Below, one piece after another: positions 1-63,136 of a DNA stretch of 63,136 nucleotides (its first letter is position 1; the number at the start of each line of letters is the position of its first letter). Position numbers and translations under genes: made by a program. The stretch comes from an uncultured Pelagibacteraceae bacterium (GTDB lineage: Bacteria > Pseudomonadota > Alphaproteobacteria > Pelagibacterales > Pelagibacteraceae): positions 1 through 63,136 of the forward strand of contig CACBKA010000007.1 in the NCBI GenBank assembly GCA_902539745.1. The letters run 5' to 3'. The notes beneath the pieces are model-generated. The model worked only from the letters and a program-made list of their open reading frames with translations, did no database searches and was not told the DNA's origin.

Positions 1-708
1 ACTGCAAAATTAATGAACCCAAGTAAAAAAGTTTTGATACCTGATATGCAGGCTGGTTGTTCACTTGCTGAATCAATTACAGGTCAAGATGTAAGAATGC
101 TTAAAGAAAAATACCCAGGTGTTCCAGTCGTATCTTATGTCAATACCTCTGCTGATGTTAAAGCAGAAACAGATATATGTTGCACATCTGCAAATGCTGT
201 AAAAGTTGTTGAGTCTTTAGGAACTGATAAAGTTATTTTTCTTCCTGATCATTATCTTGCAAATTACGTTCAAAAAAATACAAAAGTAAAAATCATTTCA
301 TGGCAAGGAACCTGTATGGTCCACGAAAAATTTACTGGTAAAGAAGTTGAGGATATTAAAAAAGAAAATCCAGGAATTGAAGTTATTGCTCACCCTGAAT
401 GTCCACCAGATGTAATAAGTGCTTCTGACTTTGCAGGATCAACATCAAGTATGGTGAAGTATGTAAAGGAAAAGCAACCAAAAAGGGTTTTGTTAGTAAC
501 TGAATGTACAATGAGCGATAATGTTCAAGTTGAAAATCCCAACGTTCAATTTGTAAAACCGTGTAACCTTTGTCCTCATATGAAAAAAATTACTTTAAAC
601 AAAATCTATGATTGTTTAAAGAATGAAACCAATGAAATTAAAATTAGTCATAATATTGCTGAAATGGCAAGAAAATCTGTTTTGAGAATGGCCGAAATTG
701 GTAGATAA
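1..708 (+). CDS. nadA: Quinolinate synthase NadA, 5' end cut by the window
   Basis: Condenses iminoaspartate with dihydroxyacetone phosphate to quinolinate, the first committed compound of de novo NAD synthesis. The frame is open from base 1 (first codons read T-A-K-L-M), so the ATG at 13 is internal and roughly the first third of the protein (family about 330-350 residues) lies outside the window. Cysteines that fit cluster or substrate binding in NadA occur in [15 protein letters not shown] and PCNLCPHMK. nadC follows six bases later, so the two consecutive pathway steps are probably co-transcribed. Identification is secure. Confidence 0.95.
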
Positions 709-714
709 TTTCGA

Positions 715-1551
715 GTGCAAAAAATAAATAATAAATATATTAGATCAATTGTTTATGATGCTTTAAGAGAAGATCTAAAGCCATTAGGAGATATAACATC
801 TAGAAATATAAATAATAAAAAAATTACAGCCAAAATTATTTCTGGTCAAAACTGTATAATTGGAGGTCTTAATTTTGCAAAAGAGACATTTAAAACTTTA
901 GATAAAAAAACCATTTTTATAACAAAAACAATTGATGGAAAAAAAGTTAAAAAAGGTAAAGTTCTTGCAATTTTAAAAGGTAATGCAAAAAGTATTCTTA
1001 AAGCCGAAAGAGTCGCCTTAAATTTTATAGGATTAATTTCTGGAGTAGCAACAATTACAAATAAATTTGTTAAGAAAGTAAATGGTAAATCCTGCAAAAT
1101 ATGCTGTACAAGAAAAACATTGCCAAATCTTAGATTAATACAAAAGTATGGAGTGAGCCTAGGTGGTGGAATTAATCATAGATTTAATCTAAGTGATGAA
1201 ATACTAATTAAAGACAATCATATTGCTATAAACAAAAATATTAAAAACCTTGTACAAAGATCAATAAAAAATAGAAATGGTAAGAAAATTACTGTGGAAG
1301 TAGACAATATTAATCAACTAAAAAAAATAATTGGACTTAAATTTAATAGAGTTTTGTTTGATAATATGAATGTTAAAAATTTAAGAAAAGCTGTTAAAAT
1401 ATCAAAAAAATATTACGAAACTGAAGCCTCAGGTGGAGTAACTCTCAAAAATATTAAGAAAATTTCTTCTACTGGTGTTAATAGAATTTCAATCGGCCAA
1501 ATTACACATAGTGCACCAAGTGTAGATTGTAAATTAGATTTTATCTCCTGA
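715..1551 (+). CDS. nadC: Nicotinate-nucleotide pyrophosphorylase (quinolinate phosphoribosyltransferase)
   Basis: Converts quinolinate and PRPP to nicotinate mononucleotide with loss of CO2, the step after NadA. The 278-residue protein is full length for the family. It starts at GTG 715, six bases after the nadA stop. Visible family blocks are GDITS near the N-terminus, CTRKTLPNLR in the middle, the DEILIKDNH loop, VEVDN, LFDNM and the EASGGV phosphate-binding strand. Its 3' end overlaps the convergent ppdK stop by 11 bases, so there is no room for an intergenic terminator. Confidence 0.95.
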   Translation: MQKINNKYIRSIVYDALREDLKPLGDITSRNINNKKITAKIISGQNCIIGGLNFAKETFKTLDKKTIFITKTIDGKKVKKGKVLAILKGNAKSILKAERVALNFIGLISGVATITNKFVKKVNGKSCKICCTRKTLPNLRLIQKYGVSLGGGINHRFNLSDEILIKDNHIAINKNIKNLVQRSIKNRNGKKITVEVDNINQLKKIIGLKFNRVLFDNMNVKNLRKAVKISKKYYETEASGGVTLKNIKKISSTGVNRISIGQITHSAPSVDCKLDFIS

Positions 1552-4201
1552 GCTCTGCTTGTGCGGCTGCTAACCTTGCAATTGGTACTCTAAATGGTGA
1601 GCAGGAAACATAGTTTAAACCTGCTTTTGAACAAAATTCTATACTTTTGGGGTCACCACCATGTTCGCCACAAATTCCAAGTTTAAGTTTTTTGTTATTC
1701 TTTCTTCCTCTTTCAGTGGCAATTTTTACTAATTCACCTACACCATCTTTATCAATACTTACGAAAGGGTCTGTATCAAAAATTTTGTGATCGATATAAT
1801 CATTTAAAAATTTTCCTGAGTCATCTCGACTTATACCATAAGTTGTTTGTGTTAAATCATTTGTTCCAAAGCTAAAAAAGTCAGCATGTTTCGAGATCGG
1901 CGCCGCTCTGAGTGCAGCCCTTGGTAGCTCGATCATTGTACCAACAAAGTAATTAATTTTTATTTTATTTTCTTTCTGAACTTTATCAGCAACCTTATTA
2001 ACTAATTTTCTCATTATTCCAAGCTCATCTTCTGTTGAAACAAGAGGTATCATAATTTCTGGTATTATGGATTGAATTTTTTCTTTTTTACATTCAATAA
2101 GCGCTGTAAATATTGCTTTGCATTGCATTTCGTATATTTCGGGGAAAGATATACCTAATCTACATCCCCTGTGACCGAGCATAGGGTTCAATTCGTGAAG
2201 TTCGGCTACTCTATCTTTAATTTCCTTAACACCTAAATTAAGTGATCTGGCTAGATCTTCCATATCTTTATCTGTTTTTGGAAGAAATTCATGCAGTGGA
2301 GGATCTAAAAGTCTAACAGTTACTGGCAGGCCATTCATGATTTTAAAGATTTCTTTGAAATCATTTTTCTGATGAGGTAATAATTTTTCTAAAGCAAGTT
2401 TCCTACCATCTAAATCCTTCGATACGATCATTTGTCTAACAGACAAAATTCTCTCTTCTTCAAAAAACATATGTTCGGTTCTACATAAACCAATTCCCTC
2501 TGCACCAAAGCTTCTTGCTACTTTAGTGTCCTGTGGTGTTTCTGAATTAGTCCTAATTTTTAATTTTCTAAAATCATCTGCCCACTTCATAATTGTTGAA
2601 AAATATCCTGATATATCTGGTTTAACAGTTGGTACTACACCTTGCATCACCCTTCCTGATCCACCATCTATAGTAATAGTATCACCTTCTTTAATAACTA
2701 AATCTCCAACTTTAAATTCTTTACTTTCATAATCTATGTTGATTTCTGCCGAGCCTGAAACACAAGGCCTGCCCATTCCCCTGGCAACTACAGCAGCGTG
2801 ACTTGTCATTCCGCCTCGTGCTGTAAGAATACCTTTTGCCGCGTGCATTCCATGAATATCCTCAGGCGAAGTTTCTACTCTCACCAGAATTGTATCTTCT
2901 TTTTGATTTTGCATTCTCTCAGCTTCATCGGCGGTAAAAACGACTTTTCCACTTGCAGCACCTGGAGATGCAGGCAAACCTTTTGCTATTATTTTTTTTT
3001 CAACTTTATCATCTAACGTAGGGTGTAAAAGTGTGTCAAGTGTGTTTGGATCAATTCTTAAAATGGCATCTTTTTTTGTTATTAATTTTTCTTTAACCAT
3101 ATCTACTGCAATTTTTAAAGCAGCATTTGCAGTACGTTTTCCATTTCTAGTTTGTAACATCCATAATTTTTTATTTTCAACTGTGAACTCTATATCTTGC
3201 ATGTCTTTATAATGTTTTTCTAGTTTTAGGAAAATATTTTTTAATTCACTAAAAACTTTTGGCATGGTTTCCTCCATCGATTTTTCTCTTACACCAGCTT
3301 CCTCTCTTGCTCGCTTAGTTATATATCTCGGAGTCCTGCTGCCTGCTACAACATCCTCTCCTTGAGCGTTTATTAAGTATTCTCCAAAAAATTTATTTTC
3401 CCCAGTAGATGGATTTCTTGTAAAAGCTACACCCGTAGCGCAATCATTACCCATATTTCCAAATACCATAGACTGAACATTTACTGCTGTACCCCAATCG
3501 CTAGGTATTTGATTTAATTTCCTGTAGGTCTTTGCTCTTTTACTTTCCCAAGATAAAAATACAGCATTAATCGCACCAAACAATTGTTCATTAACATCTT
3601 GAGGAAAATTTTTATTAGTTTTTTCCTTAATTAATTTTTTAAAATTATTAATTAAACCTTCCCAGTCATCTGAGGTAAGTTCGGTATCTTGTAGAACGCC
3701 CTTTGTTAATTTATAATTATCAATCATTTCTTCAAAATGAAACGTTTCAACACCCATTACAACATTGGCATACATTTGAATAAATCTTCTATAACTATCT
3801 TTGGCAAATCTATCATTTTCTGTTTTTTTTGATAAAGCTACCACCGTCATATCGTTAAGACCTAAATTAAGAATAGTATCCATCATTCCAGGCATAGAAA
3901 CTCTTGAACCAGATCTCACAGATACCAATAAAGGATTATTATTATCACCAAACTTTTTCTTAGTCTTTGCTTCGATTTTTTTTAATTCTTTTTTTATCTC
4001 AACCTTAATTTTTGTATTTAATTTTTTATTACTCTTATAAAAAATTTCACACATCTTAGTTGAAATGGTAAAACCTGGGGGTACTGGCAATCCAAGTCTT
4101 GCCATTTCAGCTAGATTAGAACCTTTGCCACCTAAAATATTTCTTGAATTGGGTATTTTTTTTGCTTTTTTATCACCAAAACCAAATATTAATTTTGACA
4201 T
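1541..4201 (-). CDS. ppdK: Pyruvate, phosphate dikinase
   Basis: Reversibly interconverts pyruvate + ATP + phosphate and phosphoenolpyruvate + AMP + pyrophosphate, a PPi-linked route between the TCA cycle and the triose genes found later in the window (pgk, fba). The 886 residues match the family. The N-terminal ATP-grasp region begins GGKGSNLAEMARLGLPVPPG. The central swivelling domain has GGMTSHAAVVARGMG with catalytic His near residue 468. The C-terminal PEP barrel ends with GICGEHGGDP, catalytic Cys near residue 844. It is last in a minus-strand unit after glyQ-glyS; the glyS stop and the ppdK ATG share one base. Confidence 0.97.
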   Translation of the reverse strand: MSKLIFGFGDKKAKKIPNSRNILGGKGSNLAEMARLGLPVPPGFTISTKMCEIFYKSNKKLNTKIKVEIKKELKKIEAKTKKKFGDNNNPLLVSVRSGSRVSMPGMMDTILNLGLNDMTVVALSKKTENDRFAKDSYRRFIQMYANVVMGVETFHFEEMIDNYKLTKGVLQDTELTSDDWEGLINNFKKLIKEKTNKNFPQDVNEQLFGAINAVFLSWESKRAKTYRKLNQIPSDWGTAVNVQSMVFGNMGNDCATGVAFTRNPSTGENKFFGEYLINAQGEDVVAGSRTPRYITKRAREEAGVREKSMEETMPKVFSELKNIFLKLEKHYKDMQDIEFTVENKKLWMLQTRNGKRTANAALKIAVDMVKEKLITKKDAILRIDPNTLDTLLHPTLDDKVEKKIIAKGLPASPGAASGKVVFTADEAERMQNQKEDTILVRVETSPEDIHGMHAAKGILTARGGMTSHAAVVARGMGRPCVSGSAEINIDYESKEFKVGDLVIKEGDTITIDGGSGRVMQGVVPTVKPDISGYFSTIMKWADDFRKLKIRTNSETPQDTKVARSFGAEGIGLCRTEHMFFEEERILSVRQMIVSKDLDGRKLALEKLLPHQKNDFKEIFKIMNGLPVTVRLLDPPLHEFLPKTDKDMEDLARSLNLGVKEIKDRVAELHELNPMLGHRGCRLGISFPEIYEMQCKAIFTALIECKKEKIQSIIPEIMIPLVSTEDELGIMRKLVNKVADKVQKENKIKINYFVGTMIELPRAALRAAPISKHADFFSFGTNDLTQTTYGISRDDSGKFLNDYIDHKIFDTDPFVSIDKDGVGELVKIATERGRKNNKKLKLGICGEHGGDPKSIEFCSKAGLNYVSCSPFRVPIARLAAAQAELRR

Positions 4202-6255
4202 TAATTACCTTCCAATTTTGAAAAATCTATAAAAGTATTAAATGTAGAACAGAGTCTTTGCAAGAGTTCTAATCTATTGTTTTTAATATCATTATTTTCA
4301 TCATTTACCTTTACATTGTCAAAAAACTTGTCAGTTGATACCTTGGCATCCGATAAAAGTTTAAGGTGATTCTCATAACTTTCTTTCCTCTCCTTGTAAG
4401 TAAAAGCTTTTCTTATATCGTTAATTTTATCAAATAATTCTTTTTCCTCGTCCTGTTTAAAAAGAACTGCATCGGGACCGGATTTTGATATGTTTTTTAC
4501 TCTATCAATAATATTGTATGCTCTTTTGTAAGTTGAAACTGCATTTTTTCCAAGATCTTTTGATATAAATTTATTCATAACAAGTGTTTTTTTGTATAGC
4601 TCAAGAAAATTGTCGTTAGTATGTGAACTTAATGAGGCTTCAATTATATCAGGTCTCACCCTTTTTTCTTTTAATATATTTTTCATACGATCTCTGAAAA
4701 AATTAATTAATTCTAAATGTGTATTCTTATTTACATTCTTAACACCTTGCTCAGTGTAAAACCTTATTAAGTAATCTATCAAGTCTCTAAGACCAACGGT
4801 CAGATTATTTTCAATAATAGTTCTTAATAATCCTATGGCTGACCTTCTTAAAGCAAAAGGATCTTTTGAACCTGTAGGTTTTTCATTTATTAAAAAGAAA
4901 CCAACAAGTGTATCCAATTTATCTATTATTGATAGACCATAACTGATTGGTTTTTTTGGCACCGTTGAAGAAATACTAATTGGTAAATAATGTTCACTAA
5001 CAGCTCGAGATACTTCTTCTTCAAATCCCTGATTGGCAGCAAAATATTTTCCCATAATTCCTTGTAATTCTGGAAATTCTCCAACTAAACCTGAGACTAA
5101 GTCAGATTTACAAATAGATGCAGCTATCTCAAGTTTTTCTTTTTTAATATCAAGTTGATCTGAAATAAAATAAGCCATTTTTCTTAGTCTTTGTGTTTTG
5201 TCATAAATTGAACCTAAATTTTCATAAAACGTAATTTCTTTTAGTTTATTAATCTGCTTGATTAAATTTAAAGATTTATCTTTTTCCCAAAAGAAACTAG
5301 CATCAGAAAGTCTTGCGTCGACTACCCTTTCATTTCCTACTTTGATCACTTTTTTCTCGTCTTTTTTATTTGCAACTACAATGAAATTGTTGCTTATTCT
5401 GTCTCTATGATCAATTAAGGTAAAATACCTTTGATGAGTTTGAAGGGTAGACCTAATTACCTCAGGAGGTAATTTTAAATAACTCCTATCAAATTGAGCG
5501 ACTAATATATTTGGATTATCAACTAAATTTGTTACCTCGGTAAGTAAAGTTTGGTCAATAAAAACTTTAAAAGATTTTTTTTTACATATTGATGAAATTT
5601 TATCGTTAATAAATTTTTCACGTTCTTTATGATCAAGCATTATTGAATAGCTTTTTAAAATTTTGTTATACTCAGAAAAATTACTAATTTTTTTTTGTGT
5701 TATTGAGTAATTTTCCTCTATTTGTGTAAAATTCGAAGTCTCAAGATGTTGATAATTAAATTTTAGCACTTTGTTTCCAAAAATAGCTAAAATTGATCTT
5801 AATGGTCTACCCCAACTCATTTCATAGTCAGACCATTTCATGGATTTTTTCCAAGATATTTCGTTAAGAGATTTTAATATGCATTTAATTAATTCTTCTT
5901 CACTATTAATTTCTTTTCCTTTTATCTTAACAAAATGAAAATTTCCCTTCTCTGTTTTTTTTTCATATAGTTCACTTAAACTAACGAATCTTGATTTTGC
6001 AAAGTTTTCTAAAACTTTTTCTGGTACACCAACTTTCGGACCTTTTATTTCAGCCGGTAAAATTTTAATTTTATCTGGTAATTCAGAAATATGTGCGGTT
6101 ATTCTTGTTGGAGTAGAATAGATCTCAAAGTTTCTATATTTTATATTTGCCTCATATAGTTTTTCTCCTAAGATTTTTTTAAATTGTTTTCTTGTGCTTA
6201 TTTGAAGGTTTGGTGGTATTTCCTCACTAAAAAATTCAATTAAAAGTTCAGACAT
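4201..6255 (-). CDS. glyS: Glycyl-tRNA synthetase beta subunit
   Basis: Beta chain of the bacterial alpha2-beta2 glycyl-tRNA synthetase, which contributes to tRNA binding and the HD-like and anticodon domains. The 684 residues are close to the usual length of about 690. The opening SELLIEFFSEEIPP and the internal PPEVIRSTLQTHQRYF, GEFPELQGIMG and GSKDPFALRR blocks are family hallmarks. The ATG overlaps the glyQ stop by one base, consistent with coupled translation to give equal subunits. Confidence 0.97.
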   Translation of the reverse strand: MSELLIEFFSEEIPPNLQISTRKQFKKILGEKLYEANIKYRNFEIYSTPTRITAHISELPDKIKILPAEIKGPKVGVPEKVLENFAKSRFVSLSELYEKKTEKGNFHFVKIKGKEINSEEELIKCILKSLNEISWKKSMKWSDYEMSWGRPLRSILAIFGNKVLKFNYQHLETSNFTQIEENYSITQKKISNFSEYNKILKSYSIMLDHKEREKFINDKISSICKKKSFKVFIDQTLLTEVTNLVDNPNILVAQFDRSYLKLPPEVIRSTLQTHQRYFTLIDHRDRISNNFIVVANKKDEKKVIKVGNERVVDARLSDASFFWEKDKSLNLIKQINKLKEITFYENLGSIYDKTQRLRKMAYFISDQLDIKKEKLEIAASICKSDLVSGLVGEFPELQGIMGKYFAANQGFEEEVSRAVSEHYLPISISSTVPKKPISYGLSIIDKLDTLVGFFLINEKPTGSKDPFALRRSAIGLLRTIIENNLTVGLRDLIDYLIRFYTEQGVKNVNKNTHLELINFFRDRMKNILKEKRVRPDIIEASLSSHTNDNFLELYKKTLVMNKFISKDLGKNAVSTYKRAYNIIDRVKNISKSGPDAVLFKQDEEKELFDKINDIRKAFTYKERKESYENHLKLLSDAKVSTDKFFDNVKVNDENNDIKNNRLELLQRLCSTFNTFIDFSKLEGN

Positions 6256-7136
6256 TATCTTTCTTGGTTTTCTAACCAGCCTGATCCGGCTCCCTTTGCT
6301 AATTCTCGAATTCTATTTATGTAACCAGTTCTCTCTGCAACTGCGATTACACCTCTTGCATCTAGTAAATTAAAAATATGACTAGCTTTTAAACATTGGT
6401 CGTAAGCTGGCAAGGGAAGTTTTTGATCTAGAAGATTTTTACATTCCTGTTCTGCGATTTCAAAATTTTTTAGGAGAGAATCGGTGTTAGCTTGATCAAA
6501 ATTATAAGCGGAGAATTCTTTTTCTGACTGAAGATAAACGTCTCCATATTTAACTCCATTATCATTCCAGTCAATATCAAATACATTTTTTTTTCCTTGC
6601 ACAAACATACAAATTCTCTCTAAACCATATGTCAGCTCCACAGATATTGGTTTACATTCTATTCCTGTCATCTTTTGAAAATAAGTAAATTGTGTAATTT
6701 CCATACCATCACACCATACTTCCCAACCCAAACCTGCGGCTCCTAAAGTTGGACTCTCCCAATCATCTTCAACAAATCTTATATCGTGTTCTTTAGAGTC
6801 TATGCCAATAGCCATTAAACTTTTTAAATACAATTGTTTAATATCTTTTGGAGATGGTTTTATTATAACCTGATATTGATAATAGTGTTGCAGTCGGTTT
6901 GGATTTTTTCCATATCTTCCATCTGTTGGTCTTCTTGAGGGTTGAACGTAAGCTGCTTTCCAGGGTTTTGGTCCTAGCGATCTCAAAGTAGTTGCTGGAT
7001 GAAAAGTGCCTGCTCCAACTTCTAAATCGTATGGCTGTAAAATAATGCAACCTTGTTTGTCCCAAAATTTTTGTAAATTAAAAATTAAATTTTGAAATGA
7101 TAAGACCGTATTTTTCTTTTTAGTTTTTTTTGGCAT
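6255..7136 (-). CDS. glyQ: Glycyl-tRNA synthetase alpha subunit
   Basis: Catalytic class II chain that makes glycyl-adenylate and charges tRNA-Gly with GlyS. The 293 residues match the family. Visible blocks are [61 protein letters not shown] and ELTYGLERI. The ATG lies directly next to the stop of the upstream S49 peptidase gene, so peptidase, glyQ, glyS and ppdK form one tight minus-strand unit. Confidence 0.97.
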
Positions 7137-7949
7137 CTATAAACCAAATTTTTGCCACAGAGCTCTCTCTTCTATAACGCTTACTATATTATCAACTTGA
7201 TTATCTAGTGAGGAAGATAATCTTTTTGCTAAAAAACCTTTTTGTTTTTCAAACTTTTTAATTTCAATATTTTCTCCAAATTTTTCTCTTAATATTTGTT
7301 CTGCATTTCCAATTCCATCTATAAGTCCTAATTTTAAAGAAGTTGAACCTGACCAAAATTCACCTGTAAAAGTATTATTTTTATCTGGATCTTTAAGTTT
7401 AGATCCACGACTTTTTTTTACTAAGTTTATAAAGTCTGAGTGTAGTTCTAATTGTAATTTTTTAATTCTCTCAATATCTTCGGGTTTTTCCTCTTTGAAG
7501 GGATCTAAGGTGCTTTTATTTTTTCCAGCAGTATACACTCTTCTTTGAACACCTATTCTTTTTATAGCATCCTGGAACCCAAAAGATGCAGATATAACCC
7601 CGATTGATCCAACTATTGAACTAGAATTTGCATAAATCTCGTCGCCTGCACAAGCAATTAGATAGCCGCCTGAAGCGGCAACATCTTCCGCAAAAACTAT
7701 TACTTTTTTGTTATTTTTTTTTGCAAGTTGTCTTATGTAATCATGAATTAAATGCGATTGAACTGGTGAACCTCCAGGTGAGTTTATTGATATTGCAATA
7801 CTTTTAGCCTTTTTAAAAGAAAATGCTTTTTTAATAATCTCTTGTTGGCCAGAAAAATCTATGCCTTGCCTAAATCGTCCAGCTGATCCAATGACTCCAG
7901 CTAGTCTGACATGAGGAACAATGATTTTTTTTTTAAAAATTGAAAACAT
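7137..7949 (-). CDS. S49 family serine protease (SppA/SohB-like)
   Basis: Single-domain membrane-associated or periplasmic serine peptidase of the ClpP-fold S49 family, thought to degrade cleaved signal peptides. The 270 residues correspond to the short SppA form rather than the duplicated E. coli SppA. SINSPGGSP lies near residue 54, and the nucleophile is probably Ser93 in EDVAASGGY. A catalytic lysine is likely within AGKNKSTLDPF (residues 141-151). The N-terminus has only a short hydrophobic patch and no clear signal peptide, so membrane placement is uncertain. First gene of the unit running into glyQ. Confidence 0.88.
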   Translation of the reverse strand: MFSIFKKKIIVPHVRLAGVIGSAGRFRQGIDFSGQQEIIKKAFSFKKAKSIAISINSPGGSPVQSHLIHDYIRQLAKKNNKKVIVFAEDVAASGGYLIACAGDEIYANSSSIVGSIGVISASFGFQDAIKRIGVQRRVYTAGKNKSTLDPFKEEKPEDIERIKKLQLELHSDFINLVKKSRGSKLKDPDKNNTFTGEFWSGSTSLKLGLIDGIGNAEQILREKFGENIEIKKFEKQKGFLAKRLSSSLDNQVDNIVSVIEERALWQKFGL

Positions 7950-8081
7950 ATGATTAAAGGTTAATAATAATTCTTATATCAGCACATAAATTAAATTGAA
8001 ATATAAATTACGCTACTCATGGTTGAAAATGACATGCGTCACATAGTTCTAAAATAATAATTAATAAATTTTTGAAAAGTA

Positions 8082-8087
8082 TATAAT
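8082..8087 (+). promoter_or_regulatory. Candidate -10 element just before ispB
   Basis: A perfect TATAAT hexamer lies ten bases before the ispB ATG at 8097. If used, transcription would begin about two bases before the start codon and the mRNA would be nearly leaderless. No good -35 hexamer is seen 16-18 bases upstream. In DNA this AT-rich the hexamer may be chance. The rest of the 147-base divergent gap (7950-8096) shows no recognised RNA or operator. Confidence 0.28.
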
Positions 8088-8096
8088 GATTACTGT

Positions 8097-9086
8097 ATGG
8101 GATCTGTAATTCCTTTAAAAAAATCTGCAAATAACGCTTACTTAGATTTAAGAAACCACTTAAATGATAAGCTTGATTCTGTCGAAAAACTAATCAAAAA
8201 CAAACTTAAAAGTAATGTCGCATTAATAAAAAAAATGAGTGATTATCACCTTGACTCGGGCGGCAAAAGAATAAGGGCTCTTCTGACGATGGGTTGTTCA
8301 AAATTAGGCGGTTATTCAGATGGTGATAGAGATGTAAATCTTGCAGCGTGTGTTGAATTAATTCACAGCGCAACCTTACTTCACGATGATGTTATTGATC
8401 AAAGTAAAGTACGGAGAGGTAACAAAACTCCAAATCACATATGGGGAAATCAATCCTCTATATTGGTTGGAGACTATTTGCTAAGCAGATGTTTTGAAAT
8501 GATGGTTGAAGATGGGAATCTAGAGATATTGAAACTTCTTTCATCAACATCAACTAAAATTGCTCAAGGAGAAGTTATGCAGCTCCAACACAAAGGTGAA
8601 GCTGATCTTTTAGAAGAAAATTATCTAAAAATAATAAATTTAAAAACTGCAGCCCTGTTTTCAGCAGCTACTAGAGTTGGGGCATGTTTGTCAGATTTGG
8701 ATATTAAGAAAAAAGACGCTTTAGGATCATATGGTAAAAATTTAGGTCTAGCTTTTCAAATTGCAGACGATGCTTTGGATTATTTTTCTAAAGAAAAAAT
8801 ATTTGGAAAAGAAATTGGTAAAGATTTTTTTGAAGGTAAAGTAACTCTACCGGTTATAATAGTATATCAAAAAGCTAATTCTATAGAGAGAGCATTTTTA
8901 ATAAATACTTTCAAAAAAGAAGTGAGAAATAAAATAGATTTGGAAGAGACTCAAAAACTAATTAAAAAATATAAGGCATTAGAGACAACTTTTAAAAGAG
9001 CAGAGTACTTTGTAAATGTTTCTTACGATGCTTTGGGTATTTTCGAAAATTCAGAAGAAAAAAAATATTTTACAAAACCTAACTAG
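8097..9086 (+). CDS. ispB: Long-chain (octaprenyl-type) polyprenyl diphosphate synthase
   Basis: Elongates farnesyl diphosphate with isopentenyl diphosphate to the side chain of ubiquinone. The 329 residues fit the long-chain trans-prenyltransferase family. The first aspartate-rich motif is LLHDDVID (Asp 97, 98 and 101), of DDxxD form. The second is QIADDALDYF near residues 222-231. GGKRIRALL near 55-63 binds substrate diphosphate. Chain length cannot be read from sequence; octaprenyl is inferred from context and similarity. It stands alone on the plus strand, divergent from the S49 peptidase gene and convergent with pdxH. Confidence 0.9.
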   Translation: MGSVIPLKKSANNAYLDLRNHLNDKLDSVEKLIKNKLKSNVALIKKMSDYHLDSGGKRIRALLTMGCSKLGGYSDGDRDVNLAACVELIHSATLLHDDVIDQSKVRRGNKTPNHIWGNQSSILVGDYLLSRCFEMMVEDGNLEILKLLSSTSTKIAQGEVMQLQHKGEADLLEENYLKIINLKTAALFSAATRVGACLSDLDIKKKDALGSYGKNLGLAFQIADDALDYFSKEKIFGKEIGKDFFEGKVTLPVIIVYQKANSIERAFLINTFKKEVRNKIDLEETQKLIKKYKALETTFKRAEYFVNVSYDALGIFENSEEKKYFTKPN

Positions 9087-9107
9087 TTTTAGCCTAAACA
9101 GATCTTT

Positions 9108-9740
9108 CTAAGGATAAAGTATTTCTTTTACCCAATTGTCATTCTCTTTTTTATAGTTAAGTCTCTCGTGAATTCTATTTTTTATTTCCAACCAAAATTC
9201 AATTCGTTCGGGTTTTAAATTCCAACCAGACCAGTGAGGTGGTCTAGGCACTTTATTTTCGTCTGGATATTTTTTTTTAAATTCTTCAAATCTTTGGATT
9301 AACTCTTCTCTTTTTTTCATTACACTAGACTGTGATGATGCCCACGCTCCTATTCTGCTTCTATAAGCTCTTGAATTATAATATTTGTCAGCAACTTTAT
9401 CATCAACGACATTTACTTTACCAGAAATTCTTATTTGTCTTCTAAGACTTTTCCAATGAAAGCACATTGAGGCATTAGGATTTTTTTTAAGATCAATTCC
9501 TTTTTTGCTATTAAAATTAGTATAGAAAATAAAACCATCCTCGCTATAACCTTTTAACAAAACCATTCTCACACTTGGAATTCCATCAGGTGTTGAAGTT
9601 GCAAGAGATAATGCGTTTGGATCATTAATTTCACTTTTTTCGGCAACAGAAAACCAATTTTTAAACAAAACAATAGGATTTGCCTCATCCCCAAAGCAAT
9701 TATCCAGTCCTAACGAATTTTGGCCATTTTTTTGATTCAT
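9108..9740 (-). CDS. pdxH: Pyridoxamine/pyridoxine 5'-phosphate oxidase
   Basis: FMN-dependent oxidase that makes pyridoxal 5'-phosphate. The 210 residues are typical. Family blocks visible are ATSTPDGIPSVRMVLLKGY, FYTNFNSKKG, MCFHWKSLRRQIRISG, SRIGAWASSQSS and, near the end, the PRPPHWSGWNL and RIEFWL substrate and flavin loops. It is divergent from aroC (34-base gap) and convergent with ispB (21-base gap). Identification is secure. Confidence 0.96.
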   Translation of the reverse strand: MNQKNGQNSLGLDNCFGDEANPIVLFKNWFSVAEKSEINDPNALSLATSTPDGIPSVRMVLLKGYSEDGFIFYTNFNSKKGIDLKKNPNASMCFHWKSLRRQIRISGKVNVVDDKVADKYYNSRAYRSRIGAWASSQSSVMKKREELIQRFEEFKKKYPDENKVPRPPHWSGWNLKPERIEFWLEIKNRIHERLNYKKENDNWVKEILYP

Positions 9741-9774
9741 AATTAATATAAAATAATTTATACATTAAATATCG

Positions 9775-10857
9775 ATGTCTTTTAATACTTTTGGAAAAAT
9801 ATTTAGATTTACGACTTGGGGTGAGTCACATGGCCCAGCTATAGGCTGTATTATCGATGGTTGCCCTCCAAATATCCCAATTTCTGAGAAGGAAATACAG
9901 ATAGATATGGATCGAAGAAGACCTGGTAACACTAAGTTTGTGTCTCAAAGGAAAGAGTCGGATAAAATAGAAATTTTGTCTGGCGTATTTGATGGAAAAT
10001 CTACGGGGACTCCTATTTCAATATTAATAAGAAACGAAGACAAAAGATCTAGAGACTATGAGTCAATAAAGAATAAATTTAGACCCGGCCATGCTGATTT
10101 CACATATTTTAAAAAATATGGAATAAGAGATTTTAGAGGAGGTGGAAGACAGTCTGCAAGAGAAACTGCCTCAAGAGTTGCTGCTGGTGCTATAGCAAGA
10201 ATAGTATTAAAAAATTTATTAGGAAAAAAGTTTAGTATTTACGGTGCTGTTGTACAGTTAGGATTAATGGGCTGTAATAGAAAAAATTGGAATAATAAAG
10301 AAATAAGAAAAAACCCATTTTTTTGCCCTGACAAAAAATCAGTAAAACTTTGGGAAAAATATTTGATGGCAGTAAGAAAATCTGGTTCATCATGTGGTGC
10401 TATAATTGAGCTAAGAGCAAATGGTATACCTGCAGGACTTGGTGCACCAATTTACTCTAAACTTGATACTGATATAGCAGGTGCTTTAATGAGTATTAAT
10501 GCTGTTAAGGGAGTAAATATCGGTGCAGGCATGGGTGCTGCATATTTATCAGGGGAAGAAAATTCTGATGAGATGAGATCTAAATCTGGAAAAGCTAAAT
10601 TTAAAAGTAATAATGCTGGAGGAATACTTGGTGGTATTTCCTCAGGGCAGGAAATAATTGCTTCATTTGCAGTAAAACCAACTTCGTCAATAATTAATAG
10701 TAGAGAAACAATTGATAAAAAAGGTAAAAATACAAAAATATCTGTCAGAGGACGCCATGATCCATGTGTTGGTATAAGAGCTGTTCCTATTGGTGAAGCT
10801 ATGCTTTCTTGCGTTTTACTAGACCACTTTTTAATGAATAGAGCGCAGTGTGGTTAA
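9775..10857 (+). CDS. aroC: Chorismate synthase
   Basis: Last step of the shikimate pathway: 1,4-trans-elimination of phosphate from EPSP using reduced FMN. The 360 residues are full length. Motifs seen are [20 protein letters not shown] at the N-terminus, [44 protein letters not shown] and [15 protein letters not shown] near the end. Its 3' end overlaps the convergent dxs gene by four bases. Confidence 0.97.
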
Positions 10858-12773
10858 GATAAGTTTTTATTTTTTGCAATAACCACGTTAGAATTTAAAA
10901 TACTTTCAATTTTTTCAACAATACTATTACTGTCTAATCCAGCAGTTTTATACATGTTATCAGGTGTATCTTGATCCAAAAATTTATCAGGTAAAATCAT
11001 AGATCTAAATTTTAATCCACTATCAAAAAATCCTCTTTCAGATAAAAGATTAGAAACATGAGATCCAAAACCTCCTATGGAACCTTCTTCAATTGTCAAA
11101 ACAGCTTCATGGTTTGAAGCTAATTCAAGAATTAGTTTTTCATCTAAAGGCTTTGCAAATCTTGCGTCAAAAATTGTCACAAAAATTCCTTTCTTATTTA
11201 AAGTTTCGGCAGCTTTTTTGCATTCATTCATCCTTGCTCCAAAGTTAAGAATTGCCAAATGTTTTCCAGATGAAATAATTCTACCTTTACCAATTTCAAT
11301 AGTTTCATTGATATCGGGTAATTCTACACCTAAACCACTTCCTCTAGGATATCTGAAGGCTGACGGCCTATCATTTATGTTTACTGAGGTATTTATCATT
11401 CTTACTAATTCAGCCTCATCACTTGCTGCCATTACAACAAAATTTGGTAAAGTAGAAAGGTATGTAGTATCAAATGATCCAGCATGAGTTGCTCCGTCTG
11501 AACCGACTAAACCCGCTCTATCTATTGCAAATCTAACTGGTAATGATTGTATTGCAACGTCATGGACAACCTGATCATAAGCTCTTTGCAAAAAAGTTGA
11601 GTAAATAGCAGCATAGGGTTTGTATCCCTCGGTCGCTAATCCTGCAGCGAAAGTTACTCCATGTTGTTCAGCTATGCCCACATCAAACATCCTATCGGGA
11701 AACTTTTTTTGAAAAAGATCTAGTCCAGTTCCTGATGGCATTGCACCAGTAATCGCTACAATTTTCGTATCGTTCTGAGCATGTTTAATTAAAGTATTTG
11801 CAAAAACCTTTGTATAAGAAGGTCCTACTGATTTACCTTTTGCTTGTTTACCGGTTAAAACATCAAATTTTGATACCCCGTGATATTTATCTCCTGACTC
11901 TTCAGCGGGTTTATATCCTTTGCCCTTTTTGGTAACTGCATGAATTAGTATAGGACCTTGATGATTTGAATTTTTTGCATTCTCTAAAATTGTAACTAAA
12001 TTATTAACATCATGTCCGTCGATAGGACCTATATAATAAAACCCAAGTTGGCTGAATAATGTTCCACCAGTCACTGCACTTCTAAGTAGATCCTCTGCTT
12101 TACCTGCGCTTTTTGAAAATCTTCTTGAAAATGCTGAAAGTATTAATTTTATAGTTTCGCGAAAACTGAAATATATTTTTCCAGACAAAAGTCTTGCAAG
12201 ATATTTGCTCATTGCACCAACCGGTGGTGCAATTGACATATCGTTATCATTAAGTACAACGATCAATTTTGATTTCATTGCTCCAGCATTATTCATTGCT
12301 TCATAGGCCATTCCTGCACTCATGGCTCCATCACCAATGACAGCAACAACATTATTTTTATCATTAGAAAGCTTCTTAGCTGTAGCCATTCCAAGAGTTG
12401 ATGATATCGATGTAGAACTATGTGCTGCTCCGAATGGATCATATTCGCTTTCTGATCTTTTAGTAAATCCCGAGAGCCCACCACCTTTTCTTAGTGTTCT
12501 TATTCTATCTCGTCTTCCAGTAATTATCTTATGTGGATAGCATTGATGACCAACATCCCAAACTAATTTATCTTTTGGAGTATTAAAGACATAGTGCAAA
12601 GCAACAGTAAGCTCTACAACTCCTAGACCTGCTCCTAAATGACCTCCGGTTTCTGATACAACATTAATGAGCTCGGATCTCAGTTCTTTAGAAACTTGAT
12701 CTAATTGATTTTTACTAAGTTTCCTTAAATCTGAGGGATAATTAATATTATCTAATAATTTATTTTTCATCAA
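10854..12773 (-). CDS. dxs: 1-deoxy-D-xylulose-5-phosphate synthase
   Basis: Thiamine-diphosphate enzyme condensing pyruvate and glyceraldehyde 3-phosphate, the entry step of the MEP isoprenoid pathway. The 639 residues match the family. Seen are [17 protein letters not shown], the ThDP/Mg motif [32 protein letters not shown], the pyrimidine-binding region [15 protein letters not shown] and [15 protein letters not shown]. Its ATG overlaps the ispA stop by four bases and xseB is just upstream. The xseB-ispA-dxs order is the common proteobacterial isoprenoid operon. Confidence 0.97.
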
Positions 12774-13642
12774 AAACTTCTATTTAATATAAAATCTGAT
12801 ACCTCAATTAACTTATTTGATTTTTTTCCATATTTTTTTAATTTATTTATTATCGTCTTTTTTCTATCTAAAGCAAACTCTAAAGTTTTTTCATAACCAA
12901 ATAATTTAATTAATGTGGATTTCCCCTTTTTTTTATCTTTCTTAACTGGTTTGCCTGTGTTTTTTTTATATCCTTTTATGTCTAAAAGGTCATCTGCAAT
13001 TTGAAACAGTAGTCCTAATTCCTCTCCAATCATGCTCATTTCTTTTTGTGTCTTGAGACTTTTTTTAGCTATAACTGCCGGTGCTAAACAACAAAATTCA
13101 AATAATTTTCCTGTTTTTTTTCTCTGCATATTAATGATTTTTTTAAAATCAATTTTCTTTTTTTCGTAATTAAGATCTAAAAATTGACCTCCTGCAATAC
13201 CAACGTGACCAGCGCATTCAGATAATTTTTTTATTAAATTTAATTTAATTTTTGTATCTATATTAAATTTTTTATCCGCTATCATTTCAAAAGCTAATGT
13301 AAGCAAAGAATTGCCAGCAAGTATAGCTGTTGACTCACCGAATTTAATATGTGTTGATGGTTTTCCTCGTCTTAGTCTATCGTTATCCATACACGGTAAG
13401 TCATCATGAATTAAGGAGTACGAATGTATGAATTCTACAGCAGCACATAAATTAATTATTTGATTAGATCTAATATTAAAAATTTTTGATGTATTAAAAA
13501 TAATTGTTGATCTAATCTTTTTTCCACCAAATAAAGTACCATATTTCATTACAGGGATGAGGTTCGAATAATTTTGTGTATTGAAATACTTCTTTATAAA
13601 TGTATCAACAATTTTTGCATTTTGTTTAATATTTTTAAGCAT
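12770..13642 (-). CDS. ispA: Farnesyl diphosphate synthase (short-chain prenyltransferase)
   Basis: Adds isopentenyl diphosphate to DMAPP and geranyl diphosphate to give farnesyl diphosphate. 290 residues. The first aspartate motif is [12 protein letters not shown] (Asp 80, 81 and 86), with the two-residue insertion (DDxxxxD) that marks bacterial type II farnesyl synthases and separates it from the DDxxD ispB gene in this window. The second motif is [18 protein letters not shown] near residue 41 binds diphosphate. It sits between xseB (13 bases upstream) and dxs (4-base overlap). Confidence 0.93.
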
Positions 13643-13655
13643 TGAAAATGATTAA

Positions 13656-13880
13656 TTATTTTTTTTTACCCAATGAATGTATTTTGTTTAGTTTTTCCTT
13701 AAAAACGTTATCTACATGATTATTCAATAGCAGCAATCTTTCATAATCTTTCTTTGAATTCTCTAAATCTATCTCATTATCCTCTAATCTTTTTAAAATA
13801 TCTGATATTTCAATTTTAGCTTCGTTTATTGATTTACTTTTAATGTCAGGTGGAATATTTTTAGTTTTCATTAAACTCAT
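13656..13880 (-). CDS. xseB: Exodeoxyribonuclease VII small subunit
   Basis: Small regulatory chain of the ExoVII single-strand nuclease. The 74 residues are typical, with the conserved helical stretch I-SDILKRLEDNEIDLENS and a following helix (DYERLLLLNNHVDN). It is the first gene of the xseB-ispA-dxs unit and starts 12 bases from the divergent tsaC gene. The large subunit XseA is not in the window. Confidence 0.88.
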   Translation of the reverse strand: MSLMKTKNIPPDIKSKSINEAKIEISDILKRLEDNEIDLENSKKDYERLLLLNNHVDNVFKEKLNKIHSLGKKK

Positions 13881-13892
13881 AATAATCTTAAT

Positions 13893-14835
13893 ATGAAAAA
13901 TATCTATAAAAATTCTTTTTACAACCTGAATAAAGCTAAAAGAATTTTAGAAAAAAACCAAATTTTAGCACTACCGACAGAGACTGTATATGGGTTAGCA
14001 GGAAATGCTTATTCACATAAATCTGTTAAGAGAATATATAGTTTAAAGAAGAGACCTCAAAAAAATCCACTTATTATTCATTATTATAATTTAGATCTGC
14101 TTAAAAAAGATGCAGAATATGACAAAAATTTTTTAAAACTTTATAAAAAATTTTCTCCTGGGCCCCTTACATATATTTTAAAAAAGAAAAAAAAAATCGA
14201 AAGTTTCAAAATTTGCTAATGCAAAACTAAAAACTATTGCGGTGAGATTCCCAAAAAACAAAATTATTAGATCTTTGTTGAAAAAATTAACTTTCCCTTT
14301 AGCAATACCCAGCGCAAATATTTCTACTGGGGTAAGTCCAACAGAACCACTAGATGTGGTTGACGAATTTAAAAATAAAATTAAATTTATTTTAAACGGT
14401 GGAAAATCATTTATTGGGCTTGAGTCGACTGTTATAAATTTAAGTAGTAAACCAGCAATTTTGAGACCGGGATCAATAAGTCATACTCAAATTGAAAAGG
14501 TATTGAAAAAAAAAGTCTCAAATGTAACTAAATCTAAATTTGTGATTTCACCCGGTATGCACAAAAGACATTATTCACCAGGCATACCAATTAAACTTAA
14601 TTCGATTAAACCTGATTATAAGGCCGCATTCATTGTTTTTGGAAAAAAGTATAAAATGAAAAAAAATATGTTCAATTTAAGTAAAAAAAGTAATCTTAAA
14701 GAAGCGGCCAAAAATTTATATAAAGTCTTAAGAAGAATAAAAAAATTAAAATATAAAAAAATTAACGTAGTTAAAATTCCAAATAAAAATATTGGAATTG
14801 CGATCAATGATAGATTAAAGAAAGCATCAAATTAA
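13893..14835 (+). CDS. tsaC: Sua5-type threonylcarbamoyl-AMP synthase, interrupted by a +1 frameshift
   Basis: Makes threonylcarbamoyl-AMP for the t6A37 modification of ANN-decoding tRNAs. The N-terminal part (13893-14219) carries ALPTETVYGLAGNA, LKKRPQKNPLIIH and FSPGPLTYIL. The frame then shifts by one base within a run of ten A residues at 14187-14196. From 14197 the next frame reads SKVSKFANAKLKTIAVRFP and continues through PSANISTGVSPT, GLESTVI and ILRPGSI. The C-terminal Sua5 domain follows (PGMHKRHYSP). Removing one A restores about 313 residues. Both halves look well conserved, so a homopolymer sequencing error or slippage is more likely than an old pseudogene. The GTG at 14242 is internal. 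Confidence 0.85.
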
Positions 14836-15570
14836 ATGTCTATTGAAATTAAAAATTTATCAAAAAAATTTAATGAAACTTACGCAGTAAAAAATATCAA
14901 TCTTACTATAGGCACAAACAAAACTATAGGGTTACTTGGTCCTAATGGTTGCGGCAAAACTACATCGATAGGAATGATGCTCGGATTAATTAAGCCAACT
15001 ACAGGCGATATTATTATTCAAAATAAAAATATAAATACATTTGAGAGAAATAAACTTTTAAGCATAATGAATTTTGCTTCGCCCTACGTAGAATTACCTA
15101 AAAAACTTAGTGTAAAACAAAATCTTCAAATCTACGGTAGGCTTTACGGTGTAAAAGATTTATCTCTTAGAATAGATGAATTAGCTGAAGACTTAAATTT
15201 AAAAGATTTTATTAATAAAAAAACTGGTGAGTTATCCTCGGGACAAAAAAATAGAGTATCACTTGCTAAGTCGCTAATTAACAAACCTGAAATTCTTTTA
15301 TTAGATGAACCGACTGCAAGTCTTGATCCAGATATTGGTGATTATGTTAGATCTTATGTTCAATCATACAAATCTAAAAATAAAGTAACTATACTTTTAG
15401 CTTCTCATAACATGGCTGAAGTAGAAAGGCTTTGTGACAGTGTTATAATGATGAAAAAAGGGAAAATTATTGATCAAGGAACTAGTAAAGAGATAATAAA
15501 TAGACATGGTCGAACAAATCTAGAAGAAACATTTTTAAAAATAGTAAGGAGTAAAGATGAGATGGCATAA
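14836..15570 (+). CDS. ABC exporter ATP-binding protein (ABC-2 type)
   Basis: ATPase of an ABC-2-type exporter; substrate unknown. 244 residues. Walker A is GLLGPNGCGKTTS (residues 33-45). The signature is shifted to ELSSGQKNRVSLAKS instead of LSGGQ, Walker B is ILLLDEPTASLDPD, and the switch His is in LLASHNMAEVE. The ATG directly follows the tsaC stop and the 3' end overlaps the permease gene by 14 bases, so the pair is translationally coupled. The closest recognisable architecture is NodI- or CcmA-like drug/polysaccharide exporters. Confidence 0.9.
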   Translation: MSIEIKNLSKKFNETYAVKNINLTIGTNKTIGLLGPNGCGKTTSIGMMLGLIKPTTGDIIIQNKNINTFERNKLLSIMNFASPYVELPKKLSVKQNLQIYGRLYGVKDLSLRIDELAEDLNLKDFINKKTGELSSGQKNRVSLAKSLINKPEILLLDEPTASLDPDIGDYVRSYVQSYKSKNKVTILLASHNMAEVERLCDSVIMMKKGKIIDQGTSKEIINRHGRTNLEETFLKIVRSKDEMA

Positions 15571-16348
15571 AATCTATGCTTTATGTTTAAGACATATTTA
15601 CTTGATAAGTAATTCTTTGCCGAGAATTATAGACTTAATATATTGGCCGACTGTCCAAATATTTTTATGGGGATTTATATCAAAATTTTTTACTTTAAAT
15701 TCTGAGTATTACAGTAATACAGTAGGAATAATATTAACAGCAGCCATTCTATACGATTTTTTATTTAGAGTAAGTATTAGTTATAATATTATGTTTCTTG
15801 AAGAAATTTGGAGTAGGAATTTTACAAATTTATTTATAGCTCCAATAAAATTAAGTGAAATGATAGCATCGCTTACAATAACTGCGGTGTTTAGATCTTT
15901 AATAGGATTAATTCCAGCTGCATTATTGGCGATACCTTTGTTTGGCGTTTCAGTTTTTAAAATAGGTTTGCCACTGTTAGCATTGTTATTTAGTTTGTAT
16001 ATTTTTGGTGTCACCCTTGGACTTTTAGTCACTGCAGGACTTTTACGATTTGGCCCTTCATTTGAAAATATTGCTTGGGCGAGCTTATTTTTTTTAGCTC
16101 CATTGGGTTGTATATATTACCCAGTAGAGATACTACCCTTGTCTTTACAAATAATAGCTAAAGGACTTCCGCTTGTACATGTTTTTGAAGAAATGAGAAA
16201 TATACTAATAAATGGAACGGTTAATTATTTTGAAATATTCATTTCAATTTTAATTTCAATTGCCTATTTTATTTTTGGTGTAATAATTTTTTATATGGCA
16301 TACTTTGGTGCTAGAGTAAGAGGTACCTTGATAAATATGGGGGAATAA
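15557..16348 (+). CDS. ABC-2 type exporter permease
   Basis: Membrane partner of the preceding ATPase. The 263 residues contain about six hydrophobic segments, among them IIDLIYWPTVQIFLWGFI near the N-terminus, a central pair (LIGLIPAALLAIPLFGV, LPLLALLFSLYIFGVTLGLL) and a last helix ending MAYFGARVRG. The size and the GCIYYPVEILPLSLQ loop match the NodJ/YadH class of ABC-2 permeases. The gene for a GT17 glycosyltransferase begins three bases later, so export of a glycan or glycolipid is a reasonable guess only. Confidence 0.87.
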   Translation: MRWHKIYALCLRHIYLISNSLPRIIDLIYWPTVQIFLWGFISKFFTLNSEYYSNTVGIILTAAILYDFLFRVSISYNIMFLEEIWSRNFTNLFIAPIKLSEMIASLTITAVFRSLIGLIPAALLAIPLFGVSVFKIGLPLLALLFSLYIFGVTLGLLVTAGLLRFGPSFENIAWASLFFLAPLGCIYYPVEILPLSLQIIAKGLPLVHVFEEMRNILINGTVNYFEIFISILISIAYFIFGVIIFYMAYFGARVRGTLINMGE

Positions 16349-16351
16349 TAA

Positions 16352-17167
16352 ATGGCTCTATATGACTGTTTTATGTATTTTGATGAAGATATGCTGCTCG
16401 ACATCAGGCTAAATATATTAAATGAAACAGTTGATAAATTTATAATAGCGGAAGCAACAAAAACTCACTCTGGTCAAGATAAAAAGCTTAATTTTGATAT
16501 AAAAAATTTTTTAAAATTTAAAGATAAAATAAATTATTTAGTAATCGATGATTTGCCTGAAAATTTAAGTAAATACAAAAAAGGCTGGTCAGAAAGTCAT
16601 TTAAGAGATCAATATCAACGAAATTCTTTAAGTAGAGGTTTGGTGGACTGTGATGAAGATGATTTAGTTATGATCTCAGATCTTGATGAAATTCCAAATC
16701 CAGACAAAATAAGTGAATTTAATAAAGAAAAAAAGTATGCTTGTTTTTTACAAAAGAATTTTCATCAAAAATTAAATTTACTAAATACTTCAATAAAGGA
16801 ATGGCCTGGAACAAAAATTTGTATAAAAAAATATTTAAAATCACCTCAGTGGCTAAGAAATATTAAAACTAAAAAAAGACCTTTTTGGAAATTTTATAAA
16901 CCTCGAAGACCACAAATATTAAACGATGGTGGTTGGCATTTTAATGATTTAAAAACACCAAAAGAACTATCGAATAAAATTCAGAGTTATGCTCATCAAG
17001 AATTTAATAAAGATAAATTTATTGATGTCCAAAAAATTAGCGATAGGTTGAAAAATAATAAAGATTTATTTGATCGTGATTATAAATTTGAAATTATAAA
17101 AATTGATGAAAATTACCCAAAATTTTTAAGAGAAAATAAGGTTAAGTATAAAAACTGGATATTATAA
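16352..17167 (+). CDS. Glycosyltransferase family 17 (GnT-III-like)
   Basis: Probable sugar transferase of the family that includes the eukaryotic beta-1,4-N-acetylglucosaminyltransferase MGAT3. The 271 residues begin with MALYDCFMYFDEDMLLDIRL, followed by FIIAEATKTHSG, RDQYQRN and a metal/nucleotide-sugar motif VMISDLDEIPNP near residue 110. The block GGWHFNDL occurs in the C-terminal half. There is no signal peptide or membrane helix, so it should act in the cytoplasm. It follows the ABC-2 permease by three bases, suggesting a three-gene surface-glycan unit. Donor and acceptor are unknown. Confidence 0.8.
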   Translation: MALYDCFMYFDEDMLLDIRLNILNETVDKFIIAEATKTHSGQDKKLNFDIKNFLKFKDKINYLVIDDLPENLSKYKKGWSESHLRDQYQRNSLSRGLVDCDEDDLVMISDLDEIPNPDKISEFNKEKKYACFLQKNFHQKLNLLNTSIKEWPGTKICIKKYLKSPQWLRNIKTKKRPFWKFYKPRRPQILNDGGWHFNDLKTPKELSNKIQSYAHQEFNKDKFIDVQKISDRLKNNKDLFDRDYKFEIIKIDENYPKFLRENKVKYKNWIL

Positions 17168-17186
17168 AATTTGCACTATTTTATTT

Positions 17187-17264
17187 TGGTGGGCCGTGAA
17201 GGATTTGAACCCTCAACCTCACCGTCCGAAGCGGTGCGCTCTATCCAGTTGAAGCTAACGGCCC
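17187..17264 (-). tRNA. tRNA-Arg (anticodon UCG)
   Basis: On the minus strand the acceptor stem GGGCCGT pairs with ACGGCCC, followed by discriminator A and an encoded CCA. The anticodon stem CACCG/CGGTG encloses the loop CTTCGGA, giving anticodon TCG. The T arm is GAGGG-TTCAAAT-CCTTC. The D arm reads GCTTCAACTGGATAGAGC, one base longer than the usual GCTCAACTGGATAGAGC pattern. The gene lies alone in the 126-base gap between the GT17 gene and rluD. Confidence 0.93.
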
Positions 17265-17293
17265 CTAGGAATATAATACTATTAAATTATTAG

Positions 17294-18274
17294 ATGAATA
17301 AAACAATAACATTTTTAGCTAAGGATCTGGGAAAAAAGATCAGATTAGATAAGTATTTAGCAGATAACTTAAATGATTTTACCAGATCACAAATAAAAAA
17401 AATAATATTGTCAAAGAATATCAAGGTGAATAAAAAATTGATCAATTCTGCATCTGAGAAAGTAAAGAAAGATGATTTAATTGAGGTGAGTTTTCCAGAT
17501 AGAAAAAATAACGATTTAAAACCAAAAAAAATAAATTTAGATATAGTATACGAAGATAACGATGTAATAATTATAAATAAAAAAAGTGGCTTAGTTGTTC
17601 ACCCTGGGGCTGGAAATCAAGATGAAACTTTAGTGAACGGATTAATGTACCTTTACAAAAATAATTTATCTAATATTAACGGAGAATTTAGACCAGGCAT
17701 AGTCCATAGAATTGATAAAGATACAAGTGGTTTAATTGTTGTTGCTAAAAACAATCAAACTCACAATAGTCTCTCAGAGCAATTTAGTAACCACTCAATA
17801 AAAAGAAAATATTTGGCTTTAGTTTGGGGTGTAGTAAGACCATTAAATGGAAAGATAATAACCTTAATTACTAGAAGTAAAAAAAATAGACAGCTTATGT
17901 CTGTTAGCGAACGTTTGGGTAAGAAAGCAATAACAAACTACAAAACATTAAAAACATTCAGTTCTAATGAAATACCAAGAATGAGTTTAATTGAGTGTAT
18001 TTTAGAAACGGGTAGAACTCATCAAATTAGAGTCCATCTTGCTCATAAAGGAAATCCTTTAATCGGTGACAAAAAGTATGGAAAGAAAAAACAAAAATTT
18101 AAAAAAATTAATTCAAAATTTGAAAAGATAATTTCCTCTTTTGATAGGCAAGCATTACATGCTAAAAGTTTAGGTTTTTTTCACCCAGTAAAAAAAAAGT
18201 TTCTTGATTTTGAATCCAAATTACCTAATGATTTTAAAAAAATACTGGATTTTCTTGACAAATTTGGTAATTGA
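17294..18274 (+). CDS. rluD: Ribosomal large subunit pseudouridine synthase, RluD type
   Basis: Isomerises uridines in 23S rRNA (positions 1911, 1915 and 1917 in E. coli numbering if true RluD). The 326 residues have an N-terminal S4 RNA-binding domain (about 15-70, RLDKYLADNL and the following helix) and a catalytic domain with PGIVHRIDKDTSGL, where Asp143 is the likely nucleophile. LIECILETGRTHQIRVHLAH and GDKKYG follow. RluC-like specificity cannot be excluded by eye. rpoH follows after 31 bases, an order seen widely in alphaproteobacteria. Confidence 0.92.
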   Translation: MNKTITFLAKDLGKKIRLDKYLADNLNDFTRSQIKKIILSKNIKVNKKLINSASEKVKKDDLIEVSFPDRKNNDLKPKKINLDIVYEDNDVIIINKKSGLVVHPGAGNQDETLVNGLMYLYKNNLSNINGEFRPGIVHRIDKDTSGLIVVAKNNQTHNSLSEQFSNHSIKRKYLALVWGVVRPLNGKIITLITRSKKNRQLMSVSERLGKKAITNYKTLKTFSSNEIPRMSLIECILETGRTHQIRVHLAHKGNPLIGDKKYGKKKQKFKKINSKFEKIISSFDRQALHAKSLGFFHPVKKKFLDFESKLPNDFKKILDFLDKFGN

Positions 18275-18305
18275 ACAATAAAAATTTATAAATATATATA
18301 CAGCT

Positions 18306-21303
<2,998 letters not shown>

Positions 21304-21304
21304 A

Positions 21305-22636
21305 TTATTTAATTGAGCTTTTGATTACTTTTATACATTTTAGAATTAAACTTTTATCATACGACTCAGCCATTATCCTAATTTTTGGTTCTGTTCCAGA
21401 TTTTCTAACTAAAATTCTACCATTTTGACCCATAAGCTTATTTGCTATATTTATTGCGTTTTTACATTTTGATTTATTAATTACATTTTTATCGTTTACT
21501 TCTACGTTTTCTAATATTTGTGGCAATGGTTTAAAAACTTTTAATAATCGGCTAGCTTTTTTACCCTTCCGAAGAGAAAATAAAACCTCTAAGGCTACTA
21601 ATAATCCGTCCCCAGTTGTTGCAAATTTTCCTAAAATAATGTGGCCAGACTGTTCGCCGCCTAAATTATAATTGAGCTTTTTCATTTTTTCTTTAACATA
21701 TCTATCTCCAACTTTAGATCTCGAAAATCTTATTTTTTCATTACTTAAAAATTTTTCTAAACCATAATTGGACATTAATGTTCCAACTACGCCACCTTTT
21801 AAAATTTTTTTAGATTTCCATCTACGAGCTAACATTGCAATAATTTGGTCACCATCTATTATTTTTCCTTTTTCATCACACATAATTACTCTGTCAGCAT
21901 CTCCATCAAACGCAATTCCAATTTTAGCTTTATGTTTTCTAACAGCTGTCTTTATTTTTGAAGGATATGTTGATCCACATTTTTCATTAATATTTAATCC
22001 ATTTGGTTTTACTCCTATAGAAATCACTTTTGCACCAAGTTCTTTTAATAATTTAGGAGCAGCTTTGTAAGAAGCTCCATTTGCACAATCTAAAACAATT
22101 TTTGTGCCTTTAAGGTGAAAATTACTTGGAAAATTATTTTTTAGTATTTTTGTATATTTATCATTTCCATCCTCCAAACGCTTTACTCTTCCCAATAATT
22201 TTGGATTTGTTAACTGTTTTGTATTTTTTGCATCTATTAGTTTTTCAATTTTTTTTTCAATTTTATCAGATAGTTTCATCCCATCGGGACCAAATAATTT
22301 CAGTCCATTATCATGGTAGGGATTATGTGATGCAGTAATCATTATTCCCATATTGGCCTTCATAGATTTAGTCAACATAGCCAAACCATTTGTGGGTAAA
22401 GGACCTAAAGTATAAACATGCATTCCACCAGATACTAAACCAGAAACTAGAGCTGGTTCCAAAGTATATCCTGATAATCTAGTATCCTTTGCAATTATAG
22501 CTATTTGTTTTGTTTTTTTTTGATTTTTAAAATAAGTACCCGAAGCAAGACCAAATTTAAAAAATTTTTCTCCGGTAATATTTCCTTGATTTACAGTCCC
22601 TCTAATACCGTCTGTTCCAAAATATTTATTTTTCAT
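21305..22636 (-). CDS. glmM: Phosphoglucosamine mutase
   Basis: Converts glucosamine 6-phosphate to glucosamine 1-phosphate for UDP-GlcNAc, peptidoglycan and lipid A. The 443 residues show YFGTDGIRGTVNQG at the N-terminus, the phosphoserine loop GIMITASHNPYHDNGLK, the metal loop AFDGDADR and the C-terminal phosphate-binding RKSGTEPKIRIMAE. The start overlaps the folP 3' end by 11 bases. The ftsH-folP-glmM order is conserved in many proteobacteria. Confidence 0.96.
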   Translation of the reverse strand: MKNKYFGTDGIRGTVNQGNITGEKFFKFGLASGTYFKNQKKTKQIAIIAKDTRLSGYTLEPALVSGLVSGGMHVYTLGPLPTNGLAMLTKSMKANMGIMITASHNPYHDNGLKLFGPDGMKLSDKIEKKIEKLIDAKNTKQLTNPKLLGRVKRLEDGNDKYTKILKNNFPSNFHLKGTKIVLDCANGASYKAAPKLLKELGAKVISIGVKPNGLNINEKCGSTYPSKIKTAVRKHKAKIGIAFDGDADRVIMCDEKGKIIDGDQIIAMLARRWKSKKILKGGVVGTLMSNYGLEKFLSNEKIRFSRSKVGDRYVKEKMKKLNYNLGGEQSGHIILGKFATTGDGLLVALEVLFSLRKGKKASRLLKVFKPLPQILENVEVNDKNVINKSKCKNAINIANKLMGQNGRILVRKSGTEPKIRIMAESYDKSLILKCIKVIKSSIK

Positions 22637-23687
22637 TAATTTTTTCGTACACCATTATTCCTTGCTTAACTTCCCTTACATTATGTACTCTGAAAATTTG
22701 TACACCTTGGGATAACAAGTAAAGAACTGATGCCAATGTTCCTCCTATTCTATCTTTACTATCGTACTCGCCAGATATTTGATTAATGAATCTTTTTCTT
22801 GAAGTCCCAACCAAAATAGGAAAGCCAAGGCTATGAAACAAAGATATATTAGAAATTAAAGTCAAATTATGTTTCAGAGTTTTACCAAAACCAATGCCTG
22901 GGTCTATTATAATTTTTTTATTATCTGTAATATTTGAAATTTCTTTTTCAAAAAAGTCGTAAATATCCAGTAAAACATTTTTGTATTTTGGACTCCTTTG
23001 CATTGTTATTGGAGTCCCTTGCATATGATGTAAAACTTTTGGAATATTAAAATCTCTTAATTTAATAAGTGAAAATGGATCATGATTAAAACCTGATACA
23101 TCATTGATTAGATCAGCGCCACAGGTAATGCTTTTAACCATTATATCAGATTTTCGTGTATCAACTGATAAACAAATTTTTTTATATTTTTTTTTAAAAT
23201 TATTTAAAACATACTTAATTCTCATCCACTCAATTTTTGGATCAATCGTTTTTGAACCTGGCCGAGTAGACTCTCCACCAACATCAATAATATTTGCTCC
23301 AGATTTTATCATGTTAGAAATTTGCTTAAATGCCTTACTGTAGTTATTGAATTTTCCTCCGTCTGAGAAGCTATCAGGAGTAAGATTAAGAATACCCATA
23401 ATTGATGGGGATTGAAAATTAATATGTTTAAGAAAATCCTTTCTCTTCGATACAATTTTGTTTAGATCTTCTTTAACAATTTTTTTAATTTTTTTATTTA
23501 GTTTAAAAACTTTATTAATTTTAATTAAATTAACTTTTACGCCCCTTTTTTCTCTCGAAAAAATTTCTATACTATCAAAGGCAATATTATTCTTACCATT
23601 TAATGGAAGTGCTTTTTTTGTTTGAATTAACCTTTTTGCTTCACTTCCATGATAAAAATTACACGCCCTCGTGTAATATTTTCTCAT
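22626..23687 (-). CDS. folP: Dihydropteroate synthase with N-terminal extension
   Basis: Joins pABA to hydroxymethyl-dihydropterin diphosphate in folate synthesis. At 353 residues it is about 75-90 longer than E. coli FolP. The catalytic barrel begins near residue 90 with IMGILNLTPDSFSDGG, then GANIIDVGGESTRPGS, the INDVSGF strand, LHHMQGTP, DPGIGFGKT and the GTSRKRFI block. The first about 85 residues (RACNFYHGSEAKRLI, KKALPLNG) form an extension of a type also seen in alphaproteobacterial FolP; its role is unknown. It lies between ftsH and glmM. Confidence 0.93.
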   Translation of the reverse strand: MRKYYTRACNFYHGSEAKRLIQTKKALPLNGKNNIAFDSIEIFSREKRGVKVNLIKINKVFKLNKKIKKIVKEDLNKIVSKRKDFLKHINFQSPSIMGILNLTPDSFSDGGKFNNYSKAFKQISNMIKSGANIIDVGGESTRPGSKTIDPKIEWMRIKYVLNNFKKKYKKICLSVDTRKSDIMVKSITCGADLINDVSGFNHDPFSLIKLRDFNIPKVLHHMQGTPITMQRSPKYKNVLLDIYDFFEKEISNITDNKKIIIDPGIGFGKTLKHNLTLISNISLFHSLGFPILVGTSRKRFINQISGEYDSKDRIGGTLASVLYLLSQGVQIFRVHNVREVKQGIMVYEKINEK

Positions 23688-23696
23688 GATAAGTTA

Positions 23697-25595
23697 TTAT
23701 AGTGCTGGTTTTGGTTTTAAACCAATAGAATCTATTGCTGAGGATGCTTTATCATCAGCTTCTTCTTCCTGTTTTTTAGAAAGTTTGGTTGGTTGAATAT
23801 TTTTAAGTATAAGATCTCTAATTTCATCGCCGGTTAAAGTTTCGTAAACTAATAAAGCCTTAGCTATTTTGTGAAGATCATCTATTTTTTCAGTTAAAAC
23901 TGTTCTAGCTCTCTCGTATCCAGTATCTACAATTTTTTTAACTTCAGAGTCTACTTTTTTTGCGGTATCTTCGGACATATTTTGCTGTCTAGTAATTGAT
24001 CTTCCCAAAAACACTTCGTCTTCATTTTCTCCGTAAGCTATGGTTCCTAAACTTTTACTCATGCCATATCTTGTAACCATATTTTTTGCCATTTTAGTTG
24101 CCATATCAATATCAGATGAAGCACCAGATGTTATTTTTTCATAGCCAAATATAATCTCTTCAGCAATTCTACCCCCCATTGCTACAGCTATATCTGAGTA
24201 CATTTTTTCTCTTGTAACAGAGAGTTGGTCTCTCTCCGGCAATCTCATAACCATCCCTAATGCCCTTCCTCTCGGTATGATGGTTGCTTTGTGTATAGGG
24301 TCAGATGCTTTTTCATTTAAAGCAACAATAGCATGACCTCCTTCATGATATGCAGTTAGTTTCTTTTCCTCCTCTGTCATTACCATTGATCTTCTTTCTG
24401 CGCCCATCATTACCTTGTCTTTGGCTTCCTCTATATCAACCATTGTAACTACTCTTTTATTTTTTCTTGCAGCTAGAAGTGCGGACTCGTTAATTAAATT
24501 TGCTAAATCGGCTCCAGAAAAACCAGGAGTTCCTCTTGCAATTGTTCTAAGTTTCACATCTGGACCAGTATTTATTTTTTTAACATGAACTTTTAAAATA
24601 GCTTCTCTTCCTAAAATGTCAGGATTAGGCACTACTACTTGTCTATCGAATCTACCTGGTCTTAATAAAGCAGGATCTAAAACGTCAGGTCTATTTGTTG
24701 CTGCTATTAAAATAATTCCTTCATTGGTGTCAAAACCATCCATCTCAACCAAAAGCTGGTTTAAAGTTTGTTCTCTTTCATCATTACCACCGCCTAGACC
24801 TGCACCTCTGCTTCTACCAACCGCATCGATTTCATCAATAAAAATTATACATGGAGCATGTTTTTTTCCTTGTTCAAACATATCTCTAACTCTTGAAGCC
24901 CCAACTCCAACAAACATTTCCACAAAATCAGAACCTGAAATTGTAAAGAAAGGAACGTTAGCCTCACCTGCTATAGCTTTTGCTAATAGTGTTTTACCTG
25001 TACCCGGTGGTCCAATTAATAAAGCCCCTTTAGGAATTTTTCCTCCGAGTTTTCTAAATTTTCTTGGGTCTTTTAAAAAATCAACTATTTCTTCTACTTC
25101 TTCTTTTGCTTCCTCAATGCCTGCAACATCGTTAAAAGTAACTTTACCCTGAGCCTCATTTAATAATTTTGCTTTTGATTTTCCAAATCCCATTGCACCA
25201 CCTCTACCGCCTTGCATTTGACGCATGAAAAATATCCAAACACCAATCAGGAGTAGCATTGGAAACCAAGACAGTAGAACGCCTAATAAAGAAGGCATCT
25301 TATCTTCAACTGGAGCAGCGTTTATACTGACATTTTTGTCAGAAAGTTTGTTTACTAAATCTGGGTAATTTGGTGAATAAGTTTTAAACTTCGATCCGTC
25401 TGATAAAGTACCGTTAATATTATTTCCTTGAATTTCAACTTCAACAACTCTGCCGTTATCAACCTCTTCTAAGAATGTTGAAAAAGCAATTTGATTACTG
25501 TTTTGGTTTGCTCTTTCAGGGTTCTGGAAAAGATTAAATAATCCTACGGAAAGTAAGATTATAAGTCCCCACATTAATACATTTCTAAAGTTCAT
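23697..25595 (-). CDS. ftsH: ATP-dependent zinc metalloprotease FtsH
   Basis: Inner-membrane AAA+ protease that extracts and degrades membrane proteins and, in many bacteria, RpoH. The 632 residues have two membrane helices (about 5-22 and 103-123) around a periplasmic domain. Walker A is GPPGTGKT (195-202), followed by [15 protein letters not shown], the second-region-of-homology arginines ([18 protein letters not shown]) and the zinc site HEGGH (His417, Glu418, His421). The 114-base gap to tilS holds the only probable promoter space between these genes. Confidence 0.97.
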
Positions 25596-25709
25596 TATTT
25601 ATATAAATAGTTATTTTTATAATTTAAACAAGTATGTCAAACTAGATTAATAATAAAATATGGCAAATTGTAGTATGTGTAGTAAAATTAACCGTTTTTA
25701 TTGGATATT

Positions 25710-26708
25710 TTAATATTCTTTTGTCACATGCAAAAAGTTTTTTTTCTTTTCAAAAATACACCCTCCTAAAGTGCACTTTTTGACCCTGATTCTTTGAAAT
25801 CCTTCAATTAAATTTAAAACTTTGATTGATCTTGGAGGATAATAAGATTTTGAAATATTTTTAATGACGCTGTTCATTATTCTAAATCTGATTTCTAAAG
25901 GTTCCTTCTGAAACTTTACAAAATTAAGAATGGCTTTTTTATTCTCAAAAATTACAAATTTTTTCATACTTTTTGCTACATAAAAATCTATTGCTTCTCT
26001 GGTTGAGGCAATATTTTTTATAGATCTAGAAATTTTTTCTATATTTATTCCTTTGTTTTCTAAATTTTGTTTTAATACTCTAATATTAGTCCTTAAAAAT
26101 TTTTTATTTTTATTACTTGGGTCCTTAAGGATTTTACCAAAAATATTTTTAGCTATTTTAATAAGATCAGTTTTTTTAAATTCAAGAAGTGGACGTATAA
26201 GTCTTATTCCATTTTTAAGTGTTGTCATTTCCTGCATGGATGAAAGACCCTCGACACCGCTACCCCTTGACAATCTTATTAAAAAAGTTTCAATCTGATC
26301 ATCTTGGTGATGTGCAACTAAAAGAGATTTAGCATTTTTCTTCTTGCAAAATTTTCCAAGTAGCTCATATCTAATATCTCTTGCATTTTTTTGCATATTC
26401 TTTGTAATTTCTTTCTTATTTTTTAAAATTGAAAGTGTTAAATTTTGTTTTTTTAGAAGTTTTTTTACACCTAAAGCTTCTTTATATGAATTCTCTCTAA
26501 GTCCGTGATCAACTATGGCAAAAAAAAACTTATATTTTTTTTCTACCGCAATACTTTTTGTGATTGAAACTAATGCTAAGCTATCTGGACCGCCAGACAC
26601 ACCAACAACAAAAGAATTGTTTTTTTTGTATTTTTTTAAGATAAGATTTACTTTTTTATAAACGTCAGAATAGTTATGTCTTGTTGCATTTGAATTTTTT
26701 ATTCTCAT
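25710..26708 (-). CDS. tilS: tRNA(Ile)-lysidine synthetase
   Basis: Modifies C34 of the CAU-anticodon tRNA-Ile to lysidine so that it reads AUA, a codon used heavily in this AT-rich genome. The 332 residues have the PP-loop VVGVSGGPDSLAL (about 34-46), then VDHGLRENS, KNMQKNARDIRYELL, AHHQDDQIETFLIRLSRGSG and RPLLEF. The C-terminal domain is short compared with E. coli TilS (about 430). The start lies inside the cpoB 3' end (35-base overlap). A slightly later start is possible, but the PP-loop fixes the frame. Confidence 0.93.
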   Translation of the reverse strand: MRIKNSNATRHNYSDVYKKVNLILKKYKKNNSFVVGVSGGPDSLALVSITKSIAVEKKYKFFFAIVDHGLRENSYKEALGVKKLLKKQNLTLSILKNKKEITKNMQKNARDIRYELLGKFCKKKNAKSLLVAHHQDDQIETFLIRLSRGSGVEGLSSMQEMTTLKNGIRLIRPLLEFKKTDLIKIAKNIFGKILKDPSNKNKKFLRTNIRVLKQNLENKGINIEKISRSIKNIASTREAIDFYVAKSMKKFVIFENKKAILNFVKFQKEPLEIRFRIMNSVIKNISKSYYPPRSIKVLNLIEGFQRIRVKKCTLGGCIFEKKKNFLHVTKEY

Positions 26709-27642
26709 ATTCTGCTTTTTGTAACACAGACTTGCTTGCTTTTGGATATTGTTTTTTTACTCCCTGTATCATCAAACATCCTTGATCTTTTTCACCAAGT
26801 TGAACTAATGTACTACCAAGTTTTAGTAAATTTATCGGAGCCTTTTTACTTTTAGGATAATTTTGATAACCATCCAAGTATGCTGCAGCTGCATCTTGGT
26901 AGAGTTGTCTAACTCTAAATGTTTCTCCGTACCAGTATTGTGCACTTCCTGCCAGGTCATTACTTTTATTTTTGTCAATAAATTCTCTTAAAGCAAATTC
27001 AGCAGTTTCATAATCACCGACTTTTATAAAGCTCACGGCAAAATCATACTGCTCTCTTGGAGATTTGTTTGGTAATAAAGATTTAGTTGGAGAGGCTTTT
27101 TCTGTTACGACTAGTCCAGCAGACTCAACTGATTGTGTTTTTTGAACTTCATTTGTATTTTTAAGATCTTCATCTGATATCCTGCCAAGATTCTCCGGTA
27201 GATCAGTTCCAGGTAGTTTTTTCTTTTTTGAAATTTTTTTATCTTCAACTATATTTTGTGGATTATTTTCTAAATCACTAAACCTCATTTGGTTATCAGT
27301 TTGCATTTTTGTTATTCTTTTAGATAATTTGTCCATTTTAAAATTAACTTCTTCAAACTTATTTGTTAAATTTTGAAATTGTGTTTCTATTTCGTTAAGT
27401 TTTAAAAGATGTCGTGTTAAAATATCTTCGTTTAGACTATTAGATGAAGAATTTGATGAAGTTGTAATTTGCGAAGATTTATAAACTACTTTTTCAAGTG
27501 TTTTTAAGTCTTGTTTTAATTGTTGAATTTCTGTTGAAATATTATTTGAACTTTCCTCCTCAGCTTTAATAAAGTTTGAGATGAATAAAAATATAACTAA
27601 TAAAAAAGTTACAGTTAAAAAATTGTGTTTTTTAAGAATCAT
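26674..27642 (-). CDS. cpoB: Cell division coordinator CpoB (YbgF) of the Tol-Pal system
   Basis: Periplasmic protein linking outer-membrane constriction and peptidoglycan synthesis during division. The 322 residues start with a signal peptide (hydrophobic core about 8-26). A coiled-coil trimerisation region follows (about 35-115: QLKQDLKTLEK, NEIETQFQNLTNKFEE). The C-terminal TPR domain starts near residue 195 with SPREQYDFAVSFIKVGDYETA. A low-complexity Ser/Asn/Lys linker joins them. It follows pal, but a strong terminator lies between, so it may be expressed at a lower level than pal. Confidence 0.92.
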   Translation of the reverse strand: MILKKHNFLTVTFLLVIFLFISNFIKAEEESSNNISTEIQQLKQDLKTLEKVVYKSSQITTSSNSSSNSLNEDILTRHLLKLNEIETQFQNLTNKFEEVNFKMDKLSKRITKMQTDNQMRFSDLENNPQNIVEDKKISKKKKLPGTDLPENLGRISDEDLKNTNEVQKTQSVESAGLVVTEKASPTKSLLPNKSPREQYDFAVSFIKVGDYETAEFALREFIDKNKSNDLAGSAQYWYGETFRVRQLYQDAAAAYLDGYQNYPKSKKAPINLLKLGSTLVQLGEKDQGCLMIQGVKKQYPKASKSVLQKAEYENKKFKCNKT

Positions 27643-27670
27643 TTTTCATTTTTTAAATAGACAAGATGGC

Positions 27671-27706
27671 AAAAAAAAGACCCCTGTTTTTTAAAACAGG
27701 GGTCTT
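27671..27706 (-). terminator. Rho-independent terminator after pal
   Basis: A 14-base-pair perfect inverted repeat (27677-27690 and 27693-27706, core GACCCCTG / CAGGGGTC). On the minus strand it is followed by a run of T residues (the complement of the A8 at 27671-27678). It begins about 20 bases after the pal stop and ends before the cpoB start. It should stop most transcripts after tolQRAB-pal and let only read-through reach cpoB. Confidence 0.88.
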
Positions 27707-27726
27707 CATAATAAGCTTAATAAGGT

Positions 27727-28206
27727 TTAATTTGCTTTTACAGTAACTGATCTTCTATTTTGAGACCAAGCTAATGGTGAGCTAGCCGGGTTAACCGGTC
27801 TTTCTTTACCATAACTGATTACCGATATTCTTTTTCCAGAAACGCCATATGTCATCAAATAATCTTTTGCTGCATTAGCTCTTCTTTCGCCTAAAGCTAA
27901 GTTGTACTCTCTTGTACCTCGCTCATCGGCATGTCCTTCAACTGTAACAGTTACATCTTTATTTTTTCTCATCCAAGTAGCCTGTTTTCTTAATGTATCT
28001 CTTGAAGCAGTAGTCAGTTTAGATTTGTTAGTTGCAAAAAATATTCTATCTGGAACGCCTTTTGCTAAAAACTCAACTGTATCTGTTCCTGTATATACAT
28101 CATCAACTGTATCTACATTAGCTTTCTTAGCTGTAGAACAAGCTGATATTAACAGCGTACTAAATAAAACTATAAAAAGGTTCTTTATGGCTTTATTAAA
28201 TTTCAT
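27727..28206 (-). CDS. pal: Peptidoglycan-associated lipoprotein Pal
   Basis: Outer-membrane lipoprotein that binds peptidoglycan and TolB. The 159 residues begin with a lipoprotein signal ending in the lipobox LLISAC (Cys near residue 23). An OmpA-like domain follows: VTVEGHADERGTREYNLALGERRA contains the diaminopimelate-binding Asp/Arg residues, and NRRSVTV lies near the end. A good Shine-Dalgarno AGGAG lies just upstream of the ATG. Cotranscribed with tolB (85-base gap) and followed by a strong terminator. Confidence 0.96.
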   Translation of the reverse strand: MKFNKAIKNLFIVLFSTLLISACSTAKKANVDTVDDVYTGTDTVEFLAKGVPDRIFFATNKSKLTTASRDTLRKQATWMRKNKDVTVTVEGHADERGTREYNLALGERRANAAKDYLMTYGVSGKRISVISYGKERPVNPASSPLAWSQNRRSVTVKAN

Positions 28207-28291
28207 TATTAACTCCTAAATATATTTAAGGTATCAGCAATATTTCAAATTTTTAGAAATCTTGCAAGCGTAAATTGTACTTGGAAAATCA

Positions 28292-29629
28292 CTACTTTGA
28301 CAACAATGAGGACCAAGATGGGTCGGAAGCGTCGGTCTCAGTTTTTAGTCTTCTCTCGTTATAACCAGTAATGTCTATAGACCACAATTTTGCTGAGAAA
28401 CCTTTTCCTTTACTATCAGATTTAGTCTCCCTGTAAAAAATCAATACCCTTCCGTTAGGTGACCAAGAGGGTGCTTCCTGATAAAAATTTTCAGTTAGAA
28501 GTCTTTCTCCAGTACCATCAGATCGCATTACACCGATGTAAAATCTTCCTTTTCTAACTTTTGTAAAAGCGATTAAATCTCCTCTTGGAGACCAAACTGG
28601 TGTTCCATAGAGACCTGATCCATGTGTAATTCTTTTTACTTGGGTCCCATCGCTCCTCATTACATATATTTGTTGTAGTCCACTCCTATCAGAGTTAAAA
28701 GTTATATACTTGCCGTCTGGTGAGTAAGATGGTGAAGTGTCAATTGAAGGGTGTTTGGTAATTTGTTCAACCACTCTTGTTTCCAAGTCCATAGAATATA
28801 TATCTGAATTTCCATCTTTAGCAAAACTCATAATAATTTTTTTACCATCTGGAGAAAATCTAGGAGCAAATGTCATCCCAGGAAAATTTCCAACAACTTC
28901 TTGTATTCCAGTTTCAATATCTAGCAGGTAAACTCTTGGCATATTTTTAAAATATGACAAGTAAGTTACTAGCTGGTTAGTTGGATTAAACCTAGGTGTT
29001 AAAACTAATTCATTGCCAAGAGTTAAATATTTTGTATTAAAACCATCCTGATCCATTAAGGCAAGCTTTTTTACTCTCTGGTTCTTAGGACCTGTTTCTG
29101 AAACATATGCAATTCTAGTATCAAAATAGCCAGACTCTCCAGTAAGTCTCTCGTATATTTTATCTGAAATTATATGAGCAACTCTTCTCCAGTTATTTGG
29201 TGTAGTTGTGAATGATAGAGCAACCATTTCTTTTGCTGCAGTTAGGTCCCAAAGTCTAAACTCTACTTTTAATTTATTATTCTTTATTAATAATTTACCC
29301 GTAACAAGTGCCTGGGCTTTGATTAAACGCCAGTCCTCAAACCTTGGTTTTAAATGTGCAATGTCTGGTTTTTGAACAAAAGAATCTTTCTTCAGTGGAT
29401 TAAATAATCCTGTTGATTTGAAGTTTTTTTCTACGATTTTAGAAATTTCTTCCCCTAATGTTGATATTTCAAATGAAGTGATTTTTTCAGACTCCGAATC
29501 TACGTGAAGTGGTGAAACTGCAATTGGTAATGGGTCTAAATTTCCTCTAGTGATATCTACAGTAATTAAGGCATAAGCACTATTCCAGCTTAAAGTAGAT
29601 AATAATAAAATAAAAATAATTTTTTTCAT
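28292..29629 (-). CDS. tolB: Tol-Pal system beta-propeller protein TolB
   Basis: Periplasmic beta-propeller connecting Pal with the inner-membrane TolQRA motor. The 445 residues have a signal peptide ([20 protein letters not shown]), an N-terminal domain with PIAVSPL and six propeller blades marked by repeated segments such as [34 protein letters not shown] and [16 protein letters not shown]. The length is typical. Spacing to tolA is four bases. Confidence 0.96.
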
Positions 29630-29633
29630 TTTT

Positions 29634-30440
29634 TTAACCTTTTAACATTTCTGATGGGTCAAAATTTAGTTGTAATTCTTTCCATCTTTCGTAACCGGTT
29701 GGTGGTACTTTTAAAGGCTGGCAAATTCTGACAGCTCTTAAAGCACTTTCAGCTAAAATTTTATAAAAACTTTGTCCTGGAGTATTCATTCTCGCATGAT
29801 CTAAGATTTCTGATTTTAAAATTCTTCCGTCTGGTTTTAATTTTAATTTTATTCTCACTAATAGATTTTCATCATAAGGTAGGCCCAACGGTACACTCCA
29901 GCATCCAAAAATCTGCGCTCTTAAAGCATCTTCTTCAGACAAAGATAATCCTTGTGCAAATGCATTCTTTACGCTGCTTTGTGTTAATTCTTGTTTCTTT
30001 CTCTGAGTTTCCGCCTGTTCTTCTTTTGCTTTATCTATTAAAGCTGCTATCTCATTTGTGTCAAATAACTCATCCTTTTCAAATTCAGATGCTTGTCTAA
30101 TTTGAGGTTTTATTTCTTCAGGGTTTTGTTTTTTTTTAATTAATTCTTTGGTTTCTTTTTTGTCTTCCGGCATAGGTATTCTATCCGGTTTTTCTTTTGC
30201 TTTAGCAGCTGGTGGCGCCTGTTCTGAAACAACACGTTTTTTTTCTTCTTTGACTTCTTTAATGATCTTCCTAGCTTTAGGGGCAAAGGGAATGTAAGTT
30301 TTATCCTTAATTTCAATTAGTTCTACTGAAACTATTGGTGGTAAATCAATTGGTTCTCTCATCATAAACGGCAAAGTTAGCATTGTTAAAAAAATAATTA
30401 ACGAGTGAAACAAAAATGAAAATAATAAACCTTTAGTCAT
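29634..30440 (-). CDS. tolA: Cell envelope integrity protein TolA
   Basis: Inner-membrane protein that spans the periplasm and transmits TolQR energy to TolB-Pal. The 268 residues show one N-terminal membrane helix (about 4-26, [20 protein letters not shown]). A charged Lys/Glu/Pro-rich middle follows (about 60-165), much shorter than in E. coli TolA. The C-terminal globular domain (about 180-268) has [22 protein letters not shown] and [10 protein letters not shown], with the two Cys expected of TolA domain III. Position between tolR and tolB supports the name. Confidence 0.92.
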
Positions 30441-30446
30441 AGAATT

Positions 30447-30860
30447 TTAATTCTTATAAGGCTCAGATATAAGGGCTACTTTTGAAAAACCCGCACCTGA
30501 TAGTCTGCCCATAACTTCTAATACTCTTCCGTAATTTATTGTTTTATCTCCTCTTACATAAATTCTAGTATCAGTTCTATTTTTTGATATAGCTAATAAT
30601 TTCGGTACAACCTTCTCAAAAGTAACTTTGTGTTCTTGAATAAATAATTCACCCTTTGAGTTGATTGAGATAGTAAGTGGCTCCTGGTCATCAGGTAAAG
30701 AGTCTGCTGCCGATTCTGGTAAATCAACTTGAACTCCAACTGTGAGTAATGGTGCGGTTACCATAAATATTATTAAGAGCACAAGCATTACATCTACGAA
30801 TGGTGTTACGTTTATTTCGCTCATGGGTTCTTTTTTTGAGCGGTTAATTATAAAAGCCAT
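30447..30860 (-). CDS. tolR: Proton channel accessory protein TolR (ExbD family)
   Basis: Forms the proton-driven motor with TolQ. The 137 residues have one membrane helix (about 17-40) preceded by MSEINVTPFVDVMLVLLIIFM, whose Asp is the proton-binding residue of the family. A periplasmic domain with YVRGDKTINYGRVLEVM follows. Six bases separate it from tolQ and from tolA, as expected for a stoichiometric complex. Confidence 0.95.
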   Translation of the reverse strand: MAFIINRSKKEPMSEINVTPFVDVMLVLLIIFMVTAPLLTVGVQVDLPESAADSLPDDQEPLTISINSKGELFIQEHKVTFEKVVPKLLAISKNRTDTRIYVRGDKTINYGRVLEVMGRLSGAGFSKVALISEPYKN

Positions 30861-30866
30861 AAAAAA

Positions 30867-31547
30867 TTAAATTATAGATAAAAATCTTTTTGAAAAGTTA
30901 TCAACTCTTGCAAAATATCTTTGTGAGTCACTATTAAATTTATTATATGCAATTACTGCTGGTATTGCTGCAAGTAAACCAAGAGCGGTTGCAAATAGAG
31001 CCTCTGCAATTCCAGGAGCTACTATTGCTAAGCTGGTATTTCTTGAAATTGCTATTGATTGAAATGAATTCATAATTCCCCAAACTGTTCCGAATAATCC
31101 TATGAAAGGAGCGGTTGAACCTATAGTAGCTAGATATGTAAAATTTTTCTCAATATTTTTTAATTGATTATCGATAGATACTTCCATTACTCTTTCAACT
31201 CTTGCACTTTGAACTGCTGTTGATTTTGATCTTGTTTTAATTACTTCATTCATTGCAGATTTAAAAATTATTGTGAGGGGGTCATCAGATTTTTGTGGTA
31301 AGTTTTTATAAAAAGCTTCTGCGGATTTTGATTTCCAAAATTTGTCTTCAAAAGATTTTGTTGAAGTATCAATTCTTCTAAACAATCTTATCTTATCAAA
31401 AATTAATGCCCATGAAAAAATTGAACTGGCAATAAGAATTAATATTACCGCTTTAACAACAAAGTCTGCACGTAAAAAAAGTTTCCATAGTGAAAAATCT
31501 GTCGCTCCACCTAATCCAACAGCTTGAGTTGCAATTTCTTGTTCCAT
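30867..31547 (-). CDS. tolQ: Proton channel protein TolQ (MotA/TolQ/ExbB family)
   Basis: Pentameric inner-membrane channel that converts the proton gradient into force on TolA. The 226 residues have three membrane helices. The first is near 28-50; the second and third are around 135-160 and 170-195 with the hallmark ATIGSTAPFIGLFGTVWGIM and PGIAEALFATALGLLAAIPA. First gene of tolQRAB-pal. The acyl-CoA thioesterase ybgC often found upstream is absent here. Confidence 0.95.
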   Translation of the reverse strand: MEQEIATQAVGLGGATDFSLWKLFLRADFVVKAVILILIASSIFSWALIFDKIRLFRRIDTSTKSFEDKFWKSKSAEAFYKNLPQKSDDPLTIIFKSAMNEVIKTRSKSTAVQSARVERVMEVSIDNQLKNIEKNFTYLATIGSTAPFIGLFGTVWGIMNSFQSIAISRNTSLAIVAPGIAEALFATALGLLAAIPAVIAYNKFNSDSQRYFARVDNFSKRFLSII

Positions 31548-31607
31548 TGATGTTAATTACGTATAGATTGTGTCATCAATTTGGCACAAAAGTTATGAAA
31601 ACATTGA

Positions 31608-32099
31608 TTAATTATTAAATTGGGAGTGGCAATCTCTAAAATACCTAGCTATCAAAATTGCATCAGCTTTATTTACATCTTTTTTCTTTGTAAGTCTTGA
31701 GGATATAGACGGATACATTTCAATAACTTTTGTCCTACTTGCATCTTTTGACGAGTTAATAAGTTCAAAATGTTTTTTCCATTTTGCTGGTCTAACATAG
31801 AAAATTGGAAGTCCCAAAGCAGCACAAATACCTTTTATAGATCCAAAAGTTTGACCAAAATTAAACATGCTGGTAACTCCCTGGCCTGGCATAGCACTTA
31901 CTTGCTCAACTATTACAAAAGTGTTTTCTTTTTTTAAAACATGTTTGTTTAAAATGTTAACTAACTGGGCACTATTTAACTGATTCTTATTTTTTTTGCC
32001 TTCTGACATTATTGGCATGTCAAAAATATCATAAATTTTGAGGTCATCTAAAATTGCAATTCCGCCACTTAATCCAGGATCGATTCCAATGATTCTCAT
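31608..32099 (-). CDS. RuvC-like Holliday-junction resolvase, phage-type variant
   Basis: RNase H-fold nuclease expected to cut four-way DNA junctions. The 163 residues start MRIIGIDPGLSGGIAILDD with the first catalytic Asp. FVIVEQVSAMPGQGVTSMFNFG supplies a Glu, and KKKDVNKADAILIARY at the C-terminus supplies Asp residues. The DMP motif near 32, the MPGQGVTSMFNFGQTFG block and the RPAKWKK segment resemble the phage/alphaproteobacterial RuvC-like subfamily more than E. coli RuvC. It occupies the usual ruvC place just after yebC, but ruvA and ruvB are not next to it. Confidence 0.75.
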   Translation of the reverse strand: MRIIGIDPGLSGGIAILDDLKIYDIFDMPIMSEGKKNKNQLNSAQLVNILNKHVLKKENTFVIVEQVSAMPGQGVTSMFNFGQTFGSIKGICAALGLPIFYVRPAKWKKHFELINSSKDASRTKVIEMYPSISSRLTKKKDVNKADAILIARYFRDCHSQFNN

Positions 32100-32111
32100 T
32101 ATATATACACG

Positions 32112-32831
32112 CTATGCAGGTTTACAATTATGAAAAACTTTTTGAATATCGTCGTCCTCATGTAACTGTTCAAGCATATTTTCAAAGTCCGTTGATTCTT
32201 CCTTAGATATATCAATAAAATTGTTTGGTCTCCACTCTATTCCAGAATAGATTAAAGTTTTAACAGAATTTATTATTGTATTTTTTACCTTATAAAAATC
32301 CTCTTTTTTTGTAATTATTTCGTGATAATTATCTAAGGTCACACAATCATTTGATCCAGCATTAATAGCAAGTTCGAAAGCTTCTTCATCTGAAATATTT
32401 TGTTTTGCAAATTGAATAATGCCACAATTATCAAAATAGTGTGTGGTCGATCCTGAACTTCCAAGGTTTCCACCATGTTTTTGTAAAATTGTTCTTATGC
32501 TCCCGGCAGTTCTGTTTTTATTTTCAGTTAGAGTTTCAATTATTAAAGCAATATTTTTTGGACCAAATCCCTCGTATCTTAAACTTTCGTAATTTTTTTC
32601 CTTGTCAATTTCTGATTTATTTATTGCTCTATTAATATTATCCTTTGGCATATTGGCATCTTTCGCTAACTCGATGGCTGTTCTTAATCTAGGATTAGAT
32701 TGAGGGTCTTTTGAACCAAGTTTAGCAGCAACAGTAATTTCTCTAGATATTTTAGAAAATATTTTTGATCTTATCTTATCTTGTCTTCCTTTTTTATGTT
32801 TTATCCCTGCCCAATGTGAGTGACCTGCCAT
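32112..32831 (-). CDS. yebC: YebC/PmpR family protein (TACO1-like)
   Basis: Conserved protein implicated in transcription regulation and, more recently, in translation of difficult proline stretches. The 239 residues open with AGHSHWAGIKHKKGRQDKIR and contain LRTAIELAKDANMPKDNINRA, YEGFGP, LTENKNRTAGSIRTILQKHGG, GSTTHYFD and EWRPNNFI near the C-terminus. Four bases downstream of the ymdB-like gene and 12 upstream of the ruvC-like gene; yebC-ruvC is a common pairing. Confidence 0.94.
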   Translation of the reverse strand: MAGHSHWAGIKHKKGRQDKIRSKIFSKISREITVAAKLGSKDPQSNPRLRTAIELAKDANMPKDNINRAINKSEIDKEKNYESLRYEGFGPKNIALIIETLTENKNRTAGSIRTILQKHGGNLGSSGSTTHYFDNCGIIQFAKQNISDEEAFELAINAGSNDCVTLDNYHEIITKKEDFYKVKNTIINSVKTLIYSGIEWRPNNFIDISKEESTDFENMLEQLHEDDDIQKVFHNCKPA

Positions 32832-32835
32832 ACTT

Positions 32836-33645
32836 TTAAAATCTTTCTTGTAAGGCCCCGCCTAAGATAATTTGTTGAATTTTTAAAGCTAAACCGGTTT
32901 TTTCATCAGCCGTAACAAGAACTCCAGAGATAGTTGCTTTCCCTAGAGCTGGAAAATGTTTTTTTGTTGAGCTTTCTTTTAAAAATTTATTTAGTGAGTT
33001 GTCTCTATTCATTCCAATAACAGAGTTATAGTCTCCACACATTCCTATATCAGTTTGGTATGCTGTTCCTTTTTCCATAATTCGGTTATCTGAAGTTGGA
33101 ACATGAGTATGAGTTCCTATTAAAGCAGTAGCTTTACCATCAAATAAGTATGCCATAGCCATTTTTTCGCTAGTAGTTTCTCCATGGACATCTATTACTA
33201 TAAAATCAGCATTATCCTTAAGTTTAATTTTTTTAATAAATTGTTTTGCGGTTTCAAAAACATCTTCACTTTTTTTCATAAAAACATTTGCCATTAAATT
33301 TAAAACTGCAACTTTTTTATTATTTCTAGATTTAAAAATACCGTAACCTTCTCCAGGAACTGGCTTTAATGAATTTTCTGGTCTAAGTAATCTTTTTTCA
33401 CTTTTGATAAATTCTGTTGTTTCTTTTTGATCCCAGATATGATTTCCAGATGTTATTACATCTGCCCCTGCAGCAAGAATTTCATCTAAATTTTTTTTGC
33501 TAATACCCACTCCATCGTCAGCAGCGTTCTCACCATTAACAATAACAAAGTCTACCTCTTTATCTTTTATTAATTCTGGTAACCTTTCTTTTATAGCTCT
33601 CATTCCAGAAGGGCCCATTATATCACCTAGTATAAGTATTTTCAT
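32836..33645 (-). CDS. YmdB-type metallophosphoesterase (TIGR00282 family)
   Basis: Probable cyclic-nucleotide phosphodiesterase of the calcineurin fold, related to B. subtilis YmdB. The 269 residues show the metal-site motifs LILGDIMGPSG (Asp), FVIVNGENAADDGVGI (Asn/Glu), VITSGNHIWDQKE (GNH), IDVHGETTSEKMAM (His) and LIGTHTHVPTSDNRI (HTH), all in the order expected. The substrate in this organism is unknown. It is embedded between fthC and yebC with gaps of about five bases. Confidence 0.9.
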   Translation of the reverse strand: MKILILGDIMGPSGMRAIKERLPELIKDKEVDFVIVNGENAADDGVGISKKNLDEILAAGADVITSGNHIWDQKETTEFIKSEKRLLRPENSLKPVPGEGYGIFKSRNNKKVAVLNLMANVFMKKSEDVFETAKQFIKKIKLKDNADFIVIDVHGETTSEKMAMAYLFDGKATALIGTHTHVPTSDNRIMEKGTAYQTDIGMCGDYNSVIGMNRDNSLNKFLKESSTKKHFPALGKATISGVLVTADEKTGLALKIQQIILGGALQERF

Positions 33646-33650
33646 AAAAA

Positions 33651-34184
33651 TTAAAAAATTCCCTTATCGGTTAAAATATAATTTAGTTTGATATCATAAT
33701 TTGAAGTTTTAATTTTATTATATTTTTGAAAAGAAAAAGCAATCCCAATAGTTATAGTTTTTTTATTTTTTTTTAAAAATTTATCGTAAAAACCCTTTCC
33801 ATATCCTAGTCTATTTTTTGATTTATCAAATGCAAGTAATGGCGCCACTATCAAATCGGGCTTTAAAATTTTAGATGTTTGAATAGGCTCTAAAAAACCA
33901 AAGTTGTTTACTTTTAAGGGCTCTTGTAAATTCCATTTTACAAATTTCATCGATCCTTTTGAAATACACGGTAGAAGTATTGAAATTCTTTTATTACTAT
34001 TTAATAATTCAAACAGTTTCAAAGTGCTTAATTCATTGTTAGAAGGGTAATAACAAGCAATATTTCTAAGATTTTTTGTTTTAATTATCTTTAATATTGG
34101 TGAAAAGAAATTCTGCTTCACTTCAAAATACCTCTTTTTCCTTATCAAAGAAAATTTCTTTCTAAGTATTTCTTTGGAAAGCAT
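33651..34184 (-). CDS. 5-formyltetrahydrofolate cyclo-ligase
   Basis: Converts 5-formyl-THF to 5,10-methenyl-THF with ATP, recycling a folate form that inhibits one-carbon enzymes. 177 residues. The C-terminal block LIVAPLLAFDKSKNRLGYGKGFYDKFL is the family signature; the N-terminal half carries the IACYYPSNNEL strand and a basic stretch. It directly abuts zapA, the same neighbour as ygfA in E. coli, but there is no gap in which a 6S RNA gene could lie. Confidence 0.88.
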   Translation of the reverse strand: MLSKEILRKKFSLIRKKRYFEVKQNFFSPILKIIKTKNLRNIACYYPSNNELSTLKLFELLNSNKRISILLPCISKGSMKFVKWNLQEPLKVNNFGFLEPIQTSKILKPDLIVAPLLAFDKSKNRLGYGKGFYDKFLKKNKKTITIGIAFSFQKYNKIKTSNYDIKLNYILTDKGIF

Positions 34185-34631
34185 TTACTGTACTTTTGAA
34201 CTATTTTCGGAATTTTTTATAATTTCCTCAAGGGATTTAGTAGTTTTTTCAAGCATTTTTTCATAAATTCCCTGACTTTCTTCCACCATTTTCTTAAATT
34301 TATCTAATTCAGAATTTAAATTTGATATTTCTTTATCTTTTCCACCCTTGTAATCTATGGCAAGAGATCTCATCTCTTTAAATTTTTTTGATAAATTTTC
34401 AAAATTTTCTTTTTGTGACTGAACCCTTTGTTTTAAATCAAAGTATTCATCTATAACTTGAATAGATGTAATTAAAAGCAATTTATTCTCACCAATGTTT
34501 CCTAGTTTGTCTTTTAAACTTGAATACTTCTTGTCTAAAAATTTTGTCAAAGTTTTGAGGTCTTCTTCTTGACCATCATCACATGATAATAAATAATCTT
34601 TATTATTAAATTTAATATTTACGTTTGCCAT
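34185..34631 (-). CDS. zapA: Cell division protein ZapA-like
   Basis: Small protein that bundles FtsZ filaments. The 148 residues have a ZapA-like N-terminal beta-alpha domain (MANVNIKFNNKDYLLSCDDGQEE as two short blocks, then LTKFLDKKYSSLKDKLGN and LLLITSIQVIDEYFDL) and a long C-terminal coiled coil (about 75-145), longer than E. coli ZapA (109 residues). The start overlaps the upstream DUF4164-like gene by 13 bases, implying coupled translation. Confidence 0.85.
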   Translation of the reverse strand: MANVNIKFNNKDYLLSCDDGQEEDLKTLTKFLDKKYSSLKDKLGNIGENKLLLITSIQVIDEYFDLKQRVQSQKENFENLSKKFKEMRSLAIDYKGGKDKEISNLNSELDKFKKMVEESQGIYEKMLEKTTKSLEEIIKNSENSSKVQ

Positions 34632-34945
34632 TTATCAATTTCCTCTACTAAAGACTCTGTCTCCCTACCTAACTCATCAATATCTTGATTAAATTGGTCA
34701 TGAATTTTTTGATTTTTGCTATTTTCTTTTTGCATTTCTTCTAATTTTTTTTTAAGGGTATCATACTCAGATAAAAGTTGATTATATTTTCTCTCTATTT
34801 GATCTTTTTCGCTTTGTAATTGATTCTTTTCCACACTGAGACTATTTATGTCACTGTCTCCATTTGAAAAAGAATTGCTCAAGTTCTTTAATTTTTCTAA
34901 AGCGGTTTCTAGTCTTTGTTCTTTACTATACAAATTTTCCATCAA
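34619..34945 (-). CDS. DUF4164-like coiled-coil protein upstream of zapA
   Basis: A 108-residue, almost entirely helical charged protein with heptad patterning (KNQLQSEKDQIERKYNQLL, LKKKLEEMQKEN). Such proteins are found directly before zapA in many alphaproteobacteria (DUF4164), and a division role parallel to ZapB is plausible but not shown. No enzymatic motif. The first two codons are both ATG (34945 and 34942) and the choice does not matter much. Divergent from tkt with a 63-base gap in which no clear promoter hexamers stand out. Confidence 0.75.
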   Translation of the reverse strand: MMENLYSKEQRLETALEKLKNLSNSFSNGDSDINSLSVEKNQLQSEKDQIERKYNQLLSEYDTLKKKLEEMQKENSKNQKIHDQFNQDIDELGRETESLVEEIDKWQT

Positions 34946-35008
34946 ATAATTTTTTATTTATATCATATTATTGATATCATTAATTGGAGTCTATATACGT
35001 ATTGATAA

Positions 35009-36982
35009 GTGGATCCAAAATTAAAAGAATTATCAAACGCTATAAGGTTTTTGTCAATTGATGCTGTTCAAAAAGCCAATTCTGGGCATCCTGGAATGCC
35101 TATGGGCATGGCGGACGTTGCAACGACTTTATTTAAATACTACCTGCGGTTTAACCCAAAAAATCCTAGCTGGATAAACAGGGATAGATTTATTTTGTCA
35201 GCAGGTCATGGCTCAATGCTTTTGTATTCTCTTCTATACTTAACTGGTTATAAAAAAATTCAATTAGAGGATATAAAAAATTTTAGACAAATAAATTCAA
35301 TATGTGCTGGTCACCCTGAATATGAGTTTGACTCTGGTATCGAAACTACAACAGGTCCATTAGGACAAGGTTTGGGAAACTCAGTTGGTATGGCTATCGC
35401 TCAAGAAATTCTTCAAAAAAGACTTGGTTCAAACATTATAAACAATAAAACTTATGTAATCGCTAGTGATGGAGATCTTATGGAAGGAATTAGCCATGAG
35501 TCGATGAGTTTAGCTGGACATTTAAATTTAAAAAATTTAATTGTATTTTTCGATAATAACAAAATTTCGATTGATGGATCAACTTCTCTAAGTGTTTCAG
35601 ATAATTACAAAAAAAGATTTGAGGGGTACGGCTGGTCTTTTCAAGAAATTAATGGTCATAACTACAAGCAAATAGCTAAGGCTATAAAAAAAGCTAATAA
35701 TTCAAAAAAACCAACAATTATATCTTGTAAAACAATTATTGGATTCGGATCTCCAAATAAGTCTGGAAAGGCATCTTCACATGGAGCTCCATTAGGAGAA
35801 GATGAAATAAAGTTAGTTAGAAAAAAACTTGGCTGGAAATATCAGCCGTTTGAGATTCCAGAAAATGTTCTGAATTCGTGGAGAGAAATAGGAAATAAAG
35901 GAGAAGAATTAGAAAAAAAATGGAAAATTAATTTGGAAAAAAAACCTAAAATAAAAAGTGAGTTAGATAGAATAATCAAGGGTGAATTAAGTTTAAATTT
36001 AGATAAGATAATGGGTGACGAAAAACTAAAGTTTTTTCAAACTAAGCCGAAAATGGCCACAAGACAATGTTCATCAACAGTTATAGAAACTCTCACAAAT
36101 ACTTTGCCAGAATTAATTGGTGGTTCTGCAGATCTTAGTGGATCAAATAACACCAAAACTGAAAAATCAAAAATAATAAATTCAAAAAATTTTTCCGGAA
36201 ATTATATTCACTATGGTGTAAGAGAGCATGCAATGGGCGCGGCTATGAATGGTTTAGCACTTTATGGGGGTTTAATACCATTTGGAGGAACTTTTTTAAT
36301 TTTTTCTGACTACTTGAAACCTTCTTTGAGGTTATCTGCAATTATGAATTTACGAGTTATTTATATTTTTTCACACGACTCTATAGGTTTAGGTGAAGAT
36401 GGGCCAACTCATCAACCAATAGAACAATTAGAAAGTTTGCGATCTATTCCAAATCTAAATGTTTTTAGACCAGCAGATATAAACGAAACAATTGAGTGTT
36501 GGGAAATTGCATTAAAAAGTAAAAATAATCCTAGCGCAATAGCTCTATCAAGACAAAAATTACCTTACATAAGTGAACATAAATCTGGAGAAAACATGTG
36601 TGCTAAAGGTGCTTATGTTTTAAAAGGTGATGCGAATGGTACTAAGGTAACTTTAATAGCATCCGGCTCAGAAGTTGAGATTGCGTTAGAGGCTTTCGAT
36701 AAACTCAAAAAAATTAATATAAACTCGAAAGTAGTATCTGTACCTTGTTTTGACATTTTTGAAAAACAGAGTGATAACTATAAAAAAGAAATCTTAGGTG
36801 AAAATACCTTTAAGGTCTCAATAGAGGCATCTAGCAAATCAGGATGGAAAAATATTGTAGGTAAAAATGGTGTAACCCTTGGTATGACAACCTTTGGCAA
36901 AAGTGGTCCTTATAAAGAAGTTTACAAACTATTTAATTTAACTAGCGATGAAGTTGTCAAGATAGTAAGTAAAAATGTTTAA
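35009..36982 (+). CDS. tkt: Transketolase
   Basis: Thiamine-diphosphate enzyme moving two-carbon units between sugar phosphates in the non-oxidative pentose pathway. The 657 residues start at GTG 35009. Seen are ANSGHPGMPMGMADVA, SAGHGSMLLYSLLYLTGY, TTGPLGQGLGNSVGMA, the ThDP motif SDGDLMEGISHE, YGVREHAMGAAMNG, HDSIGLGEDGPTHQPIEQL and RPADINE. It begins the sugar-phosphate part of the plus-strand array (tkt-pgk-fba). Confidence 0.97.
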   Translation: MDPKLKELSNAIRFLSIDAVQKANSGHPGMPMGMADVATTLFKYYLRFNPKNPSWINRDRFILSAGHGSMLLYSLLYLTGYKKIQLEDIKNFRQINSICAGHPEYEFDSGIETTTGPLGQGLGNSVGMAIAQEILQKRLGSNIINNKTYVIASDGDLMEGISHESMSLAGHLNLKNLIVFFDNNKISIDGSTSLSVSDNYKKRFEGYGWSFQEINGHNYKQIAKAIKKANNSKKPTIISCKTIIGFGSPNKSGKASSHGAPLGEDEIKLVRKKLGWKYQPFEIPENVLNSWREIGNKGEELEKKWKINLEKKPKIKSELDRIIKGELSLNLDKIMGDEKLKFFQTKPKMATRQCSSTVIETLTNTLPELIGGSADLSGSNNTKTEKSKIINSKNFSGNYIHYGVREHAMGAAMNGLALYGGLIPFGGTFLIFSDYLKPSLRLSAIMNLRVIYIFSHDSIGLGEDGPTHQPIEQLESLRSIPNLNVFRPADINETIECWEIALKSKNNPSAIALSRQKLPYISEHKSGENMCAKGAYVLKGDANGTKVTLIASGSEVEIALEAFDKLKKININSKVVSVPCFDIFEKQSDNYKKEILGENTFKVSIEASSKSGWKNIVGKNGVTLGMTTFGKSGPYKEVYKLFNLTSDEVVKIVSKNV

Positions 36983-36996
36983 AAAGAATTGGACAA

Positions 36997-38187
36997 ATGT
37001 CTAATTTAAAAATTTTTTCAGAGGATTTAAAAGTAAGCAATAAGCGTATTATTGTAAGGCTAGATCTCAATGTTCCAATTAATAATTTTAGAATAGAGGA
37101 TAATACTAGAATAAAAATTATTGAACCATTTATAAATAAATTAATTGAGAAAAAAGCCAAAATTATTATTATTTCACATCTCGGAAGACCTAAAGGAAAG
37201 ATAGTGAAAGAAATGTCATTAAAACCAATATATGATTATTTACGAAAAAATCTTTTAGGAAATATCTCATTCTATCAAGGTGAAATAAATAATGATGCTG
37301 TGAACGCCTCTAAAAATTTAACACCTGGAGAGGTTTTGCTTATCGAAAATATTCGTTTTTTTAAGGAAGAGGAAAATGATGATGAAAATTTTGCAAAAAA
37401 TTTATCTAAGTTAGGAGATTTTTATATTAATGAAGCTTTTTCTTGTTCACATAGAAAACAAGCGTCCTTACATAAGATAACTAAATATATTGATAGTTAT
37501 GGTGGTCCACTATTAGAAAAAGAAATCCAATCAATTAATCTAATTTTAAAAAATAAGAAAGAACCTGTAACTTCTATAATTGGTGGCTCAAAAGTTTCTA
37601 CCAAAATCAATGTACTTTTAAACTTAATTCAAAATGTAAATAATCTAATAATTGTTGGGGCAATGGCTAATAATTTTTTAAAATTTAAAGGTTTTAATGT
37701 TGGTTTGTCTCTTTTGGAAAAAGGTACAGAAAAAATAATTGAAGATATTTATACTTCTGCAGGAAAAAACAATTGTAATATTATTATTCCTTTAGATTGT
37801 ATTGTTTCAAATAATTTAAATGGCAGACCAAAACTAAAGTCCATTAACGAAATAACTTCAGAAGATATGGTTTTAGATATCGGAAAAAAAACAGTTGATC
37901 TAATAAATAAAACTGTAGAAAACTCGAAAACTGTTTTTTGGAATGGACCAGCAGGATATTTTGAAAATAAAGATTTTTCGAGCGGAACTATCGCGATCGC
38001 CAAAAAGATTGGCGAAAACTCTCAATCGAAATCTCTAATTTCAATTGTTGGTGGTGGAGATACATTAGCTGCAATTAAAAATACGGATTATCAAAAACTT
38101 TTTACCCATTTATCAACAGCTGGTGGTGCCTTTTTGGAGTCTCTTGAAGGGAAGCAGCTCCCTGGTGTAAAAGTATTAACAAATTAA
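36997..38187 (+). CDS. pgk: Phosphoglycerate kinase
   Basis: Interconverts 1,3-bisphosphoglycerate + ADP and 3-phosphoglycerate + ATP. The 396 residues are full length: RIIVRLDLNVPINN at the N-terminus, ISHLGRPKG, LIENIRFFKEEEND, EAFSCSHRKQAS, TSIIGGSKVSTK, KTVFWNGPAGYFE and the C-terminal SIVGGGDTLAAI with TAGGAFLE. It starts 14 bases after tkt; the gap gene commonly placed between these two genes is absent. Confidence 0.97.
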   Translation: MSNLKIFSEDLKVSNKRIIVRLDLNVPINNFRIEDNTRIKIIEPFINKLIEKKAKIIIISHLGRPKGKIVKEMSLKPIYDYLRKNLLGNISFYQGEINNDAVNASKNLTPGEVLLIENIRFFKEEENDDENFAKNLSKLGDFYINEAFSCSHRKQASLHKITKYIDSYGGPLLEKEIQSINLILKNKKEPVTSIIGGSKVSTKINVLLNLIQNVNNLIIVGAMANNFLKFKGFNVGLSLLEKGTEKIIEDIYTSAGKNNCNIIIPLDCIVSNNLNGRPKLKSINEITSEDMVLDIGKKTVDLINKTVENSKTVFWNGPAGYFENKDFSSGTIAIAKKIGENSQSKSLISIVGGGDTLAAIKNTDYQKLFTHLSTAGGAFLESLEGKQLPGVKVLTN

Positions 38188-38190
38188 TTT

Positions 38191-39207
38191 ATGACAATAG
38201 AAGAAATAGCAAAATTAATGGTTACAAAAGGCAAAGGAATTCTTGCTGCTGACGAAAGCACAGGAACAATGAGTAAAAGATTAAAAAGTGTAAATGTAGA
38301 GTCTAATGAAAAAAATAGACTACATTTTAGAGAAACATTATTTACATCGGACTCCATGAAAACATCTATAAGTGGGGTAATTTTATATGATGAAACAATA
38401 AGGCAAACTTCAAGCAAAGGAATTTTAATCCCTGAATTAATTAAAAAAAGTGGATCTATACCAGGCATAAAAGTTGACAAGGGAGCAAAACTTCTTGCTG
38501 GTTCAGATGATGAAAAAATAACTGAGGGACTTGACGGTTTAAGAGAAAGAATGGAAGAATATTATAAGTTGGGCGCAAGGTTTGCAAAATGGAGAGCTGT
38601 GTACTCGATTTCATCTAAATATCCAAGCGAGCAATGTATTAAAGCGAATGCTCATGCATTAGCAAGATATGCTGCAATAGTTCAAGAAGCAAAAATGGTA
38701 CCAATAGTTGAGCCAGAAGTCTTAATGGATGGGAGTCATACAATTGATAGATGTTATGAAGTTACTAGTCAGGTTTTAATTGAATGTTTCAATGAATTAA
38801 AAATAAATAATGTAAATCTTAAAGGAATAGTTTTAAAACCAAACATGATACTTCCTGGTGCAAATTACAAACAAAAAGCTTCTACAGATGAAATTGCTAG
38901 CAAAACACTTGATTGTTTAAAAAAAACTATGCCCAAAGAAGTTCCGGGTGTTGCGTTTCTATCTGGAGGACAAAGCGAAATTGAGGCAACAAAAAATTTA
39001 AATGCAATAAATAAGATTAATGATACAAATTTTAATTTTACTTTTTCTTATGGTAGAGCTTTACAACAATCTGCTCTCAAAACATGGGCAAAATCAATGA
39101 ATGACGTAAAAAGTATTCAAAAAGTTTTCGATCATAGAGCTAAAATGAATGGTGCCTCGACAGAGGCGAAATGGGAAGAGAAGAACGAGCAAAATTTTGC
39201 TGCTTAA
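38191..39207 (+). CDS. fba: Fructose-bisphosphate aldolase, class I
   Basis: Metal-independent Schiff-base aldolase for fructose 1,6-bisphosphate. The 338 residues match the eukaryotic-type class I family: KGILAADESTGTMSKRL near the N-terminus, ARFAKWRAVYSI, VPIVEPEVLMDGSH, Schiff-base Lys216 in IVLKPNMILPG, and GVAFLSGGQSE. The last residues (QNFAA) overlap the annotated beginning of thiE. It begins three bases after pgk. Many alphaproteobacteria use class II instead or as well. Confidence 0.96.
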   Translation: MTIEEIAKLMVTKGKGILAADESTGTMSKRLKSVNVESNEKNRLHFRETLFTSDSMKTSISGVILYDETIRQTSSKGILIPELIKKSGSIPGIKVDKGAKLLAGSDDEKITEGLDGLRERMEEYYKLGARFAKWRAVYSISSKYPSEQCIKANAHALARYAAIVQEAKMVPIVEPEVLMDGSHTIDRCYEVTSQVLIECFNELKINNVNLKGIVLKPNMILPGANYKQKASTDEIASKTLDCLKKTMPKEVPGVAFLSGGQSEIEATKNLNAINKINDTNFNFTFSYGRALQQSALKTWAKSMNDVKSIQKVFDHRAKMNGASTEAKWEEKNEQNFAA

Positions 39208-39815
39208 AATTGAAAAGATTTTTATATTTAATATCCCCAAACAAAATCAAAATAAACTTCTACAAAGATTTGGAAGAAGTTCTTTCTACGAATAAAGTCA
39301 AATATTTCCAATTAAGGCTTAAGAACTATTCTTTTCCAAGTATTTTAAAAATTGGTAAAAAAATAAAAAAAATTACGGAAAAGAATAAAGTTAAATTAAT
39401 AGTAAACGATTCTGTTGATATTGCCAAAAAACTTAATTCTGATGGCTGTCACTTAGGTCAATCAGATGGTTCAATAAAAGAAGCAAAAACAATTTTAAAA
39501 AAGAGAAAAATTATAGGGGTTACATGTCATGGTTCAAAAAAATTAATTTTAAATGCTATTAAAGAAAAACCAAATTATTTAGCTTTGGGATCTTTTTTCA
39601 AATCTAAACTCAAACCGAACGCAAAAAAGGCAGAAAAAAAATTAATAAGATGGACTAAAAGAAGAACTGCTTTACCTATTGTTGCTATTGGTGGGATAAA
39701 TAATAAAAACTCTAAAAGTTTATTAAAATTAGGAGTTAATTACCTTGCAATATCAAGTTTTATTTGGAATAACCCTCGCTTAAAACCGAAAGAAGTTATT
39801 AAACTATTTAACTAG
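39171..39815 (+). CDS. thiE: Thiamine-phosphate synthase (ThiE/TenI family)
   Basis: Joins HMP-PP and the thiazole phosphate to thiamine phosphate. The barrel begins with FLYLISP and continues through YFQLRLKNYS, KLIVNDSVDIAKKLNSDGCHLGQSDGS, VTCHGSKK, YLALGSFFKSKLK and PIVAIGGINNKN. The ATG at 39171 overlaps fba by 37 bases. An in-frame TTG at 39210, just after the fba stop, would give 201 residues starting right before the conserved FLYLISP and is equally plausible. Some pyrophosphate-binding residues look weak, so TenI-like function cannot be excluded, but thiD is also present. Confidence 0.82.
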   Translation: MGREERAKFCCLKLKRFLYLISPNKIKINFYKDLEEVLSTNKVKYFQLRLKNYSFPSILKIGKKIKKITEKNKVKLIVNDSVDIAKKLNSDGCHLGQSDGSIKEAKTILKKRKIIGVTCHGSKKLILNAIKEKPNYLALGSFFKSKLKPNAKKAEKKLIRWTKRRTALPIVAIGGINNKNSKSLLKLGVNYLAISSFIWNNPRLKPKEVIKLFN

Positions 39816-39816
39816 A

Positions 39817-40380
39817 ATGAAAATACAAGGAAACGAAATTAAACCTGGAATGATTATTGAACATAATAATGATCATTGGACCGTGCTAAAAGCTCAGCAT
39901 GTTAAACCTGGAAAAGGTGGAGCATTTAATCAAGTTGAACTTAAAAGTTTAACCAAAGGAACAAAGCTAAATCAAAGATTCAGATCGAGTGAAAATGTAG
40001 AACGTGCTCAACTTGAAGAAAAAGAATTTAATTTTTTGTATTCAGATGATAACGGGTGTTTTTTTATGGATCCAGATAACTTTGAGCAGATTTCTATTAA
40101 AAAAGATTTATTAGGTGAAAAACTAAAACTTTTAACAGAGAATTTAAAAGTAACAATTTCTTTCTTAGAAGAAAATCCTTTAACTGTAGATTTGCCTACT
40201 AATATTGAGTGTGAAATTGAAAGTACAGAAGGAGTGGTTAAAGGTCAAACTGCAGCTTCATCTTACAAGCCAGCAAAACTTAAAAACGGTATAGATATTA
40301 TGGTTCCTCCTTTTATAGAAGAGGGTAATAAAATAATATTGGATACAAGAAGTTTAGAATATGTAAAAAAAGTAAATTAA
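39817..40380 (+). CDS. efp: Translation elongation factor P
   Basis: Rescues ribosomes stalled at consecutive prolines. The 187 residues have the three beta domains; the modification loop is HVKPGKGGAFNQVELK with the lysine of PGKGGA near residue 34. EITIEEGNKI-type C-terminal OB features are seen in PFIEEGNKIILDTRSLEY. It starts one base after thiE and its stop overlaps the suhB ATG by one base. Confidence 0.96.
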   Translation: MKIQGNEIKPGMIIEHNNDHWTVLKAQHVKPGKGGAFNQVELKSLTKGTKLNQRFRSSENVERAQLEEKEFNFLYSDDNGCFFMDPDNFEQISIKKDLLGEKLKLLTENLKVTISFLEENPLTVDLPTNIECEIESTEGVVKGQTAASSYKPAKLKNGIDIMVPPFIEEGNKIILDTRSLEYVKKVN

Positions 40381-41159
40381 TGAAAATAAATTCCCCACAA
40401 TTTAATTTAATGCAAAAAGCCTGCCTAAAGGCATCAAAAGTTTTAATAAGGGATTTCGGGGAAGTAGAAAAATTACAAGTATCAGAAAAAGGTCCAGGAG
40501 ATTTTGTGACTGCATCAGATAAACGTGTAGAAAAAATAATAATAAATGAATTAGAAAAATCAGGTTATTCAATTTTAAGTGAAGAGACAGGATTGGTTGA
40601 AGGAAAAACTAAGGACAAAAAATGGGTAATTGACCCTATCGATGGTACTTTTAATTTTTTAAATGGTCTTCCACACTTTGCAATTTCTATAGCCTATGAG
40701 GAAAAATCAGAGATTATTTCTGGCATAATTTTTGATCCTATTAAAAATGAAATGTTCTTTGCTGAAAAAGGTAATGGAGCGTACTTAAATAATTCAAGAA
40801 TAAGAGTTTCTAATAAATCTGATTTTAAGAATAGTTGCTTGGTTACTGGTGGTCCAAAGGTGAATAGTAAAAAAAGAGAATTTATTTTTGAAGAATATCA
40901 AAAAATTTCTGTAGAGGTAAATTCTCATGTAAGAAAATCTGGTAGCGCTGCTTTAGATATTGCCTATGTTGCCTCAGGAAGATATGATGGATATTGGCAC
41001 AGAGAGATTAATTACTGGGATATTGCTGCTGGTTTGATTCTTGTTAAGGAGTCTGGAGGATTTGTTGAGAGCTTGAACGGCAACGGCTTTTTGGAAAAAA
41101 AAATTGATATTATTGCTACTAATTCAAAAATCCATAAAGAATTGAGAAATTTACTGTAA
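40380..41159 (+). CDS. suhB: Inositol monophosphatase family protein (SuhB-like)
   Basis: Mg-dependent sugar- or inositol-phosphate phosphatase; SuhB also assists rRNA antitermination in E. coli. The 259 residues carry the two metal motifs in order: DFVTASDKRVE with LSEETG, and WVIDPIDGTFNFLNGLPHF. The third Asp is in YWHREINYWDIAAGLILVKESGG. It lies between efp and rpmE in a run of translation genes, which fits a ribosome-related role, though this is inference. Confidence 0.92.
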   Translation: MKINSPQFNLMQKACLKASKVLIRDFGEVEKLQVSEKGPGDFVTASDKRVEKIIINELEKSGYSILSEETGLVEGKTKDKKWVIDPIDGTFNFLNGLPHFAISIAYEEKSEIISGIIFDPIKNEMFFAEKGNGAYLNNSRIRVSNKSDFKNSCLVTGGPKVNSKKREFIFEEYQKISVEVNSHVRKSGSAALDIAYVASGRYDGYWHREINYWDIAAGLILVKESGGFVESLNGNGFLEKKIDIIATNSKIHKELRNLL

Positions 41160-41202
41160 AAATTTGTTGAGCCATTAAGAATATTGTTATAAAAACTTTT
41201 GC

Positions 41203-41430
41203 ATGAAAAAAAAAATTCACCCAAACTATCATAAAATAAATGTGGTTATGACTGATGGCTCAAAATTTGAAACTATGTCTACATGGGGTAAAGAGGGTGA
41301 TACTTTAAAATTAGATATTGACCCTAAATCACACGCAGCTTGGACTGGTGGAAGCCAAAAAATTTTAGACAAGGGAAGAGTAAGTAAATACAACAAAAAA
41401 TTTAGTAATTTAAGGAAAGAAAAAAAATAA
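41203..41430 (+). CDS. rpmE: Ribosomal protein L31, cysteine-free type
   Basis: Large-subunit protein at the intersubunit bridge. The 75 residues begin [19 protein letters not shown] and contain [25 protein letters not shown], the alphaproteobacterial L31 pattern. None of the four zinc-binding cysteines of the C-plus form is present, so regulation by a zinc switch within this gene is unlikely. Four bases separate it from trcR. Confidence 0.95.
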
Positions 41431-41433
41431 ATT

Positions 41434-42063
41434 ATGCAAGATGGTCCATTTATGCCAAAAGCTACGGCTGTTTGGCTTGTTCAAAATACAACATTAAGTT
41501 TTAAACAAATCGCTAACTTTTGCAGGTTACATGAATTAGAGGTGAAAGGAATAGCAGATGGAGATGTAGCAAAAGGTATAAAAGCCTATAACCCTATTTT
41601 AGCAGGACAACTAACTCGGGATGAGATTGATGTTTGTTCAAAAGACGATAAAAGAGATTTAAAAATTAATAAAAAGAATGAAGAAGTTGTAGTTTCAACG
41701 GAAAGAAAAAAAGTCAAATATACACCGCTTTCAAAAAGAAAAGATAGGCCCGACTCTATACTTTGGTTAGTCAAAAATTTTTCACAACTTACTGATGGTC
41801 AAATAGCAAAAATTGTTGGAAGCACAAAGGGAACGGTCTCATTAATAAGAAAAAGGACTTATTGGAATTTATCAAGCTTAACACCTAAAGATCCAGTAAT
41901 ACTTGGACTCTGTAGTCAAACAATTTTTGAAAAAGCCGTTGATAAAGCTAATAGAAGAGTGATGAGAGAGAAAAAGCTGAAAGAAAAAGAGGCGAAGGCT
42001 TTAGAAAAGGCTAAATTAGAAGAAAAAAAAGTTGAGGAAAATACAAATGAGCAAAATCAATAA
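41434..42063 (+). CDS. trcR: TrcR family cell-cycle regulator (DUF1013)
   Basis: Alphaproteobacteria-specific DNA-binding protein of the DUF1013 family, often named cell-cycle transcriptional regulator TrcR. The 209 residues start MQDGPFMPKATAVWLVQNTT. An N-terminal helix-turn-helix follows (LSFKQIANFCRLHELEVKGIADGD) and a second one lies near 115-140 (LTDGQIAKIVGSTKGTVSLIRKR). The C-terminal tail is Lys/Glu-rich coiled coil. The gene overlaps purE by 17 bases if purE starts at 42047. Targets in SAR11 are unknown. Confidence 0.87.
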   Translation: MQDGPFMPKATAVWLVQNTTLSFKQIANFCRLHELEVKGIADGDVAKGIKAYNPILAGQLTRDEIDVCSKDDKRDLKINKKNEEVVVSTERKKVKYTPLSKRKDRPDSILWLVKNFSQLTDGQIAKIVGSTKGTVSLIRKRTYWNLSSLTPKDPVILGLCSQTIFEKAVDKANRRVMREKKLKEKEAKALEKAKLEEKKVEENTNEQNQ

Positions 42064-42541
42064 TAATCCAACAGTCGGTATTATCATGGGTAGTAAATCT
42101 GATTGGAAAGGTGTTATGGAACACTGCAGTGAAATTTTCAAAGAATTTGGAATTAATCATGACGTTAGAGTCATCTCTGCTCACAGAACTCCAAAAAGAT
42201 TAGAAAGATTTATTTCTGAAGCTGAAAAAAAAAATTATGAGGTAATAATTGCGGCGGCTGGTGGAGCAGCACATTTAGCAGGAGTTACTGCCGCTTTAAC
42301 AACAATACCTGTGTTAGGTGTACCAATGCCAAGTGTAACAAATGGGGTGGATAGTCTTTACTCGACTGTGCAAATGCCTGCTGGTGTTCCTGTTGCAACT
42401 TTAGCTATTGGAAAAGCTGGAGCCAAAAACTCAGCATTATTCGCAATTGCTATTTTAAGTCGTAAATATCCTAAAATTAGTCAAAAACTAAAAAAATATA
42501 GATCTGAATTTGAAAGTAATATTCCGAAGAGACCATACTAA
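42047..42541 (+). CDS. purE: N5-carboxyaminoimidazole ribonucleotide mutase
   Basis: Converts N5-CAIR to CAIR in purine synthesis. Motifs are VGIIMGSKSDWKGVMEHC, RVISAHRTPKRL, IIAAAGGAAHLAGVTAAL and GVPVATLAIGKAGAKNSALFA. The ATG at 42047 is preferred because GAGGAAA at 42034-42040 lies at ribosome-binding distance; a TTG at 42032 would add five residues. This gives 164 residues, the usual length. purK, normally its partner, is not adjacent. Confidence 0.94.
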   Translation: MSKINNNPTVGIIMGSKSDWKGVMEHCSEIFKEFGINHDVRVISAHRTPKRLERFISEAEKKNYEVIIAAAGGAAHLAGVTAALTTIPVLGVPMPSVTNGVDSLYSTVQMPAGVPVATLAIGKAGAKNSALFAIAILSRKYPKISQKLKKYRSEFESNIPKRPY

Positions 42542-42596
42542 ATCCTGTGTAGACAATGACATTCCAACGTGTTAACTACTGCCCTAATTTATTAAT

Positions 42597-42601
42597 GGAG
42601 G
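42597..42601 (+). promoter_or_regulatory. Shine-Dalgarno of rpsU overlapping a six-codon ORF
   Basis: GGAGG lies four bases before the proposed ATT start of rpsU. Its first G belongs to an ATG (42595-42597) that opens a six-codon frame ending at TAG 42613-42615, inside rpsU codons 3-4 in another frame. The short ORF has no ribosome-binding site of its own. Confidence 0.6.
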
Positions 42602-42605
42602 ATTT

Positions 42606-42800
42606 ATTAAAATAGACGTTAAAGATAATAATGTAGAGCAAGCAATAAGAGTTCTTAAAAGAAGATTGCAAAAGGAAGGTTTCTTTAAAATTATAAAAAT
42701 GAAAAGTATTTACGAAAAACCTTCTGAGAAAAAAAAGAGAATTCGTCTCGAAAACATCAAAAGAGCAAAGAAATTTCAGCGTCTAAGAAATAGGTTATAA
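42606..42800 (+). CDS. rpsU: Ribosomal protein S21 with apparent AUU start codon
   Basis: Small-subunit protein S21 involved in initiation. The 64 residues read (M)KIDVKDNNVEQAIRVLKR, then RLQKEGFFKI, and end in the basic FQRLRNRL tail, a clear S21 match. In this frame there is a TAA at 42591-region upstream and no ATG, GTG or TTG before the first conserved residue. ATT at 42606 gives the usual (M)KIDV start and lies four bases after GGAGG (42597-42601). ATA at 42612 is an alternative. The gene was recognised from its translation despite lacking a standard start. It lies between purE and the cold-shock gene. Confidence 0.85.
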   Translation: MKIDVKDNNVEQAIRVLKRRLQKEGFFKIIKMKSIYEKPSEKKKRIRLENIKRAKKFQRLRNRL

Positions 42801-42821
42801 AAAAGCCTAGTAATTAAGAAT

Positions 42822-43025
42822 ATGCCCACAGGTAAAGTAAAATGGTTTGACTCTAAAAAGGGTTATGGATTTATTAAAGATAATGATAGTGAAAAAGATA
42901 TTTTCTTACATGTAACATCATTAGAAAAATCAAAATTAAGAGTTCTCAAAGAAAATCAAGAAATAGAGTTTGAAATAAAAGAGGAAAAAGGTAAATTACA
43001 AGCTGTCAACCTAAAGCGTTTGTAA
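42822..43025 (+). CDS. Cold-shock domain protein (CspA family)
   Basis: Single-strand nucleic-acid-binding OB-fold protein acting as an RNA chaperone. The 67 residues start MPTGKVKWFDSKKGYGFI with RNP1 (KGYGFI) and have RNP2 as DIFLHV, then EIEFEIKEEKGKLQAVNL. It follows rpsU by 21 bases and precedes the initiator tRNA by nine bases, so a shared transcript with S21 is likely. It is slightly less conserved than the CspA core (for example SLEKSKLRVLKE). Confidence 0.93.
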   Translation: MPTGKVKWFDSKKGYGFIKDNDSEKDIFLHVTSLEKSKLRVLKENQEIEFEIKEEKGKLQAVNLKRL

Positions 43026-43034
43026 AAATATTAT

Positions 43035-43111
<77 letters not shown>

Positions 43112-43145
43112 ATTATTCGACTTTAATTTTGGATTAATAATTAGA

Positions 43146-44114
43146 TTACTTTTTTTGAGATAATTCCTTATAAATATTATTAACCCTATGTACTTCTTTT
43201 GGAATATTAAAATATCCAACATAATTAATTTCTTCAGGGGTAACATCAAAGTGATAATGTCCAGCATCCTTAAAATGTTTATAAGAATGAAAATGAGTAT
43301 GCTCGCCCGACTCTCTAAGATTTAAATTCCCACCAGTAGGGTCTCCTGTCCAAAGAACTGAATAACATTGTAGCTCTGGTCCTACAGGCTCATAGAATTG
43401 TAAAAAATCTTTTATACATTTCATTTGATCTGGATCATAATAATCTATTTTAATATCATCATAATCTGGTTGAACGTGTGATTTTATTTTTCCATTAAGA
43501 ATTCTAATGACGCCTGCTAAAGCTACATGGCTGTTCCCCTTTACTGGGAGGTAGGTTTGTAACGAATTTCTCATTGCTTGAGATAAAGACCCTTGCTTAC
43601 CAGTTCTTTTTTTAATTTTTATTTGAATTACCTTTCCTTTTTTTCCATCTGAGTAATAAATATTTGATAAACCTCCATGCTTTTTTGCAGTGTATTTAGT
43701 AACTATACACTCTTTATTTTTTCCAACTCTAGCGATTACAGATTTTGACTCTGAGGTAATAAAATTTTCATTAATAACCAGCTCACCACAGTGTCCCTGT
43801 AAACAAGACATGGCTCCTGAGCCAGCACCCAAAGCATATGATTTTTCCGAACCAATTTTTTTTGCAATTTCCTCATAATCAAATTCTGTGCCAATAAATC
43901 TTATATCATGCATATAAGGTTCCCCGCCAACATCTATTATCTTTTCATTTCCTGAAATTCCTTCAGATGGACAACCCCAATCTTTTAAGTTTGGACAGTC
44001 AACAACTTCGATATTTACTTGTTCGTAATTCTCCTTGAGACCAGTTAATAAAGCTTTTCTCACATCTTCTAGAGAGGGTGTTGCAAATTTTCCACTTTCA
44101 AATTTAAGCTTCAT
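43146..44114 (-). CDS. DUF1907 family metalloprotein (C11orf54/PTD012-like)
   Basis: Homologue of human C11orf54, a zinc protein with reported ester-hydrolase activity; its biological role in bacteria is unknown. The ATG at 44114 gives 322 residues starting MKLKFESGKFATPSLEDV. A longer in-frame start (44165) would run into the divergent gene and adds a non-family hydrophobic leader. Visible are DVGGEPYMHDIRF, ALGAGSGAMSCLQGHCGELV and a histidine cluster HTHFHSYKHF...GHYHFD (about 272-289) fitting the zinc site. No signal peptide in the short form. Its placement at the edge of the catabolic island suggests a hydrolase for a related ester or lactone. Confidence 0.82.
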   Translation of the reverse strand: MKLKFESGKFATPSLEDVRKALLTGLKENYEQVNIEVVDCPNLKDWGCPSEGISGNEKIIDVGGEPYMHDIRFIGTEFDYEEIAKKIGSEKSYALGAGSGAMSCLQGHCGELVINENFITSESKSVIARVGKNKECIVTKYTAKKHGGLSNIYYSDGKKGKVIQIKIKKRTGKQGSLSQAMRNSLQTYLPVKGNSHVALAGVIRILNGKIKSHVQPDYDDIKIDYYDPDQMKCIKDFLQFYEPVGPELQCYSVLWTGDPTGGNLNLRESGEHTHFHSYKHFKDAGHYHFDVTPEEINYVGYFNIPKEVHRVNNIYKELSQKK

Positions 44115-44131
44115 GTGATTACTTATAGGGT

Positions 44132-44902
44132 ATGAGTACATTAGCAGAAAAATTAGCAGATGCATGGATAAAAAGAGATTTAATTCAACTTAAATCAGAT
44201 GAACTTCCAAAAAATAGAGAAGATTCTCACGCAATTCAAAAACAATTCCACGCTGTATTAAAGAAAAAAACAGTTGGTTGGAAAATTGGATTAGTATCAA
44301 AGAATTTACAAGAAGGTGCAAAAGTCGAAGGTCCTATGATTGGAAAAATTATTGATGAAACAGTTTTGATGAACCCATCGAAAATTGAATACAGTAAAGT
44401 ACCTGATTGTATTCTTGAATGTGAATTTTGTTTAAAATTTTTAGAGGATACAAAAATGATACCTGGTGCTGAAAACAAAACAGGAAACTACGAGGCTTAT
44501 ATAGCTTTAGAACTTGTATCTACAAGAGTTCATTCGGATTCTAAAAAAGGTTTAAATCCAGTTGGAATGATGAATTTAAATATTGCAGATAATGGTGGAG
44601 CTGGAGCAGTAATTGTTGGAGACAAAATACAAAATCTCGATAAAATTGACTTAGATTCTATTCAAGTTGAAATCAATTTAAATGGAAAAGTAACAGAACC
44701 TTTTTTTAAAGGAGAAAAACGAGCTGGTCCTCAACTAGCAATAAAATGTATAATTGATGAGTTTAAAGATGATCCTGTAACTTTTAAAAAGGGTGATTGG
44801 TTTATGACTGGTTCGGTTATACAGCCTTTTAAAGTGAATAAAGGAGATAAGCTAAAAGTTGACTTTAGATCATTAGGAAAAATAAATTTAGATTTTATTT
44901 AA
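44132..44902 (+). CDS. 2-keto-4-pentenoate hydratase / fumarylacetoacetase family enzyme (MhpD-like)
   Basis: Probable divalent-metal enzyme that hydrates or decarboxylates a 2-oxo acid. 256 residues. Features of the MhpD/DmpH family are VGWKIGLVSKN, EGPMIGKII, the metal-ligand block CILECEFCLKFLED, a second acid in EAYIALELVSTR, and NIADNGGAGAVIVG. It starts 17 bases from the divergent DUF1907 gene and its end overlaps the convergent Gfo/Idh/MocA gene by eight bases. In this island it could act late in degradation of a ring-derived or sugar-derived 2-keto acid. Confidence 0.83.
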   Translation: MSTLAEKLADAWIKRDLIQLKSDELPKNREDSHAIQKQFHAVLKKKTVGWKIGLVSKNLQEGAKVEGPMIGKIIDETVLMNPSKIEYSKVPDCILECEFCLKFLEDTKMIPGAENKTGNYEAYIALELVSTRVHSDSKKGLNPVGMMNLNIADNGGAGAVIVGDKIQNLDKIDLDSIQVEINLNGKVTEPFFKGEKRAGPQLAIKCIIDEFKDDPVTFKKGDWFMTGSVIQPFKVNKGDKLKVDFRSLGKINLDFI

Positions 44903-45935
44903 TTTTAACTTTTTTCCCTGTTTTTGAACTTTTAATTATTGCTGCAAATATTTTAAGTGATATCAAACCATCTTCTCCGGTAATTTTAGGTTTTGCTTTT
45001 TTATTCACAACATCACATAAATGATTAATCTGATTTGTAAGTGTATACCTGCTTTCTCTTGTACTTTCATCTTTATGTAATATTGGCTTCCACCAACTTC
45101 TCTCTTGTTTGTTGTACCACTCTTTATAATTTGGAAATTGTATCGAGCTTTTTGTACCACCAATGTAGTAAGCAGATTGATTGGTAATCGGATAAGCAGG
45201 ATTTTCGCCTGCTGTTAATTCATAACTCCAAGGTGATACTATTGTGTCAGAAACACTCAAAGTGCCTAATGCTCCTGATTTAAAAATAAAATTTACTACT
45301 GCTGTATCTTCAACATCATATTTTCTGATTTTATTTGAAGATGATGCTTGCACATATTCAATAGGTCCTAACAAATAACAAATTAAATCGATATCATGAA
45401 CGAGATTTATACCCAAAGGACCCCCGCCCTTTTTTACTCTCCATTTCTCTTTAAACCATTCTTTGTTTTTATATAACCAGCACATCACGTTGACTGATAC
45501 AATTTTTCCTAATTTACCTTTAGAAATTTTACTCTTAACTTTTGTTGAAATTGCATTGTGTCTTCTATGATAACCAATAAGCAAATGTGTTTTGTTTTTT
45601 CTTGAAGATGCAATTATTTTTTTCGCCTTTTGAATATTACTTGAGATCGGTTTTTCTAATAGGACAGGAATTTTTGCATTTAAAAAACTAATTGTGTGCT
45701 TTTCATGAAATTGATTTGGTGTTGCAACAATTACAGCATCAGGTTTGTTATTTTTAATTAATGCTGATGAGTTTTTGTAAAATGGAACTTTAAATTTTTT
45801 GGCGTGTAGTCTTGACCGTTCATTAATATCTACTATCGAATGTAAAACAGCCTTTTGAGAATTTTTAATCGCTTTTAGGTGTTGGCTACCCATTAATCCA
45901 ATGCCAACAACAGCTATTTTGGTTTTATTTTTCAT
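44895..45935 (-). CDS. Gfo/Idh/MocA family NAD(P)-dependent oxidoreductase
   Basis: Probable dehydrogenase of a sugar, inositol or other cyclic polyol. The 346 residues have an N-terminal Rossmann motif VVGIGLMGSQHLKAI (about 9-23) and the catalytic-lysine motif LLEKPISSN near residues 92-100. The substrate loop with GGPLGINLVHDIDLICYLLG places the His-Asp pair of the family around 178-181. It is the last gene of the leftward catabolic unit; its ATG overlaps the CitE-like stop by one base. Substrate unknown. Confidence 0.88.
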   Translation of the reverse strand: MKNKTKIAVVGIGLMGSQHLKAIKNSQKAVLHSIVDINERSRLHAKKFKVPFYKNSSALIKNNKPDAVIVATPNQFHEKHTISFLNAKIPVLLEKPISSNIQKAKKIIASSRKNKTHLLIGYHRRHNAISTKVKSKISKGKLGKIVSVNVMCWLYKNKEWFKEKWRVKKGGGPLGINLVHDIDLICYLLGPIEYVQASSSNKIRKYDVEDTAVVNFIFKSGALGTLSVSDTIVSPWSYELTAGENPAYPITNQSAYYIGGTKSSIQFPNYKEWYNKQERSWWKPILHKDESTRESRYTLTNQINHLCDVVNKKAKPKITGEDGLISLKIFAAIIKSSKTGKKVKIK

Positions 45936-46576
45936 TAAAATATTTTATTTGATATATCAACTTGTCCTGGGTGGATACAAGCTTTTCCAGCAAACCCGAC
46001 TCTCTTAGCTACATTACAAGACTTCTCAAAACCTTTTAAATCTTTAAAATTAAGATATGAAGTATCAATAGGGTCTTTTGAGTGTGAAACTATAAGTTTT
46101 CTATAATTGAGAATTTCATTTTCATCATCGGATACTTTAAGATTAATAGACTTAGCTAAATCATGTGATCCGAAAGAGATAACTTTTATCCTTTCTTTAA
46201 ACTCACAAATTTCCTTAAGGTTTTGAATTCCCTTTTCACTTTCTATAATTGGAATTATATCTGTTTTAAGCTTTTCATTTGATTTTAGAATTTTATCAAT
46301 ATTTAAAAGCTGTTCTCTACTTTCGGTAAAAGGGAGAAAAATACCAATAAATTCCTCTTCGACTACAAAATCTAAATCTTCAATATTATTAATCCTGATA
46401 TAAGTTTTTTTTTTATCTACTTTACAATTTCTAATAATTTTCCTGGCATTTTGTTTTTCGTTATCAGGAACTGTAGACTCTAAATCAATTACAACTAAAT
46501 CAGCATCTAAAGTATATGCTTTTTTTATTTTTTTTTCCTCATGACCAGGAACAAATAAAACTGATCTATATTTCAT
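45935..46576 (-). CDS. Short CitE-like (HpcH/HpaI superfamily) C-C lyase
   Basis: Member of the citrate-lyase-beta/malyl-CoA-lyase fold, expected to cleave or form a C-C bond in an acyl-CoA or oxo acid. The active-site set is present: RSVLFVPGHEEKK, Arg61 in YIRIN, Glu112 in IIESEKG and Asp139 in SFGSHDLA. IHPGQV lies near the end. At 213 residues it stops right after that strand and lacks the last about 60 residues of normal CitE (270-290). LPKTES of the family reads LPFTES, and DLED reads DLES. No sign of a frameshift continuation is evident, because the next gene overlaps the stop. Confidence 0.82.
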   Translation of the reverse strand: MKYRSVLFVPGHEEKKIKKAYTLDADLVVIDLESTVPDNEKQNARKIIRNCKVDKKKTYIRINNIEDLDFVVEEEFIGIFLPFTESREQLLNIDKILKSNEKLKTDIIPIIESEKGIQNLKEICEFKERIKVISFGSHDLAKSINLKVSDDENEILNYRKLIVSHSKDPIDTSYLNFKDLKGFEKSCNVAKRVGFAGKACIHPGQVDISNKIF

Positions 46577-47654
46577 ATTTACTTAACCTTTTATAGTCTA
46601 AGTCAATACCTAAGCCAGGACCTGAGGGTAATTTATATTTTCCATTCATGGCTTTTTTAAAATTTGGGTAAAACTCTTGATCAATATCAAGGTAAAATCT
46701 CTCTATATATGTTTCTTTTTTCATCAAGGATGCTAGTTGAAGAGTGGCAAGAAAACCTGGTCCAAAGTAAGCGGTATGAGGCATTACAGAAATATTATTT
46801 TTTTCTGCACGTTGTATAATTTTATACATCTCGTAAATACCACCAACTTTAATTACAGACGGCTGAATATATGTTACAGCTTTTTGCTTGATCATTGACT
46901 TAAACTCGAATTCTGTACATGCATTCTCTCCACATGCTATTGGTGTTCCAAGCTCTTTATTTAATTTAGCAAGAGTTTCATAATCTTCTGGTGGATATAT
47001 AGGTTCCTCTAACCAAGTAAGCTTCAAATTTTTTAAAAAATCTTTTTTGGCCATAGTTTCTTCATATGTCCATGGACAATTAGTATCTAACATTAAAGGA
47101 AGATTGCCTGTTGCCTTTCTTCCAGCTTCAATACAATTATTTTCTATTTCATGTAATTTAATTGCTTGATAGCCATCGTCTAATGATTGTTTACACTTTT
47201 GCTCTACAATTTTTGGATCTCCATATCTAAAAAGACTTGAGTAGGCTTTAAATAAATCTTTATTTTTTTTTCCTAATAATTCATGGATTGGCTTATTTTT
47301 TTCTTTTCCTAAAGCATCCCATAATGCAATTTCAACACCAGATATTGCAAACATTGTAATTCCGTATCTACCAAATAAGTGTAAAGACTTTTGAAGAGTT
47401 AAAAGAACCTCTGGAATATTGCTTATATCTTTTCCTATAAGTAAAGGAGCTACCATATCTTCAACAGCAATTTTTACTGCTTTCCAACTTGTATAACCAA
47501 AGGCTTCACCCCAACCAGTGATACCTTTATCTGTTTCAATTTTTACTAAATTAAATTCTAAACTTTTCCATTCTTTTCCATGAAAAATTACTTTTTTCCC
47601 ACCATGACTAAATGGCATACTCAAAGTGATTGCTTTGATTGATTTTACTTTCAT
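46566..47654 (-). CDS. Enolase-superfamily (mandelate racemase/muconate lactonizing) enzyme
   Basis: Mg-dependent enzyme abstracting a proton next to a carboxylate: racemase, dehydratase or cycloisomerase. 362 residues. The capping domain carries GWGEAFGY. Metal ligands are probably Asp190 (LMLDTNCPW), Glu216 (WLEEPIYP) and Glu243 (ACGENACT). The second-strand pair is Lys166-x-His168 (IKLHE) rather than the common KxK. His293 (MPHTAYFGPG) is kept, but its dyad partner, usually Asp in QPDV, is Ser266 in IQPSVIKVGG. The exact reaction is therefore not predictable. It overlaps the CitE-like gene by 11 bases. Confidence 0.86.
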   Translation of the reverse strand: MKVKSIKAITLSMPFSHGGKKVIFHGKEWKSLEFNLVKIETDKGITGWGEAFGYTSWKAVKIAVEDMVAPLLIGKDISNIPEVLLTLQKSLHLFGRYGITMFAISGVEIALWDALGKEKNKPIHELLGKKNKDLFKAYSSLFRYGDPKIVEQKCKQSLDDGYQAIKLHEIENNCIEAGRKATGNLPLMLDTNCPWTYEETMAKKDFLKNLKLTWLEEPIYPPEDYETLAKLNKELGTPIACGENACTEFEFKSMIKQKAVTYIQPSVIKVGGIYEMYKIIQRAEKNNISVMPHTAYFGPGFLATLQLASLMKKETYIERFYLDIDQEFYPNFKKAMNGKYKLPSGPGLGIDLDYKRLSKYEI

Positions 47655-48424
47655 TAACGAAATTTTTTAAAATTTGGTTTTCTTTTCTCTAAAAAAGCCT
47701 TAGCACCCTCTGACTGTTCTTCGGTTTTAAAATAGTCGGGAGCAACTTCATCAACCATACTTTTTTGAGTTATTTTTAAAATTTCATCAAATTGTTTTCG
47801 AAAACTAGCTTTTAAAATCTTCAAACATGTTGGAGCTCCTTTTAATATTTCATCCCCATACTTTTTAACTTCCTCATCTAATTTTTCTCTTTTTACAACA
47901 GAGTTGACCAATCCCCAATTCATCATCTCTTTTGCAGAATACCTTTTGCACGTCATCCACATTTCCCTTGCACGTTTATGACCTAAAATATTCGCAGAGT
48001 GAGCAACGATAGCACCTCCTGCTGGCGATCCAACTCTTGGCCCGTTCTGTCCAAATATAGAATTTTCACTTGCTATAGTTAGATCACAAAAGTAAGCCAT
48101 ATGATTTCCTCCTCCGATTGCATATCCATCTACTTTTGCAATAATTGGTTTACTACATTTTGTTAAGTGGATATGAAATTCATATTCATGATCTTGAAAT
48201 TCTTTTGAACTTTCCCAGTTCATATCTCCACCTGCACAAAAAGCTCTATCTCCAGCACCAGATAAAACAATTACACCAACATTTTGATCTTTTTCAGCAC
48301 TATCTAAAGCAGTTTTCAATTCTTGAAGAGTAACGGGTGTGAACGCGTTTAATACTTTTGGTCTATTTATAGTTACATGAGCATAATCACTTTTAACTTC
48401 ATATATTATATCTTTAAATTGCAT
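47654..48424 (-). CDS. Crotonase-family enzyme resembling MenB/BadI
   Basis: Enoyl-CoA hydratase superfamily enzyme of 256 residues, close in style to naphthoyl-CoA synthase MenB and ring-opening 2-ketocyclohexanecarboxyl-CoA hydrolase BadI. Shared marks are MQFKDIIYE, VLSGAGDRAFCAGGD with oxyanion Gly 65-66, GYAIGGGNHMAYFCDLTIAS, FGQNGPRVGS and the C-terminal AFLEKRKPNFKKF. The MenB/BadI segment SFDGGYG reads SPAGGAI (133-139), so the Asp and Tyr important in that subfamily are absent. Start overlaps the acyl-CoA synthetase end by 11 bases, consistent with acting on its product. Confidence 0.86.
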   Translation of the reverse strand: MQFKDIIYEVKSDYAHVTINRPKVLNAFTPVTLQELKTALDSAEKDQNVGVIVLSGAGDRAFCAGGDMNWESSKEFQDHEYEFHIHLTKCSKPIIAKVDGYAIGGGNHMAYFCDLTIASENSIFGQNGPRVGSPAGGAIVAHSANILGHKRAREMWMTCKRYSAKEMMNWGLVNSVVKREKLDEEVKKYGDEILKGAPTCLKILKASFRKQFDEILKITQKSMVDEVAPDYFKTEEQSEGAKAFLEKRKPNFKKFR

Positions 48425-50333
48425 GTTGTTTTATTTCCTCTACTGACTCTGGATTTAATAAAGTTGAAATATCACCAGGGTCCTCATTTGTTAAACACGA
48501 TTTTATTACTCTCCTCATTATTTTCATATTTCTCGTTTTAGGTAAATCCTTAACAAATATTACTTTATCAGGCTTAAATGATTTTCCTAAATCTTTTATA
48601 ATTAAATCAATAAACAAGTTTTCTTTAAGGTTTTTTTCACTTTCTAGAGGAACTATAGATAAAATTATCTTAGATCCTTTTCCTTCATCTGGAATCCCAA
48701 CAGCCGCAACCTCTTTAACTTTACCGCTTTTCACAATTACACTTTCTAATTCTGATGGACCAATTCTTTTACCCGAAATTTTAATTGTATCATCTGACCT
48801 GCCGTGAAGATACCAGTGGCCGTCTTTATCCTTACTAGCTAAATCACCATGAACCCATAAGTCATTTTTTATAACTTTCCAATAATTCTGTATGTATCTT
48901 TCATCATCATTCCATAAACTTTTAGTCAATCCTATTGATGATTTTCTCATTACTAATTCTCCCATTTGATCAGCAGATACTCTTTCGCCTTTTGTATCTA
49001 CAATATCTGCGCTCATTCCAGGAATGGGTGCATTAAAAGAACCAACCTTAAAAGGTCTATGCAAGCAACAATGTAGTATAGATCCAGATACTTCAGTTCC
49101 ACCAGCTGAATTCATTATAGGAACTTTTGATTTACCAATAAATTCAAATAACCACTTCCAAGGTTTTTCTGTCCATGGTTCACCACCTGTACAAATAATC
49201 CTTAATGAACTTAAATCCAAATTTTCAAAAAGTTTTTTATCTTTTGTCATTTGATTTCTTATTAGTGCGGGGGACAATTCAGTCCAAGTTACTTTATACT
49301 TTTCAATTAATTTCCAAAATCTCAATTCATCTGGAAAGTCTGGAACACCTTCTGCAATAATCATTTTTGCACCATGAGAAGATGCAATTGTTGCTGATTT
49401 TGAACCAACCATCCAGCCCATATCTGCCATACATAAGTGCATATCTGTTTGTTTAAAGTCAGCTAGTATCCCTTCATCAAAAGCCATTTTAGTTACAAGT
49501 CCTATGTGGGTATAAACACATCCTTTTGGTTTTCCTGTTGTACCTGAAGTAAAATGAATAATAGCTGGATCCTCGGTGTTCATCTCTTCAGTTTTTAATT
49601 TATCTGATACATTGTCAAAGTTTTCCCAATTAAATATTTTTTTACCTTTATCATTTCCTAGAAGAAATATTTTTTCTAATGACTTAACTTGATCAAGATC
49701 TCCTTTGATTTGATCAAACATTCTAATTTCCTTAGCTTTTCTAAAAGTTTTTTCTACGGTGAATATACCTTTAGCTTTAGCAATATTTAATCTTTCAATT
49801 ACAGCTTTTGAACCATAGCCAGAGAAAAGGGGTAATACGATACAGCCTATTTTTAAAATAGAAAAATAAGCAATATAGGTTTCGATAAATTGGGGCATAT
49901 AAAGTGCGATTACATCGCCTTTTTTAAAACCATTATTTTTTAACGTGTTTCCTACTTTCGAAATTCTTTTATTAAATTCTTCATAGGTAATTGAAGTTTC
50001 TGTGCCATCCTCTCGTTCTGAAAAAATAAAAGTCCCCTTAAAAAAATCTTTGTCTTTATGACGATCAATGCAATTAAGAACTATATTGGTCTTTCCATCT
50101 ACGCACCATCTAGTCCAAGGGATACCTTTACTTTCATCTATAATTTTTGAATAGGGTTTAAAGAACTTTAAATCAGAAAATTTAATAACACTATCCCAAA
50201 GCCAACCAGGGTCTGTCAGACTTTTTTTCTCAAGCTCATTATAATCTTGAATTTTAGAAAAGTTTAAAAACTTTGTTAGTTTTGAATTTTCAACTAGATC
50301 TTTTGATGGTTTCCAGATTATTTCTTTAGACAC
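48414..50333 (-). CDS. AMP-forming acyl-CoA synthetase (ANL superfamily)
   Basis: Activates a carboxylic acid to its CoA thioester with ATP. 639 residues, in the acetyl-/acetoacetyl-CoA synthetase size class. The adenylate motif HFTSGTTGKPKG lies near residue 260. GGTEVSGSI, the hinge region WVHGDLASKDKDGHWYLHGRSDDTIKISGKRIGPSELE and the C-terminal catalytic lysine in TRNMKIMRR follow. The N-terminus (PGWLWDSVIKFSDL, IPWTRWCVDGKTN) matches acetyl-CoA-synthetase-like proteins. Substrate is unknown; its placement between a HAAT transporter and a BadI-like enzyme suggests an imported carboxylate other than acetate. Confidence 0.88.
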   Translation of the reverse strand: MSKEIIWKPSKDLVENSKLTKFLNFSKIQDYNELEKKSLTDPGWLWDSVIKFSDLKFFKPYSKIIDESKGIPWTRWCVDGKTNIVLNCIDRHKDKDFFKGTFIFSEREDGTETSITYEEFNKRISKVGNTLKNNGFKKGDVIALYMPQFIETYIAYFSILKIGCIVLPLFSGYGSKAVIERLNIAKAKGIFTVEKTFRKAKEIRMFDQIKGDLDQVKSLEKIFLLGNDKGKKIFNWENFDNVSDKLKTEEMNTEDPAIIHFTSGTTGKPKGCVYTHIGLVTKMAFDEGILADFKQTDMHLCMADMGWMVGSKSATIASSHGAKMIIAEGVPDFPDELRFWKLIEKYKVTWTELSPALIRNQMTKDKKLFENLDLSSLRIICTGGEPWTEKPWKWLFEFIGKSKVPIMNSAGGTEVSGSILHCCLHRPFKVGSFNAPIPGMSADIVDTKGERVSADQMGELVMRKSSIGLTKSLWNDDERYIQNYWKVIKNDLWVHGDLASKDKDGHWYLHGRSDDTIKISGKRIGPSELESVIVKSGKVKEVAAVGIPDEGKGSKIILSIVPLESEKNLKENLFIDLIIKDLGKSFKPDKVIFVKDLPKTRNMKIMRRVIKSCLTNEDPGDISTLLNPESVEEIKQHAI

Positions 50334-50337
50334 GGGT

Positions 50338-51282
50338 CTAGATATACATTCCCTCTTTGATTTTAATAATATTATACATGAGATCGTTTAGAGGAGTTTT
50401 GATCCCATGTTTTTTTCCAATTTTTGAAACAGCACCACTTATAAAATCTATTTCAGTTTTTCTATTCTTCAATACATCAAATGCCATTGAGGATTTATTA
50501 GTTTGTCTGGAATCTACTATTCTATTAAACATTTCAAGACAGTCTTTCTCACTGACATCTACCCCATCTGCTTTAGCAACTTCTCTTGTCTCTAAGATTA
50601 TTTCTTTGCCTAGATTTCGTGACATATTTTGATTTTTGTTAGATATATAAAGATCAGTGTGGTGAAGATCAAATATTGCAGAAAGTGGTCCTATCGCTGT
50701 AAGTGCAAATAATTTCATCCATTTTCTTCTTTTAATATCTTCTTCCGCAATAGTTTCTAAACCGTGTGATGTAAATGTTTCTGCAAGATCTTTTACCCTT
50801 TGGCTGTGCCCACCATCATACTCTCCAATCCAAGATGGTAAACTTGCATGATTTTGAATAATGCCCGGGCCTTGAATACTTGATGCTTGAGTAGTTGATC
50901 CTCCCAAAACTTTATCTTTTCCAGCTATATTTTGCATTATTTCTTCATGTCCTATTCCATTTTGAAAAGACATGAGCATAGTTTTATCACCTATTATATT
51001 TTTTGAATTTGTAAGAGCTTTCTCTAACGCGGTTGCTTTACACATTATAATTATGGCATCAACTGGTTGTAAGGTTTTGGGATCAGTTGTTGCTTTGATT
51101 TTTACAATTCTATCGCCACCATGACCCATCATTTTGAGACCTTTATTATTTATCTCATCAACATGGTCTTTCCACACATCAATTAAAACTACACTTAATC
51201 CTTTTTCTGCAAGCAAACCTCCGAAGAGACAGCCCATAGCGCCTGCGCCTAGTACAGCGACTTTGAGATTTTTATTAACCAT
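50338..51282 (-). CDS. 2-dehydropantoate 2-reductase family protein (PanE/ApbA-like)
   Basis: NAD(P)-dependent reductase of a 2-oxo or similar acid. 314 residues with Rossmann motif VAVLGAGAMGCLFGGLLAEKG (as two adjacent blocks, about 8-28), IIMCKATALEKAL with the conserved Lys, FQNGIGHE, the RRKWMKLFALTAIGPL helix with a catalytic-type Lys, and SSMAFDVLKNRKTEIDFISG. It could make pantoate, but it is embedded between the transporter and the acyl-CoA synthetase, while the only PanB-like gene here (58155) lacks PanB metal residues. A catabolic role is at least as likely. Confidence 0.85.
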   Translation of the reverse strand: MVNKNLKVAVLGAGAMGCLFGGLLAEKGLSVVLIDVWKDHVDEINNKGLKMMGHGGDRIVKIKATTDPKTLQPVDAIIIMCKATALEKALTNSKNIIGDKTMLMSFQNGIGHEEIMQNIAGKDKVLGGSTTQASSIQGPGIIQNHASLPSWIGEYDGGHSQRVKDLAETFTSHGLETIAEEDIKRRKWMKLFALTAIGPLSAIFDLHHTDLYISNKNQNMSRNLGKEIILETREVAKADGVDVSEKDCLEMFNRIVDSRQTNKSSMAFDVLKNRKTEIDFISGAVSKIGKKHGIKTPLNDLMYNIIKIKEGMYI

Positions 51283-52320
51283 TTATGCTTTCATTTTAAC
51301 TTGCACGCCAAAGAAACCAGTTGGTTTTATAAGTAAGACTACTATCATCAATAAAAATGCGTAAGCATCTTTATGACTTCCAGAAATAAAAAAAGCACAC
51401 GATGTTTCAAAAAGACCTACGGTGAAACCGCCAACGATTGCGCCTGGCAAACTTCCGAACCCTCCAACAACTGCAGATGCAAAAGCTTTTAATAAAATTA
51501 TATAACCCATATAAACTACTACTTGATATGTAGGTCCAACTAAAGTTCCTGCTAATCCTGCAAGAGCACATGCTATTCCAAATATAATCGAAATATAAAG
51601 AGGAACGTTAATTCCAACTAAGTTGGAGATTACCTTTGAGTGCGCTACGGCTCGAACACCTAAGCCCATTTTAGTTTTATTTAAAAAGAAATATAAAGCT
51701 CCTGCCACAGTAAATCCTGTAACCAACATCCATAAATATGTCATTGGCAACGTCACGCCACCTATATTAATTGGTAATCCTAAATCTGCATGAAAAGGAT
51801 GTGCTGTTGGATTCCAAATTATGTAAGCTAAGTTTAATAAGACAACTGATAAGCCAAAACCACAAATAATAATTCCCATTCCAGCAACGGTATAACCACC
51901 GCCTTTTTTTGTTAATGGTCTTAAAAAAACTCTTTCTATTAAAACACCAAAAAGACCCATGATAACAAATGCAAAAAATAATCCAATTACATAACCTACC
52001 CATCCGTAAGCATCAGGAAAAATTGCGTAAATTAATTCTCCATCGATTAGAAAATTATAAACTGTTAAACCAGTAAATGCTCCGAGCATGAAAAATTCTC
52101 CGTGTGAAAAATTAACTACATCTAGTCCTGTATAAATTAGAGAAATTCCTACAGCTACTAGTCCGTAAATTATTCCCACAGTGATACCGATTATTAATAC
52201 ACCTTTAAGAGACTCTAGGTTCATATCTGGGCTCATACTGATGTATCCTAGAAAAATTAATGTAAAAACTAACATCAAAGTATTTTCAAGTTTTCTTGTA
52301 AGTTTAAAACCTTTAAACAT
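51283..52320 (-). CDS. livH: HAAT-type ABC transporter permease LivH
   Basis: First of two permeases of a branched-chain-amino-acid-type importer. The ATG at 52320 gives 345 residues (a TTG-type upstream start at 52341 would add seven and overlap livF by 29 bases). About eight to nine hydrophobic segments are visible. Family marks are GIIYGLVAVGISLIYTGLDVVNFSHGEFFMLGAF near the N-terminus and AFASAVVGGFGSLPGAIVGG, the EAA-like loop contacting the ATPases. livF overlaps upstream and the PanE-like gene directly abuts its stop. Confidence 0.92.
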   Translation of the reverse strand: MFKGFKLTRKLENTLMLVFTLIFLGYISMSPDMNLESLKGVLIIGITVGIIYGLVAVGISLIYTGLDVVNFSHGEFFMLGAFTGLTVYNFLIDGELIYAIFPDAYGWVGYVIGLFFAFVIMGLFGVLIERVFLRPLTKKGGGYTVAGMGIIICGFGLSVVLLNLAYIIWNPTAHPFHADLGLPINIGGVTLPMTYLWMLVTGFTVAGALYFFLNKTKMGLGVRAVAHSKVISNLVGINVPLYISIIFGIACALAGLAGTLVGPTYQVVVYMGYIILLKAFASAVVGGFGSLPGAIVGGFTVGLFETSCAFFISGSHKDAYAFLLMIVVLLIKPTGFFGVQVKMKA

Positions 52321-53038
52321 TTGCTGTTGTACCTCCCCCACCTAGATATGAATCTTTTACAGACTCGTCGTACATCAATTTTTTAGACTCTCCCTCAACA
52401 TTAATTACTCCGTCCTTTATTACATAACCGTAATCTGCAAGCAAAAGAGCCATTCTAACGTTTTGTTCTACTACTAAAACTGTTAGGCCATCTTTTCTTA
52501 TTTTATTAATATTTTTAAAAATATCTAAAACAATTTGCGGTGCTAGCGCTGCACTTGGTTCATCAAGCATGATCATCTTAGGATTTGACATTAAACCTCT
52601 CCCAATACAAAGCATTTGTAATTCGCCACCTGATAATGTTGCAGCTAACTGACTTTTTCTTTCATTTAATCTTGGAAAATAATTAAAAACTTTTTCTATA
52701 TTATCATTTAATGTTTGCTTTGATTTAAGTGTAAAACCTCCTAATCTTAAATTTTCCAAAACTGTCATAGCAGGAAAAACGTCTTTTCCTTGAGTGACTT
52801 GAACCAAACCTTTTTCTACAATGTTGTGTGGCGGTAAATTTTGAATGTCTTCTCCATTAAAATTTATACTTCCTTTCCAAGTTCTAATTATTCCTGAGCA
52901 AGCTTTTAATATTGTAGACTTGCCTGTCCCATTTCCGCCAAGTAATGCAACTATAGATTGATTGTCTACTTTCATATTGGCTCCATTTAATATTTGCACT
53001 GAGCCGTAGCCTGAAACTAAATTTTTTATTTTGAGCAT
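52313..53038 (-). CDS. livF: HAAT-type ABC transporter ATP-binding protein LivF
   Basis: One of the two ATPases of the importer. The 241 residues have Walker A LLGGNGTGKST (32-42), signature ATLSGGELQMLCIGRGLM near 132-148, Walker B MIMLDEPSAAL, and the switch region VLVVEQNVRMAL typical of LivF. QVTQGKDVFPAMTVLENL matches the Q-loop area of the family. First gene of the leftward unit that runs through livH into the catabolic enzymes. Divergent from livJ with a 106-base shared control region. Confidence 0.94.
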   Translation of the reverse strand: MLKIKNLVSGYGSVQILNGANMKVDNQSIVALLGGNGTGKSTILKACSGIIRTWKGSINFNGEDIQNLPPHNIVEKGLVQVTQGKDVFPAMTVLENLRLGGFTLKSKQTLNDNIEKVFNYFPRLNERKSQLAATLSGGELQMLCIGRGLMSNPKMIMLDEPSAALAPQIVLDIFKNINKIRKDGLTVLVVEQNVRMALLLADYGYVIKDGVINVEGESKKLMYDESVKDSYLGGGGTTANV

Positions 53039-53043
53039 AGCTG

Positions 53044-53072
53044 TTGACTTAAAATTGTTTATTTAATCTAAT
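53044..53072 (+). promoter_or_regulatory. Sigma-70-like promoter of livJ
   Basis: TTGACT (53044-53049) and TCTAAT (53067-53072), each five of six bases to consensus, are separated by exactly 17 bases. Start of transcription would be near 53079, giving a leader of about 65 bases before the livJ ATG. The -35 is almost on top of the divergent livF start codon, so the two units probably share regulation here. Confidence 0.5.
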
Positions 53073-53091
53073 ACATTTAATTAAATTAATG

Positions 53092-53118
53092 CTTTGGCGT
53101 CAATTAAAAACGCCGAAG
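53092..53118 (+). promoter_or_regulatory. Leader hairpin or operator between livF and livJ
   Basis: An inverted repeat with arms 53092-53100 (CTTTGGCGT) and 53110-53118 (ACGCCGAAG) pairs over nine positions, one of them G-U, around a nine-base A/T-rich loop. It lies within the predicted livJ leader, upstream of a strong AGGGGG ribosome-binding site (53135-53140). It may be a transcript-stabilising hairpin or a dyad operator. No run of T follows, so it is not a terminator. Confidence 0.5.
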
Positions 53119-53144
53119 ATATATAAATTAAAAAAGGGGGAAAC

Positions 53145-54341
53145 ATGAAAAAAATAAATATAATTTTTTCAAGTTTGTTACTCGCTGTTAGTTTACTAGT
53201 TACTTCAGTAGCACAAGCTAAAGACATCAAAATTGGTGTTTCATTTAGAATGCTATCTGACGTTGGCTATAAACATGGTGAGTTAATTCAAGATACTGTT
53301 GCGGAGTGGAATTCTTCTGGCGGTATTAACGGAAAAAAAGTTGATTTGATACTTTACAATGATGAATGTAAATCTGAGAAAGGTGTTGCAAATGCTACGA
53401 AGCTTGCATACCAAGATAACGTTCACGTTATAATCGGATCTAGCTGTAGTTCAGTTACTTTACCAATGGTACCAGTAATTTCTAAAGCTAAAGTTCCACA
53501 AATCATTCCGCACTCAACAAGTTCAAAAATCACATTAACAGGAAGTGAATGGATATTCAGAGTTCCTGTTTCATCTAGATTTTACAAAATAGTACAAGCT
53601 AAGTTCACAGCAGAAAATGCTGGTACGAAGATAGCTCATATCTATGTACCGGACCAAGCTAGTATGGACTTTTCTAAATCTATGATTGCTTACGTGAAAG
53701 ATGAATACGGTGTTGATCCTGTTTATGAAGCGCAAGCTGGAGAAAAAGAAACTGACTTTAGATCTTACTTATTAAAAGCTAAAGCAACAAATCCAGACGC
53801 ACTTGTATGTTCAGGTTTAGTAGATGAAACAGTTCGTTGCTTAGTTCAATCTTACGAAGTAGGAATACCTAAGAGCGTAGCTAGAGTTGCAAACTCTGTA
53901 GCATCAAAAGTAGAAGTACCAACTAACGCTGGTAAAGCAGCTGTTGGTGTATCTTATGCTGCTGCTTTCGCTGCTTCTGACACAAGACCAATCGCTAAAA
54001 AGTTTGTTAAACATATTAAAAGTAGATATGGCGTAGTACCTGGCCATGACTTCTCTCAAATGGAGGACTTATTAACTATGTTAAAACCTGCTTTAGAAAA
54101 AGCAGAAAAAAGATTTAGCGGTGATCTTGCATCTGATAGGAAAGCTGTAAGAGACTCTATTGCTGGTATAACTAACTTTACTGGTTTAGCTTCAGGACCA
54201 ATCAGCTTCTGTGCTGCTGGTACGCCTGAGTGTAGAGATGGTAACAGAACACCTGTTATGATCGAGTACACAAAAGGTGGTAAAAACTGGAAGACTAAAG
54301 TAGCTGGTACAGTTACGTTTAACGCTAGTGCTGGTCTTTAA
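53145..54341 (+). CDS. livJ: HAAT-type ABC transporter substrate-binding protein
   Basis: Periplasmic receptor of the importer. The 398 residues start with a signal peptide (MKKINIIFSSLLLAVSLLVT, cleavage probably after SVAQA) and continue as a periplasmic-binding fold type I: DIKIGVSFRMLSDVGYKHGE, IGSSCSSVTLPMVPVI, GSEWIFRVPVSSRF and a Cys-containing C-terminal segment (ISFCAAGTPECRDGNRTP). Codon use is visibly richer in favoured codons than its neighbours and the ribosome-binding site is strong, both signs of high expression. The ligand is not readable; the symbol denotes the transporter position only. Confidence 0.9.
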   Translation: MKKINIIFSSLLLAVSLLVTSVAQAKDIKIGVSFRMLSDVGYKHGELIQDTVAEWNSSGGINGKKVDLILYNDECKSEKGVANATKLAYQDNVHVIIGSSCSSVTLPMVPVISKAKVPQIIPHSTSSKITLTGSEWIFRVPVSSRFYKIVQAKFTAENAGTKIAHIYVPDQASMDFSKSMIAYVKDEYGVDPVYEAQAGEKETDFRSYLLKAKATNPDALVCSGLVDETVRCLVQSYEVGIPKSVARVANSVASKVEVPTNAGKAAVGVSYAAAFAASDTRPIAKKFVKHIKSRYGVVPGHDFSQMEDLLTMLKPALEKAEKRFSGDLASDRKAVRDSIAGITNFTGLASGPISFCAAGTPECRDGNRTPVMIEYTKGGKNWKTKVAGTVTFNASAGL

Positions 54342-54353
54342 TAACTAAAATTT

Positions 54354-54388
54354 ATGAGCGGTAGTTTAATTACTACCGCTCATTTTTT
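54354..54388 (+). terminator. Terminator/attenuator between livJ and livM
   Basis: Perfect arms ATGAGCGGTAG (54354-54364) and CTACCGCTCAT (54373-54383) with a short A/T loop, followed by six T residues. It begins 12 bases after the livJ stop. It fits partial termination that keeps binding-protein mRNA in excess of livM and livG, as in other binding-protein operons. Confidence 0.88.
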
Positions 54389-54408
54389 AATCTTAAGGCA
54401 ATAAAATA

Positions 54409-55398
54409 ATGGGTAAATTTAAAGAAATTATAAGACAATATCCTTTCCTAGGTTTTGTTATTGCTTTTATAATTTTAATGTTAGTACCATCTGTTTTTTT
54501 TACAGATTTATATCAATCACATTTAGCAAGTTTAATTTGTATCAACATCATTGTTGCTGCAGGACTAAATATTGTTAAAGGGTTTTGCGGTCAGGTTACT
54601 GTAGGACATGTTGGGATATATGCAGTCGGTTCATACACCGCAGGATGTATGTTTTTATATTTAGGTTCTGGTTTGTGGTTAACTTTGCCCGCAGCAATAT
54701 TAATAGCTGGTTTATTTGGTGTGGCTTTCGCGATTCCATCTTTTAGATTAGAAGGTCCATATTTAGCCTTAGCTACCCTTGGTGGTGGAGAAGCAATACG
54801 ATTGTTTATCGAGAACGGAGATTTTTTTATGTCAACTTATGGAATTTCAAATATACCACAACCAGAGATTTTTGGAGTACCTTTTGATACTCCTGATAAA
54901 TATTATTACATCGCAATGCCTATAATGCTGATAGCAATATATTTTTCATTTAGTGTTTTAAGATCGTCAGTTGGAAGAGCTTTTATGGCTGTGAGAGAAG
55001 ATCCGATTTCTGCAGCAGCATCAGGAATAAATGTAAAAAAACATAAAATGCTAGCTTTCGTTTTAAGCGCAATGTTTGCAGGAGGTGCAGGTGCAGTATA
55101 CGCTCATTTACCTCCAGGATATATTCATCCAAACAATTATACTGTAATTGAAATGGTAACTTTCTTAGCCATGGTTGTTTTTGGTGGTTTGGGTCATATT
55201 TGGGGAGGAATAATTGGAGCGATTATTATTACGATTGTTTATGATTTAACAAGGCCACTTTATGAGTATCAATTATTTATTTTTGGATTAACAATTGTAT
55301 TAACAATTCTATTTATGCCTAAAGGTATTGGTGGATTTATTGACAAATATTTTATTGATAGAAGATTTAAAACCAAAACAGGAGCAGCGAGTAAATAA
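54409..55398 (+). CDS. livM: HAAT-type ABC transporter permease LivM
   Basis: Second permease of the importer. The 329 residues show about eight to ten hydrophobic segments. Family marks are LASLICINIIVAAGLNIVKGFCGQVTVGHVGIYAVGSY (in consecutive short blocks near 37-75), LEGPYLALATLGGGEAIRLF, GRAFMAVREDPISAAASGINV, and FLAMVVFGGLGHIWGGIIGA. It follows the livJ terminator by 20 bases and its stop overlaps the livG ATG by one base. Confidence 0.93.
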   Translation: MGKFKEIIRQYPFLGFVIAFIILMLVPSVFFTDLYQSHLASLICINIIVAAGLNIVKGFCGQVTVGHVGIYAVGSYTAGCMFLYLGSGLWLTLPAAILIAGLFGVAFAIPSFRLEGPYLALATLGGGEAIRLFIENGDFFMSTYGISNIPQPEIFGVPFDTPDKYYYIAMPIMLIAIYFSFSVLRSSVGRAFMAVREDPISAAASGINVKKHKMLAFVLSAMFAGGAGAVYAHLPPGYIHPNNYTVIEMVTFLAMVVFGGLGHIWGGIIGAIIITIVYDLTRPLYEYQLFIFGLTIVLTILFMPKGIGGFIDKYFIDRRFKTKTGAASK

Positions 55399-56195
55399 TG
55401 TTATTAAAAACAAAAAAGTTAATGAAAGCATTTGGTGGATTAAAAGCTATAAATAAAGTTGATTTTGAATTGCCAGCAAACGAAATTAGAGGAATTATCG
55501 GACCAAATGGTTCAGGAAAAAGTACTTTTTTTAATTTAGTATCTGGTGTTTATGAACCAGATCCAGGTAGCTACATTGAGTTTGATGGTAACGATATTAC
55601 TAATGAGCCTCCACACAAAGTTGGAGAGCTTGGATTAGCTAGAACATTTCAATTACTGAGGTTGTATCAAGATATGTCAGTAATAAATAACGTAATGTCA
55701 GGCTATCATACTTTAGTGCCATATAGTTTTATTGATGCTGTTACTGGTAGAAAAAAGATATGGGATCAAGAGAAAACCATTAAAGAGGAAATGATGGAGC
55801 TTCTTTCTTTTGTTGGTTTGGCTGACTACGCAGAGTTAAATGCAAGTGAACTATCAGGAGGTCAAAGAAGACTTCTTGTTTTAGCTAGAGCTATTGCAGG
55901 AAAACCAAAATTATTAATGTTGGACGAACCTGCTGCAGGTCTATCACCAGTGAACGTTGATAATTTGATGAAGATATTAATGCGGTTAAAAGAAAAATAC
56001 GGCTTAACACTAATTATAATTGAGCACATATTAAAAGTGGTTATGGACACCTGTAGTAAAGTTACAGTTCTTGATCATGGTGAAAAGATAGCAGAGGGTA
56101 CCCCTACCCAGATCAAGGATGATAATGCTGTGATTGAGGCTTATTTAGGTAAAAAAATGGATGACGAAGAAATGAGAAAAGCACTTGCAGTTTAA
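55398..56195 (+). CDS. livG: HAAT-type ABC transporter ATP-binding protein LivG
   Basis: Second ATPase of the importer. The 265 residues have Walker A GPNGSGKST (35-43), GLARTFQLLRLYQDMSV in the Q-loop region, signature SELSGGQRRLLVLARAI near 150-166, Walker B LLMLDEPAAGLSPV, and switch His in IIIEHILKVVMD. The NEPPHKV segment and the C-terminal extension KDDNAVIEAYLG are typical LivG features. A PhyH-family gene follows after 46 bases. Confidence 0.95.
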   Translation: MLLKTKKLMKAFGGLKAINKVDFELPANEIRGIIGPNGSGKSTFFNLVSGVYEPDPGSYIEFDGNDITNEPPHKVGELGLARTFQLLRLYQDMSVINNVMSGYHTLVPYSFIDAVTGRKKIWDQEKTIKEEMMELLSFVGLADYAELNASELSGGQRRLLVLARAIAGKPKLLMLDEPAAGLSPVNVDNLMKILMRLKEKYGLTLIIIEHILKVVMDTCSKVTVLDHGEKIAEGTPTQIKDDNAVIEAYLGKKMDDEEMRKALAV

Positions 56196-56241
56196 TACGG
56201 ACGATATATGATTTCAATTAATAAATTAAGATTCTAAGACT

Positions 56242-57231
56242 GTGAAAAACAAAATAAATAAAGAGCTAAAAGCCAAAGGTTTCATAAGAATAAGAAACAT
56301 CCTTAATTTTCAAAAAGATATCAAGCCTGTACTTAATGATTTAGGAGCAAAAGCTGATAAACTAATAGAAAAGTACTTTACAACGAAGGAAGCGAAGAGA
56401 TTATTTAAATTAAAGTTTCAGGATAAGTATTTTGCATTAACCAAAAAATCTGGGGTAACTTTTGAAAAAGTTTTTAATAATAGACCCCCACAAAACTTTA
56501 AAAAACATGAAAATGTTGAATATTTTAATCCTGAGTCAATATTCAATTTAATTAAATCGGATAAAATTTTAAATGTAGTTGAGAAAATTATTGGTAAAGA
56601 AATTTTTTCAAATCCAGTTCAAACTTTTAGGGTGAAAGAACCAAATATAAATTCAGGTAAAAATTTTATGGATGGTTTAATTGGTAGAACACCATGGCAC
56701 CAAGATGAAGGAACTATAAATAAAAAAGCAAGATTCAAAACTGACTTGGTGACAGTCTGGATACCATTTACAAAAACTAATGCTAAGAACGGCTGTATGT
56801 TGGCTGTACCTAAAAGTAATAAACTAGGTTTGTTAAATCACCACCACGGATCAAAAGGTCAGGTGGAAATAAAAAATTCAGAACTTATCCATAAGTATAG
56901 CAAAATGGTTCCACTTGAAGCTGATGTTGGCGATATAATTATTTTAGACAAAAGATTAATTCACTGTTCTCTTCCAAATGTTTCAAAAAATATTAGGATA
57001 AGTATGGACATTAGATTTCATAAAGCTGGGCAAAGTTCAGGGAGAGAGCCATTACCAAGTTTTTATGTAAGAAGTGCCAAAAAAGAAAATATCAAAGTTA
57101 AAACTTACCAACAATGGGTCGCTCTTTGGAACAAAGCTTACATGAAATCATTAAACAAGGGATATACATTCAAATATTATTTACCTGTTTATAAACATTC
57201 CAAGCAAGATTATTCTAAGAAATTAAATTAA
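56242..57231 (+). CDS. Phytanoyl-CoA dioxygenase (PhyH) family protein
   Basis: Fe(II)/2-oxoglutarate-dependent oxygenase, probably hydroxylating a small acid or CoA ester. 329 residues from GTG 56242. The facial triad is visible as His153-x-Asp155 (TPWHQDEGT) and His241 (LIHCSLPN), with 2-oxoglutarate-binding Arg252 in NIRISMDIRFH. WIPFTKTNAKNGCMLAVPKS matches the family core. It trails the livJMG genes and precedes an EamA permease, suggesting a role in processing the imported compound; the substrate is not known. Confidence 0.87.
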   Translation: MKNKINKELKAKGFIRIRNILNFQKDIKPVLNDLGAKADKLIEKYFTTKEAKRLFKLKFQDKYFALTKKSGVTFEKVFNNRPPQNFKKHENVEYFNPESIFNLIKSDKILNVVEKIIGKEIFSNPVQTFRVKEPNINSGKNFMDGLIGRTPWHQDEGTINKKARFKTDLVTVWIPFTKTNAKNGCMLAVPKSNKLGLLNHHHGSKGQVEIKNSELIHKYSKMVPLEADVGDIIILDKRLIHCSLPNVSKNIRISMDIRFHKAGQSSGREPLPSFYVRSAKKENIKVKTYQQWVALWNKAYMKSLNKGYTFKYYLPVYKHSKQDYSKKLN

Positions 57232-57234
57232 TTT

Positions 57235-58158
57235 ATGAAATCAGTTACGGAAAGGGTCTACCTTACAGACTTTATTCTTGCATGCCTTGCTTATTGCCTA
57301 TTTGTAGGAAGTGATTCAATTGTTAAATACTTAGGTTCAGATTATTCAATTGTTCAAATTATTTTTGTAAATTCTTGGTTCGCTTTAATTCCTATTGTTT
57401 TATACACGCAAACTTTAAATGGTTGGAGAAAATTAAAAAAAGCTAATTTTACAGTTCACTTTTTTAGAGCTTTAACAATGGCTTTAGCATTATTTTTCGG
57501 TTACACCGGTTTTTACCGATTACCAATGGTTACGATGTACAGCATTGTATTCTTGATACCTTTAATGATTACAATTGGATCAGTTTTCTTTTTAGGTGAG
57601 GTGGTAAGATGGAAAAGGTTTACAGCAATATTGATTGGTTTTATTGGAGCAATAATTTCCATTAATCCTTTTGGTACAGAGTATGATAATTATATTTTTT
57701 TAGCGCTTTTCTGCCCAATATTTGCTTCAGCAAGTTATTTAATAGTTAGAAAGTACGGTTTTAAAGAAAATTTATTCTCATTTTTGATTTATGGAAAAAT
57801 ATTAATGCTTGTTTTAACAGGAGTTTTTGCTTTATTTATTTTTAAGCCAGTCTCTCTAGACCACTTAATGTTAAATGGGGCTGCAGGTTTAATGAGGGGA
57901 ATTGCAACAATTTTTGTGGTAAATGCAGCAAGACATTTACCCGGAGCTATTTTTGGCTCAATTCTTTATGTACAAATATTTGGTGGGGTTTTAGTGGGTT
58001 ATTTTGTTTTCTCTGAAATTCCAACACTAAATAATTATATCGGAAATATAATAATAATAGGCGCAGGTTTATATATTGTGTTTAGAGAAATGCAGCTTAA
58101 GAAAAATATTGTTACTTCAACAGCTAGACACCCGACTATCCCTATTAAAAAAGATTAA
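57235..58158 (+). CDS. EamA/DMT-superfamily permease
   Basis: Inner-membrane transporter with ten predicted helices in two EamA repeats; substrate unknown. The 307 residues begin with a helix (YLTDFILACLAYCLFVGSD), contain SDSIVKYLG, the conserved FRALTMALALFFGYTGF segment and a C-terminal repeat (AGLMRGIATIFVVNAARHLPG, YVQIFGGVLVGYFVFSEIPT). Relatives often export or import metabolites and small organic ions. Three bases after the PhyH gene; the end overlaps the convergent PanB-like gene by four bases. Confidence 0.86.
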   Translation: MKSVTERVYLTDFILACLAYCLFVGSDSIVKYLGSDYSIVQIIFVNSWFALIPIVLYTQTLNGWRKLKKANFTVHFFRALTMALALFFGYTGFYRLPMVTMYSIVFLIPLMITIGSVFFLGEVVRWKRFTAILIGFIGAIISINPFGTEYDNYIFLALFCPIFASASYLIVRKYGFKENLFSFLIYGKILMLVLTGVFALFIFKPVSLDHLMLNGAAGLMRGIATIFVVNAARHLPGAIFGSILYVQIFGGVLVGYFVFSEIPTLNNYIGNIIIIGAGLYIVFREMQLKKNIVTSTARHPTIPIKKD

Positions 58159-58967
58159 AGTTTCTTTTTAAAATTTTCTAGAATTTCTTCACTAACATTT
58201 ACTGAATTTTCAGGCCCAGGAAACTTCCCCTCTAAACTATCTTTAATAAATGCTTTTAAGGCTTTAACTCTTTCGATTTCAATTTCATCTTTCATCTTTT
58301 TTAAATTTGTATAAGCTTTTGCATGTCTAGGGGACTTTTCTTGCTCACCACAGATATCATTCATGAAGAGATACATGACATCGGCTTTTTTTCCAGATCC
58401 AAGAGATACAGTAACAATACTTGTCCTTTTTGATATTTCCCCCATAATATTTTCAGGAATAACTTCACATTCGGCTGAAAAGGCCCCAGCATCTTCTAAA
58501 CGTTTAAATTTTTTATATAATTCGTATGCTTCATCAGCAGTTTTACCTACAGCTCTTAATCCACCAATCCATGTTGATTTTCTAGGAACTAAACCTAAAT
58601 GACCCATAACTGGAACATCTTCTTTTGCAAGCATAGTAACAACATCCATACTTCTAGCAGTCATAACCGCATCAGCACCATTCTCTAAAGCTTTAAAGGC
58701 ACCACGTAACACATCTTCGGCTGTAGGATAATTATGTAGTTCAAGTGCTGCTGTATAAAAAAGAGATTTAGATCCTCCCCGAACCTTCTTAACATTTGAA
58801 GCACTTCCTATTATCATGTCAAAACCAGCTTCTTCAGCTGCTTTTGCCTCTAATGAATTATTTGCAGTTACTTGTGTAAGAGTTTTTTTTCCTTTAGCTT
58901 TTATAATATCATCTACAGTGACAGTTCTTTTTGCAGGATTAGCCGCCCAAGTATAAATATTTTTCAT
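58155..58967 (-). CDS. PanB-like (ketopantoate hydroxymethyltransferase / ICL-PEPM fold) protein
   Basis: A 270-residue TIM-barrel protein with clear PanB landmarks: VMGHLGLVPR (His123), GGLRAVGKTADEAYELY, RLEDAGAFSAECEVIPE (Glu168) and KFPGPENSVNV at the end. However, the PanB GDS metal loop reads IGSAS (54-58), and the residues matching Asp84, Lys112 and Glu114 of E. coli PanB are not found (the KIEGG region reads MTARSM). A canonical metal-dependent ketopantoate synthesis is therefore doubtful. A related lyase in this superfamily is possible. It converges on the EamA gene. Confidence 0.75.
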   Translation of the reverse strand: MKNIYTWAANPAKRTVTVDDIIKAKGKKTLTQVTANNSLEAKAAEEAGFDMIIGSASNVKKVRGGSKSLFYTAALELHNYPTAEDVLRGAFKALENGADAVMTARSMDVVTMLAKEDVPVMGHLGLVPRKSTWIGGLRAVGKTADEAYELYKKFKRLEDAGAFSAECEVIPENIMGEISKRTSIVTVSLGSGKKADVMYLFMNDICGEQEKSPRHAKAYTNLKKMKDEIEIERVKALKAFIKDSLEGKFPGPENSVNVSEEILENFKKKL

Positions 58968-59028
58968 TTTTATATTTAACCAAATTATTCTATATTTTTC
59001 AATTTTGACTATATTTTTTTGAGAAAAC

Positions 59029-59730
59029 CTAAATTCTAAACTGTGATTTTCTACTATCTTTTAAGAATGCTATCACAGTATCTTTGGTTAGTCGGTCAAA
59101 TGACTTTCCAAAATTAGATACTTTTTCAATTATTTTAGGTGGCATTGTGATGATTTGGCAACCTAATTGCTTGGCTTGAATATAGTTATACGGCTCTCTT
59201 ACGCTTGCCCAAAGTATTTCAACCTTATTTTTTTTATTGGTCATTTGTACAGCTTTTTTAATAATAGGTACTGGATCTTTTCCAACATCAGCCATACGAC
59301 CAGAAAAAATTGAAATGATTGAATTAGTTTTATTATCAAGACATCTATTGATTTTCTTAACTTGAGCAATTGTATAAACAGCAGTTATATTAAGTTTAAT
59401 TCTTCTTTTGTTTAATTTTCTTATTAATTGACCAGTAAATTTTCCTTTGCTGTTTACTACAGGGATTTTAACGTAAATATTTTTTCCCCAAGAGTTTATT
59501 TTTAAAGCTTGTTTTTCCATATCTTTAAAATTGTCTGCAAAAACTTCTAAAGAAATTGGTTTCTTTTTACAAATTTTTAGTAAAATTTTTGAATATTTTT
59601 CATAACTTTTGGCGCCAGCTTTTCTCATTAAGCTTGGATTAGTGGTAAAACCATTAACAATTGATTTTTTGTTGAATTTACTTATTGCCTTACTGTCGGC
59701 AATATCACAGAAGATTTTTGTTTTCGGCAT
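59029..59730 (-). CDS. Transaldolase-family protein
   Basis: Schiff-base aldolase of the short transaldolase/fructose-6-phosphate-aldolase type. The 233 residues show IFCDIADSKAI, NGFTTNPSLMRKAG (near 27-40), ISLEVFADNF, the catalytic lysine Lys88 in YVKIPVVNSKG, LNITAVYTIAQ, SIFSGRMADVG and IQAKQLGCQIITMPP. True transaldolase would complement tkt at 35009; the ITMPP and GRMADVG details also fit sedoheptulose or sugar-phosphate aldolases, so the reaction is not fixed. It follows pntB on the same strand by two bases. Confidence 0.87.
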   Translation of the reverse strand: MPKTKIFCDIADSKAISKFNKKSIVNGFTTNPSLMRKAGAKSYEKYSKILLKICKKKPISLEVFADNFKDMEKQALKINSWGKNIYVKIPVVNSKGKFTGQLIRKLNKRRIKLNITAVYTIAQVKKINRCLDNKTNSIISIFSGRMADVGKDPVPIIKKAVQMTNKKNKVEILWASVREPYNYIQAKQLGCQIITMPPKIIEKVSNFGKSFDRLTKDTVIAFLKDSRKSQFRI

Positions 59731-59732
59731 TT

Positions 59733-61130
59733 TTAAATATTTTTAACTATGTCCTCTGTCATTTTTTTAGCGTCAGCAAATAACATCATAGTATTTTCAC
59801 GGTAGAAGAGTTCATTGTCAACACCTGCGTACCCTGGGGATAAACTTCTTTTAACAAATAAAACAGACTTACATTTTTCAACATCTAATACTGGCATTCC
59901 AAAAATTGGGCTCTGTGGATCTGTTTTTGCGACAGGGTTAGTAACATCGTTAGCACCTATTACAAAAGCAACATCTGTATTAGCAAAGTCATTGTTAATA
60001 TCATCTAATTCAAATACTTCATCATATGGCACGTTTGCTTCTGCTAATAAAACATTCATGTGTCCAGGCATTCTTCCAGCTACAGGGTGAACAGCATAAG
60101 AAACTTTGATATCGTTTTTCTTTAAAGTATCTACCATCTCCCTTAATGCATGTTGAGCTTGTGCTACTGCCATACCATATCCTGGTACGATAATTACTGA
60201 AGAAGCATTTTTTAAAAGAAATGCTGCGTCTTCTGCATTACCACTTTTGACTGGCTTTTGATCTTTTTTCTTATCTTTGCTAACGCTTGAGTCTCCCCCA
60301 AATCCACCAAGTATCACACTAAAGAATGATCTATTCATTCCTTTACACATTATATATGAAAGAATTGCACCAGATGATCCGACAAGTGCTCCTGTTATTA
60401 TTAATGCTGTATTTTCTAATGTAAAACCAATACCAGCTGCCGCCCAACCCGAGTAAGAATTTAACATTGAAATTACTACTGGCATATCTGCTCCTCCAAT
60501 CGGAATAATTAAAAGAACACCAATTAAAAAAGATATTGCGATCATGCTCCAAAAGAAACTTTCAGACTGTGAACTACATAAAAAATAAATTAATACAAAA
60601 ATTGATATTCCAATTAGTAAATTAACAATGTGTTGGCCAGGAAAAGTAATAGGCGATCCTGACATTATCCCTCTTAGTTTTAAAAAAGCTATTATTGAAC
60701 CAGAAAAGGTAATTGCACCTACAGCTGCACCAATTGACATCTCTATCAAACTAGCGAGTTTAATATCGCCAGGAAAACCAAGGTTAAAAGCTGCTGGATT
60801 TTTAAATGCAGATATTGCTACAAAAACTGCAGCTAAACCAACAAGACTATGAAAACCAGCTACTAGTTCTGGCATAGCAGTCATTGGAATTTTAAAAGCA
60901 ATGAATGCTCCAATCGCTCCACCAACAAGTAGAAATATAAACACATAAATTGTTGATGTGGAAAAATTACCAACTGTTAGAAAAGTAACAGTTATAGCGA
61001 TTATCATTCCTAAGATTCCAAAAAGATTTCCTTGTCTAGATGTTTCGGGTGAAGATAAACCTCTAAGTGCGAGAATAAAAAGTATTCCAGAAACTAAATA
61101 AAATATTGCTGATAAGTTTGCTGAGATCAT
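59733..61130 (-). CDS. pntB: NAD(P) transhydrogenase beta subunit
   Basis: Membrane and NADP(H)-binding chain of proton-translocating transhydrogenase, making NADPH from NADH and the proton gradient. The 465 residues have about nine helices in the first 280 residues, then the soluble domain with VIIVPGYGMAVAQAQHALREM, the HPVAGRMPGHMNVLLAEANVPYDEV strands (in successive blocks), VAFVIGANDVTNPVA and VLFVKRSLSPGYAGVDN. Its ATG overlaps pntAB by one base. In SAR11 transhydrogenase and proteorhodopsin are both viewed as energy-linked. Confidence 0.97.
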   Translation of the reverse strand: MISANLSAIFYLVSGILFILALRGLSSPETSRQGNLFGILGMIIAITVTFLTVGNFSTSTIYVFIFLLVGGAIGAFIAFKIPMTAMPELVAGFHSLVGLAAVFVAISAFKNPAAFNLGFPGDIKLASLIEMSIGAAVGAITFSGSIIAFLKLRGIMSGSPITFPGQHIVNLLIGISIFVLIYFLCSSQSESFFWSMIAISFLIGVLLIIPIGGADMPVVISMLNSYSGWAAAGIGFTLENTALIITGALVGSSGAILSYIMCKGMNRSFFSVILGGFGGDSSVSKDKKKDQKPVKSGNAEDAAFLLKNASSVIIVPGYGMAVAQAQHALREMVDTLKKNDIKVSYAVHPVAGRMPGHMNVLLAEANVPYDEVFELDDINNDFANTDVAFVIGANDVTNPVAKTDPQSPIFGMPVLDVEKCKSVLFVKRSLSPGYAGVDNELFYRENTMMLFADAKKMTEDIVKNI

Positions 61131-61438
61131 TATTTATTTTTCTTCTTTTTTTTGTACATTTGAAGCATTCGTTGGGTAACTAAAAATCCACCAAAAATAT
61201 TTACTGCTGCTAAAACGATAGCTAAAAATCCAAATATACTTGATATTTCAAAAATATTTTCTGATGAGCCTGCTAAAGCAGCTATAATTGCCCCAACAAT
61301 AATTACTGAAGAAATTGCGTTAGTCACAGACATTAAAGGAGTATGAAGTGATGGTGTAACACTCCAAACAACATAATAACCGACAAAAATCGCTAAAATA
61401 AAAATACTAAATCTAAATATAAACGGATCAATTTCCAT
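61130..61438 (-). CDS. pntAB: NAD(P) transhydrogenase alpha subunit part 2
   Basis: Short membrane chain of the three-subunit form of transhydrogenase. The 102 residues carry three to four helices with FVGYYVVWSVTPSLHTPLMSVTNAISSVIIVGA (in adjacent blocks) and a final FGGFLVTQRMLQMYKKKKK. The split alpha subunit is typical of Rhodospirillum and other alphaproteobacteria; E. coli has it fused to PntAA. Lies seven bases after pntAA. Confidence 0.95.
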   Translation of the reverse strand: MEIDPFIFRFSIFILAIFVGYYVVWSVTPSLHTPLMSVTNAISSVIIVGAIIAALAGSSENIFEISSIFGFLAIVLAAVNIFGGFLVTQRMLQMYKKKKKNK

Positions 61439-61445
61439 AATAATT

Positions 61446-62525
61446 CTACTCCTTTAATAAAGTATTTTTAATAATTTCGTCTTCAAGATTAATAACAAAT
61501 TGTTTTTTCTCTCTACTATAAAGATTTCTAACAAAACTAAATAAATTTTTTGCATATAAATTTGACGCTGTTAAAGGTAATTTATTCATTACATTTGATA
61601 TTCCAATTATTTTTTTTCCATTTTTATCAACAATTTTATCAACTTCGGAGTAAGCTGCGTTACCACCTTGAGTAACCGCTAGATCGAAAATAACAGATCC
61701 AGATTTCATCTTATCTATCATTTTTTCTGTTATAATTCTTGGTGCAGGTCTTCCAGGTATTAAAGCTGTACAAATAATTATATCACTTTTTGATGCTGCA
61801 TTTTCTAACATTTCTGCTTGTTTCTTTTTAAAATCCTCACTTGCTTCTTTAGCGTAACCGCCTTTTGTCTCTAAATTTTCAGAACCCTCTACTGTTAAAA
61901 ATTTTCCACCTAAACTCTCAACTTGTTCTTTAGCGGTTAGTCGTACATCTGTAGCAGAAACTATCGCTCCTAATCTTTTTGCAGTTGCAATTGCCTGTAA
62001 TCCAGCAACCCCAGCACCGACTACTAAAACTTTAGCAGCGGGAACTGTACCTGCTGCGGTCATCATCATTGGAACTGCCTTCTGATATTCATATATCGAC
62101 TCTATAACTGCTCTATAACCAGCTAAGTTTGCTTGAGAAGAAAGAACATCCATTGATTGAGCTCTTGTTATTCTAGGAAGTAAATTTAATGCAAAAATAT
62201 TTAATTTATTTTTAAGAAATTGTTTTTCTTTTTCAGGATTGTAATTTGATACAATTAAATGAGAGTTTTTTTTAATTTGATCTAAATCCTTAGCTTCTGG
62301 AAAGTTTACTTTACAAATTAAATCTGATTTAGATAAAACATCTGAAGCATTGCTTAAAATTTCTACACCGTTATCTTTATAATCCTTATCGCTAAAGCCT
62401 AAACTTTCACCAAAACCTTTTTCTAAAATGACTTTTAAACCTAAATTCTTAAAACTTTTGGATGTTTCAGGTGTAATTGAAATTCTTTTTTCTGGACTTA
62501 ATTCTTTTGTTGACCCAACATTCAT
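61446..62525 (-). CDS. pntAA: NAD(P) transhydrogenase alpha subunit part 1
   Basis: Soluble NAD(H)-binding chain of transhydrogenase, related to alanine dehydrogenase. 359 residues: N-terminal STKELSPEKRISITPETSK, RITRAQSMDVLSSQANLAGYR, the NAD Rossmann motif VLVVGAGVAGLQAIATAKRLGA near 165-186, TDVRLTAKEQVESLGG, TALIPGRPAPRIITEKM and DLAVTQGGN. The start codon lies eight bases after the rpmJ stop, so expression from the 5S-rpmJ transcript is possible. Confidence 0.96.
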   Translation of the reverse strand: MNVGSTKELSPEKRISITPETSKSFKNLGLKVILEKGFGESLGFSDKDYKDNGVEILSNASDVLSKSDLICKVNFPEAKDLDQIKKNSHLIVSNYNPEKEKQFLKNKLNIFALNLLPRITRAQSMDVLSSQANLAGYRAVIESIYEYQKAVPMMMTAAGTVPAAKVLVVGAGVAGLQAIATAKRLGAIVSATDVRLTAKEQVESLGGKFLTVEGSENLETKGGYAKEASEDFKKKQAEMLENAASKSDIIICTALIPGRPAPRIITEKMIDKMKSGSVIFDLAVTQGGNAAYSEVDKIVDKNGKKIIGISNVMNKLPLTASNLYAKNLFSFVRNLYSREKKQFVINLEDEIIKNTLLKE

Positions 62526-62533
62526 TATGAAAA

Positions 62534-62659
62534 TTAGCCTTGTCTTGCTTTAAACTTTGGCTTCTTCTTATTTATAACGTAAACTTTTCCTCTACGTCTA
62601 ACTAACTTAGAGTCCAAATCTCTTTTTTTTAACGACTTCAATGAACTAGCAATTTTCAT
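62534..62659 (-). CDS. rpmJ: Ribosomal protein L36
   Basis: A 41-residue protein reading [20 protein letters not shown] at the N-terminus and [20 protein letters not shown] before the final G, the alphaproteobacterial L36 pattern with the zinc-binding Cys/His set absent. The gene is too short for usual open-frame scans. Its ATG begins about eight bases after the 3' end of the 5S rRNA gene on the same strand, with no Shine-Dalgarno visible, and pntAA follows eight bases later. Normally rpmJ stands elsewhere as a single gene. Confidence 0.95.
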
Positions 62660-62667
62660 AATTTTAA

Positions 62668-62783
62668 GCCTGGCAACGTCCTACTCTCCCATATCTTAAG
62701 ATAAAGTACCATCGGCGCAGAAGGGCTTGACTTCCGAGTTCGGAATGGGATCGGGTATGACCCCTTCGCAATAATCACCAGGC
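62668..62783 (-). rRNA. rrf: 5S ribosomal RNA
   Basis: The minus strand gives a 5S sequence of about 116 bases. Terminal stem GCCTGG (from 62783) pairs with CCAGGC (ending 62668). The conserved loop B/C block CCGAACTCGGAAG is seen on the minus strand at about 62728-62744, and the GTAGGACGTTGCC 3' half is present. No 23S sequence lies upstream: a tRNA-Val gene begins 63 bases away and an unrelated reading frame after it. Exact ends are uncertain by one to three bases. Confidence 0.95.
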
Positions 62784-62846
62784 CAGAATTTATAGTATTT
62801 TTATTGAGTGATGTAAATAGCTGAAATTAGCTTAGAGGAAGGTATT

Positions 62847-62921
62847 TGGTGGGCGTGATAAGAATTGAACTTATGGCCTCTTCGATGTCAACGAAGCGTT
62901 CTACCACTGAACTACACGCCC
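62847..62921 (-). tRNA. tRNA-Val (anticodon GAC)
   Basis: Acceptor GGGCGTG (62921-62915) pairs with CACGCCC, then discriminator A and an encoded CCA ending at 62847. The anticodon stem CTTCG/CGAAG encloses TTGACAT, giving GAC. The D arm GTTC...GAAC and T arm ATAAG-TTCAATT-CTTAT complete the cloverleaf. It lies 63 bases before the 5S gene on the same strand and five bases after the partial gene at the window edge. Confidence 0.95.
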
Positions 62922-62926
62922 TAAAA

Positions 62927-63136
62927 TTATTTGAAGCCATATTTTTTTAAAGAATTTATAGAAATCATAAATATGGAAAATAAATTTCTGAACAAGTTAA
63001 AATTATTATATTTTTTATTAATTTTCCACAAATATAAAATATTTTTAAATCTTTGACTAGACCTAGATTTATTTAAAATTCTATAAAATGCTGATGCTTT
63101 ATTAAGTTTGTGTGCAAGAATATTTTGCTTCAAAAT
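62927..63136 (-). CDS. C-terminal end of an unrecognised protein (runs off the window)
   Basis: A frame open to the window edge and ending at 62927, about 70 residues. It is rich in Lys, Asn, Phe and Tyr (NKSRSSQRFKNILYLWKINK, then NLFRNLFSIFMIS). TTG at 63133 is not a convincing start since the frame continues to base 63136. There is no domain I recognise; such basic, aromatic C-termini are common in surface-glycan enzymes of SAR11 variable regions, but that is only a guess. It lies upstream of tRNA-Val on the same strand. Confidence 0.55.
   Translation of the reverse strand: MLKQNILAHKLNKASAFYRILNKSRSSQRFKNILYLWKINKKYNNFNLFRNLFSIFMISINSLKKYGFK

Follow-up and report, generated by a model that had tools for sequence, protein, structure and literature searches.

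SAR11 bacteria rank among Earth's most abundant cells, and the diets of their lineages shape ocean carbon turnover. The hypervariable or flexible islands of SAR11 resemble the locus described here in that transport genes are gained and lost; one such region, HVR4, has tRNA genes on its flanks according to the available part of its description (PMC2217521). In HTCC1062, a LivJ2 (SAR11_1361) is named in the corresponding part of another study (PMC5069961). Among crotonase-fold enzymes, Asp-163 of MenB is catalytically essential (PMC3637252), and Glu144 and Glu164 are the catalytic residues of enoyl-CoA hydratase (PMC3660561). The accessible parts of the SAR11 literature contained no description of the gene set reported below. 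In some of these common ocean bacteria, a movable gene block seems to import and degrade one small nutrient, with no textbook route matching. Our main reading, to which we assign a probability of about 0.5, is that an island at a tRNA-Met site combines an importer-linked catabolic module for CoA-dependent use of an amino-acid-like compound (module A) with a separable module B.

Site and gene content of the island

The window, that is, the whole 63,136-nucleotide stretch of Pelagibacteraceae DNA that was analyzed, contains the following features.

43035..43111, + strand: tRNA-Met(cat), left island boundary
43146..44165, - strand: DUF1907 protein (module B); PF08925, 201.5 bits
44132..44902, + strand: MhpD/HpaH-like protein; TIGR02312, 83.7 bits (cut-off, 351.5)
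44895..45935, - strand: Gfo/Idh/MocA dehydrogenase; PF01408, 96.7 bits; after CitE in 62/62 loci
45935..46576, - strand: CitE-like protein, a TIM barrel lacking the usual C-terminal part; PF03328, 107.3 bits
46566..47654, - strand: enolase-superfamily (MR/MLE) enzyme; family with KLHE, GEN, QPSV, and PHxxY motifs
47654..48424, - strand: crotonase-fold enzyme with GNH motif; PF00378, 218 bits
48414..50333, - strand: Acs-like acyl-CoA synthetase with altered acyl pocket; NF001208, 474.8 bits (cut-off, 657)
50338..51282, - strand: PanE/ApbA-family oxidoreductase; TIGR00745, 245.8 bits (cut-off, 141.35)
51283..52341, - strand: livH-type permease; named from gene order and from its similarity to Liv homologues that are annotated or ordered
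52313..53038, - strand: livF-type ATPase; by similarity to Liv homologues and gene order
53145..54341, + strand: livJ-type periplasmic binding protein; PDB homologues 4gnr and 3td9
54354..54383, + strand: terminator-like hairpin of 12 pairs between livJ and livM
54409..55398, + strand: livM-type permease; by similarity to Liv homologues and gene order
55398..56195, + strand: livG-type ATPase; by similarity to Liv homologues and gene order
56242..57231, + strand: PhyH-family 2OG-Fe(II) oxygenase; PF05721, 71 bits
57235..58158, + strand: EamA-type permease, as named in the first-pass annotation; adjoins PhyH
58155..58967, - strand: PanB-like protein of module B, at the right island end; PF02548, 129 bits

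Each gene listed in the first-pass annotation corresponds to an open ORF, and its account of gene presence, layout, and order stood, whereas the membership of DUF1907 and the PanB-like protein in the same system did not. A Pfam/NCBIfam scan of the ten proteins other than the five Liv proteins and EamA bore out the family names for nine of them; MhpD had no Pfam match at an E value of ≤0.001, and its best NCBIfam match lies far under the cut-off. The HAAT importer is complete, with a binding protein, two permeases, and two ATPases together, and, as described, is split into two divergent units, spaced by 106 bp. The leftward genes overlap or nearly touch: livF and livH overlap by 29 bp, the gaps for livH/PanE and PanE/Acs are 0 and 4, and the overlaps are 11 for Acs/crotonase, 1 for crotonase/MR-MLE, 11 for MR-MLE/CitE, and 1 for CitE/Gfo. 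DUF1907 homologues of 322 to 325 aa suggest that translation of this protein starts inside the called ORF.

This SAR11 (Pelagibacteraceae) region constitutes a gain/loss genomic island, with tRNA-Met on one side and transaldolase/pntB on the other. Two relatives display the same site without it, the hallmark of a genomic island: in G090, of the same genus, the site is empty except for one 169-aa MhpD piece, and from G020 the island is missing. Both relatives, and also G003, have the tRNA-Met at this site, whether it is empty or holds other genes. No integrase was recognized by eye among the window ORFs, and the repeats found included no convincing flanking direct repeat. The island is rare, occurring in 2 of 117 evenly drawn Pelagibacterales genomes, one of which is the window's own. 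Synonymous divergence from the L005 locus was mosaic (0.03 for livJ, 1.49 for MR/MLE, and 0.92 for the flanking efp). Module A is under purifying selection, and across four pairwise comparisons, all island genes included had dN/dS values between 0.010 and 0.261. The gathering-threshold RNA matches in the window were three tRNAs and a 5S rRNA (four in total), with no riboswitch or other regulatory RNA, and promoter-like sites showed no excess (66 versus a shuffle mean of 73.0).

Conserved module A and separable module B

Module A comprises the split HAAT importer and the PanE-like, Acs-like, crotonase, enolase-superfamily, CitE-like, and Gfo proteins. A crotonase search returned 75 loci, 72 of which are SAR11 records (L073 and L074 belong to the same genome). 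Although module A occurs at several chromosomal sites, its order is constant in these 72 loci as far as each reaches. Among testable loci, Acs and crotonase were neighbors in 71/71, MR/MLE and CitE in 68/68, CitE and Gfo in 62/62, PanE and Acs in 67/68, and livJ and livF in 60/61. In L058, the transporter half is rearranged and the gene set is still retained. The count of 94 for the Gfo cluster is inflated because it wrongly takes in GGACT-type ORFs of 134 aa (n = 18) and 149 aa (n = 13), counted by length with one of them scanned. Of the 117 genomes, the two that carry livJ are also the two that carry the crotonase (hypergeometric P = 1.5e-4). The gene order is beyond chance. The enzymes would have been expected to be unlinked in relatives had the proposal of an importer-enzyme island been wrong; module A is linked across SAR11 loci, and its description as a conserved unit without a match to any single known pathway holds. 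The broader interpretation was thus borne out for the importer-enzyme unit and failed for a single pathway and for the BadI/MenB reading of the crotonase.

Module B, consisting of the PanB-like and DUF1907 proteins, is separable from module A. The two occur together in 13/117 genomes, and 11 Pelagibacterales genomes have both without the window's livJ or crotonase, so that a single pathway comprising all listed genes was rejected. An earlier sample of 11 genomes contained neither protein; the restriction to the island that it had suggested was overturned by the 117-genome sample. In island loci of at least 20 kb, DUF1907 was present in 14/40 and the PanB-like protein in 12/40, counts that would overlook any copy lying past the stretch or at another place in the genome. 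The PanB-like protein scored 95.9 bits against the TIGR00222 equivalog cut-off of 207.55. MhpD adjoins module B genes in island loci, and the 12 non-island loci examined yielded no match to it.

In genus g3, PanE also adjoins module B genes; in 11 loci there, the neighbors of both include an HpaI-type aldolase and an aldehyde dehydrogenase, joined in 10 by IolD. In 10 genus g3 loci, PanE is found with two 2OG oxygenases and without the island importer. This arrangement, together with the adjacency of EamA and PhyH in 37/37 testable loci, would agree with a make-and-export cassette whose oxygenases, PanE, and EamA alter a metabolite and release it from the cell, the importer then taking this or a related compound back up. 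Such a role is very improbable, as breakdown better suits the Acs, CitE-like, and MR/MLE enzymes and an EamA match follows the cassette in just 1 of the 10 genus g3 loci. EamA itself could imply export. PhyH is missing in L040; it was found at ≥50% identity in 27/40 island loci and in 53 stretches by a separate clustering count.

Active sites and candidate substrates

No NCBIfam equivalog cut-off was reached among the matches listed (the best 25 for the crotonase and Acs), and functions therefore rest on distant homology. The best crotonase models were MenB (PRK07396, 256.5 bits) and BadI (247.4 bits), in line with the first-pass assignment to these families, against which the residues speak. 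Like MenB, the protein retains Ser at the Ser-161 position, but the essential Asp-163 is replaced by Ala, and we rejected strict MenB identity. Within the enoyl-CoA hydratase motif of the alignment, at what we take to be the Glu144 and Glu164 positions, it has His (of GNH) and Gly; with both glutamates lost, we rejected hydratase function.

An alicyclic ring opening of the BadI type after CoA activation, as the first-pass annotation implied, would agree with the BadI score, and by eye, the vicinity of GNH-type relatives includes genes for CoA ligases, SDR, and acyl-CoA dehydrogenase-like proteins. Two loci outside SAR11 also point this way: in L110, a crotonase with GSVDPG, whose aspartate is presumably of the BadI type, adjoins a 43% Acs relative, and L082 combines HAAT genes, a GSVDPG crotonase, and a CoA ester lyase. 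The island enzyme has GSPAGG instead and falls under the BadI cut-off of 467.6 bits, and no acyl-CoA dehydrogenase was found among the island proteins scanned; we rejected strict BadI identity and regard this route as decidedly improbable.

The Acs-like protein shares full-length homology with acetyl-CoA synthetase (345.2 bits to 8rpk and 324.6 bits to 2p2b) but carries NSAGGTE in place of DTWWQTE. The change of WW to AG removes the pocket-limiting Trp, which we take to be the acetate-gating Trp414 that limits the pocket to acetate.

The CitE-like protein measured 213 to 220 aa in 65/65 copies, compared with 273 to 339 aa for homologous chains. Its AF2 model (pLDDT, 87.7) matched CLYBL and malyl-/citramalyl-CoA lyases at TM-scores by query of 0.80 to 0.90 among the 50 matches listed. 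The TIM barrel is common to these lyases, M. tuberculosis CitE, and RipC, which have longer chains and DLED where nearly all aligned island copies have DLES. The C-terminal part may be flexible in some solved CitE-type homologues, where 215 to 231 residues alone are ordered. Glu112 and Asp139, presumably with a metal role, are invariant in 20 aligned copies. An itaconate/citramalate-type route, with Acs activating, the crotonase hydrating, and the CitE-like protein cleaving citramalyl-CoA to acetyl-CoA and pyruvate, would suit this fold, the Acs, crotonase, and CitE gene set, and RipC as the best CitE model (112.5 bits; cut-off, 375). It is very unlikely given the lost hydratase glutamates, the missing C-terminal part, and the DLED Asp-to-Ser change.

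For MR/MLE, galactonate and arabinonate dehydratases were the best models. Dehydration of an aldonate-type acid by this enzyme, with the CitE-like protein as aldolase, Gfo as the oxidizing enzyme, and the CoA genes as a side branch, would explain why MR/MLE, CitE, and Gfo are constantly together, and the aldolase, aldehyde dehydrogenase, and IolD neighbors in genus g3 agree with it. We nevertheless consider a sugar-acid route rather improbable: the best score was 168 bits versus 311 among 16 families, the importer is of the HAAT and not a sugar type, the 50 listed CitE-like matches were all CoA-lyase types with no HpaI, and the Acs-crotonase pair is unbroken.

LivJ Glu228, invariant in 59 aligned rows, aligns with the Glu of two branched-chain amino-acid binders (4gnr and 3td9) and not with 3sg0. 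The ligand may thus carry an amino group, and the first-pass substrate class, a carboxylate, becomes doubtful. The AF2 model of LivJ, from 9 sequences, had a pLDDT of 43.8, which precludes a ligand reading from structure. Ordinary branched-chain amino-acid uptake and side-chain breakdown would have LivJ binding Leu, Ile, or Val, PanE acting on 2-oxo or 2-hydroxy acids, and Acs and the crotonase on branched acyl-CoAs. LivJ's best solved relatives are such named binders, and PanE-family enzymes use branched 2-oxo acids in pantoate synthesis; the island PanE exceeds its TIGR00745 subfamily cut-off. This explanation is nonetheless unlikely, because the island livJ is absent (E ≤ 1e-60) from 115/117 Pelagibacterales genomes, a distribution that would be surprising if the nutrient were a general one. 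The loss of the hydratase glutamates from the crotonase also counts against it, and we know of no role for enolase-superfamily, CitE-like, and Gfo enzymes in such breakdown.

The catabolic reading of module A accordingly starts from its observed gene content, synteny, gain and loss, selection, and residue changes; we infer the substrate class, the step order, and every reaction. A small zwitterionic, amino-acid-like compound would be captured by LivJ, imported by LivFGHM, and oxidized by PhyH and a second 2OG-Fe(II) oxygenase present in many relatives, with NAD(P)-linked oxidations by PanE and Gfo. The Acs-like ligase might convert an acid bulkier than acetate to its CoA thioester, in which the GNH crotonase would cleave a C-C bond via a CoA-stabilized enolate. 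A hydroxy acid would probably lose water through the enolase-superfamily enzyme, and the CitE-like barrel could cut the product to small acids or acyl-CoA. No enzyme clearly removing an amino group was recognized in the island, which counts against an amino-acid-like ligand. The catabolic reading is further weakened by the distant homology behind the functions, the rarity of the island, the missing PhyH of L040, the possible export role of EamA, and the failure to find the whole module in the neighborhoods opened outside SAR11.

Breakdown of mycosporine- or gadusol-type cyclohexenones, marine algal sunscreen metabolites, is a further, very improbable reading. The amino-acid side chain would suit the LivJ glutamate. 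Demethylation of the O-methyl group might fall to 2OG oxygenases, removal of the hydroxymethyl carbon to the PanB-like protein, and hydrolysis of the ring beta-diketone to the GNH crotonase; the separability of the PanB-like protein from module A weakens its part. IolD is a ring-opening enzyme of inositol breakdown, and the genus g3 cassette adjoining it would fit ring chemistry.

Exchange of a conserved importer and a coherent pathway between lineages as an island suggests that a dissolved compound is worth approximately 15 kb of a streamlined genome. The island also brings to light a group of crotonases whose active-site residues are altered, as well as a CitE-like protein of short length.

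Comparison with loci outside SAR11

Outside SAR11, we opened 16 regions around Acs, 18 around MR/MLE, and two around crotonase relatives, as well as 12 of 75 plasmid matches (H1 to H75); the plasmid searches with MR/MLE, Acs, livJ, CitE, and PanE each listed 12 records among hundreds to thousands. The whole module was found in none of the neighborhoods opened. The ORF script, which selects the longest ORF, missed some genes on GC-rich contigs, such as the L174 crotonase, so that gene absences there are weak evidence. The MR/MLE relatives had no neighborhood in common. In 384 other alphaproteobacteria, Acs and MR/MLE relatives co-occurred above expectation (7/18 Acs genomes; P = 5e-4). The loci themselves differ, however, and the co-occurrence may simply reflect large genome size.

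Partial pairings were present in five loci. Acs and crotonase relatives are neighbors in L110. As in the island, Liv-type HAAT genes lie beside a crotonase relative (53%) in L069 and beside Acs relatives (40 to 41%) in L113 and L121, and in Pseudorhizobium (L082), a five-gene importer is found near CoA enzymes, namely, 46% crotonase and 26% CitE relatives. The island differs from these loci in that its importer is split into divergent units and ordered with PanE, Acs, crotonase, MR/MLE, CitE-like, and Gfo genes.

Island site and distribution

The block formed by module A (a split HAAT importer with PanE-like, Acs-like, crotonase, MR/MLE, CitE-like and Gfo genes) and module B (PanB-like and DUF1907 genes) is a genomic island. 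It lies in a SAR11 assembly of 922,859 bases (80.29% complete), with transaldolase/pntB on one side and a tRNA gene on the other:

43035-43111, tRNA-Met, flank of the island

The site was read in five relatives. In G090, a genome of the window's genus, the order is pntA-pntB-transaldolase, a 169-aa MhpD piece, tRNA-Met, purE, a gcrA-like gene, imp and efp, with nothing more in between; its pntB is split over two frames. The lone MhpD piece (L188, 3018-3527; 72% identical), bordered by transaldolase and tRNA-Met, resembles the scar of a lost island. tRNA-Met directly follows pntB in G020, the gap is occupied by other genes in G003, and approximately 4 kb of other genes separate pntB from tRNA-Met in G001, where the far side is different. 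The G009 stretch yielded no tRNA.

In an evenly drawn sample of 117 Pelagibacterales genomes, the crotonase was present in two (E ≤ 1e-70) and the window's livJ in the same two (E ≤ 1e-60), one of them being the window's own. Close crotonase relatives were rare in the phylum sample as well (3 of 398 genomes at E ≤ 1e-70, own included). A crotonase search of the species collection returned 75 loci, 72 of which are SAR11. The purE/efp flank that marks the window site was found at 13 of these 72; other copies adjoin lpxB/lpxI/lpxA/fabZ/lpxD-like or trxB/carB-like genes (names assigned by eye). Scanning 16 stretches for tRNAs revealed tRNA-Met in L003 and L040, at the purE site, and none in the other 14, several of which stop within the island or at its edge.

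Gene order and separability of the two modules

All genes named in the first-pass annotation were recovered as open reading frames where it had placed them. Comparing gene order across SAR11, the check it had proposed, bore out the linkage of module A, the order of which is nearly fixed. Adjacency in testable loci was 61/62 for livF-livH, 55/55 for livG-livM, 54/55 for livM-livJ and 60/61 for livJ-livF within the transporter; 63/65 for livH-PanE, 67/68 for PanE-Acs and 71/71 for Acs-crotonase; and 68/68 for MR/MLE-CitE and 62/62 for CitE-Gfo in the lower part. Crotonase and MR/MLE lay within 1 kb of each other in 61 of 70 loci. Six of the nine exceptions hold gene c34, a weak, sub-cut-off match to the beta-lactamase family; in the remaining three (L025, L053 and L056), TRAP-like genes, together with one gene of the M24 peptidase family and one of an epimerase family, separate the crotonase from a diverged MR/MLE (58 to 60% identical). 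A 2OG-Fe(II) oxygenase (c13) is located between livJ and livM in 37 of 74 clustered stretches, and further Gfo genes occur in 40 (c12) and 36 (c14) of them.

Smaller variations were also observed. Many island variants have a small gene in the CitE-Gfo interval that the window lacks; it is GGACT-like according to the scanned copy, L022 12499-12903, and 31 open reading frames of 134 or 149 aa in other loci were assigned to it by length. The transporter half of L058 is rearranged, with PanE-livH-livF opposite to Acs and every module A gene kept. Directly after livJ in the window, a terminator-like hairpin of 12 pairs with a T-run (54354-54383) may hold expression of the permease genes below that of the binding protein.

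Every gene compared is under purifying selection (dN/dS of 0.010 to 0.261 over four pairs, one pair only for PanB, with some dS values near saturation). Relative to L005, dS was 0.03 for livJ, 0.09 for Acs and 1.49 for MR/MLE, versus 0.92 for the flanking efp. Because synonymous distances jump along the island, they point to piecewise exchange between lineages.

Module B is separate from module A. Among the 117 genomes, DUF1907 was found in 13 and the PanB-like gene in 14 (only 42% identity in G096), with both in 13 (hypergeometric overlap, 2e-16). The two are adjacent in 12 of these 13 genomes and stand at opposite island ends in the window. Module A's livJ and crotonase are both absent from 11 of the 13, which does not support the single system suggested in the first-pass annotation. 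All 11 belong to one genus (g3) and are therefore not 11 independent events. In all 11, the module B genes lie beside a PanE 75 to 77% identical to the window's, an aldehyde dehydrogenase and an HpaI-type aldolase; the c13 oxygenase and PhyH are present in the 10 whose loci reach that far. Ten of the 11 have one further neighbor, and the copy of it that was scanned was identified as IolD, which acts in inositol breakdown (802.3 bits against a cut-off of 715). PanE and PhyH are thus found in two contexts, and the island as originally drawn mixes two systems. The g3 cassette (L176 to L186) of PanB-like, DUF1907 and PanE genes, joined by the oxygenase and PhyH in contigs long enough to show them, also lies near sugar-ABC-like genes. 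No MhpD match was seen in 12 stretches examined around module B genes.

Family assignments, residues and relatives outside SAR11

Family names were upheld for 9 of 10 proteins scanned against Pfam and NCBIfam; for MhpD, only NCBIfam matches below cut-off were obtained. Among the matches listed, curated cut-offs were reached only by broad models (Pfam domains, and TIGR00745 for PanE), and no island protein reached an NCBIfam equivalog cut-off (best 25 matches for crotonase and Acs). The names alone therefore give no pathway.

The crotonase carries the motifs GGGNHMAYFCD and FGQNGPRVGSPAGG, on which Glu144 and Glu164 of enoyl-CoA hydratase (ECH) are placed. In alignments it lacks both ECH glutamates and MenB Asp-163 and retains the equivalent of MenB Ser-161, residue roles being taken from PMC3660561 and PMC3637252. 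GNH is common to seven non-SAR11 relatives (50 to 59%; L069, L070, L078, L079, L080, L174 and L175). L079 and L080 form a side branch, because their second motif differs and a glutamate is apparently retained at the Glu164 place. Neighbors of the GNH relatives, named partly by eye, include ring-oxygenase-like, CoA ligase, SDR, acyl-CoA dehydrogenase, and TRAP, HAAT or betaine-type transporter genes, with no single common pathway seen in the regions opened.

In Acs, AG aligns in place of the WW pair. MR/MLE shares QPSV with 17 non-SAR11 homologues (41 to 48%), which also contain KLHE, GENACT and PHxxYFGPG, altered in several; Ser replaces the Asp that usually pairs with the catalytic His. The CitE-like protein is 213 to 220 aa long in 65/65 copies, and the 50 structural matches listed for its predicted structure (pLDDT, 87.7) are all of CitE, CLYBL, malyl- or citramalyl-CoA-lyase type. 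Nine LivJ copies show no variation at residues 99-103, 123-125 and 227-228, and DE 227-228 is constant over 59 aligned rows. Glu228 aligns with a glutamate of 4gnr and 3td9, two branched-chain amino-acid binders, and with Pro in 3sg0, an aromatic-acid binder. As a lead, this alignment may hint at the substrate class.

Complete module A was not seen outside SAR11 among the regions opened. HAAT genes adjoin a crotonase relative (53%) in L069 and Acs relatives (40 to 41%) in L113 and L121, 2 of 16 Acs regions; L082 combines HAAT with a crotonase (46%) and a CitE relative (26%), and in L110 an Acs relative (43%) adjoins a crotonase (47%). Both latter crotonases contain GSVDPG. These partial pairings support the importer-Acs-crotonase core. 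Neighbors of MR/MLE relatives varied, and the MR/MLE-CitE-Gfo part is without backing from neighborhoods outside SAR11. The nearest echo of the island outside SAR11 is in Leisingera (L078), with the order TRAP, crotonase (58%), AACS-type ligase (24%) and MhpD-like (24%).

L082 is a Pseudorhizobium flavum plasmid (NZ_LR723671.1), and its HAAT and crotonase genes lie near CoA ester lyase, acyl-CoA dehydrogenase and CoA transferase genes. In L110 (8229-17614; alphaproteobacterium G321), the neighbors of the crotonase and Acs relative are an Old-Yellow-Enzyme-like reductase and three proteins that look, by eye, like acetone/ketone carboxylase subunits; these genes possibly serve cyclic-ketone carboxylation, CoA activation and ring opening.

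Proposed pathway and known systems

The importer genes, their linkage, gain and loss, selection and the residue losses are direct observations. We place about one-half of the probability on a CoA-dependent pathway, linked to the importer, that acts on an amino-acid-like compound; rival and unspecified explanations share the remainder. In such a pathway, oxidation would precede CoA activation, the crotonase would cleave a C-C bond, the enolase-superfamily enzyme would catalyze dehydration and the CitE-like barrel would yield small acids.

The literature searched yielded no paper that mentions both SAR11 and mandelate racemase, and the module A gene set is not described in the available parts of five SAR11 papers (PMC7318151, PMC12636525, PMC2217521, PMC5069961 and PMC3090418). 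For crotonases, PMC3637252, PMC3660561 and PMC1431709 were consulted. No assignment of the gene combination or of the GNH crotonase group was found in the literature and data searched. Each protein with a recognized family is a member of a known superfamily, and the overall plan, in which a flexible island combines an importer with a CoA pathway, is already known.
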